Source of the DNA: Deroplatys truncata
Taxonomy: Eukaryota > Arthropoda > Insecta > Mantodea > Mantidae
DNA length: 64,000 bases
Assembly: GCA_030765065.1 (NCBI GenBank)
Contig: CM060978.1
Location: 111,209,692-111,273,691, forward strand
Direction: 5' to 3'
A program made the position numbers and the translations under genes. A model generated the notes under the pieces. That model was not told where the DNA came from. It saw nothing but the letters and a program-made list of their open reading frames with translations, and did not search any database. Positions 1 through 64,000 of this stretch are shown here, piece by piece. How positions within the stretch are numbered: the first letter of the stretch is position 1; each line of letters opens with the position of its first letter.

Positions 1-760
1 AGGTATTAATATCACAGTTAAAGATACTAACTTCTAGGATCACATGAGAAGAGCCTTATCATTCGGTTTACTAAAATATTCTGTATGAACAAATAAACAT
101 ACAAATATTATATATACACATAAACGTTTAATTAGATCTATAACAACGCGCAAAAAAAACGTTACAAAAAAACTGCAATTCAAATGAAATATTAGTAAAA
201 TAGCAGGATAAGCAATCATTATACAACAGAAAAGCAAAGTATGACGATTTATTTGTTTGTATCGAATACAAATCCACATTGTTGCACCGATTCCATTGGA
301 ATTTTGCACAGGTAACCTATAAAAAAGACGAAAAAGACTATTTTGGAATTTAACACTCAGAAAATTATTATTATTTTATTGTTATTATTCCTATCAATGT
401 TTATTAACATCCTCAGGAAAACATCACGACATGTAAAAGGTGCAGAGAGAAGGAAAGGAAGGATAAGAACGAGTGTGAAGGAGGGAGTGGAATATGAGAG
501 AAGGAGAAAGAATCAGAGTTGGAGAGGGGAAAAGGAGGTAAAGACGGAGATGAGCGGAGAAGAGGGAAGGAAACAGAGACGAGAGACGCGAGTTCTGCTG
601 GTAAGAAATAAACACCAGATACAACCAAGTGGATTAAGCAAAGAAGGAAAGGGTGGAAAACCATGCAAGTAGAATGGATAAAGTTGACTCCCGAAGTTTG
701 CGATGCCTTTCAAAGAAACACTACTACCAGTGGGAAGGGAGCTAAACCGCTGGTAACAAC
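1..760. other. Host flank, no gene recognised
   Basis: AT-rich sequence without a believable coding region. About 430-600 is a purine-rich (GA) tract on the plus strand, and the open frames across it are low-complexity by-products of that composition. Confidence 0.5.
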
Positions 761-772
761 GTGTGTCCACAA

Positions 773-802
773 CTCATTCATTCATTCATTCATTCATTCA
801 TT
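773..802 (+). repeat. (ATTC)n microsatellite
   Basis: About seven uninterrupted copies of a TTCA/ATTC tetramer are visible. It abuts the SINE fragment that follows and could be its degraded tail. Confidence 0.85.
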
Positions 803-829
803 ATCTGTTTACCCTCCTCTTATGTAGGA

Positions 830-940
830 CTGACACCCCCCAGGACTTACAAGCGGGTGCCTGGGGTCAGAGGCCCGTCGAGGAGCAGACACTTATGGAT
901 CAGCCAGAGTATCCAGGATGGGCGAGTCCACAACTCAAAT
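830..940 (-). repeat. Old SINE 3' fragment, minus strand
   Basis: The stretch shares the blocks GTCGAGGAGCA, GGATCA and TATCCAGGATGGG, in order, with the reverse complement of the SINE body at about 30960-31080. No tRNA-like head is present, so this is a truncated, diverged copy. The identification rests on that comparison within the window. Confidence 0.6.
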
Positions 941-946
941 TATGAA

Positions 947-1450
947 TACTAACTGGCTGTCCGACGTTGCACGGATAGTTTTTTAAAAGCTGAATGGCGA
1001 TTTAATTGATTTAATTTACCTTCCCCCGTTCTATTTGAAATTATTGTACAATGATCTAGAAGATTTTTATAAATCCTGCCCTTTACCCCCTATAATTGTA
1101 GCTTCGAACAGTCCCGACTATTACTAATGACGGATGAAAAATTCCCTGATATGATTGAAACATTGGCGGAACGTGTGACTTCCAAACCTCCCCCGCTAGT
1201 CCTATACGAATCCTTTGGTGACGAAAGATCATCACTCGGAATTGTCGAGTAATCTTTTAGATGTTCACAGTGCACGACTTTTAAAACTTTGTACGTTCTC
1301 TTTGGTTTCGTAGCTCAACATATACAACGAAATAGAGGTGAAGCTGGAGAATATTAAGATTCTCACTCCTAGGCTACCAAATTAACCGCATAAAGTGCGA
1401 CCATCGAGAAAAATAATATCCTGAGTTGTTAATTATAAGACGTCGTTTGA
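947..1450 (+). repeat. Dispersed repeat family F2, copy 1
   Basis: It begins with an ACTGGCTGTCCGACGTTGCA-like head and runs through blocks shared with 42995-43590 and, for the first 110 bases, with 56398-56510. No open frame of note lies inside and I see no terminal inverted repeats, so its class is unknown. A retroposon is possible. Confidence 0.65.
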
Positions 1451-1814
1451 TTGATTTGAATACAAAATGCAGAAGGGGCACATCTAACAAAATAATAATT
1501 TTGCAGGAGAGACAAAACCTAAATAAAAACAAACATGGATGGTACTATGAGCCCGGGTTACATTAATGACTTCTTCAAACAGAACATGATAGAAGTCCAC
1601 AAACAAATGACAATTAAATATAACATTGTACATATTACAACATATTTGTGAAAATGTAGTTATGTCCTCTTTACATAGTTCTATATGTACAAAACCTACA
1701 GTTGTTCATTAAAATAATTTTGTAAAAGCTTATATAAATGACCAATGAACCTTCTTTCACTACATACAATGTTGTTATGTAGGAGTTTACATAAACTGAA
1801 GTAATGCACTTGTT

Positions 1815-3440
1815 AACACAGGTTTGCCACGTATTACTCCACGTCTTCATCCTGATATTGATCCTCAGCTGAGGTTTTCCAGTTAATAATGGCATTATAA
1901 AACATGTTATATCCGTGTGGGATACGAGATAAGAGCTTTTTCAGGTCTGTGAGTTTGTCAATGTGAATAGGAACTGAACCTGCGATATACGCCTTATCTT
2001 GATGCAGCATGGGGGGAACATTACACAAACTCAAAGTAAATGCGTGTGTATGTCAAGAGGCAATAAATGAATTCAGACAACACTATCACGTTGACTTTGT
2101 TATCTGATGCTTTATATGTGAAATGTCTCATCTGAGATAACTGAATAGTACCTTTCTGGTTCTTGGCAACACCTCTCCCCGATGATTCGTCTGACAGATA
2201 CATTTTCTTATATTTTCATGTTCACCAAGTTTTGAAACTTAGAATGCCATCTTTAGTGACATCTATAATGGTAAAACGGCCAGTTATACTACTTTTCCTC
2301 ATCAGTTCACAGTACTCTTGAACAGTGTAAATTCTGTCACATATTTCCACCAAAGTCTCTATCGCCGCGAATAGGAAAGTGGTCTGTAACTGTTTCAATC
2401 ACACCATTTTCTACCATATTAAGAAGAAGTCGCACAAGGGTATGGTTTTTGTTTTGGTCAGAGCACCATCACTGACCAATATAAGAGGTTTCGTATCCGG
2501 AGTTTTGTGTTCTTTAATATAATGCAACAAGAAGACACACACTTCATCCGGTGTCCTTCTTTGCCACCCCTTCAGGTAAACAAAAATATCTGATTTGTTA
2601 GATACGATATCATGTATGCAGAATGTAAAAAAAAACATAACTGTCTTAAGAAGAAAACATCTTACACTGGAATGTGGGGTAATGGCAGATTCTGCATGGA
2701 ATCAAAGTTCAATGCCGTAGTGTGTTTTGCTTACTCCTCATTTTGAAAACTTTTGAGCCCTGTGTTTAAGTACTAGTGGCTCTGCTGCAGTTACACGCTC
2801 TGTATTATCACTAAGCGGCCCCTTAAGTTTAACACTCAGATCTTCGCATGTAATACATACATCTACCTGGAGACTTCCAAAAGACTAATTAAAACTTTCC
2901 TTTAAATACAAATGGAAGAAATCGTAACTGACACGATTTTCAGGATGTTTGTCCAAAAAGAACGTGTGCATTTTTTTACATCCAACCTAGCATCTAAGTA
3001 GTTTCTACAACCACTTCAGTAATGTACCTTTACACATGTTTCTCCTGGCACAGGATTAGCACTGCGTTGTTTCCGTCGTTTGTCTTTTGGTGACTTTCCT
3101 GCTTTTCCTGCTACAAGGAGATTACATAGCCTTCTTACCCGTTTCATTAAGATCCCATAAAGTGATACAAATGCTTTCTTACACACTCTTATTCGCATGT
3201 TACAGCGCAGAATGTTATAAGAGAAGCTGTACTTTCGCTTAAAAACATCACCATCTTCTGGAGATCCAAATCAGCTTCCTTCTGTTGCTTCCAATAGTTA
3301 TCCTTCTTTTTATGGGATGATAGTCCTTAGGCCTTTGAGAAAAAATGTATTGCTTATCCTTATTCTCTAAAGTACCAAAAGTATGTAATATGTTCATTTG
3401 TTGGTCCTCTGTTACTGTATTTCGGACTACATCTGGAACA
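1815..3440 (-). pseudogene. Broken transposon-like gene (VCK..F / RGHSFLPCDRDF-type insect family)
   Basis: Read from 3440 down to 1815, successive frames give recognisable blocks of a multi-copy insect gene family that I believe to be transposon-derived. In order they are: an N-terminal block ending near 3340; a RVCKKAFVSLYG block (3198-3016) followed by a basic linker; a block with VSYDFFHLYLKESFN and a C-x2-C motif (about 2990-2810); a block with PDTKPLILVSDGA (2638-2411), matching the family's acidic 'SD' catalytic-like segment; a FPIRG..DRDFG block (about 2380-2340); and a C-terminal block at 2034-1834. The blocks are collinear but sit in different frames with stops between them and a small deletion inside the RGHSFLPCDRDF motif. 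I see no terminal repeats. The family assignment is from memory of shared motifs. It is certainly not an intact gene. Confidence 0.65.
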
Positions 3441-5520
3441 ATAAGTAAATAACTCTATTAATTATATGTACAATATTCTACATCATATATTGATTGTGGT
3501 TAGGTTAGGTTGTAATTTACTTGCAGTTTTCTCTGTTTGTTTTGCCTTTACCTTTTTTTCCTCTCCAATTTATACATTCTTCTACTGTTACCCGAGCTCT
3601 TTCTCCTGTAATTGTCACTGTTTCGTTTTCTTTTGCCTTTGCTTTCTTCTTCCAAAGACATTGTTCCTAGCTTTCAAGCATAGCACGACGAATAAAACAT
3701 GCATCAAATGGCGGCAAACAGCTGAATATCTATAGCAATATTACCAACTGCTTGATCATTAAGTTCCTACTGTGCAGAAAAGCCATAACTGCAGTAGATA
3801 TGCCTTTTCTGCATCTTACTAGAATTTCGTGTTCTGGAAAAACTAGAATATCTTGTCAATGTTTATTTCCAGGGAAATTAAAACGTAGAACATGCCTAGC
3901 TGGTTCTGAGTGAAAATAAACAGGAAAATAACCAAGAATAATTGATAAGATATTTTAATTTCCTAACAAATTATTTTATAGTAAGATACATATGACTGAG
4001 AGAAATCGGATGAAGGGTATTTGAAAGTTCATGTTGAAGACTCATAGACAAGAGGTCGTTCGTTATTCGACCTGAAATAGAAATTTGAAAGCAACTGGCA
4101 AGTTCGTCTTCTCAGACATATTTCGTAACGTTCATTTAGGAGCCCATTCCTTCAGCATCATCTTTACGTGTGGTGATCTTTCTACTTAGCGCATTATTCT
4201 TGGACAGTGATTTTTGTGGATAGTAAATAAAATCATAACAATTTTCCAACATCTTTCTTAAGTTTGTCCAATTCATTGCCTATATTTTCGAATTTCCTTT
4301 GGCCAATAAAGTGTAACCAGCTGCAGATCATAGTTTACCTCTGTCAGTATTAAAAGGCTTGTTATACGTTTAATTAATATCCAGTTATACGTAAGTGAAC
4401 ACACTGCTATAACTTGACACTGTTTTCAATTTTTAAAGGATTTGTTTTTAAAATGTTTTTCTAGCTTTCACATTGCTTCCCGAAGTTTCTTCACATTTTC
4501 TACTTTCTAGTTACGACAGCAACCCTAGACTAGGGCTATACAATTTACCCAACTATTTTAACGTCGAACAGTTCAGATAATCGAATTTATCAGATAACTC
4601 AAGCACATTGAATTACCCCATTATTCGAATAAACGTTTATATTACAGCGAATCTAGAGTTAGGCTAGACCGAATATGTCTATAGTAGCTTGGTTGTCAAG
4701 CTCACGAAAAACGATGGACGAAACGGACGTGCCTTAACGACCTCGGCCATCCGTGTCGGCGAGTTGCAATATATAGCCCAGTATAAGGTCGCTACACTGT
4801 CGGTTTAGTCTAACTCTAGACTTATCACTGTAGTTGGATATTTTTGTAAAACTAGACGGTCCCAATTCAAATTACTCCAAAAGTTTGAAAGTTCGAACTC
4901 GCGAATGGTTCGCAAATTCGTGAATCGAATAGCTCCAATTGTTCCAGTGGTTCAAATAGCTCCACTAGAGCAAATAATCAATACGCATTCGAGAATATAC
5001 CAATATTTCGAACAGTTCGAGTATTCGAATAATTACAGACCTGCTGAAAAGAGCTACAGTATTCCCTGCACGAACCTTTAAGTTTGACATGACTACACTA
5101 AGAGTCGGAAAGTTCCGAAGTTCCCTCTCAAGGAATGACAACAACCCGGACTGATTTGGTACAAGGCTCAGAATGTGTTTTTGTGGCGACAAATCAGGTT
5201 TCCTAGTTATTCATGGGGACAGATTACAATGCATGCTGGATCTTTCCTTTGTATCGGGGCCGAATATAAATCGTGCCGGCCGGCCCTTCAGATTAGTGTA
5301 AGTAGCTTGCTCATACTGATGAGTTAGGACAATGTCACCTTTATAATTTTTCTGAGGAATTTACATTTTCAACCTACTTCCCGGTTCGTGCTCCGTGTTG
5401 GTCAAGGACCGCTACGTATCAAGAGTACAGGATGTGGGTATTATGGGAATATTGCCTCTGGGGGTGGTATTAGCACACTAGGATCAAAGGAGGTCTTATG
5501 AACCCACTCAAATATTGTTA
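3441..5520. other. Host flank, no gene recognised
   Basis: AT-rich sequence with short open frames only. At about 4720-4770 the minus strand carries a tRNA-like stretch (GACACGGATGGCCGAGG then GTTAAGGC) resembling a tRNA-Ser-type A box. No convincing B box follows, so it may be a decayed SINE head. From 4860 to 5030 there are loosely repeated TTCGAA-type words. Confidence 0.4.
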
Positions 5521-5527
5521 ATTTTTT

Positions 5528-5800
5528 AAATCTCTCTCTCCCTCCCTCCCTCCCCCTCTCAATTTCCTTCTCTCGCCCTCGCCCTGTCTTGATGTGCCTC
5601 TCTCGACCTTTCTCAATTTATATCTTTATATACAAATCTCTCTCCCTCTCTCTCTTTCAATTTCTATCGTCTCTTTCTCGCCGCCTCTCAACGTCTCTCA
5701 GTTTCTAAGGCTCTCTCTCAAATTATGCTCTGCTTTCTTGTCCTCTGTCCTCTTTCTCCCCCTTCTCTCTCTCTCTCTTTTCTTCTCTCCTTTTGCATAT
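5528..5800 (+). repeat. CT-rich low-complexity tract
   Basis: About 270 bases dominated by CTCTCT and CCCTCC blocks. The 78-codon frame across it is compositional and is not called as a gene. Confidence 0.8.
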
Positions 5801-6394
5801 AACGCATGTTATGGGATATTTTCCGAATGAATAATATAATTAATCTTTTGAGATGTCAGTAAAAACGGAAACACAATAAGTTAAACACCATGGAAATTAG
5901 AGATTGCTCCTTATGCCTCTACTACTTCCTCTGGCAAACTGAAAACGACGTCAAAATCGTAATTTTATTGTAGTTTATGAAATGTTAACTTGTTTAGTGC
6001 ATGAATACTACTAATGAAAATATATATCTCCTTAAATATTCATCGTATCCAAATTGGTAAGAATTTATCAGAAGAAAATCTGCTTAAGGCCTTTCAGTAT
6101 GCAATATTTCTTCATAATTTCGATAATAAACACGTTATTTAGATTTTGATCTTATGTTTTATTATAACCCCCTTCTTTAGGGGCAGTAATTAACATGTAT
6201 AGCCAGTTTTCTAAAATATGTTCTGACATATGTTATATAATTAAACCCGCCCACCGACCAACCTATCCACGTAAACAGAATCTTCTGTTGCTCTTGTTTC
6301 AGATTAATCCAGTAAAGCTATAGGTTAACATCAATTACATATTCAAAACTGAAATTATCAGAACATTTTTGGTTAGACTTTTTAGATGTCGCAA
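5801..6394. other. Host flank next to the Polinton, no gene recognised
   Basis: AT-rich sequence with no motif I can name. It ends immediately before the target-site duplication. Confidence 0.5.
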
Positions 6395-6400
6395 GTGATG
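6395..6400. repeat. Left 6-bp target-site duplication (GTGATG)
   Basis: GTGATG directly precedes the AGTAGTATTAG terminus and is repeated directly after the opposite terminus at 25819-25824. Six bases is the duplication length known for Polinton integration. Confidence 0.93.
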
Positions 6401-6559
6401 AGTAGTATTAGTCCCGGATGAGCCAATTGATTTAACGATAATCCTGCCGCTAGGGGCGCTGGTGTCGCTAGTGTCGGTGCGTGCGACGGCGGCGGCGGTG
6501 TGTTTGAAAAGCGCCCTGAGCGGTAGGATTATCGTTATTGCAATTGGCTCATCCGGGAC
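6401..6559 (+). repeat. Left terminal inverted repeat of the Polinton
   Basis: These 159 bases match the reverse complement of 25660-25818 almost perfectly; the only differences I see are a few bases in the inner part (about 6533-6541). The terminus begins AG and the far end finishes CT, as expected for Polintons. Positions 6410-6560 form an imperfect palindrome of their own (see the separate entry). In protein-primed replicators the termini act as origins; that role here is inferred. Confidence 0.95.
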
Positions 6560-6560
6560 T
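6410..6560. repeat. Fold-back (hairpin) inside the left terminal repeat
   Basis: AGTCCCGGATGAGCCAATTG at 6410-6429 is mirrored exactly by its reverse complement at 6541-6560. Pairing continues inward with few mismatches through ACGATAATCCT and CCGCT to about 50 bp per arm. The loop is about 50 bases and GC-rich, including (CGG)n at about 6488-6500. The right terminus has the same arrangement. Confidence 0.9.
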
Positions 6561-6790
6561 GTTTTCTTTATTTATAATTTGAATACAGTACATTGGATAA
6601 AGATATGTATACATAGTTTTTTGATTAACATGATGTATTATTTGCTTAACATATGAATACATAGTTTGAGAATAACATAATGGATTATTTAATTACAGGA
6701 GATTAACATATGAATAGAATAAATGGACAATATAAGAAATATTAGGAGAAAAAAAAGCACATTAAAATTCATAGTTTTTGTTTTGAGGCA

Positions 6791-7282
6791 CTAGGACACA
6801 CAGATTTCGCGCACAACAATGATTTTAAAGTACGTGGTGCACTTTGAGTCCTCGTCATCGCTGCTGCTGCTATCGGCGGTAAATTGGTGGATAGGTTTGG
6901 TGATGCAGGTGACGAGCAGGTGAGAGAAACTTTCGTTGACGAACTCGGTGAAGGTTGGTATATAGATGGGGATGGTAAATTCGTTGTAATGGCTGGTTGA
7001 GAAGCATCCTGTGGATGTGACTTTGTTGGTTAGAGCAGGAATGTTGCTGTTGCCGAGGTATATGACGCATAGTGCGTCTTGTTTATGCTGGTGTACTTTG
7101 GTAGGTACGCATTTGACGTGGACGGCGTGAGCCCCTTGGACGTCGAGTGTGATGGTGACAACTCTGCTGTTGCGGAAATAGGAGTTGGAGATGCAGAGGA
7201 TACGGATAGGTGAAGCTGCGTTGAGAATGAGTTGTAGGTTAAGATTGTTCCCCACGGGGACGGGGTAGGTTTCGTCGGACAT
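6791..7282 (-). CDS. Polinton left-end protein, 163 aa, unknown function
   Basis: A frame of 163 codons from an ATG whose A is also the last base of the preceding gene's TAA stop (TAATG at 7284-7280). The predicted chain is rich in beta-forming residues (ILCISNSYF, RVVTITLDVQG, FTIPIYIPTF). It carries an acidic serine tract (SSSSDDED, about residues 138-145) before a short hydrophobic end. I do not recognise a family. A beta-sandwich structural or spike-like protein would suit the composition, but nothing seen proves this. It is the last gene in the transcription direction, about 230 bp from the left terminal repeat. Confidence 0.7.
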   Translation of the reverse strand: MSDETYPVPVGNNLNLQLILNAASPIRILCISNSYFRNSRVVTITLDVQGAHAVHVKCVPTKVHQHKQDALCVIYLGNSNIPALTNKVTSTGCFSTSHYNEFTIPIYIPTFTEFVNESFSHLLVTCITKPIHQFTADSSSSDDEDSKCTTYFKIIVVREICVS

Positions 7283-7599
7283 TATTTAGGGTTATATGGG
7301 GAGAACGTGACGATGTGACGTTTGAAACCGCTGCGTAGTTTTTCCTCGCCTGCGTATATGATGCAGAATGAGTTAGAGTTGAGTTTGTTGACGAGTTCTG
7401 GAGAGGCTTTTGCAAATCTTGTTGGTAGGAAAACTTCTGTGTCGTTGTCGAGTTTGGCGACGAGCTTTGTACCGTGAACGGTGTCGATTGTTTTGACGCC
7501 GACGACGCGATATGGTACGTGCTGTTGAAGCGTAGATACGCTGAGAGTGTGGGCGCTGCTGGAAAGTTCTTCTAGCTCTTTAAGGACGTCCTGTGACAT
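7282..7599 (-). CDS. Small Polinton-associated protein with VFLPTRFAKA motif, 105 aa
   Basis: The 105-codon frame starts at an ATG that overlaps the end of the preceding 99-aa gene by 20 bases and ends by sharing its last A with the next ATG. The central segment (residues 28-73: a VPYRVVGVKTIDTVHGTKLVAKL block, then EVFLPTRFAKASPELV) resembles small proteins common in arthropod Polintons. Its alternation of short strands suggests an OB-like fold and perhaps single-stranded nucleic-acid binding; that is inference. Remarkably, an 18-codon stretch around VFLPTRFAKA recurs twice in the non-coding right arm (24112-24170 and 25247-25305). Confidence 0.75.
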   Translation of the reverse strand: MSQDVLKELEELSSSAHTLSVSTLQQHVPYRVVGVKTIDTVHGTKLVAKLDNDTEVFLPTRFAKASPELVNKLNSNSFCIIYAGEEKLRSGFKRHIVTFSPYNPK

Positions 7600-7879
7600 T
7601 CTGACGGCACAGATGGCAGTTTTTGATAAACGGGGGAGGACCGTCTATATGAGTGGTTTGATGAGGAAGGTTGTAGTGTTGTTTACACCTGCGATAAGGT
7701 GCGCAAACTACCTGTGCGTCTGCGGGAAGTTGGTTCCACACAAGGTCGACGTCGCTTGGGGGATAACGTTCGAAGATGTATATGCCGTTCTGCAGCAGCA
7801 CTTGGCGTTCCCTGGGCAGTAGCAGGTGGATTCTTCGTCCGTTATCGAGATACCGATAGAGCACGATGAAGCAGTTCAT
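7580..7879 (-). CDS. Hypothetical Polinton protein, 99 aa
   Basis: The frame runs from ATG 7879 to TAA 7580. Its start overlaps the preceding gene's stop as ATGA, and its end overlaps the next gene by 20 bases. The C-terminal third contains cysteine and histidine pairs (CAPYRRCKQHY and later CHLCR), which could bind a metal. The N-terminal half is an aliphatic, arginine-containing stretch without recognisable motif. I do not recognise the family. The compact overlaps and absence of stops are the main reasons for calling it real. Confidence 0.6.
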   Translation of the reverse strand: MNCFIVLYRYLDNGRRIHLLLPRERQVLLQNGIYIFERYPPSDVDLVWNQLPADAQVVCAPYRRCKQHYNLPHQTTHIDGPPPFIKNCHLCRQNVTGRP

Positions 7880-8064
7880 GTGGTGTTTCTAGCGGAGTAC
7901 CTTCGAAGGAATTGCTGAATTTGCTTGTTGAGATGATCGAGGTCTTCGTAGAAACCGTGTTGACACTGCGTGCACAGGAGGGTGAGACGGTGCTTAAGTT
8001 CGCAGCTGCACGTTTGGTGAAAGCAAAACGAGCAGTGGAAGGCTTTACACGACGGTCCTGGCAT
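7876..8064 (-). CDS. Small cysteine-rich protein, 62 aa
   Basis: The first ATG in this frame is at 8064; the frame continues upstream without ATG into the tandem repeats to 8181, which would need a non-AUG start or a splice. From the ATG the protein has a cluster of cysteines and histidines (CKAFHCSFCFHQTCSC, then CTQC) typical of a small zinc-binding fold. A helical tail follows (YEDLDHLNKQIQQFLRRY). It ends in an ATGA overlap with the 99-aa gene. The function is unknown; a nucleic-acid or protein-binding zinc module is a reasonable guess. Confidence 0.55.
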   Translation of the reverse strand: MPGPSCKAFHCSFCFHQTCSCELKHRLTLLCTQCQHGFYEDLDHLNKQIQQFLRRYSARNTT

Positions 8065-8129
8065 TCCCCACGGCTGGCTAGCACCGAATGAAGGGGTAAA
8101 GAATGCGCGTGCATAAATATAACCCAACT

Positions 8130-8990
8130 GCCGGAAGCAGGAAATCACTGGTGGGGGAAAAGTTCGTTGGAGATTTACCACATCAGGGGAAGCACTGGTG
8201 GGGGAAAAGTTCGTTGGAGAAACACCACATCAGGGGAAGCAGTGGTGGGGGAAACGTTCGTTGGAGGTTGGCTACATACGCCGGAAGCGCTTAGCGATTA
8301 TTGCACAACATCCGCAGGAAAAACACTGTGTCCGTTGATTTAACGGTTTTCGCCTTGGAGGAGAACTCTGTTTTGAACGGTGCTGAACATGCAAACGACC
8401 ACATGAGGGGGAAGCACTGGTGGGGAAAAGTTGGTTGGAGAATTACCACATCAGGGGAAGCACTGGTGGGGGAACGTTCGTTGGAGGTTCACTACATCCG
8501 CAGGAAAAACACTGTGTCCGTTGATTTAACGGTTTTCGCCTTGGAGGAGAACTCTGTTTTGAACGGTGCTGAACATGCAAACGACCACATGAGGGGGAAG
8601 CACTGGTGGGGAAAAGTTGGTTGGAGAATTACCACATCAGGGGAAGCACTGGTGGGGGAACGTTCGTTGGAGGTTCACTACATCCGCAGGAAAAACACTG
8701 TGTCCGTTATTTAACGGTTTTCGACTTGGAGGAGAATTCTTTTTTTGAACGGTGCTGAACATGCAAACGACCACATCAGGGGGAAGCACTGGTGGGGAAA
8801 AGTTGGTTGGAGAATTACCACATCAGGGGAAGCACTGGTGGGGGAACGTTAGTTGGAGGTTCACTACATCCGCCGGAAGCGCTTAGTGATTATTGCGCAA
8901 CATCCGCAGGAAAAACACTGTGTCCGTTGATTTAACGGTTTTCGACTTGGAGGAGAACTCTGTTTTGAACGGTGCTGAACATGCAAACGC
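8130..8990. repeat. Tandem repeat block inside the Polinton (186-bp unit with shorter sub-repeats)
   Basis: A unit carrying ATCCGCAGGAAAAACACTGT recurs at 8310, 8496, 8682 and 8902, giving a period of 186 bp for the first three; the last unit is longer. Within units, a 50-57-base sub-repeat built on GGGGAAGCACTGGTGGGG is reiterated from about 8140. Each unit also holds CCGTTGATTTAACGG, an interrupted palindrome (8332-8346, 8518-8532 and 8924-8938; a shorter form near 8706). The block separates the PC4-like gene from the left-end genes. The 137-codon plus-strand frame across it is a by-product of the repetition. Confidence 0.9.
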
Positions 8991-9102
8991 CGTGAATGTG
9001 ATCGGGTATGATATAGGATGCTTCGCGACCCGAATGCGGGAGCGAAGGGCGCGAGATGTTTGGGTGAGGTGCGGTTGGAACGCTGGTAGAAAAACATGCG
9101 CA

Positions 9103-9958
9103 CTAAGAACTATTTTGTGAGATGCGCAGTGCGAAATGGGTGTTGAGGAAATGATGAACCTCGAGGAATGTTCTAAAATTGGCGCACCGTATGTACTTGG
9201 TGAACTGCGTGAAATTCATGTCATGTAAGGGAACGTTGGAGGCATGGTTGTGAAGCATGTACTTGTGGTATGCCATGATTTGATTTTGCACGTCCGTCTC
9301 TTCCTTCTTTTTGTGATAGATGATGTCGGTAATGATGCGCTGCAGGGTATGCAACACGTGCCATTCTTGTTGGTTGAGCGTAACGGATGCGCCTTGCGGT
9401 TCTTTGAAAACGAGCTTTAGCTTTCCGAACACAAACTTAAACACGATGGTGACGCTGTCGCTGAACTGAAATTGCTGTAGACGTCCCTGCGGGTCATTCA
9501 AGCGTTTGTGAATGATGGGGATGGCTTCGACGAGTTTGTGCCACTGCGAGGAACTCATGACGACTGCGTTGTGCTGTCCACATTTGGCAATGGTGACGAC
9601 GAGATGGTGCGGCGGCCGGGGGGAGAATCCCACACTGACGAATTTAGTTTGTTGCGGGTTGAGGAAGTAGATATCCGCCAGAGGACCCACAACTGCACTG
9701 TGTTGGAACTGTGCTGGCGGAGCAGGGCTGTCGGGATGCTGTTGGAGGTCGAAGATGGGTAGTTTCCTTTTTTCCCCGGGTTTTGAGGTGGTCGGGGTTC
9801 GACATCCGGTTATACTGGAACACACAAAACAATAATAATAATAATGTGAGGGATAGAGAGAGATAAACAGGATAGAAAAAAAAGCAAGCTAATACATAGG
9901 TGCGGACCTACCTGGTCGGCGTGCTGCATGGCAGCAGGACTGTATCCGCGCGCTGCAT
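9103..9958 (-). CDS. Protein with two PC4-like repeats; likely spliced (exons 9958-9912 and 9814-9103), about 252 aa
   Basis: The main frame (to 9103) lacks an ATG of its own. It opens just after a good 3' splice site (pyrimidine/GT-rich run then TTCCAG, 9820-9815). Upstream, an ATG at 9958 followed by CAG|GTAGGT (donor at 9911) joins in frame and supplies 15 codons. The protein contains two successive units of about 45 residues (about 73-117 and 136-177). Each has two or three strands, a V-x-hydrophobic strand, then x-x-x-W-x-x-L and a helix ending in II. This is the layout of the PC4/p15 coactivator fold, which binds single-stranded DNA. The resemblance is by pattern only. A replication or transcription accessory role is inferred. 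The C-terminal 80 residues are helical, His-rich and unassigned. Confidence 0.65.
9815..9911 (-). other. Predicted spliceosomal intron, 97 bp
   Basis: The donor is CAG|GTAGGT and the acceptor TTTGTGTGTTCCAG, on the minus strand. Splicing creates an ATG-initiated frame for the PC4-like gene, which otherwise has no AUG start. The intron contains a (TAA)n run typical of non-coding sequence. Confidence 0.6.
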
Positions 9959-9964
9959 GGTACA

Positions 9965-10008
9965 CTCTGAATGAGGCGAGCGGCACCGTGACGTTGCTTT
10001 TTATATGA
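9965..10008 (-). promoter_or_regulatory. Candidate TATA box and initiator before the PC4-like gene
   Basis: On the minus strand TATATAAAAAG (about 10006-9996) is followed about 30 bases later by CTCATTCAG, an initiator-like word, and then by the ATG at 9958. The same TATAA bases also form the last codons and stop of the spliced protease frame. The box may therefore be fortuitous. Confidence 0.35.
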
Positions 10009-10598
10009 GCAGGAGCGTCTTCTGAAAGCACGTGCAAGACGATAGATTAGCTTAGATGTGCTGAATAGTGACACACACACACACACGTACTCACCTTCAA
10101 GGGTTGACAAGTTTGCCGAGCGTCAGAGCACTTTGCGCGGCATGCGTTTTTGAACGTTTTGCGAATGACGACATCATTATGCGCGTGATTGCTGACGTGA
10201 AATTTTGAGAAGAATGTATGCTTAGGCAAGCCGGAGCAGCGGTGGGTGAGGTAGGCGATGACGTAATGACCGCACGTGGTGCTGTCGAAACCTTGCAGCC
10301 TTCTAGCGTTGGTGGACCAATGCGTCCCGCAGACCGAATTTAAGAACCGGAGAAAATGGGGTGAAAGCGGTCCTATGCCGTAACTGTCAAAATATTCTGC
10401 ATGCGAGTTTTTGTCCACAAAGATGCAAACCCAGTGTTGCCCTGATTTGGTGCTGGGGTCGGTGTTAGCCACTAGCGCCAAGGGAGGCGTTCGAATGCCG
10501 TGAAGTACGGGTAGTTTATCGCAGGGGTAGACGCCTAAAAAGTGAGAGCGCGTAGAGGGACATGTCGATAGAAACCGTTGAATTTGAAAGGTGTTCAT
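10001..10598 (-). CDS. PRO: Adenain-type cysteine protease (PRO); likely spliced (10598-10095 and 10021-10001), about 174 aa
   Basis: Maturation protease of Polinton virions, of the adenovirus protease (C5) / Ulp1-like class. The catalytic residues are visible: His55 in GQHWV, Asp71 in YFDSYG, Gln102 in RLQGFD and Cys109 in STTCGHYV, in the family's order and spacing. The ATG overlaps the stop of the major capsid gene (ATGA at 10598-10595). Unspliced, the frame would run on into a (GT)n stretch and end with a Cys/Val-rich tail. A consensus donor AAG|GTGAGT at 10094 and acceptor CTTTCAG at 10022 instead give a six-codon second exon and a TAA at 10003-10001. It presumably cleaves the minor virion proteins encoded upstream. 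Confidence 0.9.
10022..10094 (-). other. Predicted spliceosomal intron, 73 bp, in the protease gene
   Basis: The donor GTGAGT and acceptor GTGCTTTCAG are both near consensus on the minus strand. The intron contains a (GT)n run, and the frame reading through it yields a low-complexity tail. A length of 73 bp is normal for a short insect intron. Confidence 0.65.
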
Positions 10599-11881
10599 GA
10601 TACCAAAATGGATCGGTTGGCGTCGATTTCGACCGTGCGATGTATTTCCGCTAGCAGCAGAAGTATGACCGGTTCTGTCAATTTATCGGCAAAACCGATG
10701 CTTATAGAGACGGTTCCGTGGCGCTGACCCGAGATGTGAGACTCGTTAGCGCTCATGTCTGCAGTGAGATCGAAAACCATTATCGTATACCCTTGCGGGT
10801 AGGTTTCTCTGGAGATGGAGTGTCCCTCGTCCTTGAAATGAATGCCTAGGCCGTCCTGCAGGGTTTGAAAGCATTGCAAATAGTGTCCTTTTGTAAAGTC
10901 GGGTTGCAGAGGTTGGGAGGGAACGGGTTGCCCATTCACGTAGAGCTGAAAGAAGTTCATTTTAAAATGTTTCAAGTTGTACGGATTTGAGTTAAAATGG
11001 CCGGAATAGGCCTTGTCGGTGACCATGGCTACTACCACTCTCCTTGGAACTTGCCCTACGCACACGTCGCTAAACGTCATTGCCCTGGACTCCTTGGGGA
11101 TGCTGAGAGCGTGAAAGCTGACGTCTTTGAGATGGTACTTTGCGTTGCCCTTTGCGAGCACGGCCTGGTGCGCGAGCTTTATGGTCGGCGAGGGCCGCAC
11201 CGATTTTAAGCGCAGCGTGGCAGACACGATGTCGGCGTACCCCTTAAAGGTATCTACGTCGGAAAACAGATAAAACTGGGGAGAGGCGGGAGTGAGCTTG
11301 ACGGTCATGCTAACGTTGTTCAAAAGCAGCTTCTCCTGTCTAAAAAGAGCGTTGGACAGAGGACCGATGAGCTGCACGACGTTGCTCCCTTTGGTAAACC
11401 CCTGACGCCACTGAAAACCCGCATTGGCGATAAAAGTGTCCATGATGCCTGCCGTGTCCTTTCTCCAGAGGGTAGATTCTAGTTTGGTGTTCATGGCATC
11501 TTCGGAGTAATTGAGAAGCGTCTCGAGGTAGGTTCTATAGGGGTAACCGGCTTGCGGCATGGAGACGATGACGTTATTGAGGGTTACCTCCATCTGTTGA
11601 AACAGGGAATTTAAGGCGTTGTTGACCAGAGTGGCGTTAGCGTCAGCGTTTAAGGCCTCTCCTTTGTCATCTACAATGCGCACCATGAGTTCGAGTACGA
11701 CGTAGGTCAGGTCTAGGTAATCGTCCGCATTTCCGGAATAATGAAAGGTGATGGGGGCATTTTTCATTAAAGTGTTTTGAGGGTTTAGGTATAGGAACCG
11801 TGACTCCTCGATGCTCATCTGAACCGGCACCTCTGTAAAGAGATCCAGTTCGGAACTCATGTGGACGGTCGCGTCTGCCAT
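10595..11881 (-). CDS. MCP: Major capsid protein, double jelly-roll type (MCP), 428 aa
   Basis: This matches the Polinton major capsid family often annotated in animals as F54H12.2-like. Hallmarks seen are an N-terminal SELDLFTEVPVQMSIEESRF segment, NPQNTL..APITFHYSG, a YLDLTYVVLELMVRI strand, LFQQMEVTLNNVIV, and YPYRTYLETLLNYSEDA. In the family these lie in the first jelly roll. The second half holds FFQLYVNGQPVPS and a YPQGYTIMVFDLTADMSANESH block near the C-terminus. The length (428) is usual for the arthropod form. The ATG shares its A with the TAA of the upstream minor virion gene (TAATG at 11883-11879), and the stop overlaps the protease ATG. It forms the hexon-like shell of the virion. 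The frame has no interruptions. Confidence 0.93.
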   Translation of the reverse strand: MADATVHMSSELDLFTEVPVQMSIEESRFLYLNPQNTLMKNAPITFHYSGNADDYLDLTYVVLELMVRIVDDKGEALNADANATLVNNALNSLFQQMEVTLNNVIVSMPQAGYPYRTYLETLLNYSEDAMNTKLESTLWRKDTAGIMDTFIANAGFQWRQGFTKGSNVVQLIGPLSNALFRQEKLLLNNVSMTVKLTPASPQFYLFSDVDTFKGYADIVSATLRLKSVRPSPTIKLAHQAVLAKGNAKYHLKDVSFHALSIPKESRAMTFSDVCVGQVPRRVVVAMVTDKAYSGHFNSNPYNLKHFKMNFFQLYVNGQPVPSQPLQPDFTKGHYLQCFQTLQDGLGIHFKDEGHSISRETYPQGYTIMVFDLTADMSANESHISGQRHGTVSISIGFADKLTEPVILLLLAEIHRTVEIDANRSILVS

Positions 11882-12312
11882 TACGAAAATACGTCTTGCA
11901 CCTTGCGCCTACCGCGTTTCAGCTTGGACTGCTTGCTCTTTCTGGATTTGCTCGGTTTTATTCTCTTGAGACGACTGGCGCCGGAACCGAGCATGGCATC
12001 GAGCTTTTTGTCGGCTTTTCGCTTTAAATTGTATCCGGACTCCTTGAGCCTCCGCTGGAGCGCTTGCTTCGGCGCTGCTCCCGCCACAGTCACATCGGAC
12101 AGAACGTGAGCGCCCGCCTTTAAGGCCTCCTTTCCGACTGCTTTTGCTCCGCTCTTTAAAAACGGTAGCAACCTTCTGAAGAGTCCTCCGAGGGCTGAAA
12201 AGAGACCGCTGCCTCTTTGGTAGCGCTTGCCCCTGTAGAGAGCGAAATCGCGATGGTGGAACGCTCCGCCGGTCTGATTCAGGTAGTACCGCGTTACGGC
12301 GTGCACGTCCAT
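11881..12312 (-). CDS. Basic amphipathic minor virion protein, 143 aa
   Basis: The ATG at 12312 is chosen because it shares its A with the penton gene's TAA (TAATG). A longer upstream frame would lack a reason to exist. The protein has an N-terminal segment with QTGG at residues 13-16. This is followed by an amphipathic, glycine-rich helix region (GSGLFSALGGLFRRLLPFLK, 34-53) and a KAVGKEALKAGAHVLSDV block, then a strongly Lys/Arg-rich tail. This layout is shared by small minor capsid/core proteins of animal Polintons and recalls adenovirus membrane-lytic or core proteins. Two candidate adenain sites fit the X-G-G or X-G-X-G rule: QTGG before Ala17, and MLGS before Gly111. The exact role (membrane penetration or DNA condensation) is inferred. 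Confidence 0.8.
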   Translation of the reverse strand: MDVHAVTRYYLNQTGGAFHHRDFALYRGKRYQRGSGLFSALGGLFRRLLPFLKSGAKAVGKEALKAGAHVLSDVTVAGAAPKQALQRRLKESGYNLKRKADKKLDAMLGSGASRLKRIKPSKSRKSKQSKLKRGRRKVQDVFS

Positions 12313-13334
12313 TACGCCTGTTTCGGACGAAAAGCGAGAACTACAGTAGAGGAAAATCCGTCGGCGAATGGCAAGAGATCGCCGTAACCGTTCCTTAAAT
12401 CTATGCTGACCGTCTTGAAGTCTTGCTGAATCAAGGGTACCCAATTTTGGGGAAAAAACGTCTTTTCGTCGCTCATGTAAGTTTTGTTGCTTCTTTCGTA
12501 TTCCACGGCAGCGCTCTCTATGACTTGGGCGAAGGTGTCGCCCACGACTTGCGGGGACACTAGATTACAATAGACGAACATTTCGTAAGGAAACCCCATA
12601 TAAGGATCTACGGGGTGTTTAGCAGCTTTTTCGAGAACGACGTTGACGTAGGGTTCGAAACCCAACATTTTTGCCATAGCGGGCGTTAAGAGCAAACTGT
12701 GGATGCGGTGTAGAGGTCCCGGAGGGTCCTCCGATTTTGAAACGTCTCGTTTGGGTCTGACGGAACGAGCCGCCGCGGGTTTCTGCTGCCCCGAAGCCCG
12801 GGGCTTCGGTTTCGGTTTCGGCTTGGGTCTCTGGTGGGGCGCATCGTTGAGAGCTTCGTATTCGCCGACCGCGTACGGTACGACCGTGCGCGCGACATTT
12901 TCCACAAACCCGTCGAACGGAATGTCGGGTAGTGGTTCGGGATGGGCGACGGCGGCATTCACGCCCACCGTCTGCTTGCGCTCGTCGAAGAGGAAGAAGT
13001 TTTCCACGTGCAAGTGTTCGAGTAGAACGGCGTTGACGAGGTTCACCAAGTCTTTGGGATTGTGCACGATGCCTTGCGGCATTTGCAAACTGAATTTGGA
13101 ATGCGTTGGGAGGAGCGTCATGGTGTACTTGGCGCCCGCGAGACGGGCATGGTCTGGCGAAAGGTTATAAAATTTCACCGGATACCTGACCTTTTGCAGG
13201 GCGACCTCCCATTCTCCCTGCAGAACGATTCTCTCGGGCAAGATGTTAGAAAATCTAGCCGTGGTGTTGTCGGTAAAGTGTTCCATGGAAGCGTTGCTCA
13301 CGAGAGTGATGGAGAAGGGCTTGGTCTTAATCAT
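12312..13334 (-). CDS. mCP: Penton-like minor capsid protein (mCP), 340 aa
   Basis: The single-jelly-roll vertex protein of Polintons. Family hallmarks are the N-terminal strand FSITLVSNASMEHFTDNTTA, with ILPERIVLQGEWEVALQKVRYP downstream. Near the C-terminus come VYCNLVSPQVVGDTFAQVI, a YMSDEKTFFPQNWVPL segment, and VSIDLRNGYGDLLPF ending in VVLAFRPKQ. Between the halves lies a low-complexity linker of KP repeats (about residues 170-180) and a basic region. The ATG at 13334 overlaps the integrase TGA (ATGA). The frame continues upstream only from a GTG, so this start is preferred. It would sit at the capsid vertices with the MCP forming the faces. Confidence 0.9.
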   Translation of the reverse strand: MIKTKPFSITLVSNASMEHFTDNTTARFSNILPERIVLQGEWEVALQKVRYPVKFYNLSPDHARLAGAKYTMTLLPTHSKFSLQMPQGIVHNPKDLVNLVNAVLLEHLHVENFFLFDERKQTVGVNAAVAHPEPLPDIPFDGFVENVARTVVPYAVGEYEALNDAPHQRPKPKPKPKPRASGQQKPAAARSVRPKRDVSKSEDPPGPLHRIHSLLLTPAMAKMLGFEPYVNVVLEKAAKHPVDPYMGFPYEMFVYCNLVSPQVVGDTFAQVIESAAVEYERSNKTYMSDEKTFFPQNWVPLIQQDFKTVSIDLRNGYGDLLPFADGFSSTVVLAFRPKQA

Positions 13335-14386
13335 GTCGAATCGACGGTCGAAGCCAGAACCCACGAGTTAAACTTTGCCGGATACCCCTTCCACTTTACC
13401 AAGACCTGCTTGTGGCGCCCTCGGCCCTTGGTCTGTAAAACGCGCTCGATCTTAAACGTCCGAGGTAGCGCGACCTTTTGTAGCTCCTGGGTGTAAAATG
13501 TGCCGTCTATGGTTTCTCCGGCCAGATCCTTCAACTTATATACCACCGGCCGACCGCGCACCACCTCGGCTATCCGAAATATTTCGTCCGTCCAATTCTG
13601 CTCGTAGCCCTTGTCGAATTTCATTTTTTCTTTAGAGATGCGCACGTGATCGCCGACGGAAAATGTGGGTTTCCCTGCGCGAGGTAGGGTCCTATTTGCA
13701 TAGAGATTGCGGTACACTCGTAAAATGTTAGATTCGTTCACGTCCTTCGGAGCCATTTTTATGGACCTGTGATGCGAGCTATTGTACGACTCGAGTAAGG
13801 CCGGAAGGACATCCAGGTATCTGTAACTGTTTTTGTGCGTGAAATACCTCCACATCTTGGTTTTTAAGGTGCGGTTGAAGCGCTCCACGACGCTGGCTTT
13901 AACGTTATTTTTGGTTGAGTAATGTTTCACGTCGTGTTTCTTCAGAAAGTCGCGAAAAGTCTTGTTGGTAAACTCTGTTCCCTTGTCCGTCTGGAGGACC
14001 CTGGGGACGCGTTGGGAGAATATGGAGCGAAACGCTTGCGCGACCTCGGTACCCAGCTTCGATTTCAGGGGTACGGCCCAAGCATATTTGGAAAATACGT
14101 CGATAACGGTCAGAATGTACACGTAAGGTTTGTTATGTTCCCTCACGCTGTTCATGACGTTTAGATCGGCCTCCCAAAGATCGTCCATATTCGTCACGTG
14201 ATAACATCTGGTGGGGAACCGCTTTCTGACCGGTTTGTGCAGAGTGTAACTGTCCCGGGTTCGAAGGAAGGACTCGATGTTCGCCTTAGACGCGCCCGTG
14301 GCCTTTCGAAGGGGCTTGACCGTGCCCAAACCGGCATAGTGTTCCGGTCTGGCATAGTATCGCCTTAGCGCCTTCCATTCCTTCAT
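13331..14386 (-). CDS. INT: Retroviral-like integrase with C-terminal chromodomain (INT), 351 aa
   Basis: The rve-type catalytic core shows Asp74 (WEADLNVM), Asp134 (LQTDKGTEF) and Glu168 (VVERFNRTLK), giving a D-D-x33-E triad. VIDVFSKYAW lies between the first two residues and YNSSHHRSIKMAP follows the core. An SH3-like segment (FSVGDHVRI) and a chromodomain-like end (FKIERVLQTK and KWKGYPAKFNSW, about 311-342) complete the usual Polinton layout. I see no clear HHCC zinc finger at the N-terminus. It catalyses insertion with 6-bp target duplications. The ATG lies three bases after the preceding stop. The frame is intact, so the enzyme could be functional. Confidence 0.95.
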   Translation of the reverse strand: MKEWKALRRYYARPEHYAGLGTVKPLRKATGASKANIESFLRTRDSYTLHKPVRKRFPTRCYHVTNMDDLWEADLNVMNSVREHNKPYVYILTVIDVFSKYAWAVPLKSKLGTEVAQAFRSIFSQRVPRVLQTDKGTEFTNKTFRDFLKKHDVKHYSTKNNVKASVVERFNRTLKTKMWRYFTHKNSYRYLDVLPALLESYNSSHHRSIKMAPKDVNESNILRVYRNLYANRTLPRAGKPTFSVGDHVRISKEKMKFDKGYEQNWTDEIFRIAEVVRGRPVVYKLKDLAGETIDGTFYTQELQKVALPRTFKIERVLQTKGRGRHKQVLVKWKGYPAKFNSWVLASTVDST

Positions 14387-14389
14387 GCT

Positions 14390-14803
14390 TTACTTGTACA
14401 GGGGCTGCCAGACGCGCTTGCGAAAATGGTACGACGCGGAAGGCGATTTCGATTTCTTTTTCGGAGTGGCAGGGTTCGCCCTCTTCTTTTTGCGAGGCGA
14501 GAGGAGGTTGACCTTTATGGTTCGGGGTTCGACCTCCTGCTTCACCGGCACGCGCTCGTGCACGTCTTCGTAATCGTCGTCGTCGTCGTCGTCGCCGAGG
14601 AAGGGCTTTCTGACTTGTGCCACGAGATCGAGGTAGTTGTCCAATTTATGTTTTACGAGCCGCCACTTTTCGTCGGCAGAGAGCTTTGCGCTCTGCAGGT
14701 TCCGAATTTCTTTAGCCAATCTGGATATGGTGCGGTCTACAGCGTGAAGCTTGTCGACGGTCTTCGGTTGCGGTGCAACCAGGATCTGCCTGCCGTACTT
14801 CAT
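14390..14803 (-). CDS. Acidic/basic Polinton protein, 137 aa, unknown function
   Basis: The ATG overlaps the stop of the preceding 123-aa gene (ATGA at 14803-14800). The N-terminal half is predicted helical (VDKLHAVDRTISRLAKEIRNL, then KWRLVKHKLDNYLDLVAQV). An aspartate run follows (DDDDDDD, about 71-77), then a Lys/Pro/Ser-rich basic region and an end with aromatic residues (RVWQPLY). Small proteins with a helical part and a W-x-P-Y-like tail occur beside the integrase in other arthropod Polintons. The function is not known to me; a structural or DNA-binding role would suit the charge pattern. Confidence 0.7.
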   Translation of the reverse strand: MKYGRQILVAPQPKTVDKLHAVDRTISRLAKEIRNLQSAKLSADEKWRLVKHKLDNYLDLVAQVRKPFLGDDDDDDDYEDVHERVPVKQEVEPRTIKVNLLSPRKKKRANPATPKKKSKSPSASYHFRKRVWQPLYK

Positions 14804-15171
14804 CCTGTTAATTTCGACACTAGCGCGCCGCCGAGCGAAGCCAGGACGGGTAGGAGGAATGCCGGCAAAAAACCTCCTTTTTGAACCAAGATGCTCTTCT
14901 TCTTCTTCAGAGGAACCCGTTTATCCGTCAACTTCCTCCAAGAAGCCTTGTGCTTCTTTAGGCGAGCCAAGCACTTTGCGGGAAGTTGCACGTGACCTCT
15001 GCACACGTTGAGCATGCATTCGCTAATGGCCTTGATCAGATCGCCGTCGGCATTTTTTAACAACTTTTTGCGCAGAGGGGCCTTCGCCTTAGCCAGAGCC
15101 GCCAAATTACCGTGCTGTCTCGCTATGCGAGGACTGGTCAGCGTCGCGAGCCTTGACCTACCTCTAGCCAT
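14800..15171 (-). CDS. Small basic protein with hydrophobic C-terminal peptide, 123 aa
   Basis: The frame starts at ATG 15171. The first 95 residues are highly basic and helical (DLIKAISECMLNVCRGHVQL, LARLKKHKASWRKL, VPLKKKKSILVQKGG). The last 23 form a hydrophobic segment (FLPAFLLPVLASLGGALVSK). The KKKSILVQKGGFLP junction is characteristic of a small protein family found across animal Polintons. QKGG directly before the hydrophobic peptide fits the adenain cleavage rule (x-x-G-G before any residue). Processing would release a membrane-active peptide, an inference by analogy with adenovirus. Its stop overlaps the next start. Confidence 0.8.
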   Translation of the reverse strand: MARGRSRLATLTSPRIARQHGNLAALAKAKAPLRKKLLKNADGDLIKAISECMLNVCRGHVQLPAKCLARLKKHKASWRKLTDKRVPLKKKKSILVQKGGFLPAFLLPVLASLGGALVSKLTG

Positions 15172-15294
15172 GCTTGCGCGATAATGACGTTCGCTCCAAA
15201 AGCGATACTTTTTATTTAGACTCGACGGCCTCAGTCGGGCAAGGCCCTGCCGGGATGATATGGAACGATACGAACCCGAGTCCTCTCGGCGGTC

Positions 15295-15927
15295 TCAGTT
15301 GGGTACGAAATAAGAGAGGTTTTCCCCCGGCAGCACGCCGGTTCGATACCTGTATCGGGCGGGCGTGTACTGGGTGCAGTCCAACACGAGATACCCGTGA
15401 GGGCGTTCGGCGGCCTTCTCGAAGGCCTCCAAGAGAAACCTAGAGTTCCTGGGTTCGATCTGCTGGCACAGTCTCTCGATCTGCATCTTGTCCCGGTTGT
15501 TCTTGAAGACCACGACGTAGTTCGCATTCAGAGAGATGTTGCGATATTTCTGACCCTGCGGAAACACGTTCTGCAGGATGTAGACGATGCCGAAGCGCTT
15601 ATGATGGGAGTCTCTGGTGAAAAAATTGGACACGTCCTTCCCGCCACCCTCCAGCATCAGATCGTCGAGGACGACGAGGTCGTTCTCGCCCACCGAAGCA
15701 AGTTCGGGTATGCCCGCGTGGGTCTCGCAACGCAGAGCCGAGGGTTCGAGTCTCGGCGAATACTCCGGAGGGTGGCACCACAGCACCCTCCTGGGGCGCA
15801 CGTCGAACATCCGGTGCGCGTGGCGCAACAGGTTTTTCACGAAGGTCGACTTGCCGCAGCGCGACGGCCCCGCCACGAGCATCGTGCTGGGAAACTCGAA
15901 TCGCCGCAGGTCTCGGGGACCGGGCAT
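15295..15927 (-). CDS. ATP: Genome-packaging ATPase, FtsK/HerA type (ATP), 210 aa
   Basis: The Walker A motif is GPSRCGKST (residues 20-28), after the strand STMLVAG. Walker B is LVVLDDL (84-90), and a polar sensor-like NV follows the strand IVYILQ (about 120). RDSHHKRFG before that strand matches the arginine/histidine segment of Polinton and NCLDV A32-type packaging ATPases. The 210-residue length is normal. The ATG at 15927 is the only good start, 56 bp after the PolB stop. It would drive DNA into the preassembled capsid. The GC content is visibly higher than in the capsid genes. Confidence 0.93.
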   Translation of the reverse strand: MPGPRDLRRFEFPSTMLVAGPSRCGKSTFVKNLLRHAHRMFDVRPRRVLWCHPPEYSPRLEPSALRCETHAGIPELASVGENDLVVLDDLMLEGGGKDVSNFFTRDSHHKRFGIVYILQNVFPQGQKYRNISLNANYVVVFKNNRDKMQIERLCQQIEPRNSRFLLEAFEKAAERPHGYLVLDCTQYTPARYRYRTGVLPGENLSYFVPN

Positions 15928-15983
15928 CGTCTCCTCAGGGCGCCCGGTTCGAAATGACTTTGGCGCGGCTGCGGACGTCTCAT

Positions 15984-18900
15984 TTATGCGTTCCTCTTGA
16001 ACCCGTAGGGATAGGAATCGTGATCGCCGGCGAGCACGCGCTTGTTGACCACCATCCTAAACGTCTTCGAGCTGGGTTCGGTGACGACCGTCCAAGACGG
16101 TTTCCGCGAGATCTGCGTGCCCGCCAGCTTCACCGCGCGGTCGTTGTCCCTCAGCACCGTGTCGCGAATCACCTCCGCGTTCACCAGCTCCAGGTTGCCC
16201 GAATTGAGCGTGATCCCCTTCACCTTGCACACCGAGAAGGTCTTGCCCGTTTCGGGGCAAACGATCTCCATGCAGTAGCTCTTGGGCCCCGTGGAGGCGA
16301 ACCGGGCGATGTAAGAGCCCCGCCCGTACTTCTCCAGCTCGTCCGTCATGTCCCCCAGGAGGCGTCCGACGGACGGCGTCCAGTCGCCCGGAGCGGCGGC
16401 GACGACGACGGAATCGGTGTCGAAGTAGCAGACGCGTTCTCCCAGCCTCTTCAGGTAGGAGTAGAGCACCAGGCGCGCGTGAGCCGTGGTGTAGGCCGCC
16501 AGGACGGCGTTGGCGGCGGGGTTGACCTTGCGGCACTCCTCGCGGTACCTCCACACCACGTACATGATCCGGTCGGTGACGGGCACGTAGGTCTGCACTT
16601 CCACGCCCGGGTCGTTGAGCAGCTCCAGGAGTCGGTCGTACCGGTCCACCAGCTCGCACGTGGGGAGGTTTTCCCTCTGCCCGAGTTTGCCCCAGAAGCT
16701 GTTGAGCATCAGCTTGGCCAGCTCCCGCCTGCCGGGGTTGGTGGCGACGGCCTGGGGATCCAGGGCGACGCCTTCGTGCTCGAAGAATTGCTCCACGTAC
16801 TGCTGCTTTGCGGCAGGGTCGTCGCAATCCGAGGGCCAGCCGGAGGCTTCGGTCTTGATCTTCAAGAACTGATTCACGTAGTCCTCGAAGAGACCCTTGG
16901 CTCCGGTGGTCGGTTCGTGCCGCACCACGTCGTACTCCCAGATCTCGTGGACCCGCAGCAGGCGGTACCCCTCCTCCAGGGCGACCTTCATCTCGTCGAT
17001 CACCCAGGTACCCGACAACGCCCTCTCGCGCTCTCCGTGGTGGCACTCGTCTTGGTTCTCCGCCTCCGCACAAGCGCGGCATAGCGGGAACATGAGCTTG
17101 CCGCCGATGCGCGCCGGTAACACCGGGTGGTACAGGTGTTGCGGCGGTAGAACCTCGCACTTCACCAACCCGCCCCCCACGTCTTCCAAGCGCGGGAATC
17201 GATCCACGTGGATCTTGGGGTGGCCCACGGGGTAGGGCTTCGTCTTGTTCACGTACGGGTACAGGCTGCATACGTCGTAGTAGTAGATCTTGCTATCCCC
17301 CTTCGCCTCGCAGTACGTCTTGGTGCAGTTGGTGCGACCTCCGTAGAAGGCGTCTCTGGGGTTCAGGGGTTCGGGTACCGGAAAGTCCCTTGCGTGGCGC
17401 GCCAGGTCCTGGTTGGCCTTCATCGCGGCGTTAAACTCGCACTCCCACATTTCCACCACGGCGTAGCCGGCGGCCTTGATCTTGGCCGTGACCTTCTCGG
17501 TGCTCTCTAACCTGGAGGTCATGGTTTCGTGTCCCGAGTTGTATATCGCCGCATGGCGATTGTGAAAGCACCGCCTGCAGCCGTGGTAAAAGCACCCGTG
17601 GAAAAAGTACGCGGTTTTTTCGGCCTCTCTGTACCCGTCCACCTTGTGCCCCACGATTTTAACTTCGCGTCCTCGCATGGCGTGCTGGATGACGATGCGG
17701 TTTTGCATCTCTAGCCAAGTTAGCCATATGCATGCGGCGCGAGACTGCCGGTCCGCTAGTCGATACCCGCCCGCTGGCAAGAGGGCAATTTTTTTAAGCG
17801 GCATGAAGCGCTTTCTATACACGCACATGCACGCCTGCGCAATGGTGACGCATTCTCTGAACGGGTCTATTCCGTTCTCGTCCAAGAATTCCCTTCTGAA
17901 TTTGGAAACTCCCTGACTGAGTAGAAATACGTCCATCTTGCAATACGCCACCATTTCCGCCCTCATGTCGAAGACGTACCCGGAGGACGCCTTTTCTTCG
18001 TGCCACTGCTCGAAGGCTTTCCGACCCTCCGCCGACATGCCCTCCGGGCAGTAATGCCTTTTGTCGGGAATCGAACCCACGTACCGCTCGTTTTCCTTCG
18101 TGTTAAACAGGTACGGGAAATAACCTTTGCATTCCTTCAATCCGAAGGTCTTGGAAAAGCGGGAGAGTGGCATGGGTATGAAGTTGAGCGAGTCTAGAAA
18201 TGTGACGTCACCGTACCTCATCCTGTAGATCTTGCTGCCGTTCATGATGAGCTCCGGCACCCAGTCTAAGTGCGCCACCATGTACTTTAATAGAAACTGC
18301 CCGTCGTAAGCTCTGAGGTTATGCGCCACGACGTAGACGTCCCAGGCTTCGAACCTCGCCTGCGCGATGTGCTCGAAAAGCTGCTTCACGGGCTCGTCCA
18401 TAAACACCCATTCTTTGCAACCGCATTCGGTACAGTATGCCGTCTTGTGGCGTTGGTCGATGCACAGCGAACAGGCTTGGTACAACACGCACAAGTTAGG
18501 TACATGCTGGTATGTGTCCTTTTTGCCGGTATATGGAATGTTTTGCGTGCATTCAAAGTCGATAAACATAAACACGTACCGGTTTCTTTTGTTCTTTGTA
18601 GCATACGGCTGCATATAGCACATGTGGCTAGAATTCACGTGTGCCTTGCAATGATTGCAGTACTTTTCCCCGCACTGGTGCGCGGTTTTTCTGTGCCTCG
18701 CATTCACGAGCTTATTGCAAGACGTGCACACCTTTTCTACATCGCACACCGACAGCGCCTTTGGGTAAAAAACGCCTTTCTTTGCGTGGTTTGCAAAGCA
18801 TGTCGGTCCCTTAAAATCTCTGTTGCACTCGGCGCAGCGTATGTAGGCGTCAAATCGCGCATCGCACTGCTGATGGCATTTAGCACACCTGGCGTCGCAC

Positions 18901-19766
18901 CTATGAAATTCTTTTTTGTGTGCCGAGGGATGATGACACCGGCGGCAATACCATTTGCATTTAAAGCACTTGTGAAGGTTCACGATAGCATTAAAGTGCC
19001 TGGCGTGGAGCATGACGTCGATGTATTTATCGCATTTCTTATCCGACGCGTACAGCACGTGCTTCCCCGTATGATCGCCAAACACCGTCACAGCGTAGCC
19101 CTTTAACGCTGCGTCGAAGCGTCTCACGTCGTCTATCGTGCACCTGTCGTGACCTTGACCGATGCTCGCGCACAAGGCTACGGCCTTCGATTTTTGTAGA
19201 TACTCGGAACGCGTCATCGTTCTATAATTGACGTCGCGATCCACTTTGGCTTTAACTACAACAATGGCTCTTGCTAAACACAAGTTGTCTTTGTTGGCTA
19301 TTTCGACAATGCCTTTATTGTCCCTACAGGCATCGCAAGGTTGGTGGCACGAACCCGAGACCTCCTTGGTCCACACAAACGTGACGTGAAGAGGCCCGCT
19401 TAGCAAGAATTGTTGGTTACTTTGCATTACTTTTTCGATGCTTCCAACAATGACATCCGCATTCAATTGCTCTATGCGCCTCACGCTCATGTTGAAGGCT
19501 TTGGACGTCTCCTTTTCGTCTGTTATGGATATGCCTAAATATCCGGGTTCGTTTTCTAACAGGTTCTCTTTCGCAAAGTTTAGAATATCGTTAAACAAAT
19601 GCGATACCCATTGCTCCGGGTTAACATCTCTGGGGACCGGGTTTAACGTAATTTGAGACTCTGTAAAGCCGGAAAAAAGCTTTGGCAACCTCCTCTGCTT
19701 GTGTCCTATAATTTCGAACGTAGGCTGCAAGGTGTCATCGCGACTTCCTCCGGGTTGTTGGTCCAT
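15984..19766 (-). CDS. POLB: Protein-primed family B DNA polymerase (PolB), 1260 aa
   Basis: Replicative polymerase of the element. The start is ATG 19766 in AAGATGG; the frame extends six codons upstream only to a GTG. The N-terminal domain has Polinton-type blocks (NPEQWVSHLFNDIL, SVRRIEQLNADVIVG). Next comes a cysteine/histidine-rich region (about 267-383) with many C-x2-C pairs. Exonuclease motifs are FIDFECT (Asp403, Glu405), AHNLRAYDGQF (Asn483, Asp488) and YCKMDV (Asp612). A segment with HGCFYHGC (723-730) looks like a Vsr-type endonuclease-fold insertion. Polymerase motifs are A YYYDVCSLYP (Asp831), B KLMLNSFWGKLG (Lys1018 to Gly1026) and C CYFDTDS (Asp1116, Asp1118). All catalytic residues are present and the frame is unbroken. 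It is the most upstream gene in the direction of transcription. Confidence 0.96.
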   Translation of the reverse strand: MDQQPGGSRDDTLQPTFEIIGHKQRRLPKLFSGFTESQITLNPVPRDVNPEQWVSHLFNDILNFAKENLLENEPGYLGISITDEKETSKAFNMSVRRIEQLNADVIVGSIEKVMQSNQQFLLSGPLHVTFVWTKEVSGSCHQPCDACRDNKGIVEIANKDNLCLARAIVVVKAKVDRDVNYRTMTRSEYLQKSKAVALCASIGQGHDRCTIDDVRRFDAALKGYAVTVFGDHTGKHVLYASDKKCDKYIDVMLHARHFNAIVNLHKCFKCKWYCRRCHHPSAHKKEFHRCDARCAKCHQQCDARFDAYIRCAECNRDFKGPTCFANHAKKGVFYPKALSVCDVEKVCTSCNKLVNARHRKTAHQCGEKYCNHCKAHVNSSHMCYMQPYATKNKRNRYVFMFIDFECTQNIPYTGKKDTYQHVPNLCVLYQACSLCIDQRHKTAYCTECGCKEWVFMDEPVKQLFEHIAQARFEAWDVYVVAHNLRAYDGQFLLKYMVAHLDWVPELIMNGSKIYRMRYGDVTFLDSLNFIPMPLSRFSKTFGLKECKGYFPYLFNTKENERYVGSIPDKRHYCPEGMSAEGRKAFEQWHEEKASSGYVFDMRAEMVAYCKMDVFLLSQGVSKFRREFLDENGIDPFRECVTIAQACMCVYRKRFMPLKKIALLPAGGYRLADRQSRAACIWLTWLEMQNRIVIQHAMRGREVKIVGHKVDGYREAEKTAYFFHGCFYHGCRRCFHNRHAAIYNSGHETMTSRLESTEKVTAKIKAAGYAVVEMWECEFNAAMKANQDLARHARDFPVPEPLNPRDAFYGGRTNCTKTYCEAKGDSKIYYYDVCSLYPYVNKTKPYPVGHPKIHVDRFPRLEDVGGGLVKCEVLPPQHLYHPVLPARIGGKLMFPLCRACAEAENQDECHHGERERALSGTWVIDEMKVALEEGYRLLRVHEIWEYDVVRHEPTTGAKGLFEDYVNQFLKIKTEASGWPSDCDDPAAKQQYVEQFFEHEGVALDPQAVATNPGRRELAKLMLNSFWGKLGQRENLPTCELVDRYDRLLELLNDPGVEVQTYVPVTDRIMYVVWRYREECRKVNPAANAVLAAYTTAHARLVLYSYLKRLGERVCYFDTDSVVVAAAPGDWTPSVGRLLGDMTDELEKYGRGSYIARFASTGPKSYCMEIVCPETGKTFSVCKVKGITLNSGNLELVNAEVIRDTVLRDNDRAVKLAGTQISRKPSWTVVTEPSSKTFRMVVNKRVLAGDHDSYPYGFKRNA

Positions 19767-19836
19767 CTTATCGTCCGAATGCACCGATCGCTCTTTCCCT
19801 GCAAAGTACTGCGGCTATTTTGTTTTTATTTTAAAA

Positions 19837-19971
19837 TTATTTTTCGTCAAATAGAACGATTTTGTAGAAAAACACACTATCGCTTTCGTTTCTAACTACG
19901 GGCTTTTGCTGTTCGCACAGGGTTTTTATAAGCTCGCTTATTGCAACCGTTGTTTCATCATTTGTGTCGAG
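19837..19971 (-). pseudogene. Possible 44-codon coding remnant upstream of PolB
   Basis: A minus-strand frame closed by stops at both ends and lacking ATG encodes a plausible-looking peptide (ISELIKTLCEQQKPVVRNES, then VFFYKIVLFDEK). It may be the last exon of a gene whose 5' part was lost when repeats inserted into the right arm, or it may be chance. TATAAAAA at about 19923-19930 within it could alternatively be the PolB promoter. Confidence 0.3.
19921..19932 (-). promoter_or_regulatory. Candidate TATA box for PolB
   Basis: On the minus strand, CTTATAAAAACC lies about 160 bases before the PolB ATG. No strong initiator word is evident at the expected distance. Confidence 0.3.
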
Positions 19972-20540
19972 TTAAATGCCTCGTTTCGCTAAAAAATTGT
20001 CTAGTTTTAAAAACTTAGAGTCATGCTGACACCAACCGCCACTGTACAATTCTCACCGCCGACATAAAGGTTGCATTTATTGTATTGCTGACGAATTTCC
20101 GCATCTCTCACCTTTCACTGTCATCAGCACACGGCTCTTTTGCGTGTAGCGCTGAATGCGAACGAGCTGACCTCAGTTATTCCTGATGTTATTAGTGCAA
20201 TATTAAAACTATGAGTATCGTGTGTAGTGTTTTATGTTGTGCCAGTGCATACGTGTTATGTAAAATGTATGAATTAAATACAATCAGCAGATACTTCCTT
20301 TCTAAGGAGTAACACCAACTGTTGAATATAAATTCTCAAAGTGCTTCGTTCGTACGTCCTCTACCCTCTATTTCTTATAGGTGAGTACGAAAGTTTATTT
20401 TCATATCCACTTAATTTTAATCCGGATAAACTTTTCGGGAAATGGTTGCATTGCACAACCGTTAGACATCCAAAGGGACGCTATACACTGGTCTTAAAAT
20501 TCTAAATTCTTTCCATCAACATGGCGTCATGCCTTTTAAA
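19972..20540. other. Right arm of the Polinton, no gene seen
   Basis: AT-rich sequence without an open frame of note, leading into the nested repeats. Confidence 0.5.
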
Positions 20541-20544
20541 AAAG

Positions 20545-22600
20545 AATGGCTAAGCACTGTACAATTCCAACCATTTATAACACATATCTCCAAAATGGCT
20601 GACGTCACAAAAAAGTTATTTCAAATAAATTGTGTGTGTTTCCTCAAACCTTTTCACTCACTAGGGGCTAGAAAATCGAATTTCTTGACTTTTTGAATAC
20701 TCAGCATTTTTCGTATATAGAGGCTTATTATGAGGTGATACATTCATTTATATGATTTTTAAGCAGTTTGAAAGAAGTGAAGTAGAATGGCTAAGCATTG
20801 TACAATTCGAACCATTTATAACAAATATTTCGGAAATGGCTCACGTCACAAAAAAGTTATTTCAAATAAATTGTGCGTGTTTTTAAAAAGATCTAAATTT
20901 TTTGTGTTCTATGTTTTTCTCAAACCTTAGCAGTTATACAAGATCATAGAAAATTTCTTCCCAATCAAGAGGACTTCACAGGCTATTTCCACAAAATTCA
21001 AGATATACATTTTATTTTCATATAAATGTCTTTAATATATGGTGTTGTAATTAAAATCGTCAGAGACAGTTTTAGAAAATAAAACATTCCGGAAAATAGT
21101 TCATGTAAAGGGTAGAAGCAGTTTGAAAGAAGCGAAGTAAACGCGATTTTTCACTCACTAGGGGCTAGAAAATCGAATTTCTTGACTTTTTGAATACTCA
21201 GCATTTTTCGTATAGAGGCTTATTATGAGGTGATACATTCATTTATATGATTTTTAAGCAGTTTGAAAGAAGTGAAGTAGAATGGCTAAGCATTGTACAA
21301 TTCGAACCATTTATAACAAATATTTCGGAAATGGCTCACGTCACAAAAAAGTTATTTCAAATAAATTGTGCGTGTTTTTAAAAAGATCTAAATTTTTTGT
21401 GTTCTATGTTTTTCTCAAACCTTAGCAGTTATACAAGATCATAGAAAATTTCTTCCGAATCAAGAGGACTTCACAGGCTATTTCCACAAAATTCAAGATA
21501 TACATTTTATTTTCATATAAATGTCTTTAATATATGGTGTTGTAATTAAAATCGTCAGAGACAGTTTTAGAAAATAAAACATTCCGGAAAATAGTTCATG
21601 TAAAGGGTAGAAGCAGTTTGAAAGAAGCGAAGTAAACGCGATTTTTCACTCACTAGGGGCTAGAAAATCGAATTTCTTGACTTTTTGAATACTCAGCATT
21701 TTTCGTATATAGAGGCTTATTATGAGGTGATACATTCATTTATATGATTTTTAAGCAGTTTGAAAGAAGTGAAGTAGAATGGCTAAGCATTGTACAATTC
21801 GAACCATTTATAACAAATATTTCGGAAATGGCTCACGTCACAAAAAAGTTATTTCAAATAAATTGTGCGTGTTTTTAAAAAGATCTAAATTTTTTGTGTT
21901 CTATGTTTTTCTCAAACCTTAGCAGTTATACAAGATCATAGAAAATTTCTTCCGAATCAAGAGGACTTCACAGGCTATTTCCACAAAATTCAAGATATAC
22001 ATTTTATTTTCATATAAATGTCTTTAATATATGGTGTTGTAATTAAAATCGTCAGAGACAGTTTTAGAAAATAAAACATTCCGGAAAATAGTTCATGTAA
22101 AGGGTAGAAGCAGTTTGAAAGAAGCGAAGTAAACGCGATTTTTCACTCACTAGGGGCTAGAAAATCGAATTTCTTGACTTTTTGAATACTCAGCATTTTT
22201 CGTATATAGAGGCTTATTATGAGGTGATACATTCATTTATATGATTTTTAAGCAGTTTGAAAGAAGTGAAGTAGAATGGCTAAGCATTGTACAATTCGAA
22301 CCATTTATAACAAATATTTCGGAAATGGCTATCGTCACAAAAAAGTTATTTCAAATAAATTGTGCGTGTTTTTAAAAAGATCTAAATTTTTTGTGTTCTA
22401 TGTTTTTCTCAAACCTTAGCAGTTATACAAGATCATAGAAAATTTCTTCCGAATCAAGAGGACTTCACAGGCTATTTCCACAAAATTCAAGATATACATT
22501 TTATTTTTCATATAAATGTCTTTAATATATGGTGTTGTAATTAAAATCGTCAGAATCAATTTTAGAAAATAAAACATTTCGGAAAATAGTTCATGTAAAG
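20545..22600 (+). repeat. 496-bp tandem array (about four units) derived from dispersed repeat F1
   Basis: CTAGGGGCTAGAAAATCG recurs at 20661, 21158, 21653 and 22150, a spacing of 495-497 bp. The units are nearly identical; the first is shortened and the last runs into unique F1 sequence. The unit contains the F1 blocks seen throughout the host flanks (CGGAAATGGCT, TATACAAGATCATAG, GGACTTCACAGGCTATTTCC, AATTCAAGATATACATTTTA). An F1 copy therefore seems to have inserted in the right arm and then expanded in tandem. The near identity implies recent amplification or homogenisation. Confidence 0.9.
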
Positions 22601-22940
22601 GGTAGTTTGGGGGTGGAGGGGTTTTCTTGAAACTCTCTGTGTCGTATCTTTGGACGGTACTCAACCTAAATACCAAGTTTAGTATTTATCCAACTTTTCA
22701 TTTTTGAGTTATGCTGCTCTGACACATACACACACAGAATTTTCTAAAAATGTTTTTATTCAGTGGACCTCAAAACAAGTATTTAGTTTTCCAGTGCTGT
22801 TTCACTTGTGAAATTCCGTTCTCTTTGTATGAAAATGAAAAAAGAAAAGTTAAACGAATGTCGAGTTTTAGTGAGAAAGGTCTAAAGCTTTTAAACATTA
22901 AAATCAACATGCAAACTTTGTAAATACACAACGCCACAAA

Positions 22941-23003
<63 letters not shown>
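22941..23003. repeat. (TAA)n microsatellite
   Basis: About 20 uninterrupted trinucleotides. Confidence 0.95.
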
Positions 23004-23004
<1 letters not shown>

Positions 23005-23298
23005 ACATAAATTGTGTGCTTTAACGTCCTTGTACAGTAAGGCTTCGTTTCCTACGGTTTAACAGTTGTACAAAAGACATTCACAATGAGACTACTTCAC
23101 AGCAATTCCCAGAAAATTGAAGTTATACATTTTATTTGTCATGCAGATATCTTAAACATACCGTACCGTAATCAAAAGGGGTTAGAGCCATTTTTAAAAC
23201 AATAAAAATAATGAACTTTCTCCCGCTAAACGGGTAGTTTGCGGTGTGGGAATTTTCTTGAAAATCTACGGTTTGTTAAATTTTTTATACGCTACTAT

Positions 23299-23305
<7 letters not shown>

Positions 23306-23350
<45 letters not shown>

Positions 23351-23352
23351 GA
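23306..23352. repeat. (GT)n microsatellite
   Basis: A nearly perfect GT run of about 45 bases lies inside the nested repeat region. Confidence 0.9.
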
Positions 23353-23559
23353 GTATGTGCCTAGTGTCTGTGCGCCACAAGCCAAAACGATGACATTATA
23401 GAAAAACTTTATCATCTGCCTACCTGCCAGGTAAAACGCGAAAAAACCTGAAAAAAGCTCTAAGAGTATTCTAACGCTTACCGATCTGGAAAACCCGTGA
23501 AAACAAGATAGTACACTTTTGAGGTATTGCTTGTTATTTCCTTAAATTTTTCAATACTT

Positions 23560-23740
23560 TTTTACTTTCTCTACTACGTATAGTAAGTAGGGGAAGTATT
23601 GCATTCCGCCCAAAAATTCGATACCGAGATTTCACCGGAAATACACGTTTTGAGACCTCCTGAATCAAAAAAAAAAAAAAAAAAGCATTTTTCGAAACAT
23701 GTCCGTGTGTGTGTGCCTGTCTGTGTGTCTGTCTGTCTCT

Positions 23741-23786
<46 letters not shown>

Positions 23787-23815
23787 CAGTACGTGCCTAA
23801 TATCCGTGCGCCGAC
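23560..23815 (-). repeat. F1 3'-end fragment, minus strand
   Basis: It begins with ACTTTCTCTACTACGTATAG, the inverted F1 terminus. It continues with GATTTCACCGGAAATACACG, then an A run, a (GT)n run (about 23705-23780) and stops. This is a truncated inverted copy. Confidence 0.8.
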
Positions 23816-24110
23816 AAGGTAAAACTTCATCATTTGCCTACCGGGCAGGGACAACCGCTAAAAACCTGAGAAAACCTCCAAAATTAGAAACGCCTTCGTC
23901 AACCAGTACAGAAAACGCCTACCAACCAGGGAAAACCTATGAAAAAGGAGAAAGAGCTTGCATTTGTTTACCATCCGCAGAAAACTCCCAAAAAAAAAAA
24001 AAAAAAACTAGTCATTTTAAAAAAAAAGGAAAAAGACGAATAATATAAGTATGGTAGAAACAGCTTGCATTCGTCTACCAACCAGAGAAAACCCCCGAAA
24101 CACTAGTTAT
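23816..24110. other. Right-arm sequence with A-rich runs and AAAACC words
   Basis: The stretch repeats ACCAGAGAAAACC-like words (CCAACCAGGGAAAACC, ACCAACCAGAGAAAACC) and A runs at about 23990-24007 and 24020. Similar words occur at 23430-23500. No gene is recognised. Confidence 0.5.
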
Positions 24111-24111
24111 T

Positions 24112-24415
24112 TAAAATTGCTGATGAGTTCTGGATAGGCTTTTGCAAATGTTGTTGGTAGCAAAACTTGCCTTTTCCATCACCTCCAACATACCCCACTC
24201 CCACACCTTTTTTTTCTTTCCACCAATCATAATCTCTCTTATTCTCGCCAATCAGCAACTTTCATTTGTTCCTTTCCACCAATAACATCACTTCTTATTC
24301 CCACCAATGACAACTTCACACGTCACTTTCTGTTATACTTTTTATCCCTCGTTCGCCATCTTTCCCCCTCTTTCAGACCCCAACCGCCGCACAGTCAACA
24401 CCTCGCCGCTCCTTA
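24112..24415 (+). repeat. Right-arm direct repeat, copy 1 (CCAAT-rich, with gene scrap)
   Basis: About 300 bases match 25247-25545 with few differences. The start (24112-24170), read on the minus strand, encodes LLPTTFAKAYPELISNF, nearly the VFLPTRFAKASPELV segment of the 105-aa left-end gene, followed by a stop. The remainder carries several CCAAT words (at about 24220-24290) that could be promoter elements. Confidence 0.8.
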
Positions 24416-25246
24416 ACCTCAACTTCGTGCCTCCGCCATCTTGTTTAGTTCACATTTTTACCACCGCGCCTCTCATCTCTCAACCAGATTGCCTGCAAGA
24501 ACAGATCTCGTTCATTCGCACCTCGACGGTTGCCTCGGCAGCAGCTACTGCCAACACCTACGTCGTACACGTTTTTGACCGCTTTCGACCGGCTATGAGA
24601 ACCCTGCTCCTACGTACGCTAGCGACCATCACGATGGTCCAGTACCAGGTTTTTGGTATAGTTAAATTACGCCTCTGCAAAGGGTGTCTGTACCGCTTTA
24701 AAAACCTAGGTATATCAGTGCGTAGTGATGTTGGTTGATCTTAAAGCTGGTTAAGCATTTTCAAAAACAGTTTGCTTTTATTTTTCCGTCTCGCGTGCCG
24801 CGCTTTTGGTGACGCATCCACACCGGTAACAGGTAAGTAACACACGCATAATTATTTTTCGGACCTGCTTGGCGTAGGAATATATCCTTTCGTGTTTTGG
24901 TACTGTAACCTCAAACCTCCTTTCCCACCTCTTGCGTCCGCCATCTTGTTTAGTTCTCACCGCATCTCCTTGTCGCAGACCCTCCGCCATTTTTAGTTCC
25001 CGCTATTTTAACCTCAAAATCTACTCTTCTAACCTCTTGCTACCGCCATCTTCTTTTAGTTCCCATTCTCACCACCGCGTCTCCTTACCCCCACCTCTTG
25101 CGACCGCCGTGTTCACCACTAACCTCCAAATTTCCTCGTCCTTAAACCTCTTGTCTCAACAACCTTGTCTAGTCCCCATTTTCGCCACCGCATCTCATAT
25201 CGCCCCCATCTCTCTATCCACTCAAGAAAACTACCATCCGACGTTC
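24416..25246 (+). promoter_or_regulatory. Right-arm spacer with repeated CCGCCAT(CTT) words
   Basis: CCGCCATCTTGTTTAGTTC at about 24430 and 24943 is repeated in looser form at about 24983 and 25040. The core matches the YY1/Pho zinc-finger target. A regulatory role is speculation. The frames on both strands (143 aa plus, 70 aa minus) show no recognisable domain and are not called. A consensus donor CAG|GTAAGT lies at 24830 on the plus strand. Confidence 0.35.
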
Positions 25247-25545
25247 AAAAATTGCTGATCAGTTCAAGACAGGCTTTTGCAAATCTTGCTGCTAGCAAAA
25301 CTCACCTTTCCCATCACCTCCAACATACCCCACTCCCACAACTTTTTCTTTTCCACCAATCATAATCCCTCTTATTCCTACCAATCAACAACTCTCATTT
25401 GTTCCTTTCCACCAATAAAATCACTTCTTATTCCCACCAATCACAACTTCACACGTCACTTTCTGTTACACTTTTTATCCCTCGCTCCCCATCTTTACCC
25501 CTCTTTCAGTACCGACCTCCGCACAGACAACACCTCGCCACCCAG
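25247..25545 (+). repeat. Right-arm direct repeat, copy 2
   Basis: The second copy of 24112-24415. Its gene scrap reads LLAARFAKACLELISNF on the minus strand and ends in a stop. The CCACCAAT words are conserved between the copies. Confidence 0.8.
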
Positions 25546-25659
25546 CTCCTCTCCATCACGCGACCTCCATACTCCTCCATCTCCCTTCCTCCATCTCCCA
25601 CCCCAAATTAACGAACCAATCAAAAACACTCCACGTCACTTCCTCAATTCTTTCAACTC

Positions 25660-25818
25660 GTCCCGGATGAGCCAACCGATTTAACGATAATCCTACCGCT
25701 CAGGGCGCTTTTCAAACACACCGCCGCCGCCGTCGCACGCACCGACACTAGCGACACCAGCGCCCCTAGCGGCAGGATTATCGTTAAATCAATTGGCTCA
25801 TCCGGGACTAATACTACT
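25660..25818 (-). repeat. Right terminal inverted repeat of the Polinton
   Basis: Reverse complement of 6401-6559 over 159 bases, ending AATACTACT. It contains the same fold-back (25661-25809), although the inner arm here differs at a few bases. Confidence 0.95.
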
Positions 25819-25824
25819 GTGATG
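25819..25824. repeat. Right 6-bp target-site duplication (GTGATG)
   Basis: Identical to 6395-6400. Confidence 0.93.
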
Positions 25825-28147
25825 CATTTCTGCGATAGCTGTTTAATGTTTTGCCGACTATTCTTGAAGCAACATACTACACCATTCTGCTAGGCGCTCC
25901 GGGCAATTAATAGCCGCGTCAGAAAAATGCCGTAGCATTTAAGTCCGAAATGGTTATACACAAAAGTGAACGGTTGGGGTTATAATATTCAACGAATAAT
26001 CAGTGTACTGCACATCGAACGAATTAAGTCAAATTTTCCTCTAGCCGAAGTCTAGCCGAGTCTTATCTCGTAATGCATACTAAGAACTAACCCACTTATC
26101 TGGTCCCATTTAACCCAGTATTAATAAGTTGATATAATTGATTCAGATTAAAAAAAAACAGTTTATGCTATTTTCAAGCTTAAACTTGGGTTAAAGAACA
26201 GAAACAACTTCTGAGAAGTTGTACACACTTCAGCACTTTTATGAGGCAACCTCCAGAACAAAAGACGAACCATTGCTATGTATTTTCCATTCGATTTGAT
26301 TACGAACTATGCTTACATGCGCAAAATTCAATACAGAATTCGATCCGATTCTCTTCCAACTCTGTTATTGCCTTCAATGTACCGAGATCTGTTTTTGCTT
26401 ATATCAGCTACGTAGTTTTCCATTCCGTTTACATAGTACACTTTGGTTCATAAATAGAAACGTTTTTTACAACCCTCGCACGATTGATAATCACGGTATT
26501 TTGCAATTCCTCCACTTATATTGGTGCTCATTTAAAGAGAAAAAATATGTATTGAGGTTGCGGTATGTTGATATTAATACTATAATTCTTGGTAGTTTGA
26601 ACCACTTAAAAACAGAAATAAGAATTTTAGAGATAAACTTGCAAGACACAATTATTTCTCGTTAAAAGCTTATGTGCTCTGAATAATATTTGGTCTGGAT
26701 TATTCAAGAATATGCGACTTGTCTACAACAGCACCTGTGGTTCGCTAACGCAGATTCTCTGGAAGATGGACCATGCTAGCATGGCCTTCAGGTCACTTAA
26801 CCTAAATCCTCTCGAGCTTACTTTCGAATGCATATAAAGGTTATGATTTATGTCGAGCTTTTCCTAACGTGCACGTTTTGAAACCATGCAAGTCTCTTCA
26901 AATAATACTGGTGTCATTCGGAGAGTCGCCAGTCCACATTAATATGCTGCATTGTTTGTATTGTCAGTTATGACGGTCACTTTGAGCATCTAGTGTGATG
27001 GAGACGATAGATGTTTATGGTATATTTCCGGGAGTTATTTTCTTACTGTTTTTCTGTTCTTTATCATGCTACCTATCATCCACAAAGTTTGTCCACATAA
27101 TTTATTAGCAACCTGGTTGCAAAATGTGTCAGAATTGCCTTCGTCCTCGGAAGATTAGGCAAATTAGCACAAATAATTATAAAGAGATAAAGGTGCTGCT
27201 TTGATCTTTTTAATATCTGACTCTAGAATTGTTGCAGCAGGAAACTATGAAAACAGTCGTGCGAGGATATGACAGTCTAATTTGAGGAAACAAAAAACAA
27301 TTGGACATTCTCTGTTTCCAGAATGAGACAGCTTTATGCTTGAGATCTTAGGCCTGGAACGTTTTCTTCCCAAATTTCCTTTCCCGATTAAGTTTTCAAT
27401 TAATAGATGTGCGCCGCATGTGGTGCGGTATGCAGTTAATATCCCCGTTAAACACTAAAACAACACATTAAAACATTTGTCAGTACGCAGTATTGCCTGG
27501 GAGAACGGACTTGAGTCAGCTGCACTTGAGTCGATAACATTTTGCAGCAATATACTGCTCAGTTCACCTTCATTCTCCAGCATGGAGATAACTCGTTCCT
27601 AGTCTGTGAATATGCCAAATAACATAAATTTCAATAGAGTAGAAGAAGTAGGAAACCTGCTATGCTGGTCTCTTTTCGATACAGAGGCTACTGCGCTCTC
27701 TCCTTATGGTTATCATCTTCCTGTTCTAAAGGACACCAGAGAACCCAAATTAATGACCGATCTTAAGACAAAAACTGTTCTACTTTTACGAATAAATACA
27801 TCTCAACTTAACCACTAACGCAGCAAAGAGTGGAAAACTGGTGTCCATAAAGGGTGCACTTAAGAGAAATTATAGCTAATGAGCAAAGATTTATGCTCTT
27901 GGGCAAAGTATAGGTGTATATTCAGAAGATTCCTTTATATCTTTAAGGAGTTTAAACATACTCGTTTAACCTAGGCTCCGGGTTAAGCGAGACAATTGGA
28001 AAGTAAATAAATATACACCATTTTTGCATCAGTGTAGAGTCCAAGAGAGACAACAGGCTAGCCCAAATTCTCATTTCTCATTTATTATTGCAATTTTTTA
28101 CCTTTAAATTAAACTGTGTAAAATATTCAACATAGATTTTAAAGAAT
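25825..28147. other. Host flank, no gene recognised
   Basis: AT-rich intergenic sequence. The open frames of 70-118 codons show no domain, and none has a supportive context. Confidence 0.5.
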
Positions 28148-28149
28148 TA

Positions 28150-29405
28150 CGGGGCGCGTTTTTAAAGTAAGTACCGTTTTAATATTTTGGTGTTACAGCA
28201 CCGCAGTCGCGACTTTGAGCATGCGCGATCACTTCCTACATTCATCAGGAATCCAGAAGCAGCTGTGAGCGACCGTCACTTTTTGTTTTTCTGTTATTGG
28301 AGTGCTTCGAAACAATCAAAACAATGCCGACTGTGAAGTCAGATCAGGATTCGTTTTTTGAATGCGAGAAATGTTACGCCAACAAACATTCGTCAGCAAT
28401 TGTGAGAGGTCAATGGGGAAACAGTGATGAGTAATGAAATGGTGAGGAAGTGGGTCAGATCACGGATGATTTGGTGCAAGTTGTGGAAGTGAACATTTGC
28501 GAGGACCGACGTTTCACCATATCGGTGTTGTTTTTCATTTTCCACACAGTTGAAGGTCAGTCCTCTGCAACATTGTGAACAACACGCTTAGGATTTCGGA
28601 AATTATACTCAAGGTAGGTGGCCAAAAGCCTTACTGATGATCACAAGAACAAGCGATCTGCCACTCCACTGGCTTTTCACACGCGATATGCTGAGGAAGG
28701 CAATGATTTACTAACGCACACAATTGCAGGTGGGAGAGATGGTTGTCTCACTTCACTCCTGAATCAAAGCAACAATCCATAGAGTGGAGGCACACATCAT
28801 CTTCTATAAAGAAGAAATTCATACAGACGATATCCACTCGCAACATCATGTGCACGGTTTTCTGAGACAGACAAGGTGTTTTGCTGGTTGAATTCTTACC
28901 CAGGAATGTGACAATCAATAAAGATGCCTATTGTGGGACACTACGAAATCTCCGTCGTGCAAAACAGAACAAAAGGCTTTCGCGTAGAAAGCTTTTGCTT
29001 CATGACTGCCCGGCCACACAGAACCAAACAAACTCAAGATATGATCGCACCATTTGGTTGGGAATAATTCGACCACTCTCCCTATAGTCCGGATTTGGCA
29101 AAAGCGATTTTCATGTTTCTTCATCGGAAGAAATTTCTTGATGGGAAACATTTCAACGACGATGGTGTGAAACAAGAAGTGCCGACTTGGCTTTCATCAC
29201 AGGCGGCATCATTCTTTGACGAGGGCACACAAAAACTGATTTCACGTTACACAAATGCCTGAAAAATGGTGGTGACTATGCGGGGAAGTAGGTAAGGTAA
29301 TGCATGATAAAAATTTGGAAAATAATACACCGTTATTTTTTAAAAAATTATCGGTACTGTTATTTTTTAAAAAATTATCGGTACTTACTTTAAAAACACT
29401 CCTCG
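28150..29405 (+). mobile_element. Mariner-like transposon, copy A (degenerate), 1256 bp
   Basis: The inverted ends are about 26 bp (CGGGGCGCGTTTTTAAAGTA at the left; the complement of GAGTGTTTTTAAAGTAAGTA at the right). The left flank is TA and the right flank a mutated CA. Inside, a transposase remnant starts near 28324 (MPTVKSDQDSFFECEK). Frames corresponding to the DNARPH and YSPDLA regions of mariner transposases are recognisable near 29010-29100 but shifted by indels and stops. It is not functional. Confidence 0.8.
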
Positions 29406-29730
29406 CATGTAGCAATAGTCAATTACTATACACTTTTAAGCGTTTTTGTTTTGGTCATTTACGAACCTATTGGCATGTTATCGAATTATCGGAGTTATTC
29501 CGTATCCGAAGAGTCTCGGTCCCAATTACCCTGCTTTATTGCGAGTCTAATGTGATTTGATTATGCACAATAATGTGAGAGATTTCCAATCAAAATCCTG
29601 ATCATAGTTACAGGGTCATTCTGTAGTGACCTCCCTCCGAAGGAAAAGGTTCTACTTTGTCTTTACTATCTCTGTTAATTAAGTGCTTAAGATACATATT
29701 CTGCTGCATTTGACTCAAAAAGTATTGCTA
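29406..29730. other. Host spacer, nothing recognised
   Basis: No open frame or repeat that I can identify. Confidence 0.4.
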
Positions 29731-29734
29731 GTCA

Positions 29735-30562
29735 TCGGAAATACGCATTTTGGGGCCTCTGAATAATAAAAACAAAAAGAGTACAAGTGTCTAAAACGGT
29801 TCGTGTATGTCCGTCGTCTGCCTTGTGAGTGTGGAAGAATAATTTAAAAATCCGATCAATCACGTGACTTTCTCTACTCGCTCTTCTACAAATTAATCTT
29901 AAACAAGTTTACTCTTTTATCTGCTTCTTCTCAATCGAGGTAAGCTTTCATTGCACATTAAGTTGTAGCTATAAGAAGAATACAGGAGGCTAAAATATAG
30001 TCAAATTTTTAAAAAGCGGCTGGCTGTTTCGTATTAAAAAATTCAAGCTATTGAAAAGGAATACCTGAAAATGGTTAACGCCACAATACATTTGACTTAA
30101 ACTGCGTACTTTAACAGGATCTACGTTTTTATAGCAAGATTTTTGTCTGTCTTACGGTTTACTAGTTACGCAAAAGTCATGCAGAATGAAGATAATGTCA
30201 GAGCCTATTCCTAGAAAAATCAAGATATACATTTAACATGATAAATATCTTAAAAACGGCATTTTAATAAAAATTATTACAGCCATTTTTGAGAAATTCA
30301 AAACTTTGGAAACATTTCCGCGTAGAAGGAGATTTTCTTGAAAATCTTCGTGTTGCATCATTGGAAAATGCTGAACTTAAATATCAAGTTGGTATTTATC
30401 AGACTTCTCGTTTTTGAGTTAGCTGCACACACACACTCTTTCTTTAAAAATGTTCTGTTTTGGATCAGGGGTCTCAAAACATGTATTTCTGGTAAAATCT
30501 CAGTATCGAATTGTTTTTGGATGGAATGCAATCCTCCTCTATTTACTATAGGTATGTAGCAG
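29735..30562 (+). repeat. F1 repeat copies (short minus fragment then plus copy)
   Basis: 29735-29830 is a minus fragment of the F1 3' end. From about 29848 a plus copy runs from TCACGTGACTTTCTCTAC to TAGCAGAGAAAATAAAA, with the usual internal blocks (CCATTTTTGAGAAA, GAAAATCTTCGTGTTGCATC, AAATATCAAGTTGGTATTTA). It is diverged. Confidence 0.7.
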
Positions 30563-30775
30563 AGAAAATAAAACTGAAAAATATCGTACTGATTCTACAC
30601 TTTATACCTGTATCAGACACATTTAAAAGATGCAAATTAAAGATATCACAAATTCCCGCACCCTGAAGATTCTTTATTTTGTAACATTATTGTTATTTTT
30701 TATTCTCTCAAAAATGGCTCTTAACGATTTTGGATACAGTCCTATGTTTTTAAATATTGTAATCTTGAATAAAAA

Positions 30776-31099
30776 TACCGAGCGGGATGGCTCAGGCGGT
30801 AACGTCTGTGGCCCGCATTCGGGAGGTTCCGGTTCAAACCCCCGGGGCCAACCAGTCTGACCGAAGGGTTTTTCACGGTTTTCCCGCTAGGCGAATGCTA
30901 AATTGGTTAAATTGAATTTTCCTATCATCCCTTTCATCATTACATTTCATCACTTCATCACCATACCAGGCATTGGGCTGATCACCCATCCTGGATATGC
31001 TATGATCCAGAGTTTGCTTGCTCCTCGACAGACCACTGGCCCAAGGCATTGGTTTGAAAGCCTTTGGGGGTGTAAATCCTACAACGAGGAGAGTAATTC

Positions 31100-31136
<37 letters not shown>
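30776..31136 (+). repeat. tRNA-headed SINE, plus strand
   Basis: The head carries an A box (GATGGCTCAGGCGGTAACG) and a B box (GGTTCAAACCCC), typical of a pol III internal promoter. The body includes CAGGCATTGGGCTGATC and a GATCCAGAGTTTGCTTGCTC segment, and the tail is (AAT)n at 31103-31136. The sequence after the B box does not pair as an acceptor stem, so this is not a tRNA gene. Confidence 0.85.
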
Positions 31137-31138
<2 letters not shown>

Positions 31139-31717
31139 GGTAAAGGTAGGTATCACGAAGTGGCCCCCGCATTCAGGGCAGAGCACCGCGAGTAGGCCAG
31201 TGGGCCCTTTTTGCTTCCAAAGTGACCCTGGGAGAGAAGAATGAGGGGAGAGACCCGAAGGGCGACCAGAACCGGATGCCGACGGGCGCAAGCATGGGTG
31301 GGGTCCCTAATGTTTCCAGATAGAACGCATCCGACACCGCACAGTCCCTGCCCATAAGCCACCAATCTGCAGGTTCGCCCGGAGCGGAGCCCCACGCTGA
31401 GAAGAGACCTAACTGAGCGGTAGCGCAGCGACGACAGGGAAGAAACCTTTACAGAGCGCAAGCTACCGCCCAGCCGCAATCTGCCGAACACCGTCGCCTG
31501 GTCCTACAGTCCTGAAACAGATGATAAGGAAGATGACGACTACAGGAAATGACAGGAAGAAGAATCGTGGTGGAGGATGAATCACCCTAACATTCACCTG
31601 ACGACTCAGGTAAACCACGAAAAACTTATAGGCCAGAGTGGTTGGTCGCCGGGGATCAATCCTGGGACCTCCCGAATGTGCGCCACAGACGTAACCGCCT
31701 GAGCCATCCCTCGGTAA
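31137..31717 (-). repeat. tRNA-headed SINE-like retroposon with GC-rich body, minus strand
   Basis: The head at about 31717-31640 (complement of TAACCGCCTGAGCCATCCC) is the same tRNA-like head as the neighbouring SINE. The body of about 450 bp (31140-31600) is GC-rich and unlike the first SINE. Its 3' end (ACCTTTACCTTTA on the minus strand) abuts the (AAT)n, so the two elements lie tail to tail. The open frames across it are compositional. Confidence 0.65.
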
Positions 31718-31719
31718 GA

Positions 31720-32320
31720 AGAATAATTAATTTTCTGTAAATGGCCGCTCTTACTGTTAAAGTTTTGTGTAACTGCGGAATCTTAAGCAGAAGATAGAAT
31801 GTATTACCTAGATACCGAATTTATATGAAACAAATATACTTCTGTGAAATTAACTATTGCTGTTAACATTTGCTCTTATTCGTTTTAATATTTTTCACAT
31901 TTTAGAATTGCCCTCCGAGGTAGTAAGCGGGCGTTCTTTTGTTTCTTATGAGTTCACACAAAGATGACATGGATAGAGTAAACAAAAATAAGGGAACAAA
32001 CTGTGAGAGCAAGTTCATCACCCCAAAATAAAGGAAAAATTCTAATAAAGAAATTAGCATTTTAAATTAGTATTTTCTACAAAAATACTGCTTTCAAATT
32101 GGTGCTGTAGGAGATACATGGATAAATTCGCTCACCTCTGGTAACGTTACCATATAAGCTTCCTGCAATGTCACATGGCATCCCGACTGTAGCAAGCATC
32201 TTCGTATTCGTTATACATCTTTTTGGGCCTACAGAATATACAGCAGTCTACAATTAAACACGCTACGTATATCTGGTAAATAAGAATTTTGCCTTTAATT
32301 CATAGACGAAAAATCGCATG
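31720..32320. other. Host spacer, nothing recognised
   Basis: AT-rich, no supported gene. Confidence 0.4.
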
Positions 32321-32323
32321 TAC

Positions 32324-34016
32324 TACATTCACAAGACTTTCTCTATCCACTATCGTTTATTTTTATATAGCTTGTGCAAACCATTCCTGCGAAACTTATT
32401 TTTCTATCTACTTCATGGTAATCGAGATAAATCTTTGCAGAAATAGTTTCATTACATATTTCGTTGGAGGTACAAGGGAACGGAGGAAACCGAATCGATG
32501 GTCCGATGTTTAAACGAGAGACCTGCATCCTAGTCCTAAACGTTTATACATGACAGCCGAATAGCGCCAGCACTTTCAAAATCACAACAAACTGAGCATT
32601 TCAAACCAATAAATAACAGATATCTCGGAAATGGCTGACGCTACAAAAAGTCCTTACTGGATCTACATTTTTGGTGTAGTAATTTGTTTTTGTCTGTCTC
32701 TTACAATTGAGTAAAGAAAATTCAAAATTATATAAAATTCCTTTCGAATGAACAGGACTTCAAGGCTATTTCCAAAAAAATGCAATACGAGGGCCAATTG
32801 ATAAGCCAGTGACTTTTTAAAGAAAATAATTTTTTCCAAAATAAAATTTTATTTCTCAACATAGCCTCCTTTCAATTCAATGCACGTTGTCCAACGTTTC
32901 TCCAATTTTTTAACGCTTCCAAAAAATATGATTTTTCCAAGTCTACAAAATATGAGGTTGCTTCTGCCATGATGTGTTCACTGGACGTTAATTTCTTCCC
33001 AGCGAGCCAACTTTTCAGGTTTGTGAAGAGGAAGAAGTCGCTCGGAGCCAAATCTGGAGAATATACTGGGTGAGATAGCAGTTCGTAGCCCAAATCCACA
33101 AATTTTGCGATGGCAATGGGTGACTTGCGTGCGGGTGCATTATCGTGGTGAAAGAGAACCTTTCTCATACCCAAACATTCATGCAGAATGTTATACATCC
33201 GTTCACTCGAGATTTACGGTCTTGGCTATCTCACGGATTTTCACTCGGCGGTCTTCCAACACAATATCGTGAACTTTGTACACCATTTCTTCTGTTGTGA
33301 CATCAACCGGCCGTCGTGTGCACACGCATCTCTTGTGTTCGAACGGCCACATCGAAATTCTGTGAACCATGCATGTGATGCAGCATAATACTTGTTTAGC
33401 TTTCCTTGGTTTCCTTCACGGTCTTACCACGCAAAAAGTAGTGCTTTATCAGAAGAAGACATTCACTTTTCTGCATTTTCTACGAAGCAACACGCATCTG
33501 CTTATTTTAGACGCTCTCAACAATGTTCTAAGAAACAAATGACGATGAATTTCTGCAATTATACCCAGAATAGATGTAAGACTTGGGTGCAAACAATAAA
33601 CCTGTGATTAAAACACTATCTCTCGTTAAAGTCATGCACTTTGTCAATCTGTCCTCGTAGATATATTTTATTTGCCATGTAAATATATTTAAAATATTAT
33701 ATTTTAATAAACGTCGTTAGCCATTTTTGAGAAAATCTAAAATTACGAAACGTTTTCCACATCAAGAAAGTAATTTGGGTTGGTGGAATTTTCCTGAAAA
33801 TTTTCGTGCCATATCCTTGGAAGATACTGAACTGAAATATCAAGTTTGGCATTTATCTGACTTTTTGTTTTTGAGCCTTGCTATTCACACACACGCGGAC
33901 CTTTTCCTAAATATACTTTTTTTGGATTCCGGGAGCCTCAAAAGTATATTTACGTGAAATTTGATGTCAAATTTCTGGGCGGAATACAATATCTCCTCTA
34001 CCTACTGAGAAAGTAA
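32324..34016 (+). repeat. F1 copy split by a mariner insertion
   Basis: The 5' half (32324-32785) and 3' half (33660-34016) are collinear with a complete F1 such as 63117-63967. They run from ACTTTCTCTATCCAC to CTACTGAGAAAGTAAAAA and are separated by the mariner at 32788-33657. Confidence 0.75.
32788..33657 (-). mobile_element. Mariner-like transposon, second subfamily (internally deleted), 870 bp
   Basis: The inverted ends CGAGGGCCAATTGATAAG and CGAGGACAGATTGACAAAG are flanked by a TA duplication (32786-32787 and 33658-33659). The minus-strand frame 33198-32872 encodes the C-terminal part of a DD34D mariner transposase, with HHDNAPAR and YSPDLAPSDFFLF containing the second and third catalytic Asp. 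Upstream remnants (FRCGR, VTTEEMVYKVHDIV, VKIREIAKT) lie in other frames with a stop just before the last block. It is shorter than a 1.3-kb mariner and not functional. Confidence 0.85.
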
Positions 34017-34885
34017 AAACATATGAAACGCTGCTCTTTCCTATTTTGTCTCCTTAAATTTTTTACCGAGTATAGTGACAAGTACAATCCTTGTTGCTAC
34101 CAATTTTTTAATTGCCCAGGTATATTGCACTGTTCATAACACGCTGTGCTCGACTTTCACATTAGAAAACACTTTGCCCTTCTAGTTATGCACCCTAGAG
34201 TATTGTGGCCCTCACTTTTACATAACTTCGCTAAACGAAAGAAAGTAGGCCCCGTTCGGGAGTTGTCCCATCGGTAATGTATTCCGGAATGTTGTCCTTC
34301 CCTCCCGACCAGGAACCGGTTGTACAAATCTGATGATATCCCCAAGTCCATTGCCGTTTTGAGTGATCCCGCTCAACTTGTATATATCGAATTTCAAAGG
34401 CGGGGATTAAAAGGAATTGGTAGGGGAAGAACTGGTTCGACGGGATGGTAAAAACAAGGCATGTTATACACAGCCGTAGCCTACTTTCATTTCCTTAAAA
34501 AGCAAAAGTACCATCAGATCCAGTTTCATTCCTTGTGTTGCACATTTACCTTCCCCTGAGCCTTCACTCCTCAATCCTGCGATGCATTAATGACAACCAG
34601 TTGAACACCATGTTTCACGCTACTATAGGGATCTGTCTCGTAGTTGACCCTAAAAACTTAAATTCCCGTTCCGAGCGCGGAAGTTAAGCTTTTGGTAAAT
34701 CATAAAAGAACTGCACAACAGTCATAGTATTTCCTATATTCATTATCACTTATCTTCAGTAATACCACGAATGCTGATCGTTCTTCGGTAATTTAATTGA
34801 GGTTAATAAATGCTTGTCATTAGAATTCTTTGGAGACCGAAGGTCCAATGACAAAAAACGTGAGTTTGAGAGTTCAATAACATTA
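34017..34885. other. Host spacer, nothing recognised
   Basis: No supported gene or repeat. Confidence 0.4.
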
Positions 34886-34891
34886 CCCAAG

Positions 34892-35450
34892 AAAAGTATC
34901 TGATGTGTTACACTCACATGACTTTCTCTACTCTTGTACAAACTATTTTTACAAACGCTTATTCTCCATCTACTTCATGTTAATCGAGATAAACATTTGC
35001 ACACTCTATCTTATTGCTAAGTTTCTTGTAGATGTAAGGGGAATATATATTTACAAGGGCAATATAGAAATACAGTAGCCTTTAAGCATATACATATCTC
35101 TTAATAGCTGGTTGCTAGGTGCAGCACCATTCCCTTTGCCAGAGATTAATACTCTTTGCATATCCAAGACAAAAAAAAATGAATAACGAATTCCCATTTG
35201 AGAAAATAAGTATTGAAAAATTTAAGGGAATAACAAGTAATATCTCGAAAGTGGTTCACTCAACAAAAAAAATTTATGACATAAATTGTGTATTTTAACG
35301 CGATTTACATTTTTTATGTAGTAAAATTTTGTCTATCTCTTATGGTTTACCAGTTATGCAAAATTCGTTCACAATGAAGAATAATTTTGGAGACATTCCC
35401 AGAAAATTCAAGATATACGTTTTATTTGTCATGAAAATAACATGACAAAT
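34892..35450 (+). repeat. F1 copy, plus strand, 3'-truncated
   Basis: It begins TCTGATGTGTTACACTCAC and is collinear with a full F1 until about 35450, where it stops near ATGACAAATTACAATGC. It forms the left arm of a long inverted repeat with the next copy. Confidence 0.85.
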
Positions 35451-35489
35451 TACAATGCGAGAATTATGCAATTTTGTTTATAGTTTTTA

Positions 35490-36372
35490 TTACTTTCTCT
35501 ACTACGTATAGTAAGTAGGGGAAGTATTGCATTCCACCCAAAAATTCGATACCGTGATTTCACCGGAAATACATGTTTTGAGACCCCCTGAATCCAAAAA
35601 AAAGCATTTTTAGAAACATGTCCGTGTGTGTGTCTGTGTGTGTCTGTCTGTGAACAGCATAACTCAGAAACGAACAGTCGGATAAACACCAAACTTGGTA
35701 TTTAGGTTCAGTATCTTCCAGAGATGCGACACGAAGGTTTTCAAGAAAATCCACCCACCCCAGGATACCCTTCACATGGAAGATTTTTCGAAAATTTTAA
35801 TTTTGATTAAAATATCATGTGTTTAAGATATTTTCATGACAAATAAAATGTATATGTTGAATTCTCTGGGAATGTCTCCAAAAGTATTTTTCATTGTGAA
35901 CGACTTTTGCATAACTGGTAAACCATAAGAGATAGACAAAATTTTACTACATAAAAATGGTCATCGCGTTAAAATACATAATTTATGTCATATACATTTT
36001 TTTTGTTGAGTGAACCATTTTCGAGATATTGCTTGTTATTCTCTTAAATTTTCCAATACTTATTTTCTCAAATGGGAATTCGTTATTCATTTTTTTGTCT
36101 TGGATATGCAAAGAGTAATAATCTGTGGCAAAGAGAATGGTGCTGCACCTAGCAACCAGCTATTAAGAGATATGTATGTGCTTAAAGGCTACTGTATTTC
36201 TATATTGCCCTTGTAAATATATATTCCCCTTACATCTACAAGAAAATTAGCAATAAGATAGAGTCTGCAAATGTTTATCTCGATTAACATGAAGTAGATG
36301 GAGAATAAGCATTTGTAAAAGTAGTTTGTACAAGGGTAGAGAAAGTCATGTGAGTGTAACACAGATTTTTTT
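35490..36372 (-). repeat. F1 copy, minus strand, near complete
   Basis: It runs from ACTTTCTCTACTACGTATAG to GTAGAGAAAGTCATGTGAGT, a full-length element in reverse. Its 5' 540 bases (35830-36372) are inverted relative to 34892-35440, so the pair could fold into a 540-bp stem with a loop of about 390 bases. Confidence 0.85.
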
Positions 36373-36379
36373 CTCTATC

Positions 36380-36960
36380 ACGTACATAGTACGTAGAGAA
36401 GGTTTTGCATTCGACCGAAAAATTTAATACTTAAGTTTCACCGGAAATACGTGTTTTGATGCTCCCTGAATTCATAACAAATTTTGGAAAAGGTCTGTGT
36501 GTGTCTGTCTGGTGCATAACTCGCAAACGAAAAGTTGTATAAACATCAAAGTTGGTATTTAGGTTCAGTACCTTCCAAAGATGCGGTACAAAGATTTTCA
36601 AGAAATCCCCTAACATAGACTACCCTTTACACGCAAGATTTTCCGAAATTTTTTATTTTCTAAAAAAAATCGCTAACGATTTTGATTAAAATACCACATA
36701 TTAAAGATATTTACATTACAAATAAAATGTATATCTTGAATTTTCTTGGAATGGCCTGCGAAGTCCTCTTCATTAGGGAGAAATTTTGTATAAGCCTTGT
36801 ATAACTGGTAAGTGTTAAGCGATAAGCGAAAACGTACTACACAAAAAGGTATCTACATCTATTTAAAACAGAGAATTTATATAAAATATTTTTTTTGTGG
36901 CATCAGCCATTTCGGGATATCCGTTATTAATGGTTCGAATTGTTCAATATATGGCCATTC
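36380..36960 (-). repeat. F1 copy, minus strand, 5'-truncated
   Basis: It begins TTTCTCTATCACGTACATAG and follows the F1 3' end inward (TTTCACCGGAAATACGTG, AGTTGGTATTTAGGTTCAG) to about 36960, where similarity fades. Confidence 0.75.
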
Positions 36961-37985
36961 TTTTAAAGTCTTGTCAACATTCCGCTGTTTCTCGCGATTG
37001 AGATAGATTATCTTTACGTTATTAGCACCACGTTTTGGGCACCAACTTGAAGTTGCTTATTACTGCTTTTTGCACCACGTATTTCGGGAGATATATTTCT
37101 TGGAGTGTTCGTCCCACGTACGGTACAAACTTTCCGGTGGCCTTCGCCCCAACGTTTCTTTTACGGTGTCCTTCGCCCCAACGTTTAAAAAATCAACTTT
37201 GTATTTTAATGTTTATTTAAATATTTATCTATATGTATGCCTCGGCTGCGTCAGTAGTAATTTTCAGAAATATGTATCTCTTAGCAGGGTTAGTAAGGCT
37301 AAAGAATGATGGCTTACACAAATTATAATGGTATTGTACTTTGTTTTATTAATCCTTCACACGATTAAATAACACTTCACTGATTTATCCTACTGTAGAG
37401 CTGTGAGATTATTGTTACTTGTACTTTTTAATACGTAAACTTTATATTATTCACGCCGTAATGAATTTATTGTGTCTCACACTGAATACGTACCGAGCAA
37501 ACTGCTCGGGAACGCTTCCTTCTAGCATCTGCCGCCTGAATTTGAAAAAATCCTGTATCTAAGTCTCTGATTGGTTAATCCTACTCCAATAGAATACTTT
37601 TATTTAACTTAAGCTTTTTCTAGTTGTTGATTGGTTATTTATAAACTGTTTTAAATATTACATTATTCTTCCAAGAATTATTAGTAGCATTACTAAACTT
37701 TCTAATTTATTGTTATCTCAAGGTTACCTCATTACTAGCAACTTTCGGCTTCTATTCTCACAGCTCCTACATTGTTAAATTACGTAATACATTCACATAA
37801 CATTATTATACATGTACATAATAATATAAACATAATACAATGACTGTCACATACATTTTATATATTATTTTATACACATATTGCTTTAAGGCGGGCTGTT
37901 ATTATATTTTATATTATATAATTAGACTGATAATATTTAAGTGTTAAAAATACTGCCTCACGATGTCATGGAAAAGTATGCAATT
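36961..37985. other. Host spacer, no gene recognised
   Basis: AT-rich. A short direct duplication, CCTTCGCCCCAACGTTT, lies at about 37141 and 37170. Confidence 0.45.
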
Positions 37986-37989
37986 TTAA

Positions 37990-38215
37990 GGCCAGCGTAT
38001 AGCGTCCAGTTCTAAAACATTGGACTGTCGCTACTCCCTTTGTAACTACAACGAAATGTGTAATGTAGCTATTTCTGCAATGGTTTATGTGGATTTAAAT
38101 GTAGTATATAGAAAAATAAAATTTAGTATGAGTGATCTATTAGCCACTAATAAACGAGAGAGGGTAGAGAGGGTCATGCGAATGTATTACATCAGATTTT
38201 TACATCTTGTACCAA
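37990..38215 (-). repeat. F1 5'-end fragment, minus strand, diverged
   Basis: GAGAGGGTAGAGAGGGTCATG and ATTACATCAGATTTT match the inverted F1 5' end; the inner part is diverged. Confidence 0.55.
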
Positions 38216-39915
38216 CCGTCGACAGTAAACAGGAAAATGCGTGAGAATAGGCTTACTATATCTCTAGTCGAATCGAAGTGGAGATTATAGGAAGGGAAAA
38301 TGAAGTACAGAAAAGTCTAGGAGTTAATTTTTTAACACCGTGCGTTAAATTATCGCTTAAGTTCAATTCTGATTGGTGAATAAGGCTTCAGTGAGACCGC
38401 ACATTGGCTGAAAGGCACTCGCGTAGTGTTCTGTAACTATTCTACAAATTGTTCATTCAGAAGCTAATTTTGCTGTTGATCACGATAAACATAAGAAAGG
38501 TTTTAGTTAGGTAATACTGCGGTTATACTATTTCCATGTAAAAGAGTCAGCAATGATATGCTAATAAAGTAAGTTCAATAAATCAGTCATAGCTCTTTGG
38601 AAATGGATAATAACGAAATGTTAACGTTCCAAATACACTACATTTAAAACTTTGGAACATTTAAACCTACAACGCGAATATTTCAGATATAGCTAATGCT
38701 AGAGAAACGTTCATCATCTTCAAGATAAACCCATCACAAAGGTTCTGTCAAATTATTCTGCGGTTCGATTCCAGAACAGGGATTGTGAATCAATGACGCG
38801 TGTGACACGCAAATGCGATTTCTGTCTCGCAGGCCTCTAATCGAAAGCGCTGAGAATAAAGCAATCCAGATATTATTTCCTGAAATTATTTTCCTGGCAT
38901 TAAATGATAATACTCGTATTTCAAACCGAACTTATTTTCAGCCGACATATTTTCGATGCCGAAAAACAGAAACTAAATAAAAATAATACCTGAATTCCTC
39001 AAGAACAACGGTAAACAGAGTTAAGAGTAATAAGGAGCAAACATTCAAACCTTTGCCATTTTGGAATTGGTAGCAACCTGCACTTCTTTCGAGAAGAATG
39101 CAAATATTCATTCATTGCCGGTTGCAAATAAACGAAATTCATTTCACAAAATCGAAGAGTACATAAAACAAATGTATTCTTTTATAGATAAGTGCAACAT
39201 TCGTATGACTTAGAAACATGTGGACGATTACGAAATTTCACTACAACCTTCTAGCAATATTATTTTATTTCTAACATCATGCTTTAATAACATTTTTTTG
39301 AAGTTAATTCTATGGGATATATACAGATTAATATTAATATTATTATTATTATTATTATTATTATTATGTGAAAGCCAATATTATTTTATTTTTAAACTAA
39401 AGCAAAAGCTTTTAAATGCCATTTTTGCGCTATCTGCAAAATAAAATCTTGGAATGAGCAGATCAGTGGCTTTAGAGGTGGTGCAGTTTATTAACTAAAT
39501 AACACATTGTAATTCTAAAAGTGGTTTTGGAAATAGAAATCAAACAAAGGTTTGCTAGCAATTATTTGAAGGCAAATGAGAGGTGAAAAAGGTTCATTTT
39601 ACTGTTATATAGCCTACAATCTCTCACTATCCAGTTGCTACATAGATATAATTCGAAGCTAGCTTCACCATTATCTCATTTTGTCATCCAACAAATATCC
39701 TGATATCATCTTTTTTTCTCTTTTCGCTTACTATGTTCAGTTCACTATAATGTTAAAATTGCTAATATCAACTGACTCAATCGTCTTCGATCTATCTTTT
39801 CAGCCCCTAGCTCTCCGAATAATACATCAGCGCAGCCACTGCCATAACTTCATAATATTTCAAGATTGCATCTTTCCTAACCCTTGTGCCTAAGATTGGT
39901 TAATCGTTCCATATA
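38216..39915. other. Host spacer, no gene recognised
   Basis: AT-rich. An (ATT)n run lies at about 39335-39366. Open frames of 70-74 codons have no recognisable domain. Confidence 0.45.
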
Positions 39916-39917
39916 CA

Positions 39918-40837
39918 CGAGGCGAGTTTTTAAAGTAAGTACCGTTTTAATATTTTATCGCCGACTTCCATGGTGTAGTGGTTACCATGTTAGCCTCTAG
40001 GCCGTGGGTTCAAATCCGGCGGAGGGTGATGGATTTTTTCGGCGTAAAAATCCTTAGCATGGCTTCCCTCTGAAGGGAAGTAAAGCCGGTGGTCCCGTGT
40101 CGTAGATTTACGGCACGTAAAAGAACCTCAAGCCTGATAAAGAAGCCTCTGAGCAACATTTCCAGTCTTTTACATCCAATATAGAATTGGACGCTAAGGA
40201 CCATAGCAGTTAAAGGGGGTCCATAAATAAAACCCAATTTAATTTAACTCGCAATTTTGAGCATGCGCAATCACTTCCTCCATTAATTAGACAGTCAACC
40301 ACAGCTGTGAGCGATCGTCACTTTGTATTTTCCTGTTGAGCGTTTCGAAATCTTCAAAACAATCCAACACCCGCCGACTCTTAAGCCAGATCAGTGATTC
40401 GTTTTTGAATGCGAGAAATGTTACTCCAGCATTCGTCGCCAATTGTGTGAGCTTTTTGGGGAAACAATAATGACTGACAATGCCCGGCCACACAGTCAAC
40501 AAAATCGTTTGGTTGGGAACAATTCGACCACCCTCCCTACAGTCCAGATTTGGCTCCAAGCGATTTTCACGTTTCTTTATCCGAGGAAATTCCTGGGTGG
40601 AAAACATTTAAACGACGATGATGTGAAACTAGAAGTGCAGACTTGACTTTCATCACAGGCGGCATCATTCTTTGACGACAAGCATACAAAAACTAGTTTC
40701 CCGTTACAATGCCTGAATAATGGCGGTGAATTAGTATAAGATGTAAGGTAATGAATGATAATAAAGTTTTTTGGAAAATAATGTTCTGTTATTTTCTAAA
40801 AAAAATATATCTGTACTTGTTGAAAAAACACGCGTGG
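39918..40837 (+). mobile_element. Mariner-like transposon, copy C, split by a SINE
   Basis: The left end (CGAGGCGAGTTTTTAAAGTA) and right end (complement of CCACGCGTGTTTTTTCAACA) match copy A, with TA after the right end. The coding part is heavily deleted: the N-terminal remnant leads directly to a DNARPH block near 40475. A SINE interrupts the 5' non-coding end at 39959-40249. Confidence 0.8.
39959..40249 (+). repeat. tRNA-headed SINE, second type, inserted in mariner copy C
   Basis: The A box is in TGGTGTAGTGGTTACCATG and the B box is GGGTTCAAATCCGGC. The body is about 200 bp and ends in an AATAAAACCCAATTTAATTTAA tail. It differs from the SINE at 30776. Confidence 0.85.
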
Positions 40838-40839
40838 TA

Positions 40840-42990
40840 TATTAATATTGTCCTAGATTGTTTTACCCATCTCTTTCATCCTCATATTTTGTACAAAACA
40901 ACTTTAAAATGTATACTTATGCCAGAATTATATTGTTTATTTAGATTTTATAAGGTATTCATTTTGGCCCTTCTCACTCTATTTTTTTTACAGAAATTTC
41001 TAAATTTAATTTTTGTACACTATATGTAAGTAGTAGAAAAAGTAAAAATGACTTTTGGCTGAAGGAGTCTTAAAACGTGTATTTCCCTTGTTGAGGAACG
41101 CCATTTGGCGGAATATCTTGAGCTCGTTACTAACAAAAATCGACTTTTGATGTGAACAATTGTATCATGTTGCGCGTAACCGTAACCATGTAACTTAATT
41201 TGAAATAATTTTGGAGATAGCATTATTTTTGTGAACAAGGAGCAAGATAATTGTTTTTTGAGTTTGTAATGTGACAAAGTTATATAAGTGTTAATCATAC
41301 TATTCTTCTTCCTTTTATTTAACTTCCTTAAGGGGAGAGCGCAGGCAAATTTTGTAAAAAAAATCTTTTTTTTCTAACATTTTATTTGATAGATTAGACA
41401 ATGAGCATATGCTCCAAGGATATTTTGTTTGCTTTTCCACTCTAGATGAATTTAAAATTTTAAACACCTTAGGAGTAAAACTGTGCCGCGTCCCTTTTTC
41501 AAACAGGCACCAGCTCAGTGTTTGTTACTTTGAGCTTATATTTTTATTTATTCCAATAAATTTATAAATTTATTTAAATAATGTAAGTGGTTTATTACAC
41601 GAACCCCAAAATGCAACATTACTTTTAAAAAGTCAGTATAGTAATATGTTTCGAAAATTTACAAAACAGGTATCACACCGTGTGCTTCTACCTGCCCCAT
41701 CATAATCTGTATCACCAACTATTTAACCTGGGTCCACCCCATCCTAAACTACAGGCGAGATAGAGCATCCTGCGGGTCAAGTCACGCTGCACCAACAGAG
41801 GGTAAATGAACATGTATATTAGCATATAATAATGCAATTAAATTTTTTGATGCGAGAAAATCAGGTATTAAAATTACAGAAAAGAAATACAACGAAACTC
41901 TGTCATTCAGGTGTTAAAATTGCAGAACAAAAGTACAATGAAATGCGTAATCTGCCATAAATTTCTTAGAATAAATCCATTGTCAAAGAATATAAATGTT
42001 TTAAATCTGCTGAAATTGCAGTTCAATAAGCAACAAAAGAAGCCAGAAAAGCAAAGAGGGGCAACAAAAGAAACAGAGAACAGAATGAGATAGATGATAC
42101 AGCATACATTTCGTTGTATAATTCCGTGTAATAAACCACTTACATAAAACAAAAATATCTTCAGTATTTTTAAATTTTAACTCAATGTTTCTCAAAACTA
42201 CATTTTTCTGCCTTTAGGTACAGTTATCTCACATGTATGAAAGATAGACTTGCAATTTTCACAGCTTTTAAAGAATAGCATAAGTGAAAAGCTGATAGCA
42301 TTATAGACTGGTTGGACTAATTTAACGGTTAATAGGCATGAAACAGCAGCTGAAAATGACCATTTAATAAAATGTATGTATTCATATTAAATAATATTTT
42401 GATACTTTGGTATCAAAATACAAAAATGTACAGACCTGATCTGATTTCAACTTTTAGCTAGATAAGTTGGCTACATTGTGTAAAAAATTCAAAGCTGTGG
42501 TGTTAGTAGCGTTGGCTACCGTCTTCCCTTAATCACATGTTACGTTTGTATGATCTAAACGTTCCTCGAGATTAACGAGTTCACAGCGACAGCTATACAA
42601 GACGAGTATTCTGATGGACATAACAGTAGCATATATTTGGATGTCATTCAGTTGTTTCAGACCACAATGCAGGCTGTAACCCCCGCTGTCAGCTTAGATC
42701 TGGACATATCGTCATCGACGTTTATGGTGCTGGTGTCATTTATAACAAAGGAGAAATTTCAATGCTATGCGATGCTTATCTCCAGATCGTGATGCTTACG
42801 CCCGCTGCTACAGGCCACACCCACATCTTTTGTTGATGTAGGTTCGGGACTATGTGCTTCAAGTGCAGCAGTACCACATTTCTGAGAGCTGCTTAAAAAC
42901 AACAAAGATGCTGCAGAATCCTCACATTTCTTCAGCACCATGAACACATTTAGAGATTAACTGATTTGCTGTTAAACTAGAAATTGCTAG
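40840..42990. other. Host spacer, no gene recognised
   Basis: AT-rich. At 42765-42947 the minus strand carries a 60-codon frame of mixed composition (VLKKCEDSAASLLFLSSSQK) that looks more protein-like than its surroundings, but I cannot assign it. Confidence 0.4.
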
Positions 42991-42994
42991 ATAA

Positions 42995-43590
42995 ATATCT
43001 AGCTGGCTTATCCGACATTGCACGGTTAGCTCTTTAAAGTCGAATGACGAATTAATTAATTTCATTTACTCCCCACCGTTACTTATGAAATTATTGAACA
43101 ATCATCTCGAGGATTTTAGGGTGAAGTCTACCCTGTACCCATATAACTAATTTCGCACAACCCCGGCTATTCCTAATAATGAATGAAACAGCCCCTGATA
43201 TCTACGCAAAAGTATGTGAAACATGTGGGAACGTCTAACTTCCTTAATCCCCCAACAGTCTTTCAAGTTCTGGAAATGCTGTATAGCCAATAAGTACCCT
43301 TTGGCGGTGGAACAATCATCATTCAGAATGATCGAGTAGTTTTTTTGATAGTTAGGTGGGTGAAATTTTAAACCTTTATACCTTCTGTTTAGTCTCATAA
43401 TTATAGAATAAGATAAAAGGTACGTAGTTTTCGCATAACACAGAAAGCCGTTATCATGTACGTACAACTACAGCTGTTGAATATGAAGATTCGTCCTCCC
43501 AGGATACCAAGTTAATCTCATTGGAAGAGAGATACAGTCTGCGACTATCGAGAAAAATAGTCTTCTCAGTTGTTAATGGAAATATGGTTC
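42995..43590 (+). repeat. Dispersed repeat family F2, copy 2
   Basis: Collinear with 947-1450: GGCTTATCCGACATTGCACG, then CCGTTA..TATGAAATTATTGAACAATCAT, and blocks around CCCCGGCTATTCCTAATAATG. The 106-codon minus frame within it is not matched in copy 1. Confidence 0.65.
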
Positions 43591-44165
43591 AGTGATTTCT
43601 AATGTTAGCAATTTCCCCCCTTTATACAATTACTAGGCATGCTGTTTATCAATTTCATTACAACATAATTATAAAGGAAATAAAGCAACCTTCTTACACA
43701 AACGTTTTTAGAAGATTTTGGGCATTCAGCGTATAATCTACAAAATTAGAACGAAGGTTATTCAGAGATTCTGGCATTTTTCATTTGACACACATATGCA
43801 GTGTTCAATAAATGAAAATTAAAGGAATAAATATAAACTACGATTCTCATCGTTATAAACAGAATCGATTGTCGCTTTTTAAGCTCTGTCGTCTGTTTGT
43901 TGAAGTGTTACATCATGACCATCTACATTATATTACTTGAATCAAAATGTAACCGGCTTTTGCTTTTACGCGCATTCTCTGCGGAGTACAGCAACTATTT
44001 TCTACTTCATGGTATTCTCAACGAAGGCTTCATAACACCTTTTTAGTCTCTTAGTTAGTAATTTATAAATGGAAATTAGAAGGTATTTTATAGCCCATAC
44101 CTGTCAGAAGGAATAGAGATTTTCAATGACCAAGAAATTATAAAAATTGGTTGAGCGTTTTTGAG

Positions 44166-44212
<47 letters not shown>

Positions 44213-46935
44213 TCTCTTTCTCTTATAGATTTTCTCTTTATAATATTACTATAGATGAAACTATCCTCTTTTAGTAGCTGACAGCAGGTGATATATCACT
44301 AGATGGTTTCAAATATTTCATGTTATTTTAAAAAATAACATCCCTGAAATTTATTTTAAAACATTTAAAGTAAAGAACACAAAACCTTTCCGTCCATTTC
44401 CTGTTAATATTTCAGACCACCTTGTTAACTTTAACCCAGCAAATCCTTAAGTAAGCCAAGTTCATATTCAAGCAGAATAGTATTTTGCATTCGCCTATTA
44501 AATTTTTGTTGCGCCCCCACCCCATATCATTTGGCTCAATCTGCGACTCCCAAGGAGCCAGAGGTATAACCAGCTAATAGGAGGCCATTTACCAATAGGT
44601 ATCTAGCCAGCTTATCTTTGTTTTCATCTTAAAGCAATCTTAGGTTCCAATCTTAATAAGGAGGAGCTATTGCATGGATAAATTATAATTAATCAAAATG
44701 TGCCTGAATTTGTAATCTGTGTGGGAGTAAAATAAAAATCACCAATATGTCTGTTAAATTATTTTTTACCAAAAACTATATTTTGGATTCATATTCTACT
44801 TTGTAGGTTACGAATCTAATTTAACATGGCTAAAAGATATGCTTTATAACATGACACGACTTTCTCTACCATGTGCTAATTTACATGTACATTTTGTAGT
44901 ATTTTTCTCACAGAAAATAACACCAATTAGCTTAATTATTTCAAACTACATGACCACACGCAATTGTATACCATATGTATATATTTCTCTCCCTTTCTCC
45001 TTTTAGAAAATTTAGATCTGGAGAGCGAGCAGGTCAGTCAATTATACTGTCATCAAAACACGCTGTAATGAGGGGTAGAGATTATCTCGGATTTCTTTCC
45101 ACGACAGCCCCAGCTCGTCTTTGTTCCTCGCAGTTCACGTCTCTCTTTGTCTAGCAGGGACCTAGTCTGTTCAAATCTAACAATCTATAAATTGAGGATT
45201 TGTTAGCTAACGGTGACATCAGGGAATATGTATATAAATTCAAGCTAATAGTCCACATCTGACAGGCTGTTCTTGGTGCACATCGTGATACTACTACAAC
45301 ACGATCCACAGAGAGCTTCACATGTTGTTATTCCCACTACAGACTGTGCTATATAATTAACGTTAAACTGAACGGTAAATGCGATTACCCTTCGTTGGCA
45401 TGTGAGCTAGGTTGCTGACAAGGACAAATTACTTAAATGTAAAGAATGATTGTAATATGAATATGCATTTTTATGTGACATTGATTTGAGATGTATATTG
45501 ATTGTAATTATTGTTGAGAAGTAAGTTTATACGGCCTTACTGAAACTGACAATAATAGCGTGCAATAATGCAGCGAGGGGGTGAGCTGTTTATCATTATT
45601 AGAGACGAGGAAGTTACGTAATGTTGGCGCGTTTTATTAGCCAATAGCAACTCAGTTATAATCTTTAGGCATATCTAGGTTAGAGATAGACCCCGTCAGT
45701 TCACCGAAAATATTTGTAAAGTACACGTCGGCTATCGATTCACAAGTTACGCGTAGCAGAGTTATGAAAAATTTAAAGTGTTGTAAAGTTAATTATACAA
45801 AAAGTTGAAGTACGCGAATTAGGAATGATCAGTAATGAAGTTATTATAACAGTTTCAGTTTGGTGAGTGTCAAAATCAATGTGTAAATTTGATAGTGAAT
45901 GTGTTCGACAATAAAAGTGTAAAACAAATTCTTTCATCAGTGTTATATTTGGATAAGAGACTCCTTTCCGTTTACACAACCTGTATAAAGAGAAGTGCTC
46001 GACCAAAAAGATCATAGCTAGCCGGAGGACAGAGAACCAAAATTAAATAAAATAACAGTAGCATTCTTTCAAACAAACACTAATACTACCGCAAATTGCT
46101 AACACCAGATGGAGCTAACAAACCTAACAAATGAATCACGTCACAAAATGGCTTCACCACGTGGAGTAAACACAAATACACAAACAACATTATAATTAAT
46201 ACCGTCGCAAATTGGCTCCCAAACGTGGGGCTCAACAAATAACATATGAAGTATACCACCACAATACCTATTCAAACAGAACGACATTTTTAATATCCCA
46301 TACAAGTGGATCCTTTTTACGCAGGGATTCATTCCCTTATGGGTCTCATGAAGCCTATCCCTATCACCAGATCAAAGGGATCTAATCGGCTTATCCAAAA
46401 ATTTATCTTTATGCAGTTTTATAGGTAGATTCCATTCCTAATACGAAGAGGTTATGACATGGATAAATTAATTAAAGTGTTTCGAAATTTGTAATTTGAG
46501 TCGGAGTAAAATAAAAATCACAATTTTTCTCTCTTATATTTTTATTAAAATGTTCACTTAATATCGTCTTTTTAGAGTACAACCTCGCTTTGAAACATCG
46601 GAAACATATGCTGCGCAACAGTCATACGTCTATTTCTACCCGAGCCGGTTAATACCATTTTATTCACAAAACATGATTTTTCCACCCTCTGTATATCAGT
46701 TACGATTATTGATCACAAATTACGAGGTATAAACTTGCTTACGTGCAAGCTGTTGAGACCACACAGATTCTTTGGTAGCACTGAGCTCGTGGGTAAACGT
46801 TTTAGAAAAAAGGCTAATGCTGCATGAATTGTATATTTTATGATCTTTACATTTTCTCGCAGTAAATTGTAGTCTATCTTTTGTAGAATTCCAATTACAT
46901 ATAATTCAGGGAGCAAGAATAGTACTTAAATTGCT
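43591..46935. other. Host spacer, no gene recognised
   Basis: AT-rich. An (AC)n run lies at 44170-44208. A diverged F2-like word occurs near 44610. No supported coding region. Confidence 0.45.
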
Positions 46936-46939
46936 AATT

Positions 46940-46978
46940 TACAAAAAATTCAAGTTGTGTGTTTTATAGAGCTATTTT

Positions 46979-47010
<32 letters not shown>

Positions 47011-47240
47011 TGAGAGTGAGAGTGTGTGTTAACACAACGACAGTGTTTCCGTGTAAAGGAACAATCTTTGCCTTGCATACTTTGAATATGCTCGGCTTAA
47101 ATACTAAGCACGCACACATGATACTCTTTTCTATTTGGGGGGATTCAGAGAGCCTTGTGTGTTTCTGGTAAGAATATGATACCAATTTGCAGAACAAGTG
47201 TGAACTCCTCTACCTTGCTTAAGCAATTAAGAAAATAAAA
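46940..47240 (+). repeat. Diverged F1 3' fragment with (GA)n
   Basis: The order of blocks (AAATTCAAGTTG, CGTGTAAAGGAACAATC, TTAAATACTAAGC, CCTTGTGTGTTTCTGGTAAG, CTCCTCTACCTTGCTT) follows F1. A (GA)n expansion lies at 46981-47012. Confidence 0.5.
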
Positions 47241-47436
47241 TAATCTTATACATTCATAGCTGTGTTGTTCATTGAATTTCTAAACAATATTTATTATAAT
47301 TAAGTCCTGTAACACTTTATTCCTCCTCTTCTTCTTCTCCTCCAATAAGGTTTAGATACTTAGACTTGTTCCGCGGCTAATTGAACTGATTATTTTATCT
47401 TCTCCGTTGCCGTCCAGCGTTTCTTCGCCCAATATA

Positions 47437-47936
47437 CAGGGTTATTCCAAAAGAAGGAACAGACTTTAAATATTTATTTCTAATGAACGACAATAGATAG
47501 CAACACGTACGACCATCATTGAAGAGAGGAATGTTCAAAGTTTTAAGCCCCTAATCTATTAGTTCTATTCAGTGCCTATAGCGACGCTGGGTTTGTTTAC
47601 AAGAAAATGGCAACGCCACAGGAAAAGTCGTTTTGTGTGCTGCAGTATTCAAAGAGTGAATCCATTGTTTCATTGCAGCGTGCATTTCGTTGTAAGTTCA
47701 ACACAGAGCCACCTCGTCATAAAAAAGTTACAATTGGTATAATAAATTCGTAGGTGTTGCGTATGCAAACGGAAAAGCACTGGTCGTCCTCGCATAACAA
47801 ATGGTGCTTATTTTGAACACATAAAGTAAAACTTTGAACTTTTCTTTATTCCGTAATATATCGCATGTGACGCCATCTGTAGTCGTTCATTAGAAATAAA
47901 TATCTAAAGTCTGTTCCTTCTTTTAGAATAACCTTG
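47437..47936 (+). mobile_element. 500-bp MITE from a Tc1/mariner-like element, copy 1
   Basis: Terminal inverted repeats of about 57 bp (CAGGGTTATTCCAAAAGAAG at the left, mirrored at the right) are flanked by TA (47435-47436 and 47937-47938). Inside, a start at 47608 opens a frame of about 48 codons (MATPQEKSFCVLQYSKSESI) resembling the N-terminal helix-turn-helix of Tc1/mariner transposases, then a stop. The catalytic part is deleted. Confidence 0.85.
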
Positions 47937-48065
47937 TATAAAGAAAAATGACTTGCTGTGGATACCTCCAAAAGTGCATACTTAAAATATGATATTTCCA
48001 CAATTTCTGATATCCCTGAATCTCGCCAATCACGTTGTCTTCCATCAACTGTATCTTATATCTGA
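47937..48065. other. Short spacer
   Basis: Nothing recognised. Confidence 0.4.
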
Positions 48066-48069
48066 ATAT

Positions 48070-48545
48070 TTATCTCATAAATTAAAGTGCATATCTCGAA
48101 TTTTCCGCGAACGGCCTGTAAAGTCCTCTTCATGCTGAACGAATTTTGAATACTTCTGTATTACTGTTGAACAATGAGAGCTAGACGAACACGTACTACA
48201 AAAAATGTAGATGTCATTAAAACGAAAAATGTATTTCAATGTTTTTTTGTTGGAAATAACCACGTTCGACATATTCGTTGTTATTATTTTGAATTTTCAA
48301 ATACTTACACTTTGTTTTAATTGCTAAGGCGTCATTCGTTTGTATTTCCTGGTCATGCAAAGAGTCTGGAATTTTAAAACGAACATATAGATCTGACTAT
48401 CGCTTCAGTCTCCTGTATCCTTCTTCACTTACTACAAAATATGTAACGAAACCATTTCTGCAAACTTCATCTCGATTAGCATAAAGTAGATAAACAAATA
48501 AACTTTTGTAAGAATAGTTTGTGGAACAGTGGGTAGAGCAGACGT
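48070..48545 (-). repeat. F1 fragment, minus strand
   Basis: AATTTTCCGCGAACGGCCTG, CGTACTACAAAAAATGTAGA and ATCTCGATTAGCATAAAGTA follow the inverted F1 order to its 5' end near 48545. Confidence 0.65.
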
Positions 48546-48879
48546 CTCTACGTCTTCTATCATTCAAATGTCTCCACACAGTTGGTAACATTGTTCTAAT
48601 CGACTGTATATGGATAATAGGAACAAAGCATTCCATTACGTTTCTAAACATAAGTGCTATCGATATTTTGTAGAAATATCGTAAAGTTTTGTTAATAACG
48701 TTTTGTGCAAAAATTAATAAAGCGATATTTTTTTCTAATTTTTTTGGTATCGTTTTCTATTATACCCTCCCTTTGGGAAAATGAATTAAGCTGCCACATA
48801 ACCTATTATTTACTTGAAATCTAAAGTTATATCACTCCGTGTTAATGTCTCCCTCTCCCTCCCCCCTCTCGCTCTCGCG

Positions 48880-48920
<41 letters not shown>

Positions 48921-50224
48921 TTTGGAAAATGATTTAGATGGCCTATTATACTCTTAGCTTCATTTATACATTCAAAGTTGAACATTGTCAGAAACAATAA
49001 GACTAGAATTTTATTGTATGCATAGATGTCACTACAAGTGAGCTTGCATTCAATGAGGATTCATAAATACGCAGCAATTTTCAAGTACAGTGTTTCTGAC
49101 TGTTGAAAATGTTTTTTGTTGGTAGTCCAATCTCCGCTTCATTTAGAAATTAATTAGAAAACCATCAGTTTTACATTTTTAATGGCTGGTTTCTATAATC
49201 AGAGAGCGAAGCTTTAAGAGTTAGAGCGAATTATTTCTGAGACAAAATTGTATCTCCAGAATATATTTTAGCAAATGAGATTTTGTACCATCCGAAACTA
49301 GAAGCCTCATTAATAATTCCCAAGTAACAGGTTGCAATTTTAGAAGGTAGTTAAGTTTTATTTTTTTCCAACTTCTCATAAATTTGTTTTAACGTGCTTA
49401 CAACTTATGTTATGTAATGGGAACTTGGGTTCAAAATCGAATGCCACTCGTTATCATATCTCGTATACTGTTCAAAATAACGAGGGAAGTTAACATATAA
49501 CGAAGCAAACAACCCAAGAAAGGAGTTTAGTATTACACGAAGGAAACTTGTTCAACGGGAAAATCAGCAGGCTCGTTGCTAGGAGGACCCTGCACTGGGA
49601 ACAAGTTCCATCGCGGTGTTCGAAACCTGGCCCACTGGTCGCTAGGCAGGTCTGCATTAACCCACGCGGAAGTTACCCTGTCTTGTACCGAGGAGGAAAC
49701 TACAAGGAAGAAGAAAATGTTCAGATAAAGTAATGTCAATATACATTCATTATTCCGCTGTGTATTTATATACATCCTCTGCTTGTGCTATAGGTGGATT
49801 GAGGATATTCAACCGTGTGCCCTAAGGATTCTATAAGATGACAAAATGTACATTAAAAAGCGTTAAAAACTTTCTGAGACTGCATCAATTATTTTGCTCA
49901 TTAATGTTAGAGTATCGCAGCTCTAGTAGAAATTAGAATAAACAGTAAAATTCCTCCGTAGCGTATCTTCCATCAATTGAAAGTCGTGTTAGAAGGAAGT
50001 GCGTCACCCGGTCTAAACATGGATGTTTATTAGTAAGGTATCGTCGTTGCTCTTGCAAAATCGCTGCATGCTGAAGACACAATTGTGGTTCAGGAGCAGG
50101 AACATACTTTCACACACACCGAATTTTGCGGCTTGCAAAAACTTCGATTTTTTAACATTAAAACAGTTATTATTCTGTATTTACTGCGTCAATAGATGGA
50201 CTGAAAATTCTGAATCCGTGGCCT
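48546..50224. other. Host spacer, no gene recognised
   Basis: A (TC)n run lies at 48887-48914. At about 49550-49690 the minus strand has a GC-richer stretch with weak A/B-box-like words (CTAGCGACCAGTGGG; GGTTTCGAACACC) that might be a decayed tRNA-type SINE head. Confidence 0.4.
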
Positions 50225-50227
50225 GAG

Positions 50228-51178
50228 CCAAGAAACTACGAACCGGTTGCGCGGTGTTTTTCCGCTGGGCGCGTGGAAACATGATAATGCACTGCTGCTA
50301 TAAATAAGGTCACGCTGTTGACGTGGTTTTGCTCTGCAGTGGGAAGTGCAGTATTCAGTTACGCAGATGTGATGCAGTTCGGTTATTACGAGTTATTTAC
50401 GAGTATTATTTTGTCCTGTACTTAGTCACAAAATATAAAATGGCTCAGTATGTGTTTTCTAGTGCACAGCGTCTATTTGTTTATGATTCGTATGTGCTAA
50501 CTCAGTCAGCTCGCCAAGCGAAAGTACGATTTGCAGAAAGATTTCCAGGTGTAAAAGTTCCAGACCGTACAACAATCCATGAACTTTACAATAAATTTCA
50601 GGCCACAGGAAGTTCAGGCTAAGAATCTAAAAGACGGCGTTCGTTTCTTACCGAAGAAACATTAGACGACATCGGTTATCGTTTGGAGAATTCTCCCCAA
50701 AAAATCACAGGCTTTTTTATCTTTTTTTAACAAGACTCTGCAAGAGCTCATACGGCCAATATTTCGATGAGAACAATTGAAAGTGTGTTTGAGGACAGAA
50801 TATTAGTAGTGATTTATGGCCCCCTCGGTCCCCCGACCTTAACTCCCTGCGATTTCTATCTCTGGGGTAACTTAAAACATAAATTGAACAAGACAAACTC
50901 ACACACCCTGGAAGAATTAAAACAAAATATCCTCCAGGAAATTGCCAGCATTTCTCAACGTGAACTACGGCGAGATATGGATAGTTTCCTAAAAAGGTGC
51001 CAAAAATGTATGGACAACAACGGTGGCCAGTTTCGGCATCTCCTTTCATAAAGTTGATAAGTAAAACCTTTAAAAGTAGTTTTAAAAAGGTTGTATGGTT
51101 TCATCCGCGCCTTTCCATGATAGCGCCGAGGACGCGGACAGGAAAAACACCGCGCAGCCGGTTCGTTGTTTTTTGATT
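50228..51178 (+). mobile_element. Internally deleted Tc1/mariner-like transposon (third type), about 950 bp
   Basis: The ends are inverted repeats of about 28-35 bp (GAACCGGTTGCGCGGTGTTT at 50239, mirrored at about 51145-51165). The transposase N-terminus starts at 50440 (MAQYVFSSAQRLFVYDSYVL) with the FPGVKVPDRTTIHELYNKF helix-turn-helix, then a stop at 50620. The C-terminal part (50800-51048) has TPCDFYLWGNLKHKL and the LEELKQNILQEIASI tail. The middle, with the first catalytic residues, is missing. It cannot be autonomous. Confidence 0.82.
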
Positions 51179-51179
51179 C

Positions 51180-51700
51180 TCTCTGTATAAAAACATCATT
51201 GTGTGAAAGAAATCCACCTAACACATATTGCAAGCGTATAGCAACAAGATATACAACACTAGTTTTACTCCTGTACCTCCTTAACCTGTGATTCTGTTTA
51301 TTGAATTAAAACGTTTGAGATTAGCAAAAGAGTACTGTTTTGCACTAGCATAGCCGTGTGGACTCCGATATGAACCATACCTGTTGCATTGCTGTGCTTT
51401 ACCTCGCTCAACCTGCTGCTGTTATATCATCTGTTACGACTTTTCAAGCTTTCACTTATGCTTTCGGTTAGCACTTGCCATAAATACTTTAAATTATTCA
51501 TCCCGCTATTTGTTGTTTGAAGATTTTGTCTTTCCACATAAAAGTGTTGTTTATGGGAGGAGGCGGGTATTTTCCGAAAAATTTCTTCACACATCCTTAA
51601 AGGTTGGCTTAAGTTTGAAATTCTGAATTCGTATAACTTTTGTTTCACAGCTATATTGTTTCAGAAACCCCTTAATGAACCATTTTATTCTATTTTTTAT
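51180..51700. other. Host spacer, no gene recognised
   Basis: No supported gene. Confidence 0.4.
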
Positions 51701-51704
51701 TTTG

Positions 51705-52420
51705 TCTAGCACCTACTAGAGCACCTGTAGAGTAATTATTGCCATTCCACAAAAAATTCGGTATAAAGATTTCACCGGAAAGACATGTTTTGAGATCCCT
51801 ATAAATGACAACTTAAAAAAAAATGTCAGCGCCTGTGCCTGAGTGAGAGAGAGAACAACTAAATCAAAAAAGAAAATTCGGATAAACACCAAACTTGGTA
51901 GGTATTTATGTTTAGCATTTTCCAAATATGCGACATGAAGATTTTCAAATACATCCCAAGGTATTCTTTATATGGAACACTTTTCGTTATTTTTAATGAT
52001 TTTTCTCAAAAGTGCCTATAACGATTTTGATTAAAATTTCATTTAAGATATTTACATGACTAATGATATGCATATAATGAATTTTCTGGGAATAGCCTGT
52101 GAGGTTCTCTTTATTCGGAGTGAATTTTGTATAATGTAAAACCATAAGGGATAGACAAAAAAATTACTACACAAACACTGGAGATCTCTTTAACATACAC
52201 AGAGTATCTAACTTTTTGTGGAATTAGCTATTTCCGGGATATTTGTTGTTATTGTTTTGAACTTTTCAACACTCTTTGGCATTCTTTGAAGTGATAACCA
52301 TTCAGTTGTTTCTCCTACTGTGATGGGAAGAGTATGAAATTTCAACGCTTGGCATATAAAGATGTAACCATCACTTCAGCTTCCTGTATCCCATTTGTAC
52401 CTATGTACAATGAATGTACA
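51705..52420 (-). repeat. F1 copy, minus strand
   Basis: From CACCTACTAGAGCACCTGTA through TTTCACCGGAAAGACATG and AACACCAAACTTGGTA, to blocks near 52300. It is a diverged copy. Confidence 0.7.
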
Positions 52421-52437
52421 GTGAAACAATTTGCATT

Positions 52438-52467
52438 TCTTCTTCTTCTTCTTCTTCTTCTTCTTCA
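52438..52467 (+). repeat. (TTC)n microsatellite
   Basis: Nine or more uninterrupted trinucleotides. Confidence 0.9.
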
Positions 52468-52499
52468 TCTTCACTACACAGTTTAGACTAGGCTGCTGT

Positions 52500-52950
52500 G
52501 CGTATTCACAGCGTCACTTTCCATCTTTTCTTGTGTTCTCCTATGTCTCGATGTCCTGATGGTGTGTATTGGTATGATAATTTTGGAAATCTTGTTTGGT
52601 CCATAGCGTATAGGTGCTGTTTCTTATTTCGATATTGTAGAATTTTATATATGGAATATATCTTAATTCATTTCTGAAGTTTTCATTTCGTATGTGATCT
52701 AGTCTTGTGCAGTCATCAGTCTTTCTCAATGAAGTAATTTCTGCAATTTGAATTCTGCTCTTAATTTTCTTATTAATCACCCAAGATTCAATGTTATAAA
52801 GAAGTAAAGGAACAGCCATTGTTTTATAGAGCTATATTCTTATTTTTCGTTTTAATATCCTAAGATTGTGCAGATACGATGAAATTTGGATAACCATGAA
52901 TAAATGTCTTTTTGCGTTTCAAATCCCGTAGTAAACTCGAATCTAGATAT
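52500..52950 (-). pseudogene. LINE (non-LTR) reverse-transcriptase C-terminal remnant
   Basis: The minus frame 52819-52541 has LLLYNIESWVINKKIKSRIQ and TRLDHIRNENFRNEL. These match the segment after the reverse-transcriptase domain in insect Jockey/CR1-like elements (Y-G-x-E-x-W, R-I-x-x-A-E, then R-x-D-x-I-R-N). The element is truncated, with no 5' part or poly(A) tail visible. Confidence 0.75.
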
Positions 52951-53066
52951 GTAAAGTTGGAGACCTGTTCTATTGTGTTATCTTCTAGAAATATTTTTTA
53001 TGTTATTGGTGATTTTCTTAAAAATGTCATTACTTCTGGAAACATTTATCTCAATTAACATGAAGT

Positions 53067-53330
53067 AGAAAAAAATCTGGTGTGTTGCACTCCCATGACT
53101 TTCTCTACTCTTGTACAAACTATTTTTACAAACGCTTATTCTCCATCTATTTCATGTTAATCGAGTTAAACATTTGCAGAACCTATCTTATTGTTAATTT
53201 TCTTGTAGGTGCAAGGGTAAGCTTTAAGCGGTAGTCAAGTCTTTTAAGAGCTGTTTGCTATGTGGAGTATTCCATTTTCTTTGCATGTCCAGGACATAAA
53301 AAAAATAATAAATAAAATGAAACGATATTA
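53067..53330 (+). repeat. F1 5'-end fragment, plus strand
   Basis: Begins TCTGGTGTGTTGCACTCCCA and matches the first about 250 bases of F1, including TCATGTTAATCGAG. Confidence 0.75.
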
Positions 53331-53980
53331 CGAAATTGGTTCAAATCAGCATTCCTTTGAAGCAAAAGCTGCTAAAAGATTCACAAAATCATAGCAGTAC
53401 GTTTATTTCTTAGTATAAACAAGAAGTGCGTAGTTACGACATGCGAGAAACGCATTCATATATTTCATTCCTAGCATAGATAAGTTATAATGCATAGATG
53501 GTTAACTCAATCTTAAAACATTGGTTTCTCTGCATTCAAATATTTCATTCCCTGCATAGATAACTAACAACAAATAGATAGTTAACTCAATGTTAAAGCA
53601 CTGATCTCGCATAACACTTCGGCGATCGACTGGCTTCCATTAATTTTCATACGGTAGGTGTAGAAACTTACACCGACTTCGGTGGCTCAATTGCACAAAT
53701 AGCGTGCAATCGTATCCCAATTTCTGCTTTTGGTCTACTATATGAAATTGGTCAACCGTTCTCACGTTTACAACCAAATCAAAATAATACCATTGGTCCT
53801 GAGGTTTTCTGTTTTTTCTTTCCACTACAAATCTCTGAACCGAACCAAACCAAACCAAAGATTGTGATCTGACTGTAGACTCGAAAACAGCTTAAATTGA
53901 GTGTTTTCAAAAGTTCTACATTTTAGGTGTAGGACATTTTCGTCTATCATTTATCGCTTCCCAATTATACAAGATTATAT
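53331..53980. other. Host spacer, no gene recognised
   Basis: It contains a short direct duplication: a TTCATTCC.GCATAGATAA-type block near 53465 recurs near 53545, each followed by GGTTAACTCAAT-like words. Confidence 0.45.
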
Positions 53981-53984
53981 TCTC

Positions 53985-54125
53985 TTTGCATGTCAAAAGA
54001 TCGTTTCTGCAAATGTTTATCTCGATTAATATGAAATAGATTGAGAATAAGAGTTTGTAAAAATAGTTTGTACAAGAATAGAGAAAGTCATGTGAGTGTA
54101 ACACATCAGATTGTTTTATGTTCTT
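53985..54125 (-). repeat. F1 5'-end fragment, minus strand
   Basis: Inverted match to the first 140 bases of F1, ending GTGAGTGTAACACATCAGAT. Confidence 0.75.
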
Positions 54126-54224
54126 GACATGCAAAGAGAATTACATTTTACACATAGCCCAGTTCCAAAAATATTTTACTATCGCTTAAGGCCTACTATG
54201 TTCCCCTTGTTTTGTATTTGCAAG

Positions 54225-54370
54225 GGCAATATAGAAATACATTAGCCTTTAAGCATAGACATATCTCTTAATAGTTGGTTGCTATGTGCAGCACCATTCT
54301 CTTTGCCACAGATATATATATATATATATATATTGTAATGATATAATAATATAATAAAAATATTAATAAC

Positions 54371-54425
<55 letters not shown>

Positions 54426-55067
54426 TACTCTTTGCATACCCAAGACAAAAAAATTAATAACAAATTCCCATTTGAGAAAAAGTATAAGTATTGGAAAATT
54501 TAAGAGAATAACAAGCAATATCTCAAAAATGGTTCACTCAAAAAAAAAGTATATGACAAATTGTATATTTTAACGCGATCTACATTTTTTGTGTAGTAAA
54601 ATTTTGTCTATCTCTTATGGTTTACTAGTTATGGAAAAGTCGTTCACAATGAAGAATACTTTTGGAGACATTCCCCGAAAATTCGAGATATCAATTCATT
54701 TGCCATAAAAGTGTCTTAAACTTATGGTATTTCATTCAAAATCGTTAGAGCCATTTTTGAGAAAACTAAAACCTTTCGATAAATGTTCCATGTAAAGGGT
54801 AATCTGGGGTGGGGGGATTTTATTGAAAACCTTCGTGTCGCATCTCTGGAAGATACTGAACTTAAATACCAAGTTTGGTGTTTATCCGACTCTTCGTTTC
54901 TGAGTTATACTGTTCATAGACAGACAGACACACACACACACACGCACGTTTCCAAAAATGCTTTATATGCATTCAGTGCACCTCAAAACATGTATTTCCT
55001 GTGAAATCTCGGTATCAAAATTTTTTTGGAATGCAATACTTCCCTTACTTACTATACGTAGTAGAGA
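54225..55067 (+). repeat. F1 copy, plus strand, with (AT)n and (AAT)n expansion
   Basis: Collinear with F1 from the AATATAGAAATACATTAGCC block to ATACGTAGTAGAGAAAGT. It is interrupted at 54312-54333 by (AT)n and at 54369-54425 by (AAT)n, inside the block before CTCTTTGCATACCCAAG. Confidence 0.85.
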
Positions 55068-55069
55068 AA

Positions 55070-56015
55070 GTAAAAAAGGTTTTATAAGAATATTTCGTAG
55101 AAGAGATATAAAAATAAACGATAGTGGCTAGAGAAATTCATGAATGAAATTCATGTTTGTTTGTTTTTTTGATTTTTATTTTTATACAGTCCAATCAGAA
55201 GAGAATCTCTACAAGTTTTAGTTCGAATGCAATACTTACTGTGCCTTAAGTACTTAAGCGGCAGAGAAAGTAAAACGCGTGTGGGGATCAACTTTTGAAT
55301 GAAGAAGCATGGAAGTGGCACAAAGAATATGTGATGGTCAGCAAGCTACTCAAGAAACACCTATGATACTGAAGAGTAACCAAGGGTCCACATGTATCAT
55401 TACTCTTAGGCTTTCTCTTTAGTTACCAAATGGCTCGGAATAAAGCAGCAGTTCTCCTTGTAGGAAACTCTTCTTTTGGAACACTAAAACAAAAAAGCAG
55501 AGAGAAGGAATAAAGAAGGCGAATGAAAAGACACTCTGTTCGGCCAGTCGTAAATTTTCCTCCTGGCTGTAAGCCGCATTCCCAATCAAATGATTCGTAC
55601 ACACAGAGCATCTATAAAACATGGTCCCAAATGTGTAAAAAAATAAATAAATAAAAATAAAAAACCGGGCTTAAGAAATATCACGAATTTGGGCAAAGAA
55701 AAGCTTTTTCCCTAACAGTGGTATTAAACGAGCTCACTCACCTTTAGAAACTCAATTCCCCGAATAAGTGTTTCTTAAGCTAAAAAATGTATGTCTCTTT
55801 CTCATTTTATAACACTTCAAAATAGTTTAAGCTACAAAGAACAAAACAAGCATCTCGAGCAACAGTTTTATGTTTATTAAAGAATCTCACGAAATGTTTA
55901 TTATGTAACCGAAAGAAGTGTCAGTAACCTGAAAGATATCATGGAGAGTATAATTTGAAGATTTTAACTGCCAAGACAAAATAAATGGCTTCTAGAGGTA
56001 AACATCATTTATGAT
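55070..56015. other. Host spacer, no gene recognised
   Basis: AT-rich, no supported gene. Confidence 0.4.
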
Positions 56016-56019
56016 GTAG

Positions 56020-56346
56020 TTATGAATGAAGGAATAATACAACAAATCCCTAGTTTTAAGTACCTAAAGCTTTTACGTAAAAGTGAAGTCAACTTAAAAC
56101 TAAACAAATTAAGACGAATGAAACAGTAAGGAGACATTAAAGAATAAGATTTCAAAAGCAACACAAATTAAATTCCTTAAAATAATGACGGTACCAATGC
56201 CAACATAATGGAAGTGAAAATTGGAAAATGAATAGAATAAATAGGAAAAAAATAGAAACAGCAGAGATGCAACTTCTAAGAGTAGCAGGATTTACTGTTT
56301 TAGAGAAACGAATACACGATGAAATTTACAAAGTGTTAAACAAGTA
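56020..56346 (+). pseudogene. LINE reverse-transcriptase C-terminal remnant
   Basis: Plus-strand frames give an I.FKYLK block near 56060 and, at 56211-56346, GSENWKMNRINRKKIETAEM with LLRVAGFTVLEKRIHDEIYK. This is the same post-RT segment as at 52541 but a different element. Frameshifts separate the blocks. Confidence 0.7.
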
Positions 56347-56397
56347 AAACTTAAATAAAGAAATCGAAAAAAATAACTGGCCAGAATATGTAATGAC

Positions 56398-56510
56398 CAG
56401 TTAGTTTACCCGAACGATGCACGGTAGTTTTTTTAAACTCGGATGACGATATAATTCATTTAATTTACCTACCGCCCCCGTTCTTTATGACAATTAAAAA
56501 GTTAAATAAA
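56398..56510 (+). repeat. Dispersed repeat family F2, 5' fragment
   Basis: CAGTTAGTTTACCCGAACGA then TGCACGGTAGTTTTTTTAAA matches the first 110 bases of the copies at 947 and 42995. Confidence 0.6.
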
Positions 56511-57458
56511 GCTCTAAGTACACTACTAAGAACGAAATAAAAATACCTCCTGGGAAAACACTATGCAAAACCACGATTAAACAGTCACAAACGCCACAAT
56601 TTGTAATGATGATGTCTCGTGAATCAACTGAGCTGCCTTCACGTTGTCACATTCGAGCTGTCTCGTCGCTATTTGTAGAGAAAACCTCAGTTAGGAAGAA
56701 GAAATAGCAGTTTAAGTAACGCCGATATAATTGTTTATTCTCAATAACCAACATGCATGGAACTGTTTGAAAACACAAGAAAGACAAAACATAACAAAGG
56801 CCAAAGTTAACTTTCAGAGGAGGAAGAGAAGGAGAAGAAGAAGAAGAAGAAACTACAAGTTATAATAAGTGAATATCCGAACAGCGGAATATGATTGCAC
56901 AATGTATGAATATGATCTTCGACTTATTTATTACTCTTATGTTAACAACGTTTGAGTACCCTAGAGACTTTTGTAGTCAATGCTATTACATTGAATCCTT
57001 TTGTGTTATTTTATATCGATACACAATAAATAATCATATGAAGATAAATAATAAATAAGAAGAAGTGGTATTAGTTTGTTGTTGCTGTTGTCACAGTCTA
57101 ATACAATACACTTCGAAATGTAAATGTTTCAACAAAGCGATTGTAGTGGCTTTACCTCAAGCATAGCCTTAAGTGGCATAGCTGTACTAATTATTTATTT
57201 CATTGCGTTATTATTTCACGATCAATATCAGCGAAGAGATCAAAGAATGGCTTGTGAACACGCTGTTCTTCAGTTATTTTGCGAGGCTATGAAAATTTAA
57301 TTGTTATTAATTGTTAATTAATCTATGTAATGGGGTGGAATTTCAGTAAAACGGCATAGAAGCCTATAAAGAACACACACACACACATACACACACACAT
57401 ACAGACTTTTATATATTAAGATAAGACGGAAACGAATACCTAAATCTATATTAAATTA
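56511..57458. other. Host spacer, no gene recognised
   Basis: (GAA)n lies at about 56833-56851 and (AC)n at 57375-57405. No supported gene. Confidence 0.45.
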
Positions 57459-57460
57459 TA

Positions 57461-57960
57461 TAGGATTATTCAAAAAGAAGGAACAGATTTTAAACATTTA
57501 TTTCTAATGAACGACAATAGATGGTGACACATGCGATACATCAATGAATAGAGAAAAGTTCACAATTTTATCTTATGTGTTCAAAATGAGCACCGTTTGT
57601 TATGCGAGGACGATCAGTGCTTTTCCATTTGCATACGCAACCATCTGCTACGAATTTATTGTATCAATTGTAAATTTTTTATGAAGAGGTGGCTCTTCGT
57701 TGAACTTACAACGAATTGCACGCTGCAATGAAACAATGGATTCACTCTTTGAATACTGCAGTGCACAAAACGACTTTTCCTGTGGCGTTGCCATTTTCTC
57801 GTAAAGAAACACAGCGCCGCTGTAGGCACCGAATGGAACTAATAGCTTGGGGCTTAAACTTTGAACTAAATAAATAAAACTATTCAATGATGTGTCTAAG
57901 TGTTGCTATCTATTATCGTTCATTATTAAAATCTGTTCTTTCTGTTTGAACAACCCTGTG
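57461..57960 (-). mobile_element. 500-bp MITE from a Tc1/mariner-like element, copy 2
   Basis: The same element as 47437-47936 in reverse orientation, with equivalent inverted ends flanked by TA or nearly so. The minus frame contains the same short N-terminal segment (MATPQEKSFCALQYSKSESI, from about 57793). The copies differ by scattered substitutions only, so both derive from one deleted master. Confidence 0.85.
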
Positions 57961-59400
57961 TACCTAGAGGATTATATACCAAGAGGTAGATTTAGATACT
58001 TAACGGAATACCAAGAACAAAATGCAATGATACGTTCAATTGAGGATGAAACAGTCGACAGGCCTATGCTTTGTGGAAGGAGAAGAGAAGAAGAAATTTG
58101 GAGAATTTTCTCATTCCTGAACTTGAATATTTTGAAATGTATTTGGAATAAAATACAAATATTTTGCTTTTAAAGAAGAGACAAACAACATAAGCGCAAA
58201 CTGGAATTGTTAAAATTGCGCTTTGAAACTTTTGTTTTAGGGTGTAAACATAATGACTGTCATCTCATTTATCCGCGACTAAACTGTAACTTTCCTGAAG
58301 TGAAGTAAAGTGATTGTGAAACCGAAAATTTTATACTAGGCGCGCATAGTTTCTTGAGGCCTGTTTTGGGCGAAATCGGGGAGAAGTGGCGTCACAGAAC
58401 CTCCGGGGCTAACAATTTCTGCAAGGAATCCCAAGCATTGGCAATTCTCGATTGGTTGCGAATTGAGTATTCTTTAGTTTCTCTGCCACTTAGGTACACT
58501 GGACAGTGGAAGTATTCAACTAATAGAAAATTTTACATGTGGATATCACAGGAAATACACGTTTTGTTTCGATAAATCTCTCTACAGTACTTCAAAAAGA
58601 TCGCGTGATCATACTTGAACCAGACGGAGAATAATTATTTTTCAGAAATAATCCCCAACGCAAGCTAACTCCACGTAGAAAACTTTGGATAATTTCAGTT
58701 TTCTCAAAAAAGCTTAACGATTTTGAATATTGAGTCAGCAGACACTGAAGTACTCTTTATTCTTGCTGGGAAAATATAAGACCCGTACCCAACCTTCTTC
58801 ATTCTCAAAGGTCTTTTCAGAATCTGTTTGTTTAGCGAAGTCCTTTAGGCCCATCCTACATTTGTTATAAGTTAATAGCGCTTAGGGGTAGTGCAGGTTA
58901 CACGAGGTACGAAATTCAACTTATAAACTTTCCGTTCATAATGTAATTTCTAGTCTTCTTATTCTGATTATGTTTTTGGATTCTTGTACTTTAATTCCAT
59001 TCAACGTTTGTTTGAAAAGCAACAGGAAATAATGTGCCCATAATTCACAAGAAGATAAGCAAGAAAGCAAAATTAGAAACCGAGAGGAAGAAAAGTATTG
59101 AAAAATGGCAAAGGATATGGTCAGTCAAAACCAAAGGGCAATTACCAAGAGCTTCTTACCGTCAGTGATAGAATGGAGATCAGCACTCCAATTACAGCAA
59201 ACTTAAAGCGATGTTAAGTGGATAGTCCTTAGATCGTATTTTTACAGCTTCAGGATATTGGAAAACCCAGTATGTCCTTGTGGTAGCGGACACCAAACAG
59301 TTTATCCTCTCCTGTAGGAATGTGCGTTATTAAACCGACAACGTAGCATATTCAAGACGACAGTTAAATTAGCCAATTAATAAGTATGATGAGATAATTT
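57961..59400. other. Host spacer, no gene recognised
   Basis: AT-rich. Open frames of 73-93 codons show no domain. Confidence 0.4.
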
Positions 59401-59404
59401 TAAA

Positions 59405-60110
59405 AATCTGACATGATACATTCACATGACTTTCTGTACCCTCCATCGTTCATTAGTGGGTATACAAACTAGTCTTACTAAAACTTATGTATAAGAACTG
59501 AATGCTATAGGTACATACGCTTAAAATTCCATACTGTTTCATGGAATCGCGACAAATGACTGAATGTTGATAGAACTTTAAAAGAATGGCTAAGTATTGA
59601 CAAATAAATTGTATGCTTTAAAGGGATCTGCATTTCTTATGTAGTAGTTTTCGTTTATCGCTTAACGTTTACCAATTATAAAAGATTATACAAAAGTCCT
59701 TCCGAATGAAGAGAACTGCAAAGGCTATTCCCAGAAAATTCAAGAATTTTGTTTTTCATGTAAATATCTTTTATACATTTTATATTAATAAAAATTGTTA
59801 GGGCCATTTCTTTAGAAAATAAAAAAATTCAAAACTATTCCATATAAAGTTAGTTTGGCGTAGGGAAACTTTTTAAAAATCTTCGTGTCGCATCTTTGGA
59901 AGGTACTGAGCTTAAATACCAAGTTTGGTGTTGATTCGACGTTTCGTTTTTGAGTTATGCTCTTCACAGACATACACACGGACCTTTTTCTAAAAATGCG
60001 TTTTTCTTGTATTCAGGGGCCTCAAAACATGTATTTCCAGTGAAATCTCCGTATCGAAGTTTTGGGTGGAATATACCACCTTTTCTACCTACTAGGTACG
60101 TGGTAGAGAA
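59405..60110 (+). repeat. F1 copy, plus strand
   Basis: From TCTGACATGATACATTCACA to GGTAGAGAAAGAAAAC. The interior follows the F1 order, including TTAAATACCAAGTTTGGTGT. Confidence 0.8.
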
Positions 60111-60704
60111 AGAAAACATTTGAAATAATTTATGCGTTTCGTTAAAAGTATTACTTTTAAAAAGTTGTAAGCAAAAGAATATAATATTCTCAATATAAAT
60201 ATGCGTATATCAATTTAGTTTGTTAAAAGAATAAATTTTGAAATTGTGAACACATTGTTAATTATAATGATCAGATCAATGTTAATTTGGTACTCAAATA
60301 ATTGAATTGTCGTGTTTCTGTAAACCATGTTATGGGGCATGGTGTTAGCTGTCAATAAAAAATAAAAAAGATCGATTACAGTTTGACAGGCGTATTAGTT
60401 CACCTGAGTAGAGTCAATTGCGTTCTTGTATGGTCAAAATGGAACCACCCTATGGCAACGGACGTGCTTATGCATAAAAGAATATAGTCAGCAGTAACTA
60501 TAGTGACAACATATGGCTATCATTTTGCAAGCAAGTAGTTCGAGGATCCGTGTTTACTCATGCTTATATCGTGAAGTTTCAATCGTTGACTGTGTGCGCT
60601 ATCAATATGATATGCTCTGTATAACACTTAAAGAGTACGTTACATTATTTTTTGAAGCCTTGCAGCTACAGGTGAGAAATTCTTTTACTGAAGTTTGAAT
60701 GCAG
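60111..60704. other. Host spacer, no gene recognised
   Basis: Nothing recognised. Confidence 0.4.
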
Positions 60705-61086
60705 TTCTTACTTTCTCTGACACCTACCTATAGCAGGAAAGAGAAAGTATTATAAAATTCGATTAGGCCCCTTGAATAAACAAAAAAAAATAGAAAACAC
60801 TTAAGTGTGTGCCTGTAAACAGCATAATTAAAAAACGAAAAGTCGGATACCAAACTTGGTATTTAAGTTCAGAACCCAAGGATGCGATACGAAGATTTTC
60901 AACAAAATCCATAAAAAACTCACTTGGAGGTCTTTTCGAAACCTTCGATTTTCTCAAAAATCGTTCAAACAATTTTAATTAAAGTACCAAATGATTAAGG
61001 TATTTCGCATGACAAATAAAATGCATAATTTGAAATTTCTGGGTATAGCCTATTCATTCTGAAGGTTTTTCTATAACTTGTAAATC

Positions 61087-62159
61087 GTAAAAGATTTTTT
61101 ATTCTATTTTATTTTACGTCGCTTTAACTCCTTGGTCATATCGCGACGGATCTGTAGATGGACATCTCTTAGAACGATATGTGATGGACAGTTAGCCTTC
61201 TAGGTCTCATCCCTGTAACCCCTGCTTCATGCTGTGCAGATGGCATTAGGGTGCCATACAGTCTAACCGCCGCCCTCACACAGAAAGGCGGACAGTTAGC
61301 CTTCTAGGTCTCATTCCTGTAACCCCTGCTTCATGCTGTGCAGATGGCATTAGGGTGCCGTCCAGTCTAACCGCCGCCCTCACACAGAAAGGCGGACAGT
61401 TAGCCTTCTAGGTCTCATTCCTGTAACCCCTGCTGCATGCTGTGCAGATGGCATTAGGGTGCCGTCCAGTCTAACCGCTGCTCTCACACAGAAAGGCGGA
61501 CAGTTAGCCTTCCAGGTCTCATTCCTGTAACCCCTGCTGCATGCTGTGCAGATGGCATTAGGGTGCCGTCCAGTCTAACCGCCGCCCTCACACAGAAAGG
61601 CGGACAGTTAGCCTTCCAGGTCTCATTCCTGTAACCCCTACTGCATGCTGTGCAGATGGCATTAGGGTGCCGTCCAGTCTAACGCTGCCCTCACACAGAA
61701 AGGCGGACAGTTAACCTTCAAGGTGTCATCCCTGTAACTGGAGTTAAAGCTGATGCTACCCCAGGACGATTAAATCAAGCAACATTTTGATTTAATCCTA
61801 AATTTGCATACGTAGCCATTAAACTAACTTCTAAAAAAAGTTTATCTTTATTTTTGGAGCTTAAACCCAGTGCACTATTCTGCCCCTGCTTCATGCCGTG
61901 CAGATGGCATTAGGAGGCCGTCCAGTCTAACTGCTTACATTGTCTGTAGATAGATGGAATAGCCTTCGCTATTACCACTTATTTTTCATTTTACTATTGT
62001 TTTAGACTTAAGATGGCACTTTGGATCGTGACATTAATTATCCAATCCGGTATTTACCTTGGCGACTGAGGAAAACCACGGATTTGGACCCGGGACATCC
62101 CGAATGCGGGCCACAGACTTTACCGCCTGAGCCATCCCGCTCGGTTAACTGTAAAAGAT
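61087..62159 (-). mobile_element. tRNA-headed retroposon, about 1.05 kb, with 9-bp target duplication
   Basis: GTAAAAGAT at 61087-61095 is repeated at 62151-62159. The insert between has a minus-strand tRNA-like head at about 62145-62060 (complement of TTACCGCCTGAGCCATCCCGC), shared with the SINEs at 30776 and 31717. Its far end at 61096 is T-rich (an A-rich tail on the minus strand). Its body includes the 104-bp tandem array. Target-primed retroposition by a host LINE is inferred. Confidence 0.75.
61187..61735. repeat. 104-bp tandem repeat (about five units)
   Basis: GACAGTTAGCCTTCTAGGTC-type starts occur at 61187, 61291, 61395, 61499, 61603 and 61706, a spacing of 104 (last 103). The units are nearly identical. 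A lone partial unit lies at about 61884-61935. There is no spacer diversity. Confidence 0.92.
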
Positions 62160-62444
62160 GGGCAACAACTTACTACACAAAAATATATATCTAGTTAAAT
62201 CACATAATGTATGCCAAATAAACCTCTTTATGGCATTAATTCCGAGATATTCTTTATTTTTGCTCGTATTGTCAAACATTACTTGTTAATACTTTTTCAA
62301 CTGCAAAATTGCTATTCTCCCCCCCCCCTCGTGGTCTGCAAAGAAATGAATTTCAAAGTCTTCATAAAATGGCCCGTTCTTAAAAGATTTCACTAGATAT
62401 CGTTTAAGCTTACTGTATTCCCTTATTCCGTTTGTAGCTACCTA

Positions 62445-63999
62445 CGAGGCGCGTTTTTAAAGTAAATACCATTTCAATATTTTGCCGCTGCAGCGCTACA
62501 GACGCGGTTTTGAGCATGCGCGATCACTTCGTCCATTCATTAGGAAGCCCGATGAAGTTGTGAGCGAACGTCACTTTGTTTGTTTGGGGTTTTTTTTCCT
62601 GTTATTACTCGTAGAGCGTTTCGAAATGTTCAAAAAAATCGAACGACCCGCCGACTGTGAAGTCAGATCAGTGGTTCGTTTTTGAATGTGAGAAATATTG
62701 CGCCAGCAAACATTCATCCCTAATTGTGCGAGGTTTATGGGGAAACAATAATGGGTGACAATGCCCGGCCACACACATCCAAACAAACTCAAAATCTGGT
62801 CGCATTATTTGGTTGGGAACAATTCGACCACCTTCCATACAGTCCGGATTTGGCACAAAGCAATTCTTATCTACTTTCTCATCTGAAGAATTTCGTTGGT
62901 GGAAAACATTTCAGCGATGATGATGTTGTGAAACAAGAAGTGCAGACCAGGCTTTCATCCAGGCGGCTTCATTCTTTGACGAAGGCATACAAAAACTGGT
63001 TTCCCGTTACGACAAGCGCCTGAATAACAGCAGTGACTGTGTAGAGAAGTAGTGCAAGGTTTAAGGTAAAGAACGATAATAAAGTACTTGGAAAAATTTT
63101 CTGTTATTTTTTAAAAAATCTGATATGTTACACTCACATGACTTTCTCTACTCTTGTAGAAAATATTTTTACAAACGCTTATTCTCCATATGCTTCATGT
63201 TAATCGAGATATCGAGATGTTGATCTTATTGCTAATTTTCTTGTAGATGCAAGGGGAATTGGTAGGCATTAAGCGATAGTCAAATATTTTAAGAGCTGGT
63301 TGCTATGTGGAGTATTCCATTCACCTTGCATTACCAGGACACAAAAAAAAATGAATAACGAATTCCCATTTCAGAAAAATTATAAGTATTGGAAAACTTA
63401 AGGGAATAACAGACAATATCTCTAAAATGGTGCACTCAACAACAGAAAAATGTATATGATATAAATTGTGTATTTTAACGCGATCTACATTTTTTGTATA
63501 GTAAAATTTTGTCTATCTCTTATGGTTTACCAGTTATACAAAAGTCGTTCACAATGAAGAATGCTTTTGGAGACATTCTCAGAAAATTCGAGATATACAA
63601 TTCATTTGCCATAAAAATGTCTTAAACATATGGTATTTTATTCAAAATCGTTGGAGCCATTTTTCAGAAAATTAATATTTTCGCAAAATGTTCCATGTAA
63701 AGGGTAATCTGGGGTGGGGGGATTTTCTTGAAAACCTTCGTGTCGCATCTCTGGAAGATACTGAACCTAAAGACCAAGTTTAGTGTTTATCCGACTGTTC
63801 GTTTCTGAGTTATGCTGTTCACAGACACACACACACACGTTTCCAAAAATGCTTTATATACATTCAGTGCACCTCAAAACATGTATTTCTTGTGAAATCT
63901 CGGTATCGAATTTTTGGGTGGAATGCAATACTTCCCCTACTTATTATACGTAGTAGAGAAAGTAAAAATTATCGGCACTTTCTTTAAAAATACGCCTGG
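62445..63999 (+). mobile_element. Mariner-like transposon, copy D, split by F1
   Basis: It starts CGAGGCGCGTTTTTAAAGTA after TA (62443-62444). The transposase remnant includes a DNARPH block near 62760 and an SPDLAQSNSYLL segment (62840-62875). The right end (complement of CCAGGCGTATTTTTAAAGAA) lies at 63975-63999. Between 63117 and 63967 an F1 copy has inserted. The frame lacks most of the central region and is not functional. Confidence 0.82.
63117..63967 (+). repeat. F1 copy, complete reference copy, inserted in mariner copy D
   Basis: The interruption of a known sequence defines F1: about 850 bp, starting TCTGATATGTTACACTCACA and ending GTAGAGAAAGTAAAA. The ends share the inverted word ACTTTCTCTAC. 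No open frame is present. It contains (AC)n near 63822-63838 and behaves as a non-autonomous element. Confidence 0.85.
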
Positions 64000-64000
64000 T

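What the first reader, a model, noticed from the sequence alone, without database searches (positions are those of the whole stretch)
6395..25824. Complete, apparently intact Polinton with 159-bp inverted repeats and perfect 6-bp target duplication
Seen: matching termini, GTGATG on both sides, and unbroken frames for PolB, integrase, ATPase, protease, major capsid and penton proteins with all catalytic residues. Most host Polintons are decayed, so an intact capsid module implies a recent insertion or a still-mobile, possibly virion-forming element.
Basis: partly seen in the sequence, partly recalled or inferred. Interest (0 to 1): 0.85.

Follow-up and report, generated by a model that had tools for sequence, protein, structure and literature searches.

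The report
Young, intact, highly multiplied Polinton family
A complete virus-like giant transposon sits in this invertebrate genome, and it belongs to a young family with hundreds of near-identical ends elsewhere in the genome, so it was multiplying very recently; it is a known kind of element caught in an unusually fresh burst.

Summary
The element spans 6401-25818: terminal inverted repeats matching at 154 of 159 bp (137 perfect), GTGATG on both sides, and open frames for PolB, ATPase, integrase, penton-like, PW-like, capsid-like and protease genes in Maverick/Polinton order on the minus strand. It belongs to a large young family. The 98 capsid-ORF hits scored (of 4,156 candidates, best first) are all open and about 100% identical. 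The terminal 37 bases occur exactly 377 times (control 0). Of 20 other copies, 17 had both exact ends, all 17 with perfect, mutually different 6-bp duplications. PolB was fully open in 14 of 20 further copies; all samples were ranked by capsid identity. PolB changes passed on between copies show purifying selection (dN/dS 0.24); private changes of the two old copies look neutral (1.20). Capsid selection was not resolved, and virion formation is untested. The host is an invertebrate by its COX1 code. Unexpected: 14 of 41 paired ends (from the 100 of 377 places listed) lie 17.9-18.1 kb apart. One such element, sampled in both arms and centre, and the centre of a second, are palindromic and carry PolB fragments of a related Polinton: probably a non-autonomous, defective-genome-like partner.

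The parts
6395..6400 (.). left target-site duplication GTGATG
6401..6559 (+). left terminal inverted repeat, 159 bp, outer 137 bp perfect; begins (AGT)2
6791..7282 (-). 163-aa accessory ORF, no family; open in 18 of 20 other copies
7282..7599 (-). 105-aa accessory ORF; low-confidence model (pLDDT 59) with five strands and a helix, OB-like by my reading; open in 20 of 20 other copies
8146..8878 (.). minisatellite: 46/47-bp units and a 186-bp x 3.1 array; two of 19 copies shorter here by about 186 bp
9103..9825 (-). 240-aa accessory ORF starting at GTG (perhaps a 3' exon; my reading), no family hit
10047..10598 (-). cysteine protease, 183 aa; its last codons (about 10071) lie in a GT run whose length differs between copies
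   Evidence: E 4.1e-6
10595..11881 (-). major capsid-like protein, 428 aa; name from gene order and recall
   Evidence: no library hit
11881..12315 (-). PW-like protein (frame of 144 codons, first ATG at codon 2)
   Evidence: position only
12312..13334 (-). minor capsid (penton)-like protein, 340 aa; name from gene order and recall
13331..14386 (-). integrase, 351 aa, rve core with D-D-E and C-terminal chromodomain
14390..14803 (-). 137-aa ORF in the PZ position
   Evidence: position only
14800..15171 (-). 123-aa ORF in the PM position
   Evidence: position only
15295..15927 (-). packaging-type ATPase by position, 210 aa, Walker A GPSRCGKST and Walker B
15984..19766 (-). DNA polymerase B, 1260 aa, exonuclease and polymerase motifs present, OTU-like N-terminal motif (motif names recalled)
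19815..25659 (.). long arm upstream of PolB without convincing genes
20651..22605 (.). tandem array, 497 bp x 3.9, 99% matches; the length of this arm varies between copies, partly by about 500 bp
25660..25818 (-). right terminal inverted repeat, ends (ACT)2
25819..25824 (.). right target-site duplication GTGATG

Best explanation
This is an autonomous Maverick/Polinton of an invertebrate (probably an arthropod) that was inserted very recently from a lineage that has been multiplying in this genome. Most likely the element is copied as linear DNA by its own PolB, primed by protein at the AGTAGT ends (inferred from family knowledge), and the copies are inserted by its chromodomain integrase with a 6-bp staggered cut (TSDs shown, enzyme inferred). 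PolB is kept by selection in the lineage that makes new copies, and copies decay after insertion (shown for PolB, in a sample ranked by capsid identity). MCP, PW and penton frames stay open in 7 of 8 sampled copies, so packaging may be part of the cycle, for example to move between cells; this last step is inferred, about even odds.
For: TSD identical on both sides in 17 of 17 copies where both exact ends were found, of 20 examined, all different; 18 distinct with the window. 377 exact terminal 37-mers, control 0. 98 of 98 scored hits to the MCP-like ORF open (98 of 4,156 first-look candidates were scored). PolB fully open in 14 of 20 further copies, 18 of 20 at least 99.3% identical. PolB changes shared by the two old copies: 60 synonymous, 42 nonsynonymous, dN/dS 0.24; private to those two copies 10 and 35 plus 3 stops, 1.20; private to one of 19 young rows (18 copies and the window) 23 and 36 plus 3 stops, 0.54; shared versus all private p = 1.4e-4. 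MCP, PW and penton without stops, gaps or inserts in 7 of 8 copies. Gene order as in PMC8097293.
Against: Copies were ranked by identity to the window's MCP-like protein, so the samples favour young, intact copies and the MCP's own count (0 nonsynonymous of 8) is not usable. Selection on protease, PW and penton is not significant for passed-on changes, and the private changes of old copies there (19 nonsynonymous, 17 synonymous, 1 stop) are not more nonsynonymous than the passed-on ones. In young copies private PolB changes are also short of nonsynonymous ones (0.54, p = 0.024; with CpG weighting 0.62-0.79, p 0.08-0.41), so 'private = neutral' is clean only for the old copies. Three of 20 copies lack one exact end; in at least two of them the match stops inside the element. 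6 of 20 PolB genes are broken. Five of 8 copies carry 8-22-bp inserts at the 3' end of the protease frame. No reads, expression data or second individual were available.
Confidence: 0.88

Rival explanations
1. A purely intracellular self-synthesising transposon: replication and integration are maintained, capsid genes are passengers that have not yet had time to decay.
For: The burst is so young (median 2 private changes per 3,831 bp) that unselected genes would still be mostly open; passed-on changes in protease, PW and penton, 12 nonsynonymous to 9 synonymous, are significant in none of the three genes.
Against: In three older copies (0.8-1.5% diverged in this block) MCP and PW carry no stops, although 2 of 3 have a stop in the protease and the penton holds gaps or an insert in 2 of 3; MCP is ascertained. 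Across species, selection on Maverick core genes is published (PMC8097293, abstract and section titles).
Confidence: 0.4
2. Endogenised copies of a circulating adintovirus: germline insertions arise from repeated infection rather than from resident copies.
For: Two old copies look mosaic: PolB differs from the window at 132 and 127 of 3,831 sites, the protease-to-penton block of 3.4 kb at only 28 and 36, as expected if genomes recombine while co-replicating. Polinton-type contigs assembled from wild-fly reads are reported (PMC8363768, passages), whose authors suspect contaminating fly species and possible integration.
Against: The old copies were selected for MCP identity, which favours mosaics; gene conversion would also give them. 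No relative was found in IMG/VR with MCP, PolB, integrase or ATPase, a method that with single proteins reaches only close relatives.
Confidence: 0.3
3. Assembly artefact or contamination.
For: Only one assembly was seen; no reads.
Against: Copies lie on chromosome-size contigs with different flanks, different 6-bp duplications and private mutations.
Confidence: 0.02

Closest known systems
Vertebrate Mavericks (PMC8097293; abstract, section 7 and found passages seen)
   Same: Gene set and order PolB, ATPase, PM, PZ, integrase, minor capsid, PW, MCP, protease; (AGT)2//(ACT)2 ends; 6-bp TSD; 19.4 kb lies in their 12.7-24.6 kb range; TIR 159 bp in their 46-1,447 range.
   Different: Invertebrate host; all core genes on one strand (they report this for Xenopus tropicalis); apparently many more young copies: their maximum was 38 intact copies in one fish and a mean of 1.25 per tetrapod genome, here 98 open capsid ORFs were listed, but I did not count copies intact by their full definition.
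Adintoviruses (PMC11071296, passages; original paper PMC8502044 not held)
   Same: PolB plus rve integrase with C-terminal chromodomain; OTU-like motif at the PolB N-terminus (recalled motif).
   Different: Hexon similarity, part of their definition, could not be tested; no free genome seen.
Polintons of parasitoid wasps (PMC6035795, passages)
   Same: Maverick/Polinton can be the most abundant TE superfamily in an insect (a braconid wasp).
   Different: The passages I saw are read-cluster based and do not describe intact capsid-bearing copies.

Membership tests
Maverick/Polinton | type B DNA polymerase of the protein-primed kind | tested here: met
   PF03175 E 3e-44, motifs present; protein priming itself not tested
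Maverick/Polinton | retroviral-like integrase | tested here: met
   PF00665 and chromodomain PF00385; PFV integrase hits in the PDB
Maverick/Polinton | adenovirus-type cysteine protease | tested here: met
   S273R match E 4.1e-6
Maverick/Polinton | FtsK/HerA-type packaging ATPase | tested here: inconclusive
   Walker motifs and position; Pfam hits all below cut-off
[quoted passage not shown]
Maverick/Polinton | double jelly-roll MCP and penton | tested here: inconclusive
   open ORFs in the expected order; no library hit; AlphaFold without alignment gave pLDDT 29
Adintovirus | hexon recognisable by BLAST to the reference clades | not tested
   no eukaryotic virus reference set was searchable beyond close relatives in IMG/VR (negative)
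Functional virus | makes particles or an extrachromosomal genome | not testable with these tools
   needs reads, RNA or tissue

The most novel reading that the evidence does not exclude
The intact Polintons support a second, non-autonomous family with the same ends: about 18.06-kb giant palindromes made of two inverted copies of a Polinton's PolB arm, like defective-interfering genomes of linear protein-primed replicons. If so, their shape is a fossil of extrachromosomal, strand-displacing, snap-back replication of Polintons in an animal germline, and the genome records an arms race between helper and parasite.
Probability: 0.45. Interest if true: 0.8.

Novelty: new member of a known kind. Interest (0 to 1): 0.6.

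Why it matters
Whether animal Polintons are transposons, viruses or both is open, partly because most known copies are broken. A genome with many open, datable, near-identical copies makes it testable: selection gene by gene in an unbiased sample, insertion polymorphism between individuals, and a search for linear or packaged DNA. The palindromic partners, if confirmed, would be direct sequence evidence for how these elements replicate.

Tried and rejected
Vertebrate host (first guess from genome size): rejected, since a COX1 copy is open only with AGA=Ser, ATA=Met, TGA=Trp and has 9 stops under the vertebrate code. Species not identified. Structure prediction of the MCP-like ORF alone failed (pLDDT 29). 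The 105-aa ORF model (pLDDT 59) gave no PDB match at E <= 0.001 and one such match in BFVD, a phage protein of no known function (E 4.6e-4), then a phage single-stranded-DNA-binding protein (1.3e-3); read only as a hint. Phage collection with PolB and IMG/VR with four proteins: nothing. Rfam on the window at gathering thresholds: nothing. PHROGs and NCBIfam: nothing convincing. A difference in flanks of L006-L008 suspected was an orientation error, corrected. The empty-site search and whole-genome counts of PolB did not complete.

Paper searches. In their listings I saw no title or abstract start on palindromic Polinton derivatives or on an invertebrate genome with this many open copies, but the library holds only open-licence papers, I saw listings rather than texts, and this is no proof of novelty. 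PMC11071308 was looked at in two passages and not used.
Full report
What is there. The stretch 6401-25818 (19,418 bp) is bounded by a 159-bp inverted repeat with 5 mismatches, perfect over its outer 137 bp, and by GTGATG on both sides. On the minus strand lie, in order, PolB, an ATPase, two small ORFs, a chromodomain integrase, a penton-like ORF, a small basic ORF, an MCP-like ORF and a cysteine protease, with three accessory ORFs towards the left end. Pfam and the PDB call PolB, integrase, chromodomain and protease. The residues I take as catalytic (PolB exonuclease and polymerase motifs, D-D-E, Walker A and B, His and Cys of the protease) are present; their names are recalled, their positions are. 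The capsid names rest on order: PMC8097293 section 7 gives these genes in these two modules for vertebrate Mavericks, and (AGT)2//(ACT)2 is the commonest end-motif there. The right arm (19815-25659) has no convincing gene and holds a 497-bp x 3.9 array.

Host. The window lies in a 4.29-Gb assembly of 818 contigs; the largest contig seen is 707 Mb. A COX1 copy is open only with the invertebrate mitochondrial code. The flanks hold decayed ORFs that I read as mariner-like (recall; of 8 tested only one had a Pfam hit above cut-off, DUF4817). The species is not identified.

The family. The MCP-like protein has 98 scored matches here, out of 4,156 first-look candidates, best first; all 98 are open and shown as 100% identical. 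The terminal 37 bases occur exactly 377 times, 184 forward and 193 reverse, the window's two ends included, against 0 for the reversed control. On contig C1 only one of the 10 MCP hits listed has an exact 37-mer end nearby, so the 37-mer misses many copies and both counts are lower bounds. Of 20 plus-strand copies, 19 had the protease-side end and 18 the PolB-side end by exact match; all 17 with both had an identical 6-bp duplication, all different. TIR mismatches over 137 bp were 0 in 7, 1-6 in 9 and 18 in 1 (ungapped); lengths 18,879-19,929. In the three others (L011, L038, L039) an end was not found; in L011 and L038 the match stops inside the element, in L039 no element sequence was seen in the stretch fetched.

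Target sites. Among 18 duplications none has A at position 3 or T at position 4 (chance about 1e-6 from base composition) and 6 have a central CG against a 2.9% background (p = 7e-6). I looked for the pattern after seeing the sites, and the sample is small.

Age and selection. PolB was fetched from 20 other copies: 14 have the full frame, 6 do not; 18 are at least 99.3% identical to the window's, two (L054, L057) are 3.4-3.6% diverged. Median private change is 2 and mean 3.3 per 3,831 bp in 19 young rows, 1 in the window; at an assumed 3e-9 per site per year (recalled) that is of the order of 0.2 million years. Changes shared by the two old copies against the rest, taken as passed on through copying, are 60 synonymous and 42 nonsynonymous, dN/dS 0.24 (0.20-0.36 over the mutation models tried); private changes of the old copies are 10 and 35 plus 3 stops, 1.20 (1.02-1.78); private changes of young copies 23 and 36 plus 3 stops, 0.54 (0.46-0.79, not significant once CpG is weighted). 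Shared sites are nearly tree-like: 43 of 5,565 site pairs show all four combinations. So PolB is used by the copying lineage and decays afterwards, clearly so in old copies.

Capsid genes. In the 8 copies delivered, MCP, PW and penton have no stops, gaps or inserts in 7; the eighth (L003) has a stop in the protease and one in the 240-aa accessory ORF and, in the penton region, an 8-bp insert and a 1-bp gap. Five of the 8 carry inserts of 8-22 bp at 10071, in the GT run at the 3' end of the protease frame, so the protease C-terminus varies and my stop count, which dropped inserts, does not see it. With two more old copies added (10 copies and the window), passed-on changes in protease, PW and penton are 12 nonsynonymous and 9 synonymous, none of the three genes significant; private changes of the three old copies there are 19 and 17 plus 1 stop, those of young copies 12 and 5; MCP has 0 nonsynonymous of 8, but copies were ranked by MCP identity. 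Capsid selection is therefore open. In the two old copies PolB differs at 132 and 127 sites, the 3.4-kb protease-to-penton block at only 28 and 36: mosaics by recombination or gene conversion, or a product of the choice of copies.

An unexpected partner family. Of the 377 end places 100 were listed (contigs C1-C6). Pairing them by hand gave 41 elements, the window's among them, and left 18 places single: 14 of 17.9-18.1 kb, 13 of 18.8-19.9 kb, 11 of 15.0-17.4 kb and 3 of 5.1-10.4 kb. In one 18.07-kb element two 3-kb stretches, each 3.7 kb from an end, match each other's reverse complement at 99.7%. They share with the window's Polinton a 233-bp piece just upstream of PolB (93%) and weaker arm repeats. 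The central 1.4 kb matches its own reverse complement at 98.4% and holds, in two inverted copies, PolB fragments 59-66% identical to the window's protein; the central 0.8 kb of a second 18.06-kb element is likewise self-inverted (96.1%) and 99.1% identical to the first. No other window protein matched the sampled stretches. I infer a non-autonomous palindromic derivative of a related Polinton, moved by the same machinery. Snap-back during strand-displacement replication is the simplest origin I know (general knowledge of linear protein-primed replicons; one search listed no directly usable paper). Against this: one element sampled in the arms and two at the centre, the other 12 of that length not looked at, their TSDs not examined, and long palindromes are prone to assembly error.

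Verdict. A real, open-framed, recently inserted Polinton in a genome with a large and young set of siblings; a known kind. PMC8097293 reports at most 38 intact copies in one genome (passages); I did not count copies by that definition. The surprise lies in the scale and in the palindromic partners.

Noticed in passing
G000 C1:127728164-127746237 (sampled as L072, L073, L074) and C2:33037845-33055905 (L075): About 18.06-kb palindromic elements with the same terminal 37 bases as the window's Polinton and inverted PolB fragments at the centre; 14 of 41 paired end positions have this length.
   Followed up: partly
window 34888-36931, 51727-55076, 59604-60119, 63095-63969: Flank repeats of the window match the arm of the palindromic element at about 67-91% identity; the same arm stretches match the 20.8-23.8 kb arm of the intact element at about 67-84%: a repeat shared by Polinton arms and the genome.
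   Followed up: no
window 6401-9000 and 24000-25818: Strong mirrored GC skew at the two ends of the element (+0.28 left, -0.40 right).
   Followed up: no
G000 C16:193-195 Mb, 611.2-611.4 Mb, 638.0-638.3 Mb, 672.4-673.0 Mb: Clustered, repeated nuclear copies of mitochondrial COX1 on the 707-Mb contig.
   Followed up: no
window 61186-61738: 104-bp x 5.3 tandem array, 96% matches.
   Followed up: no
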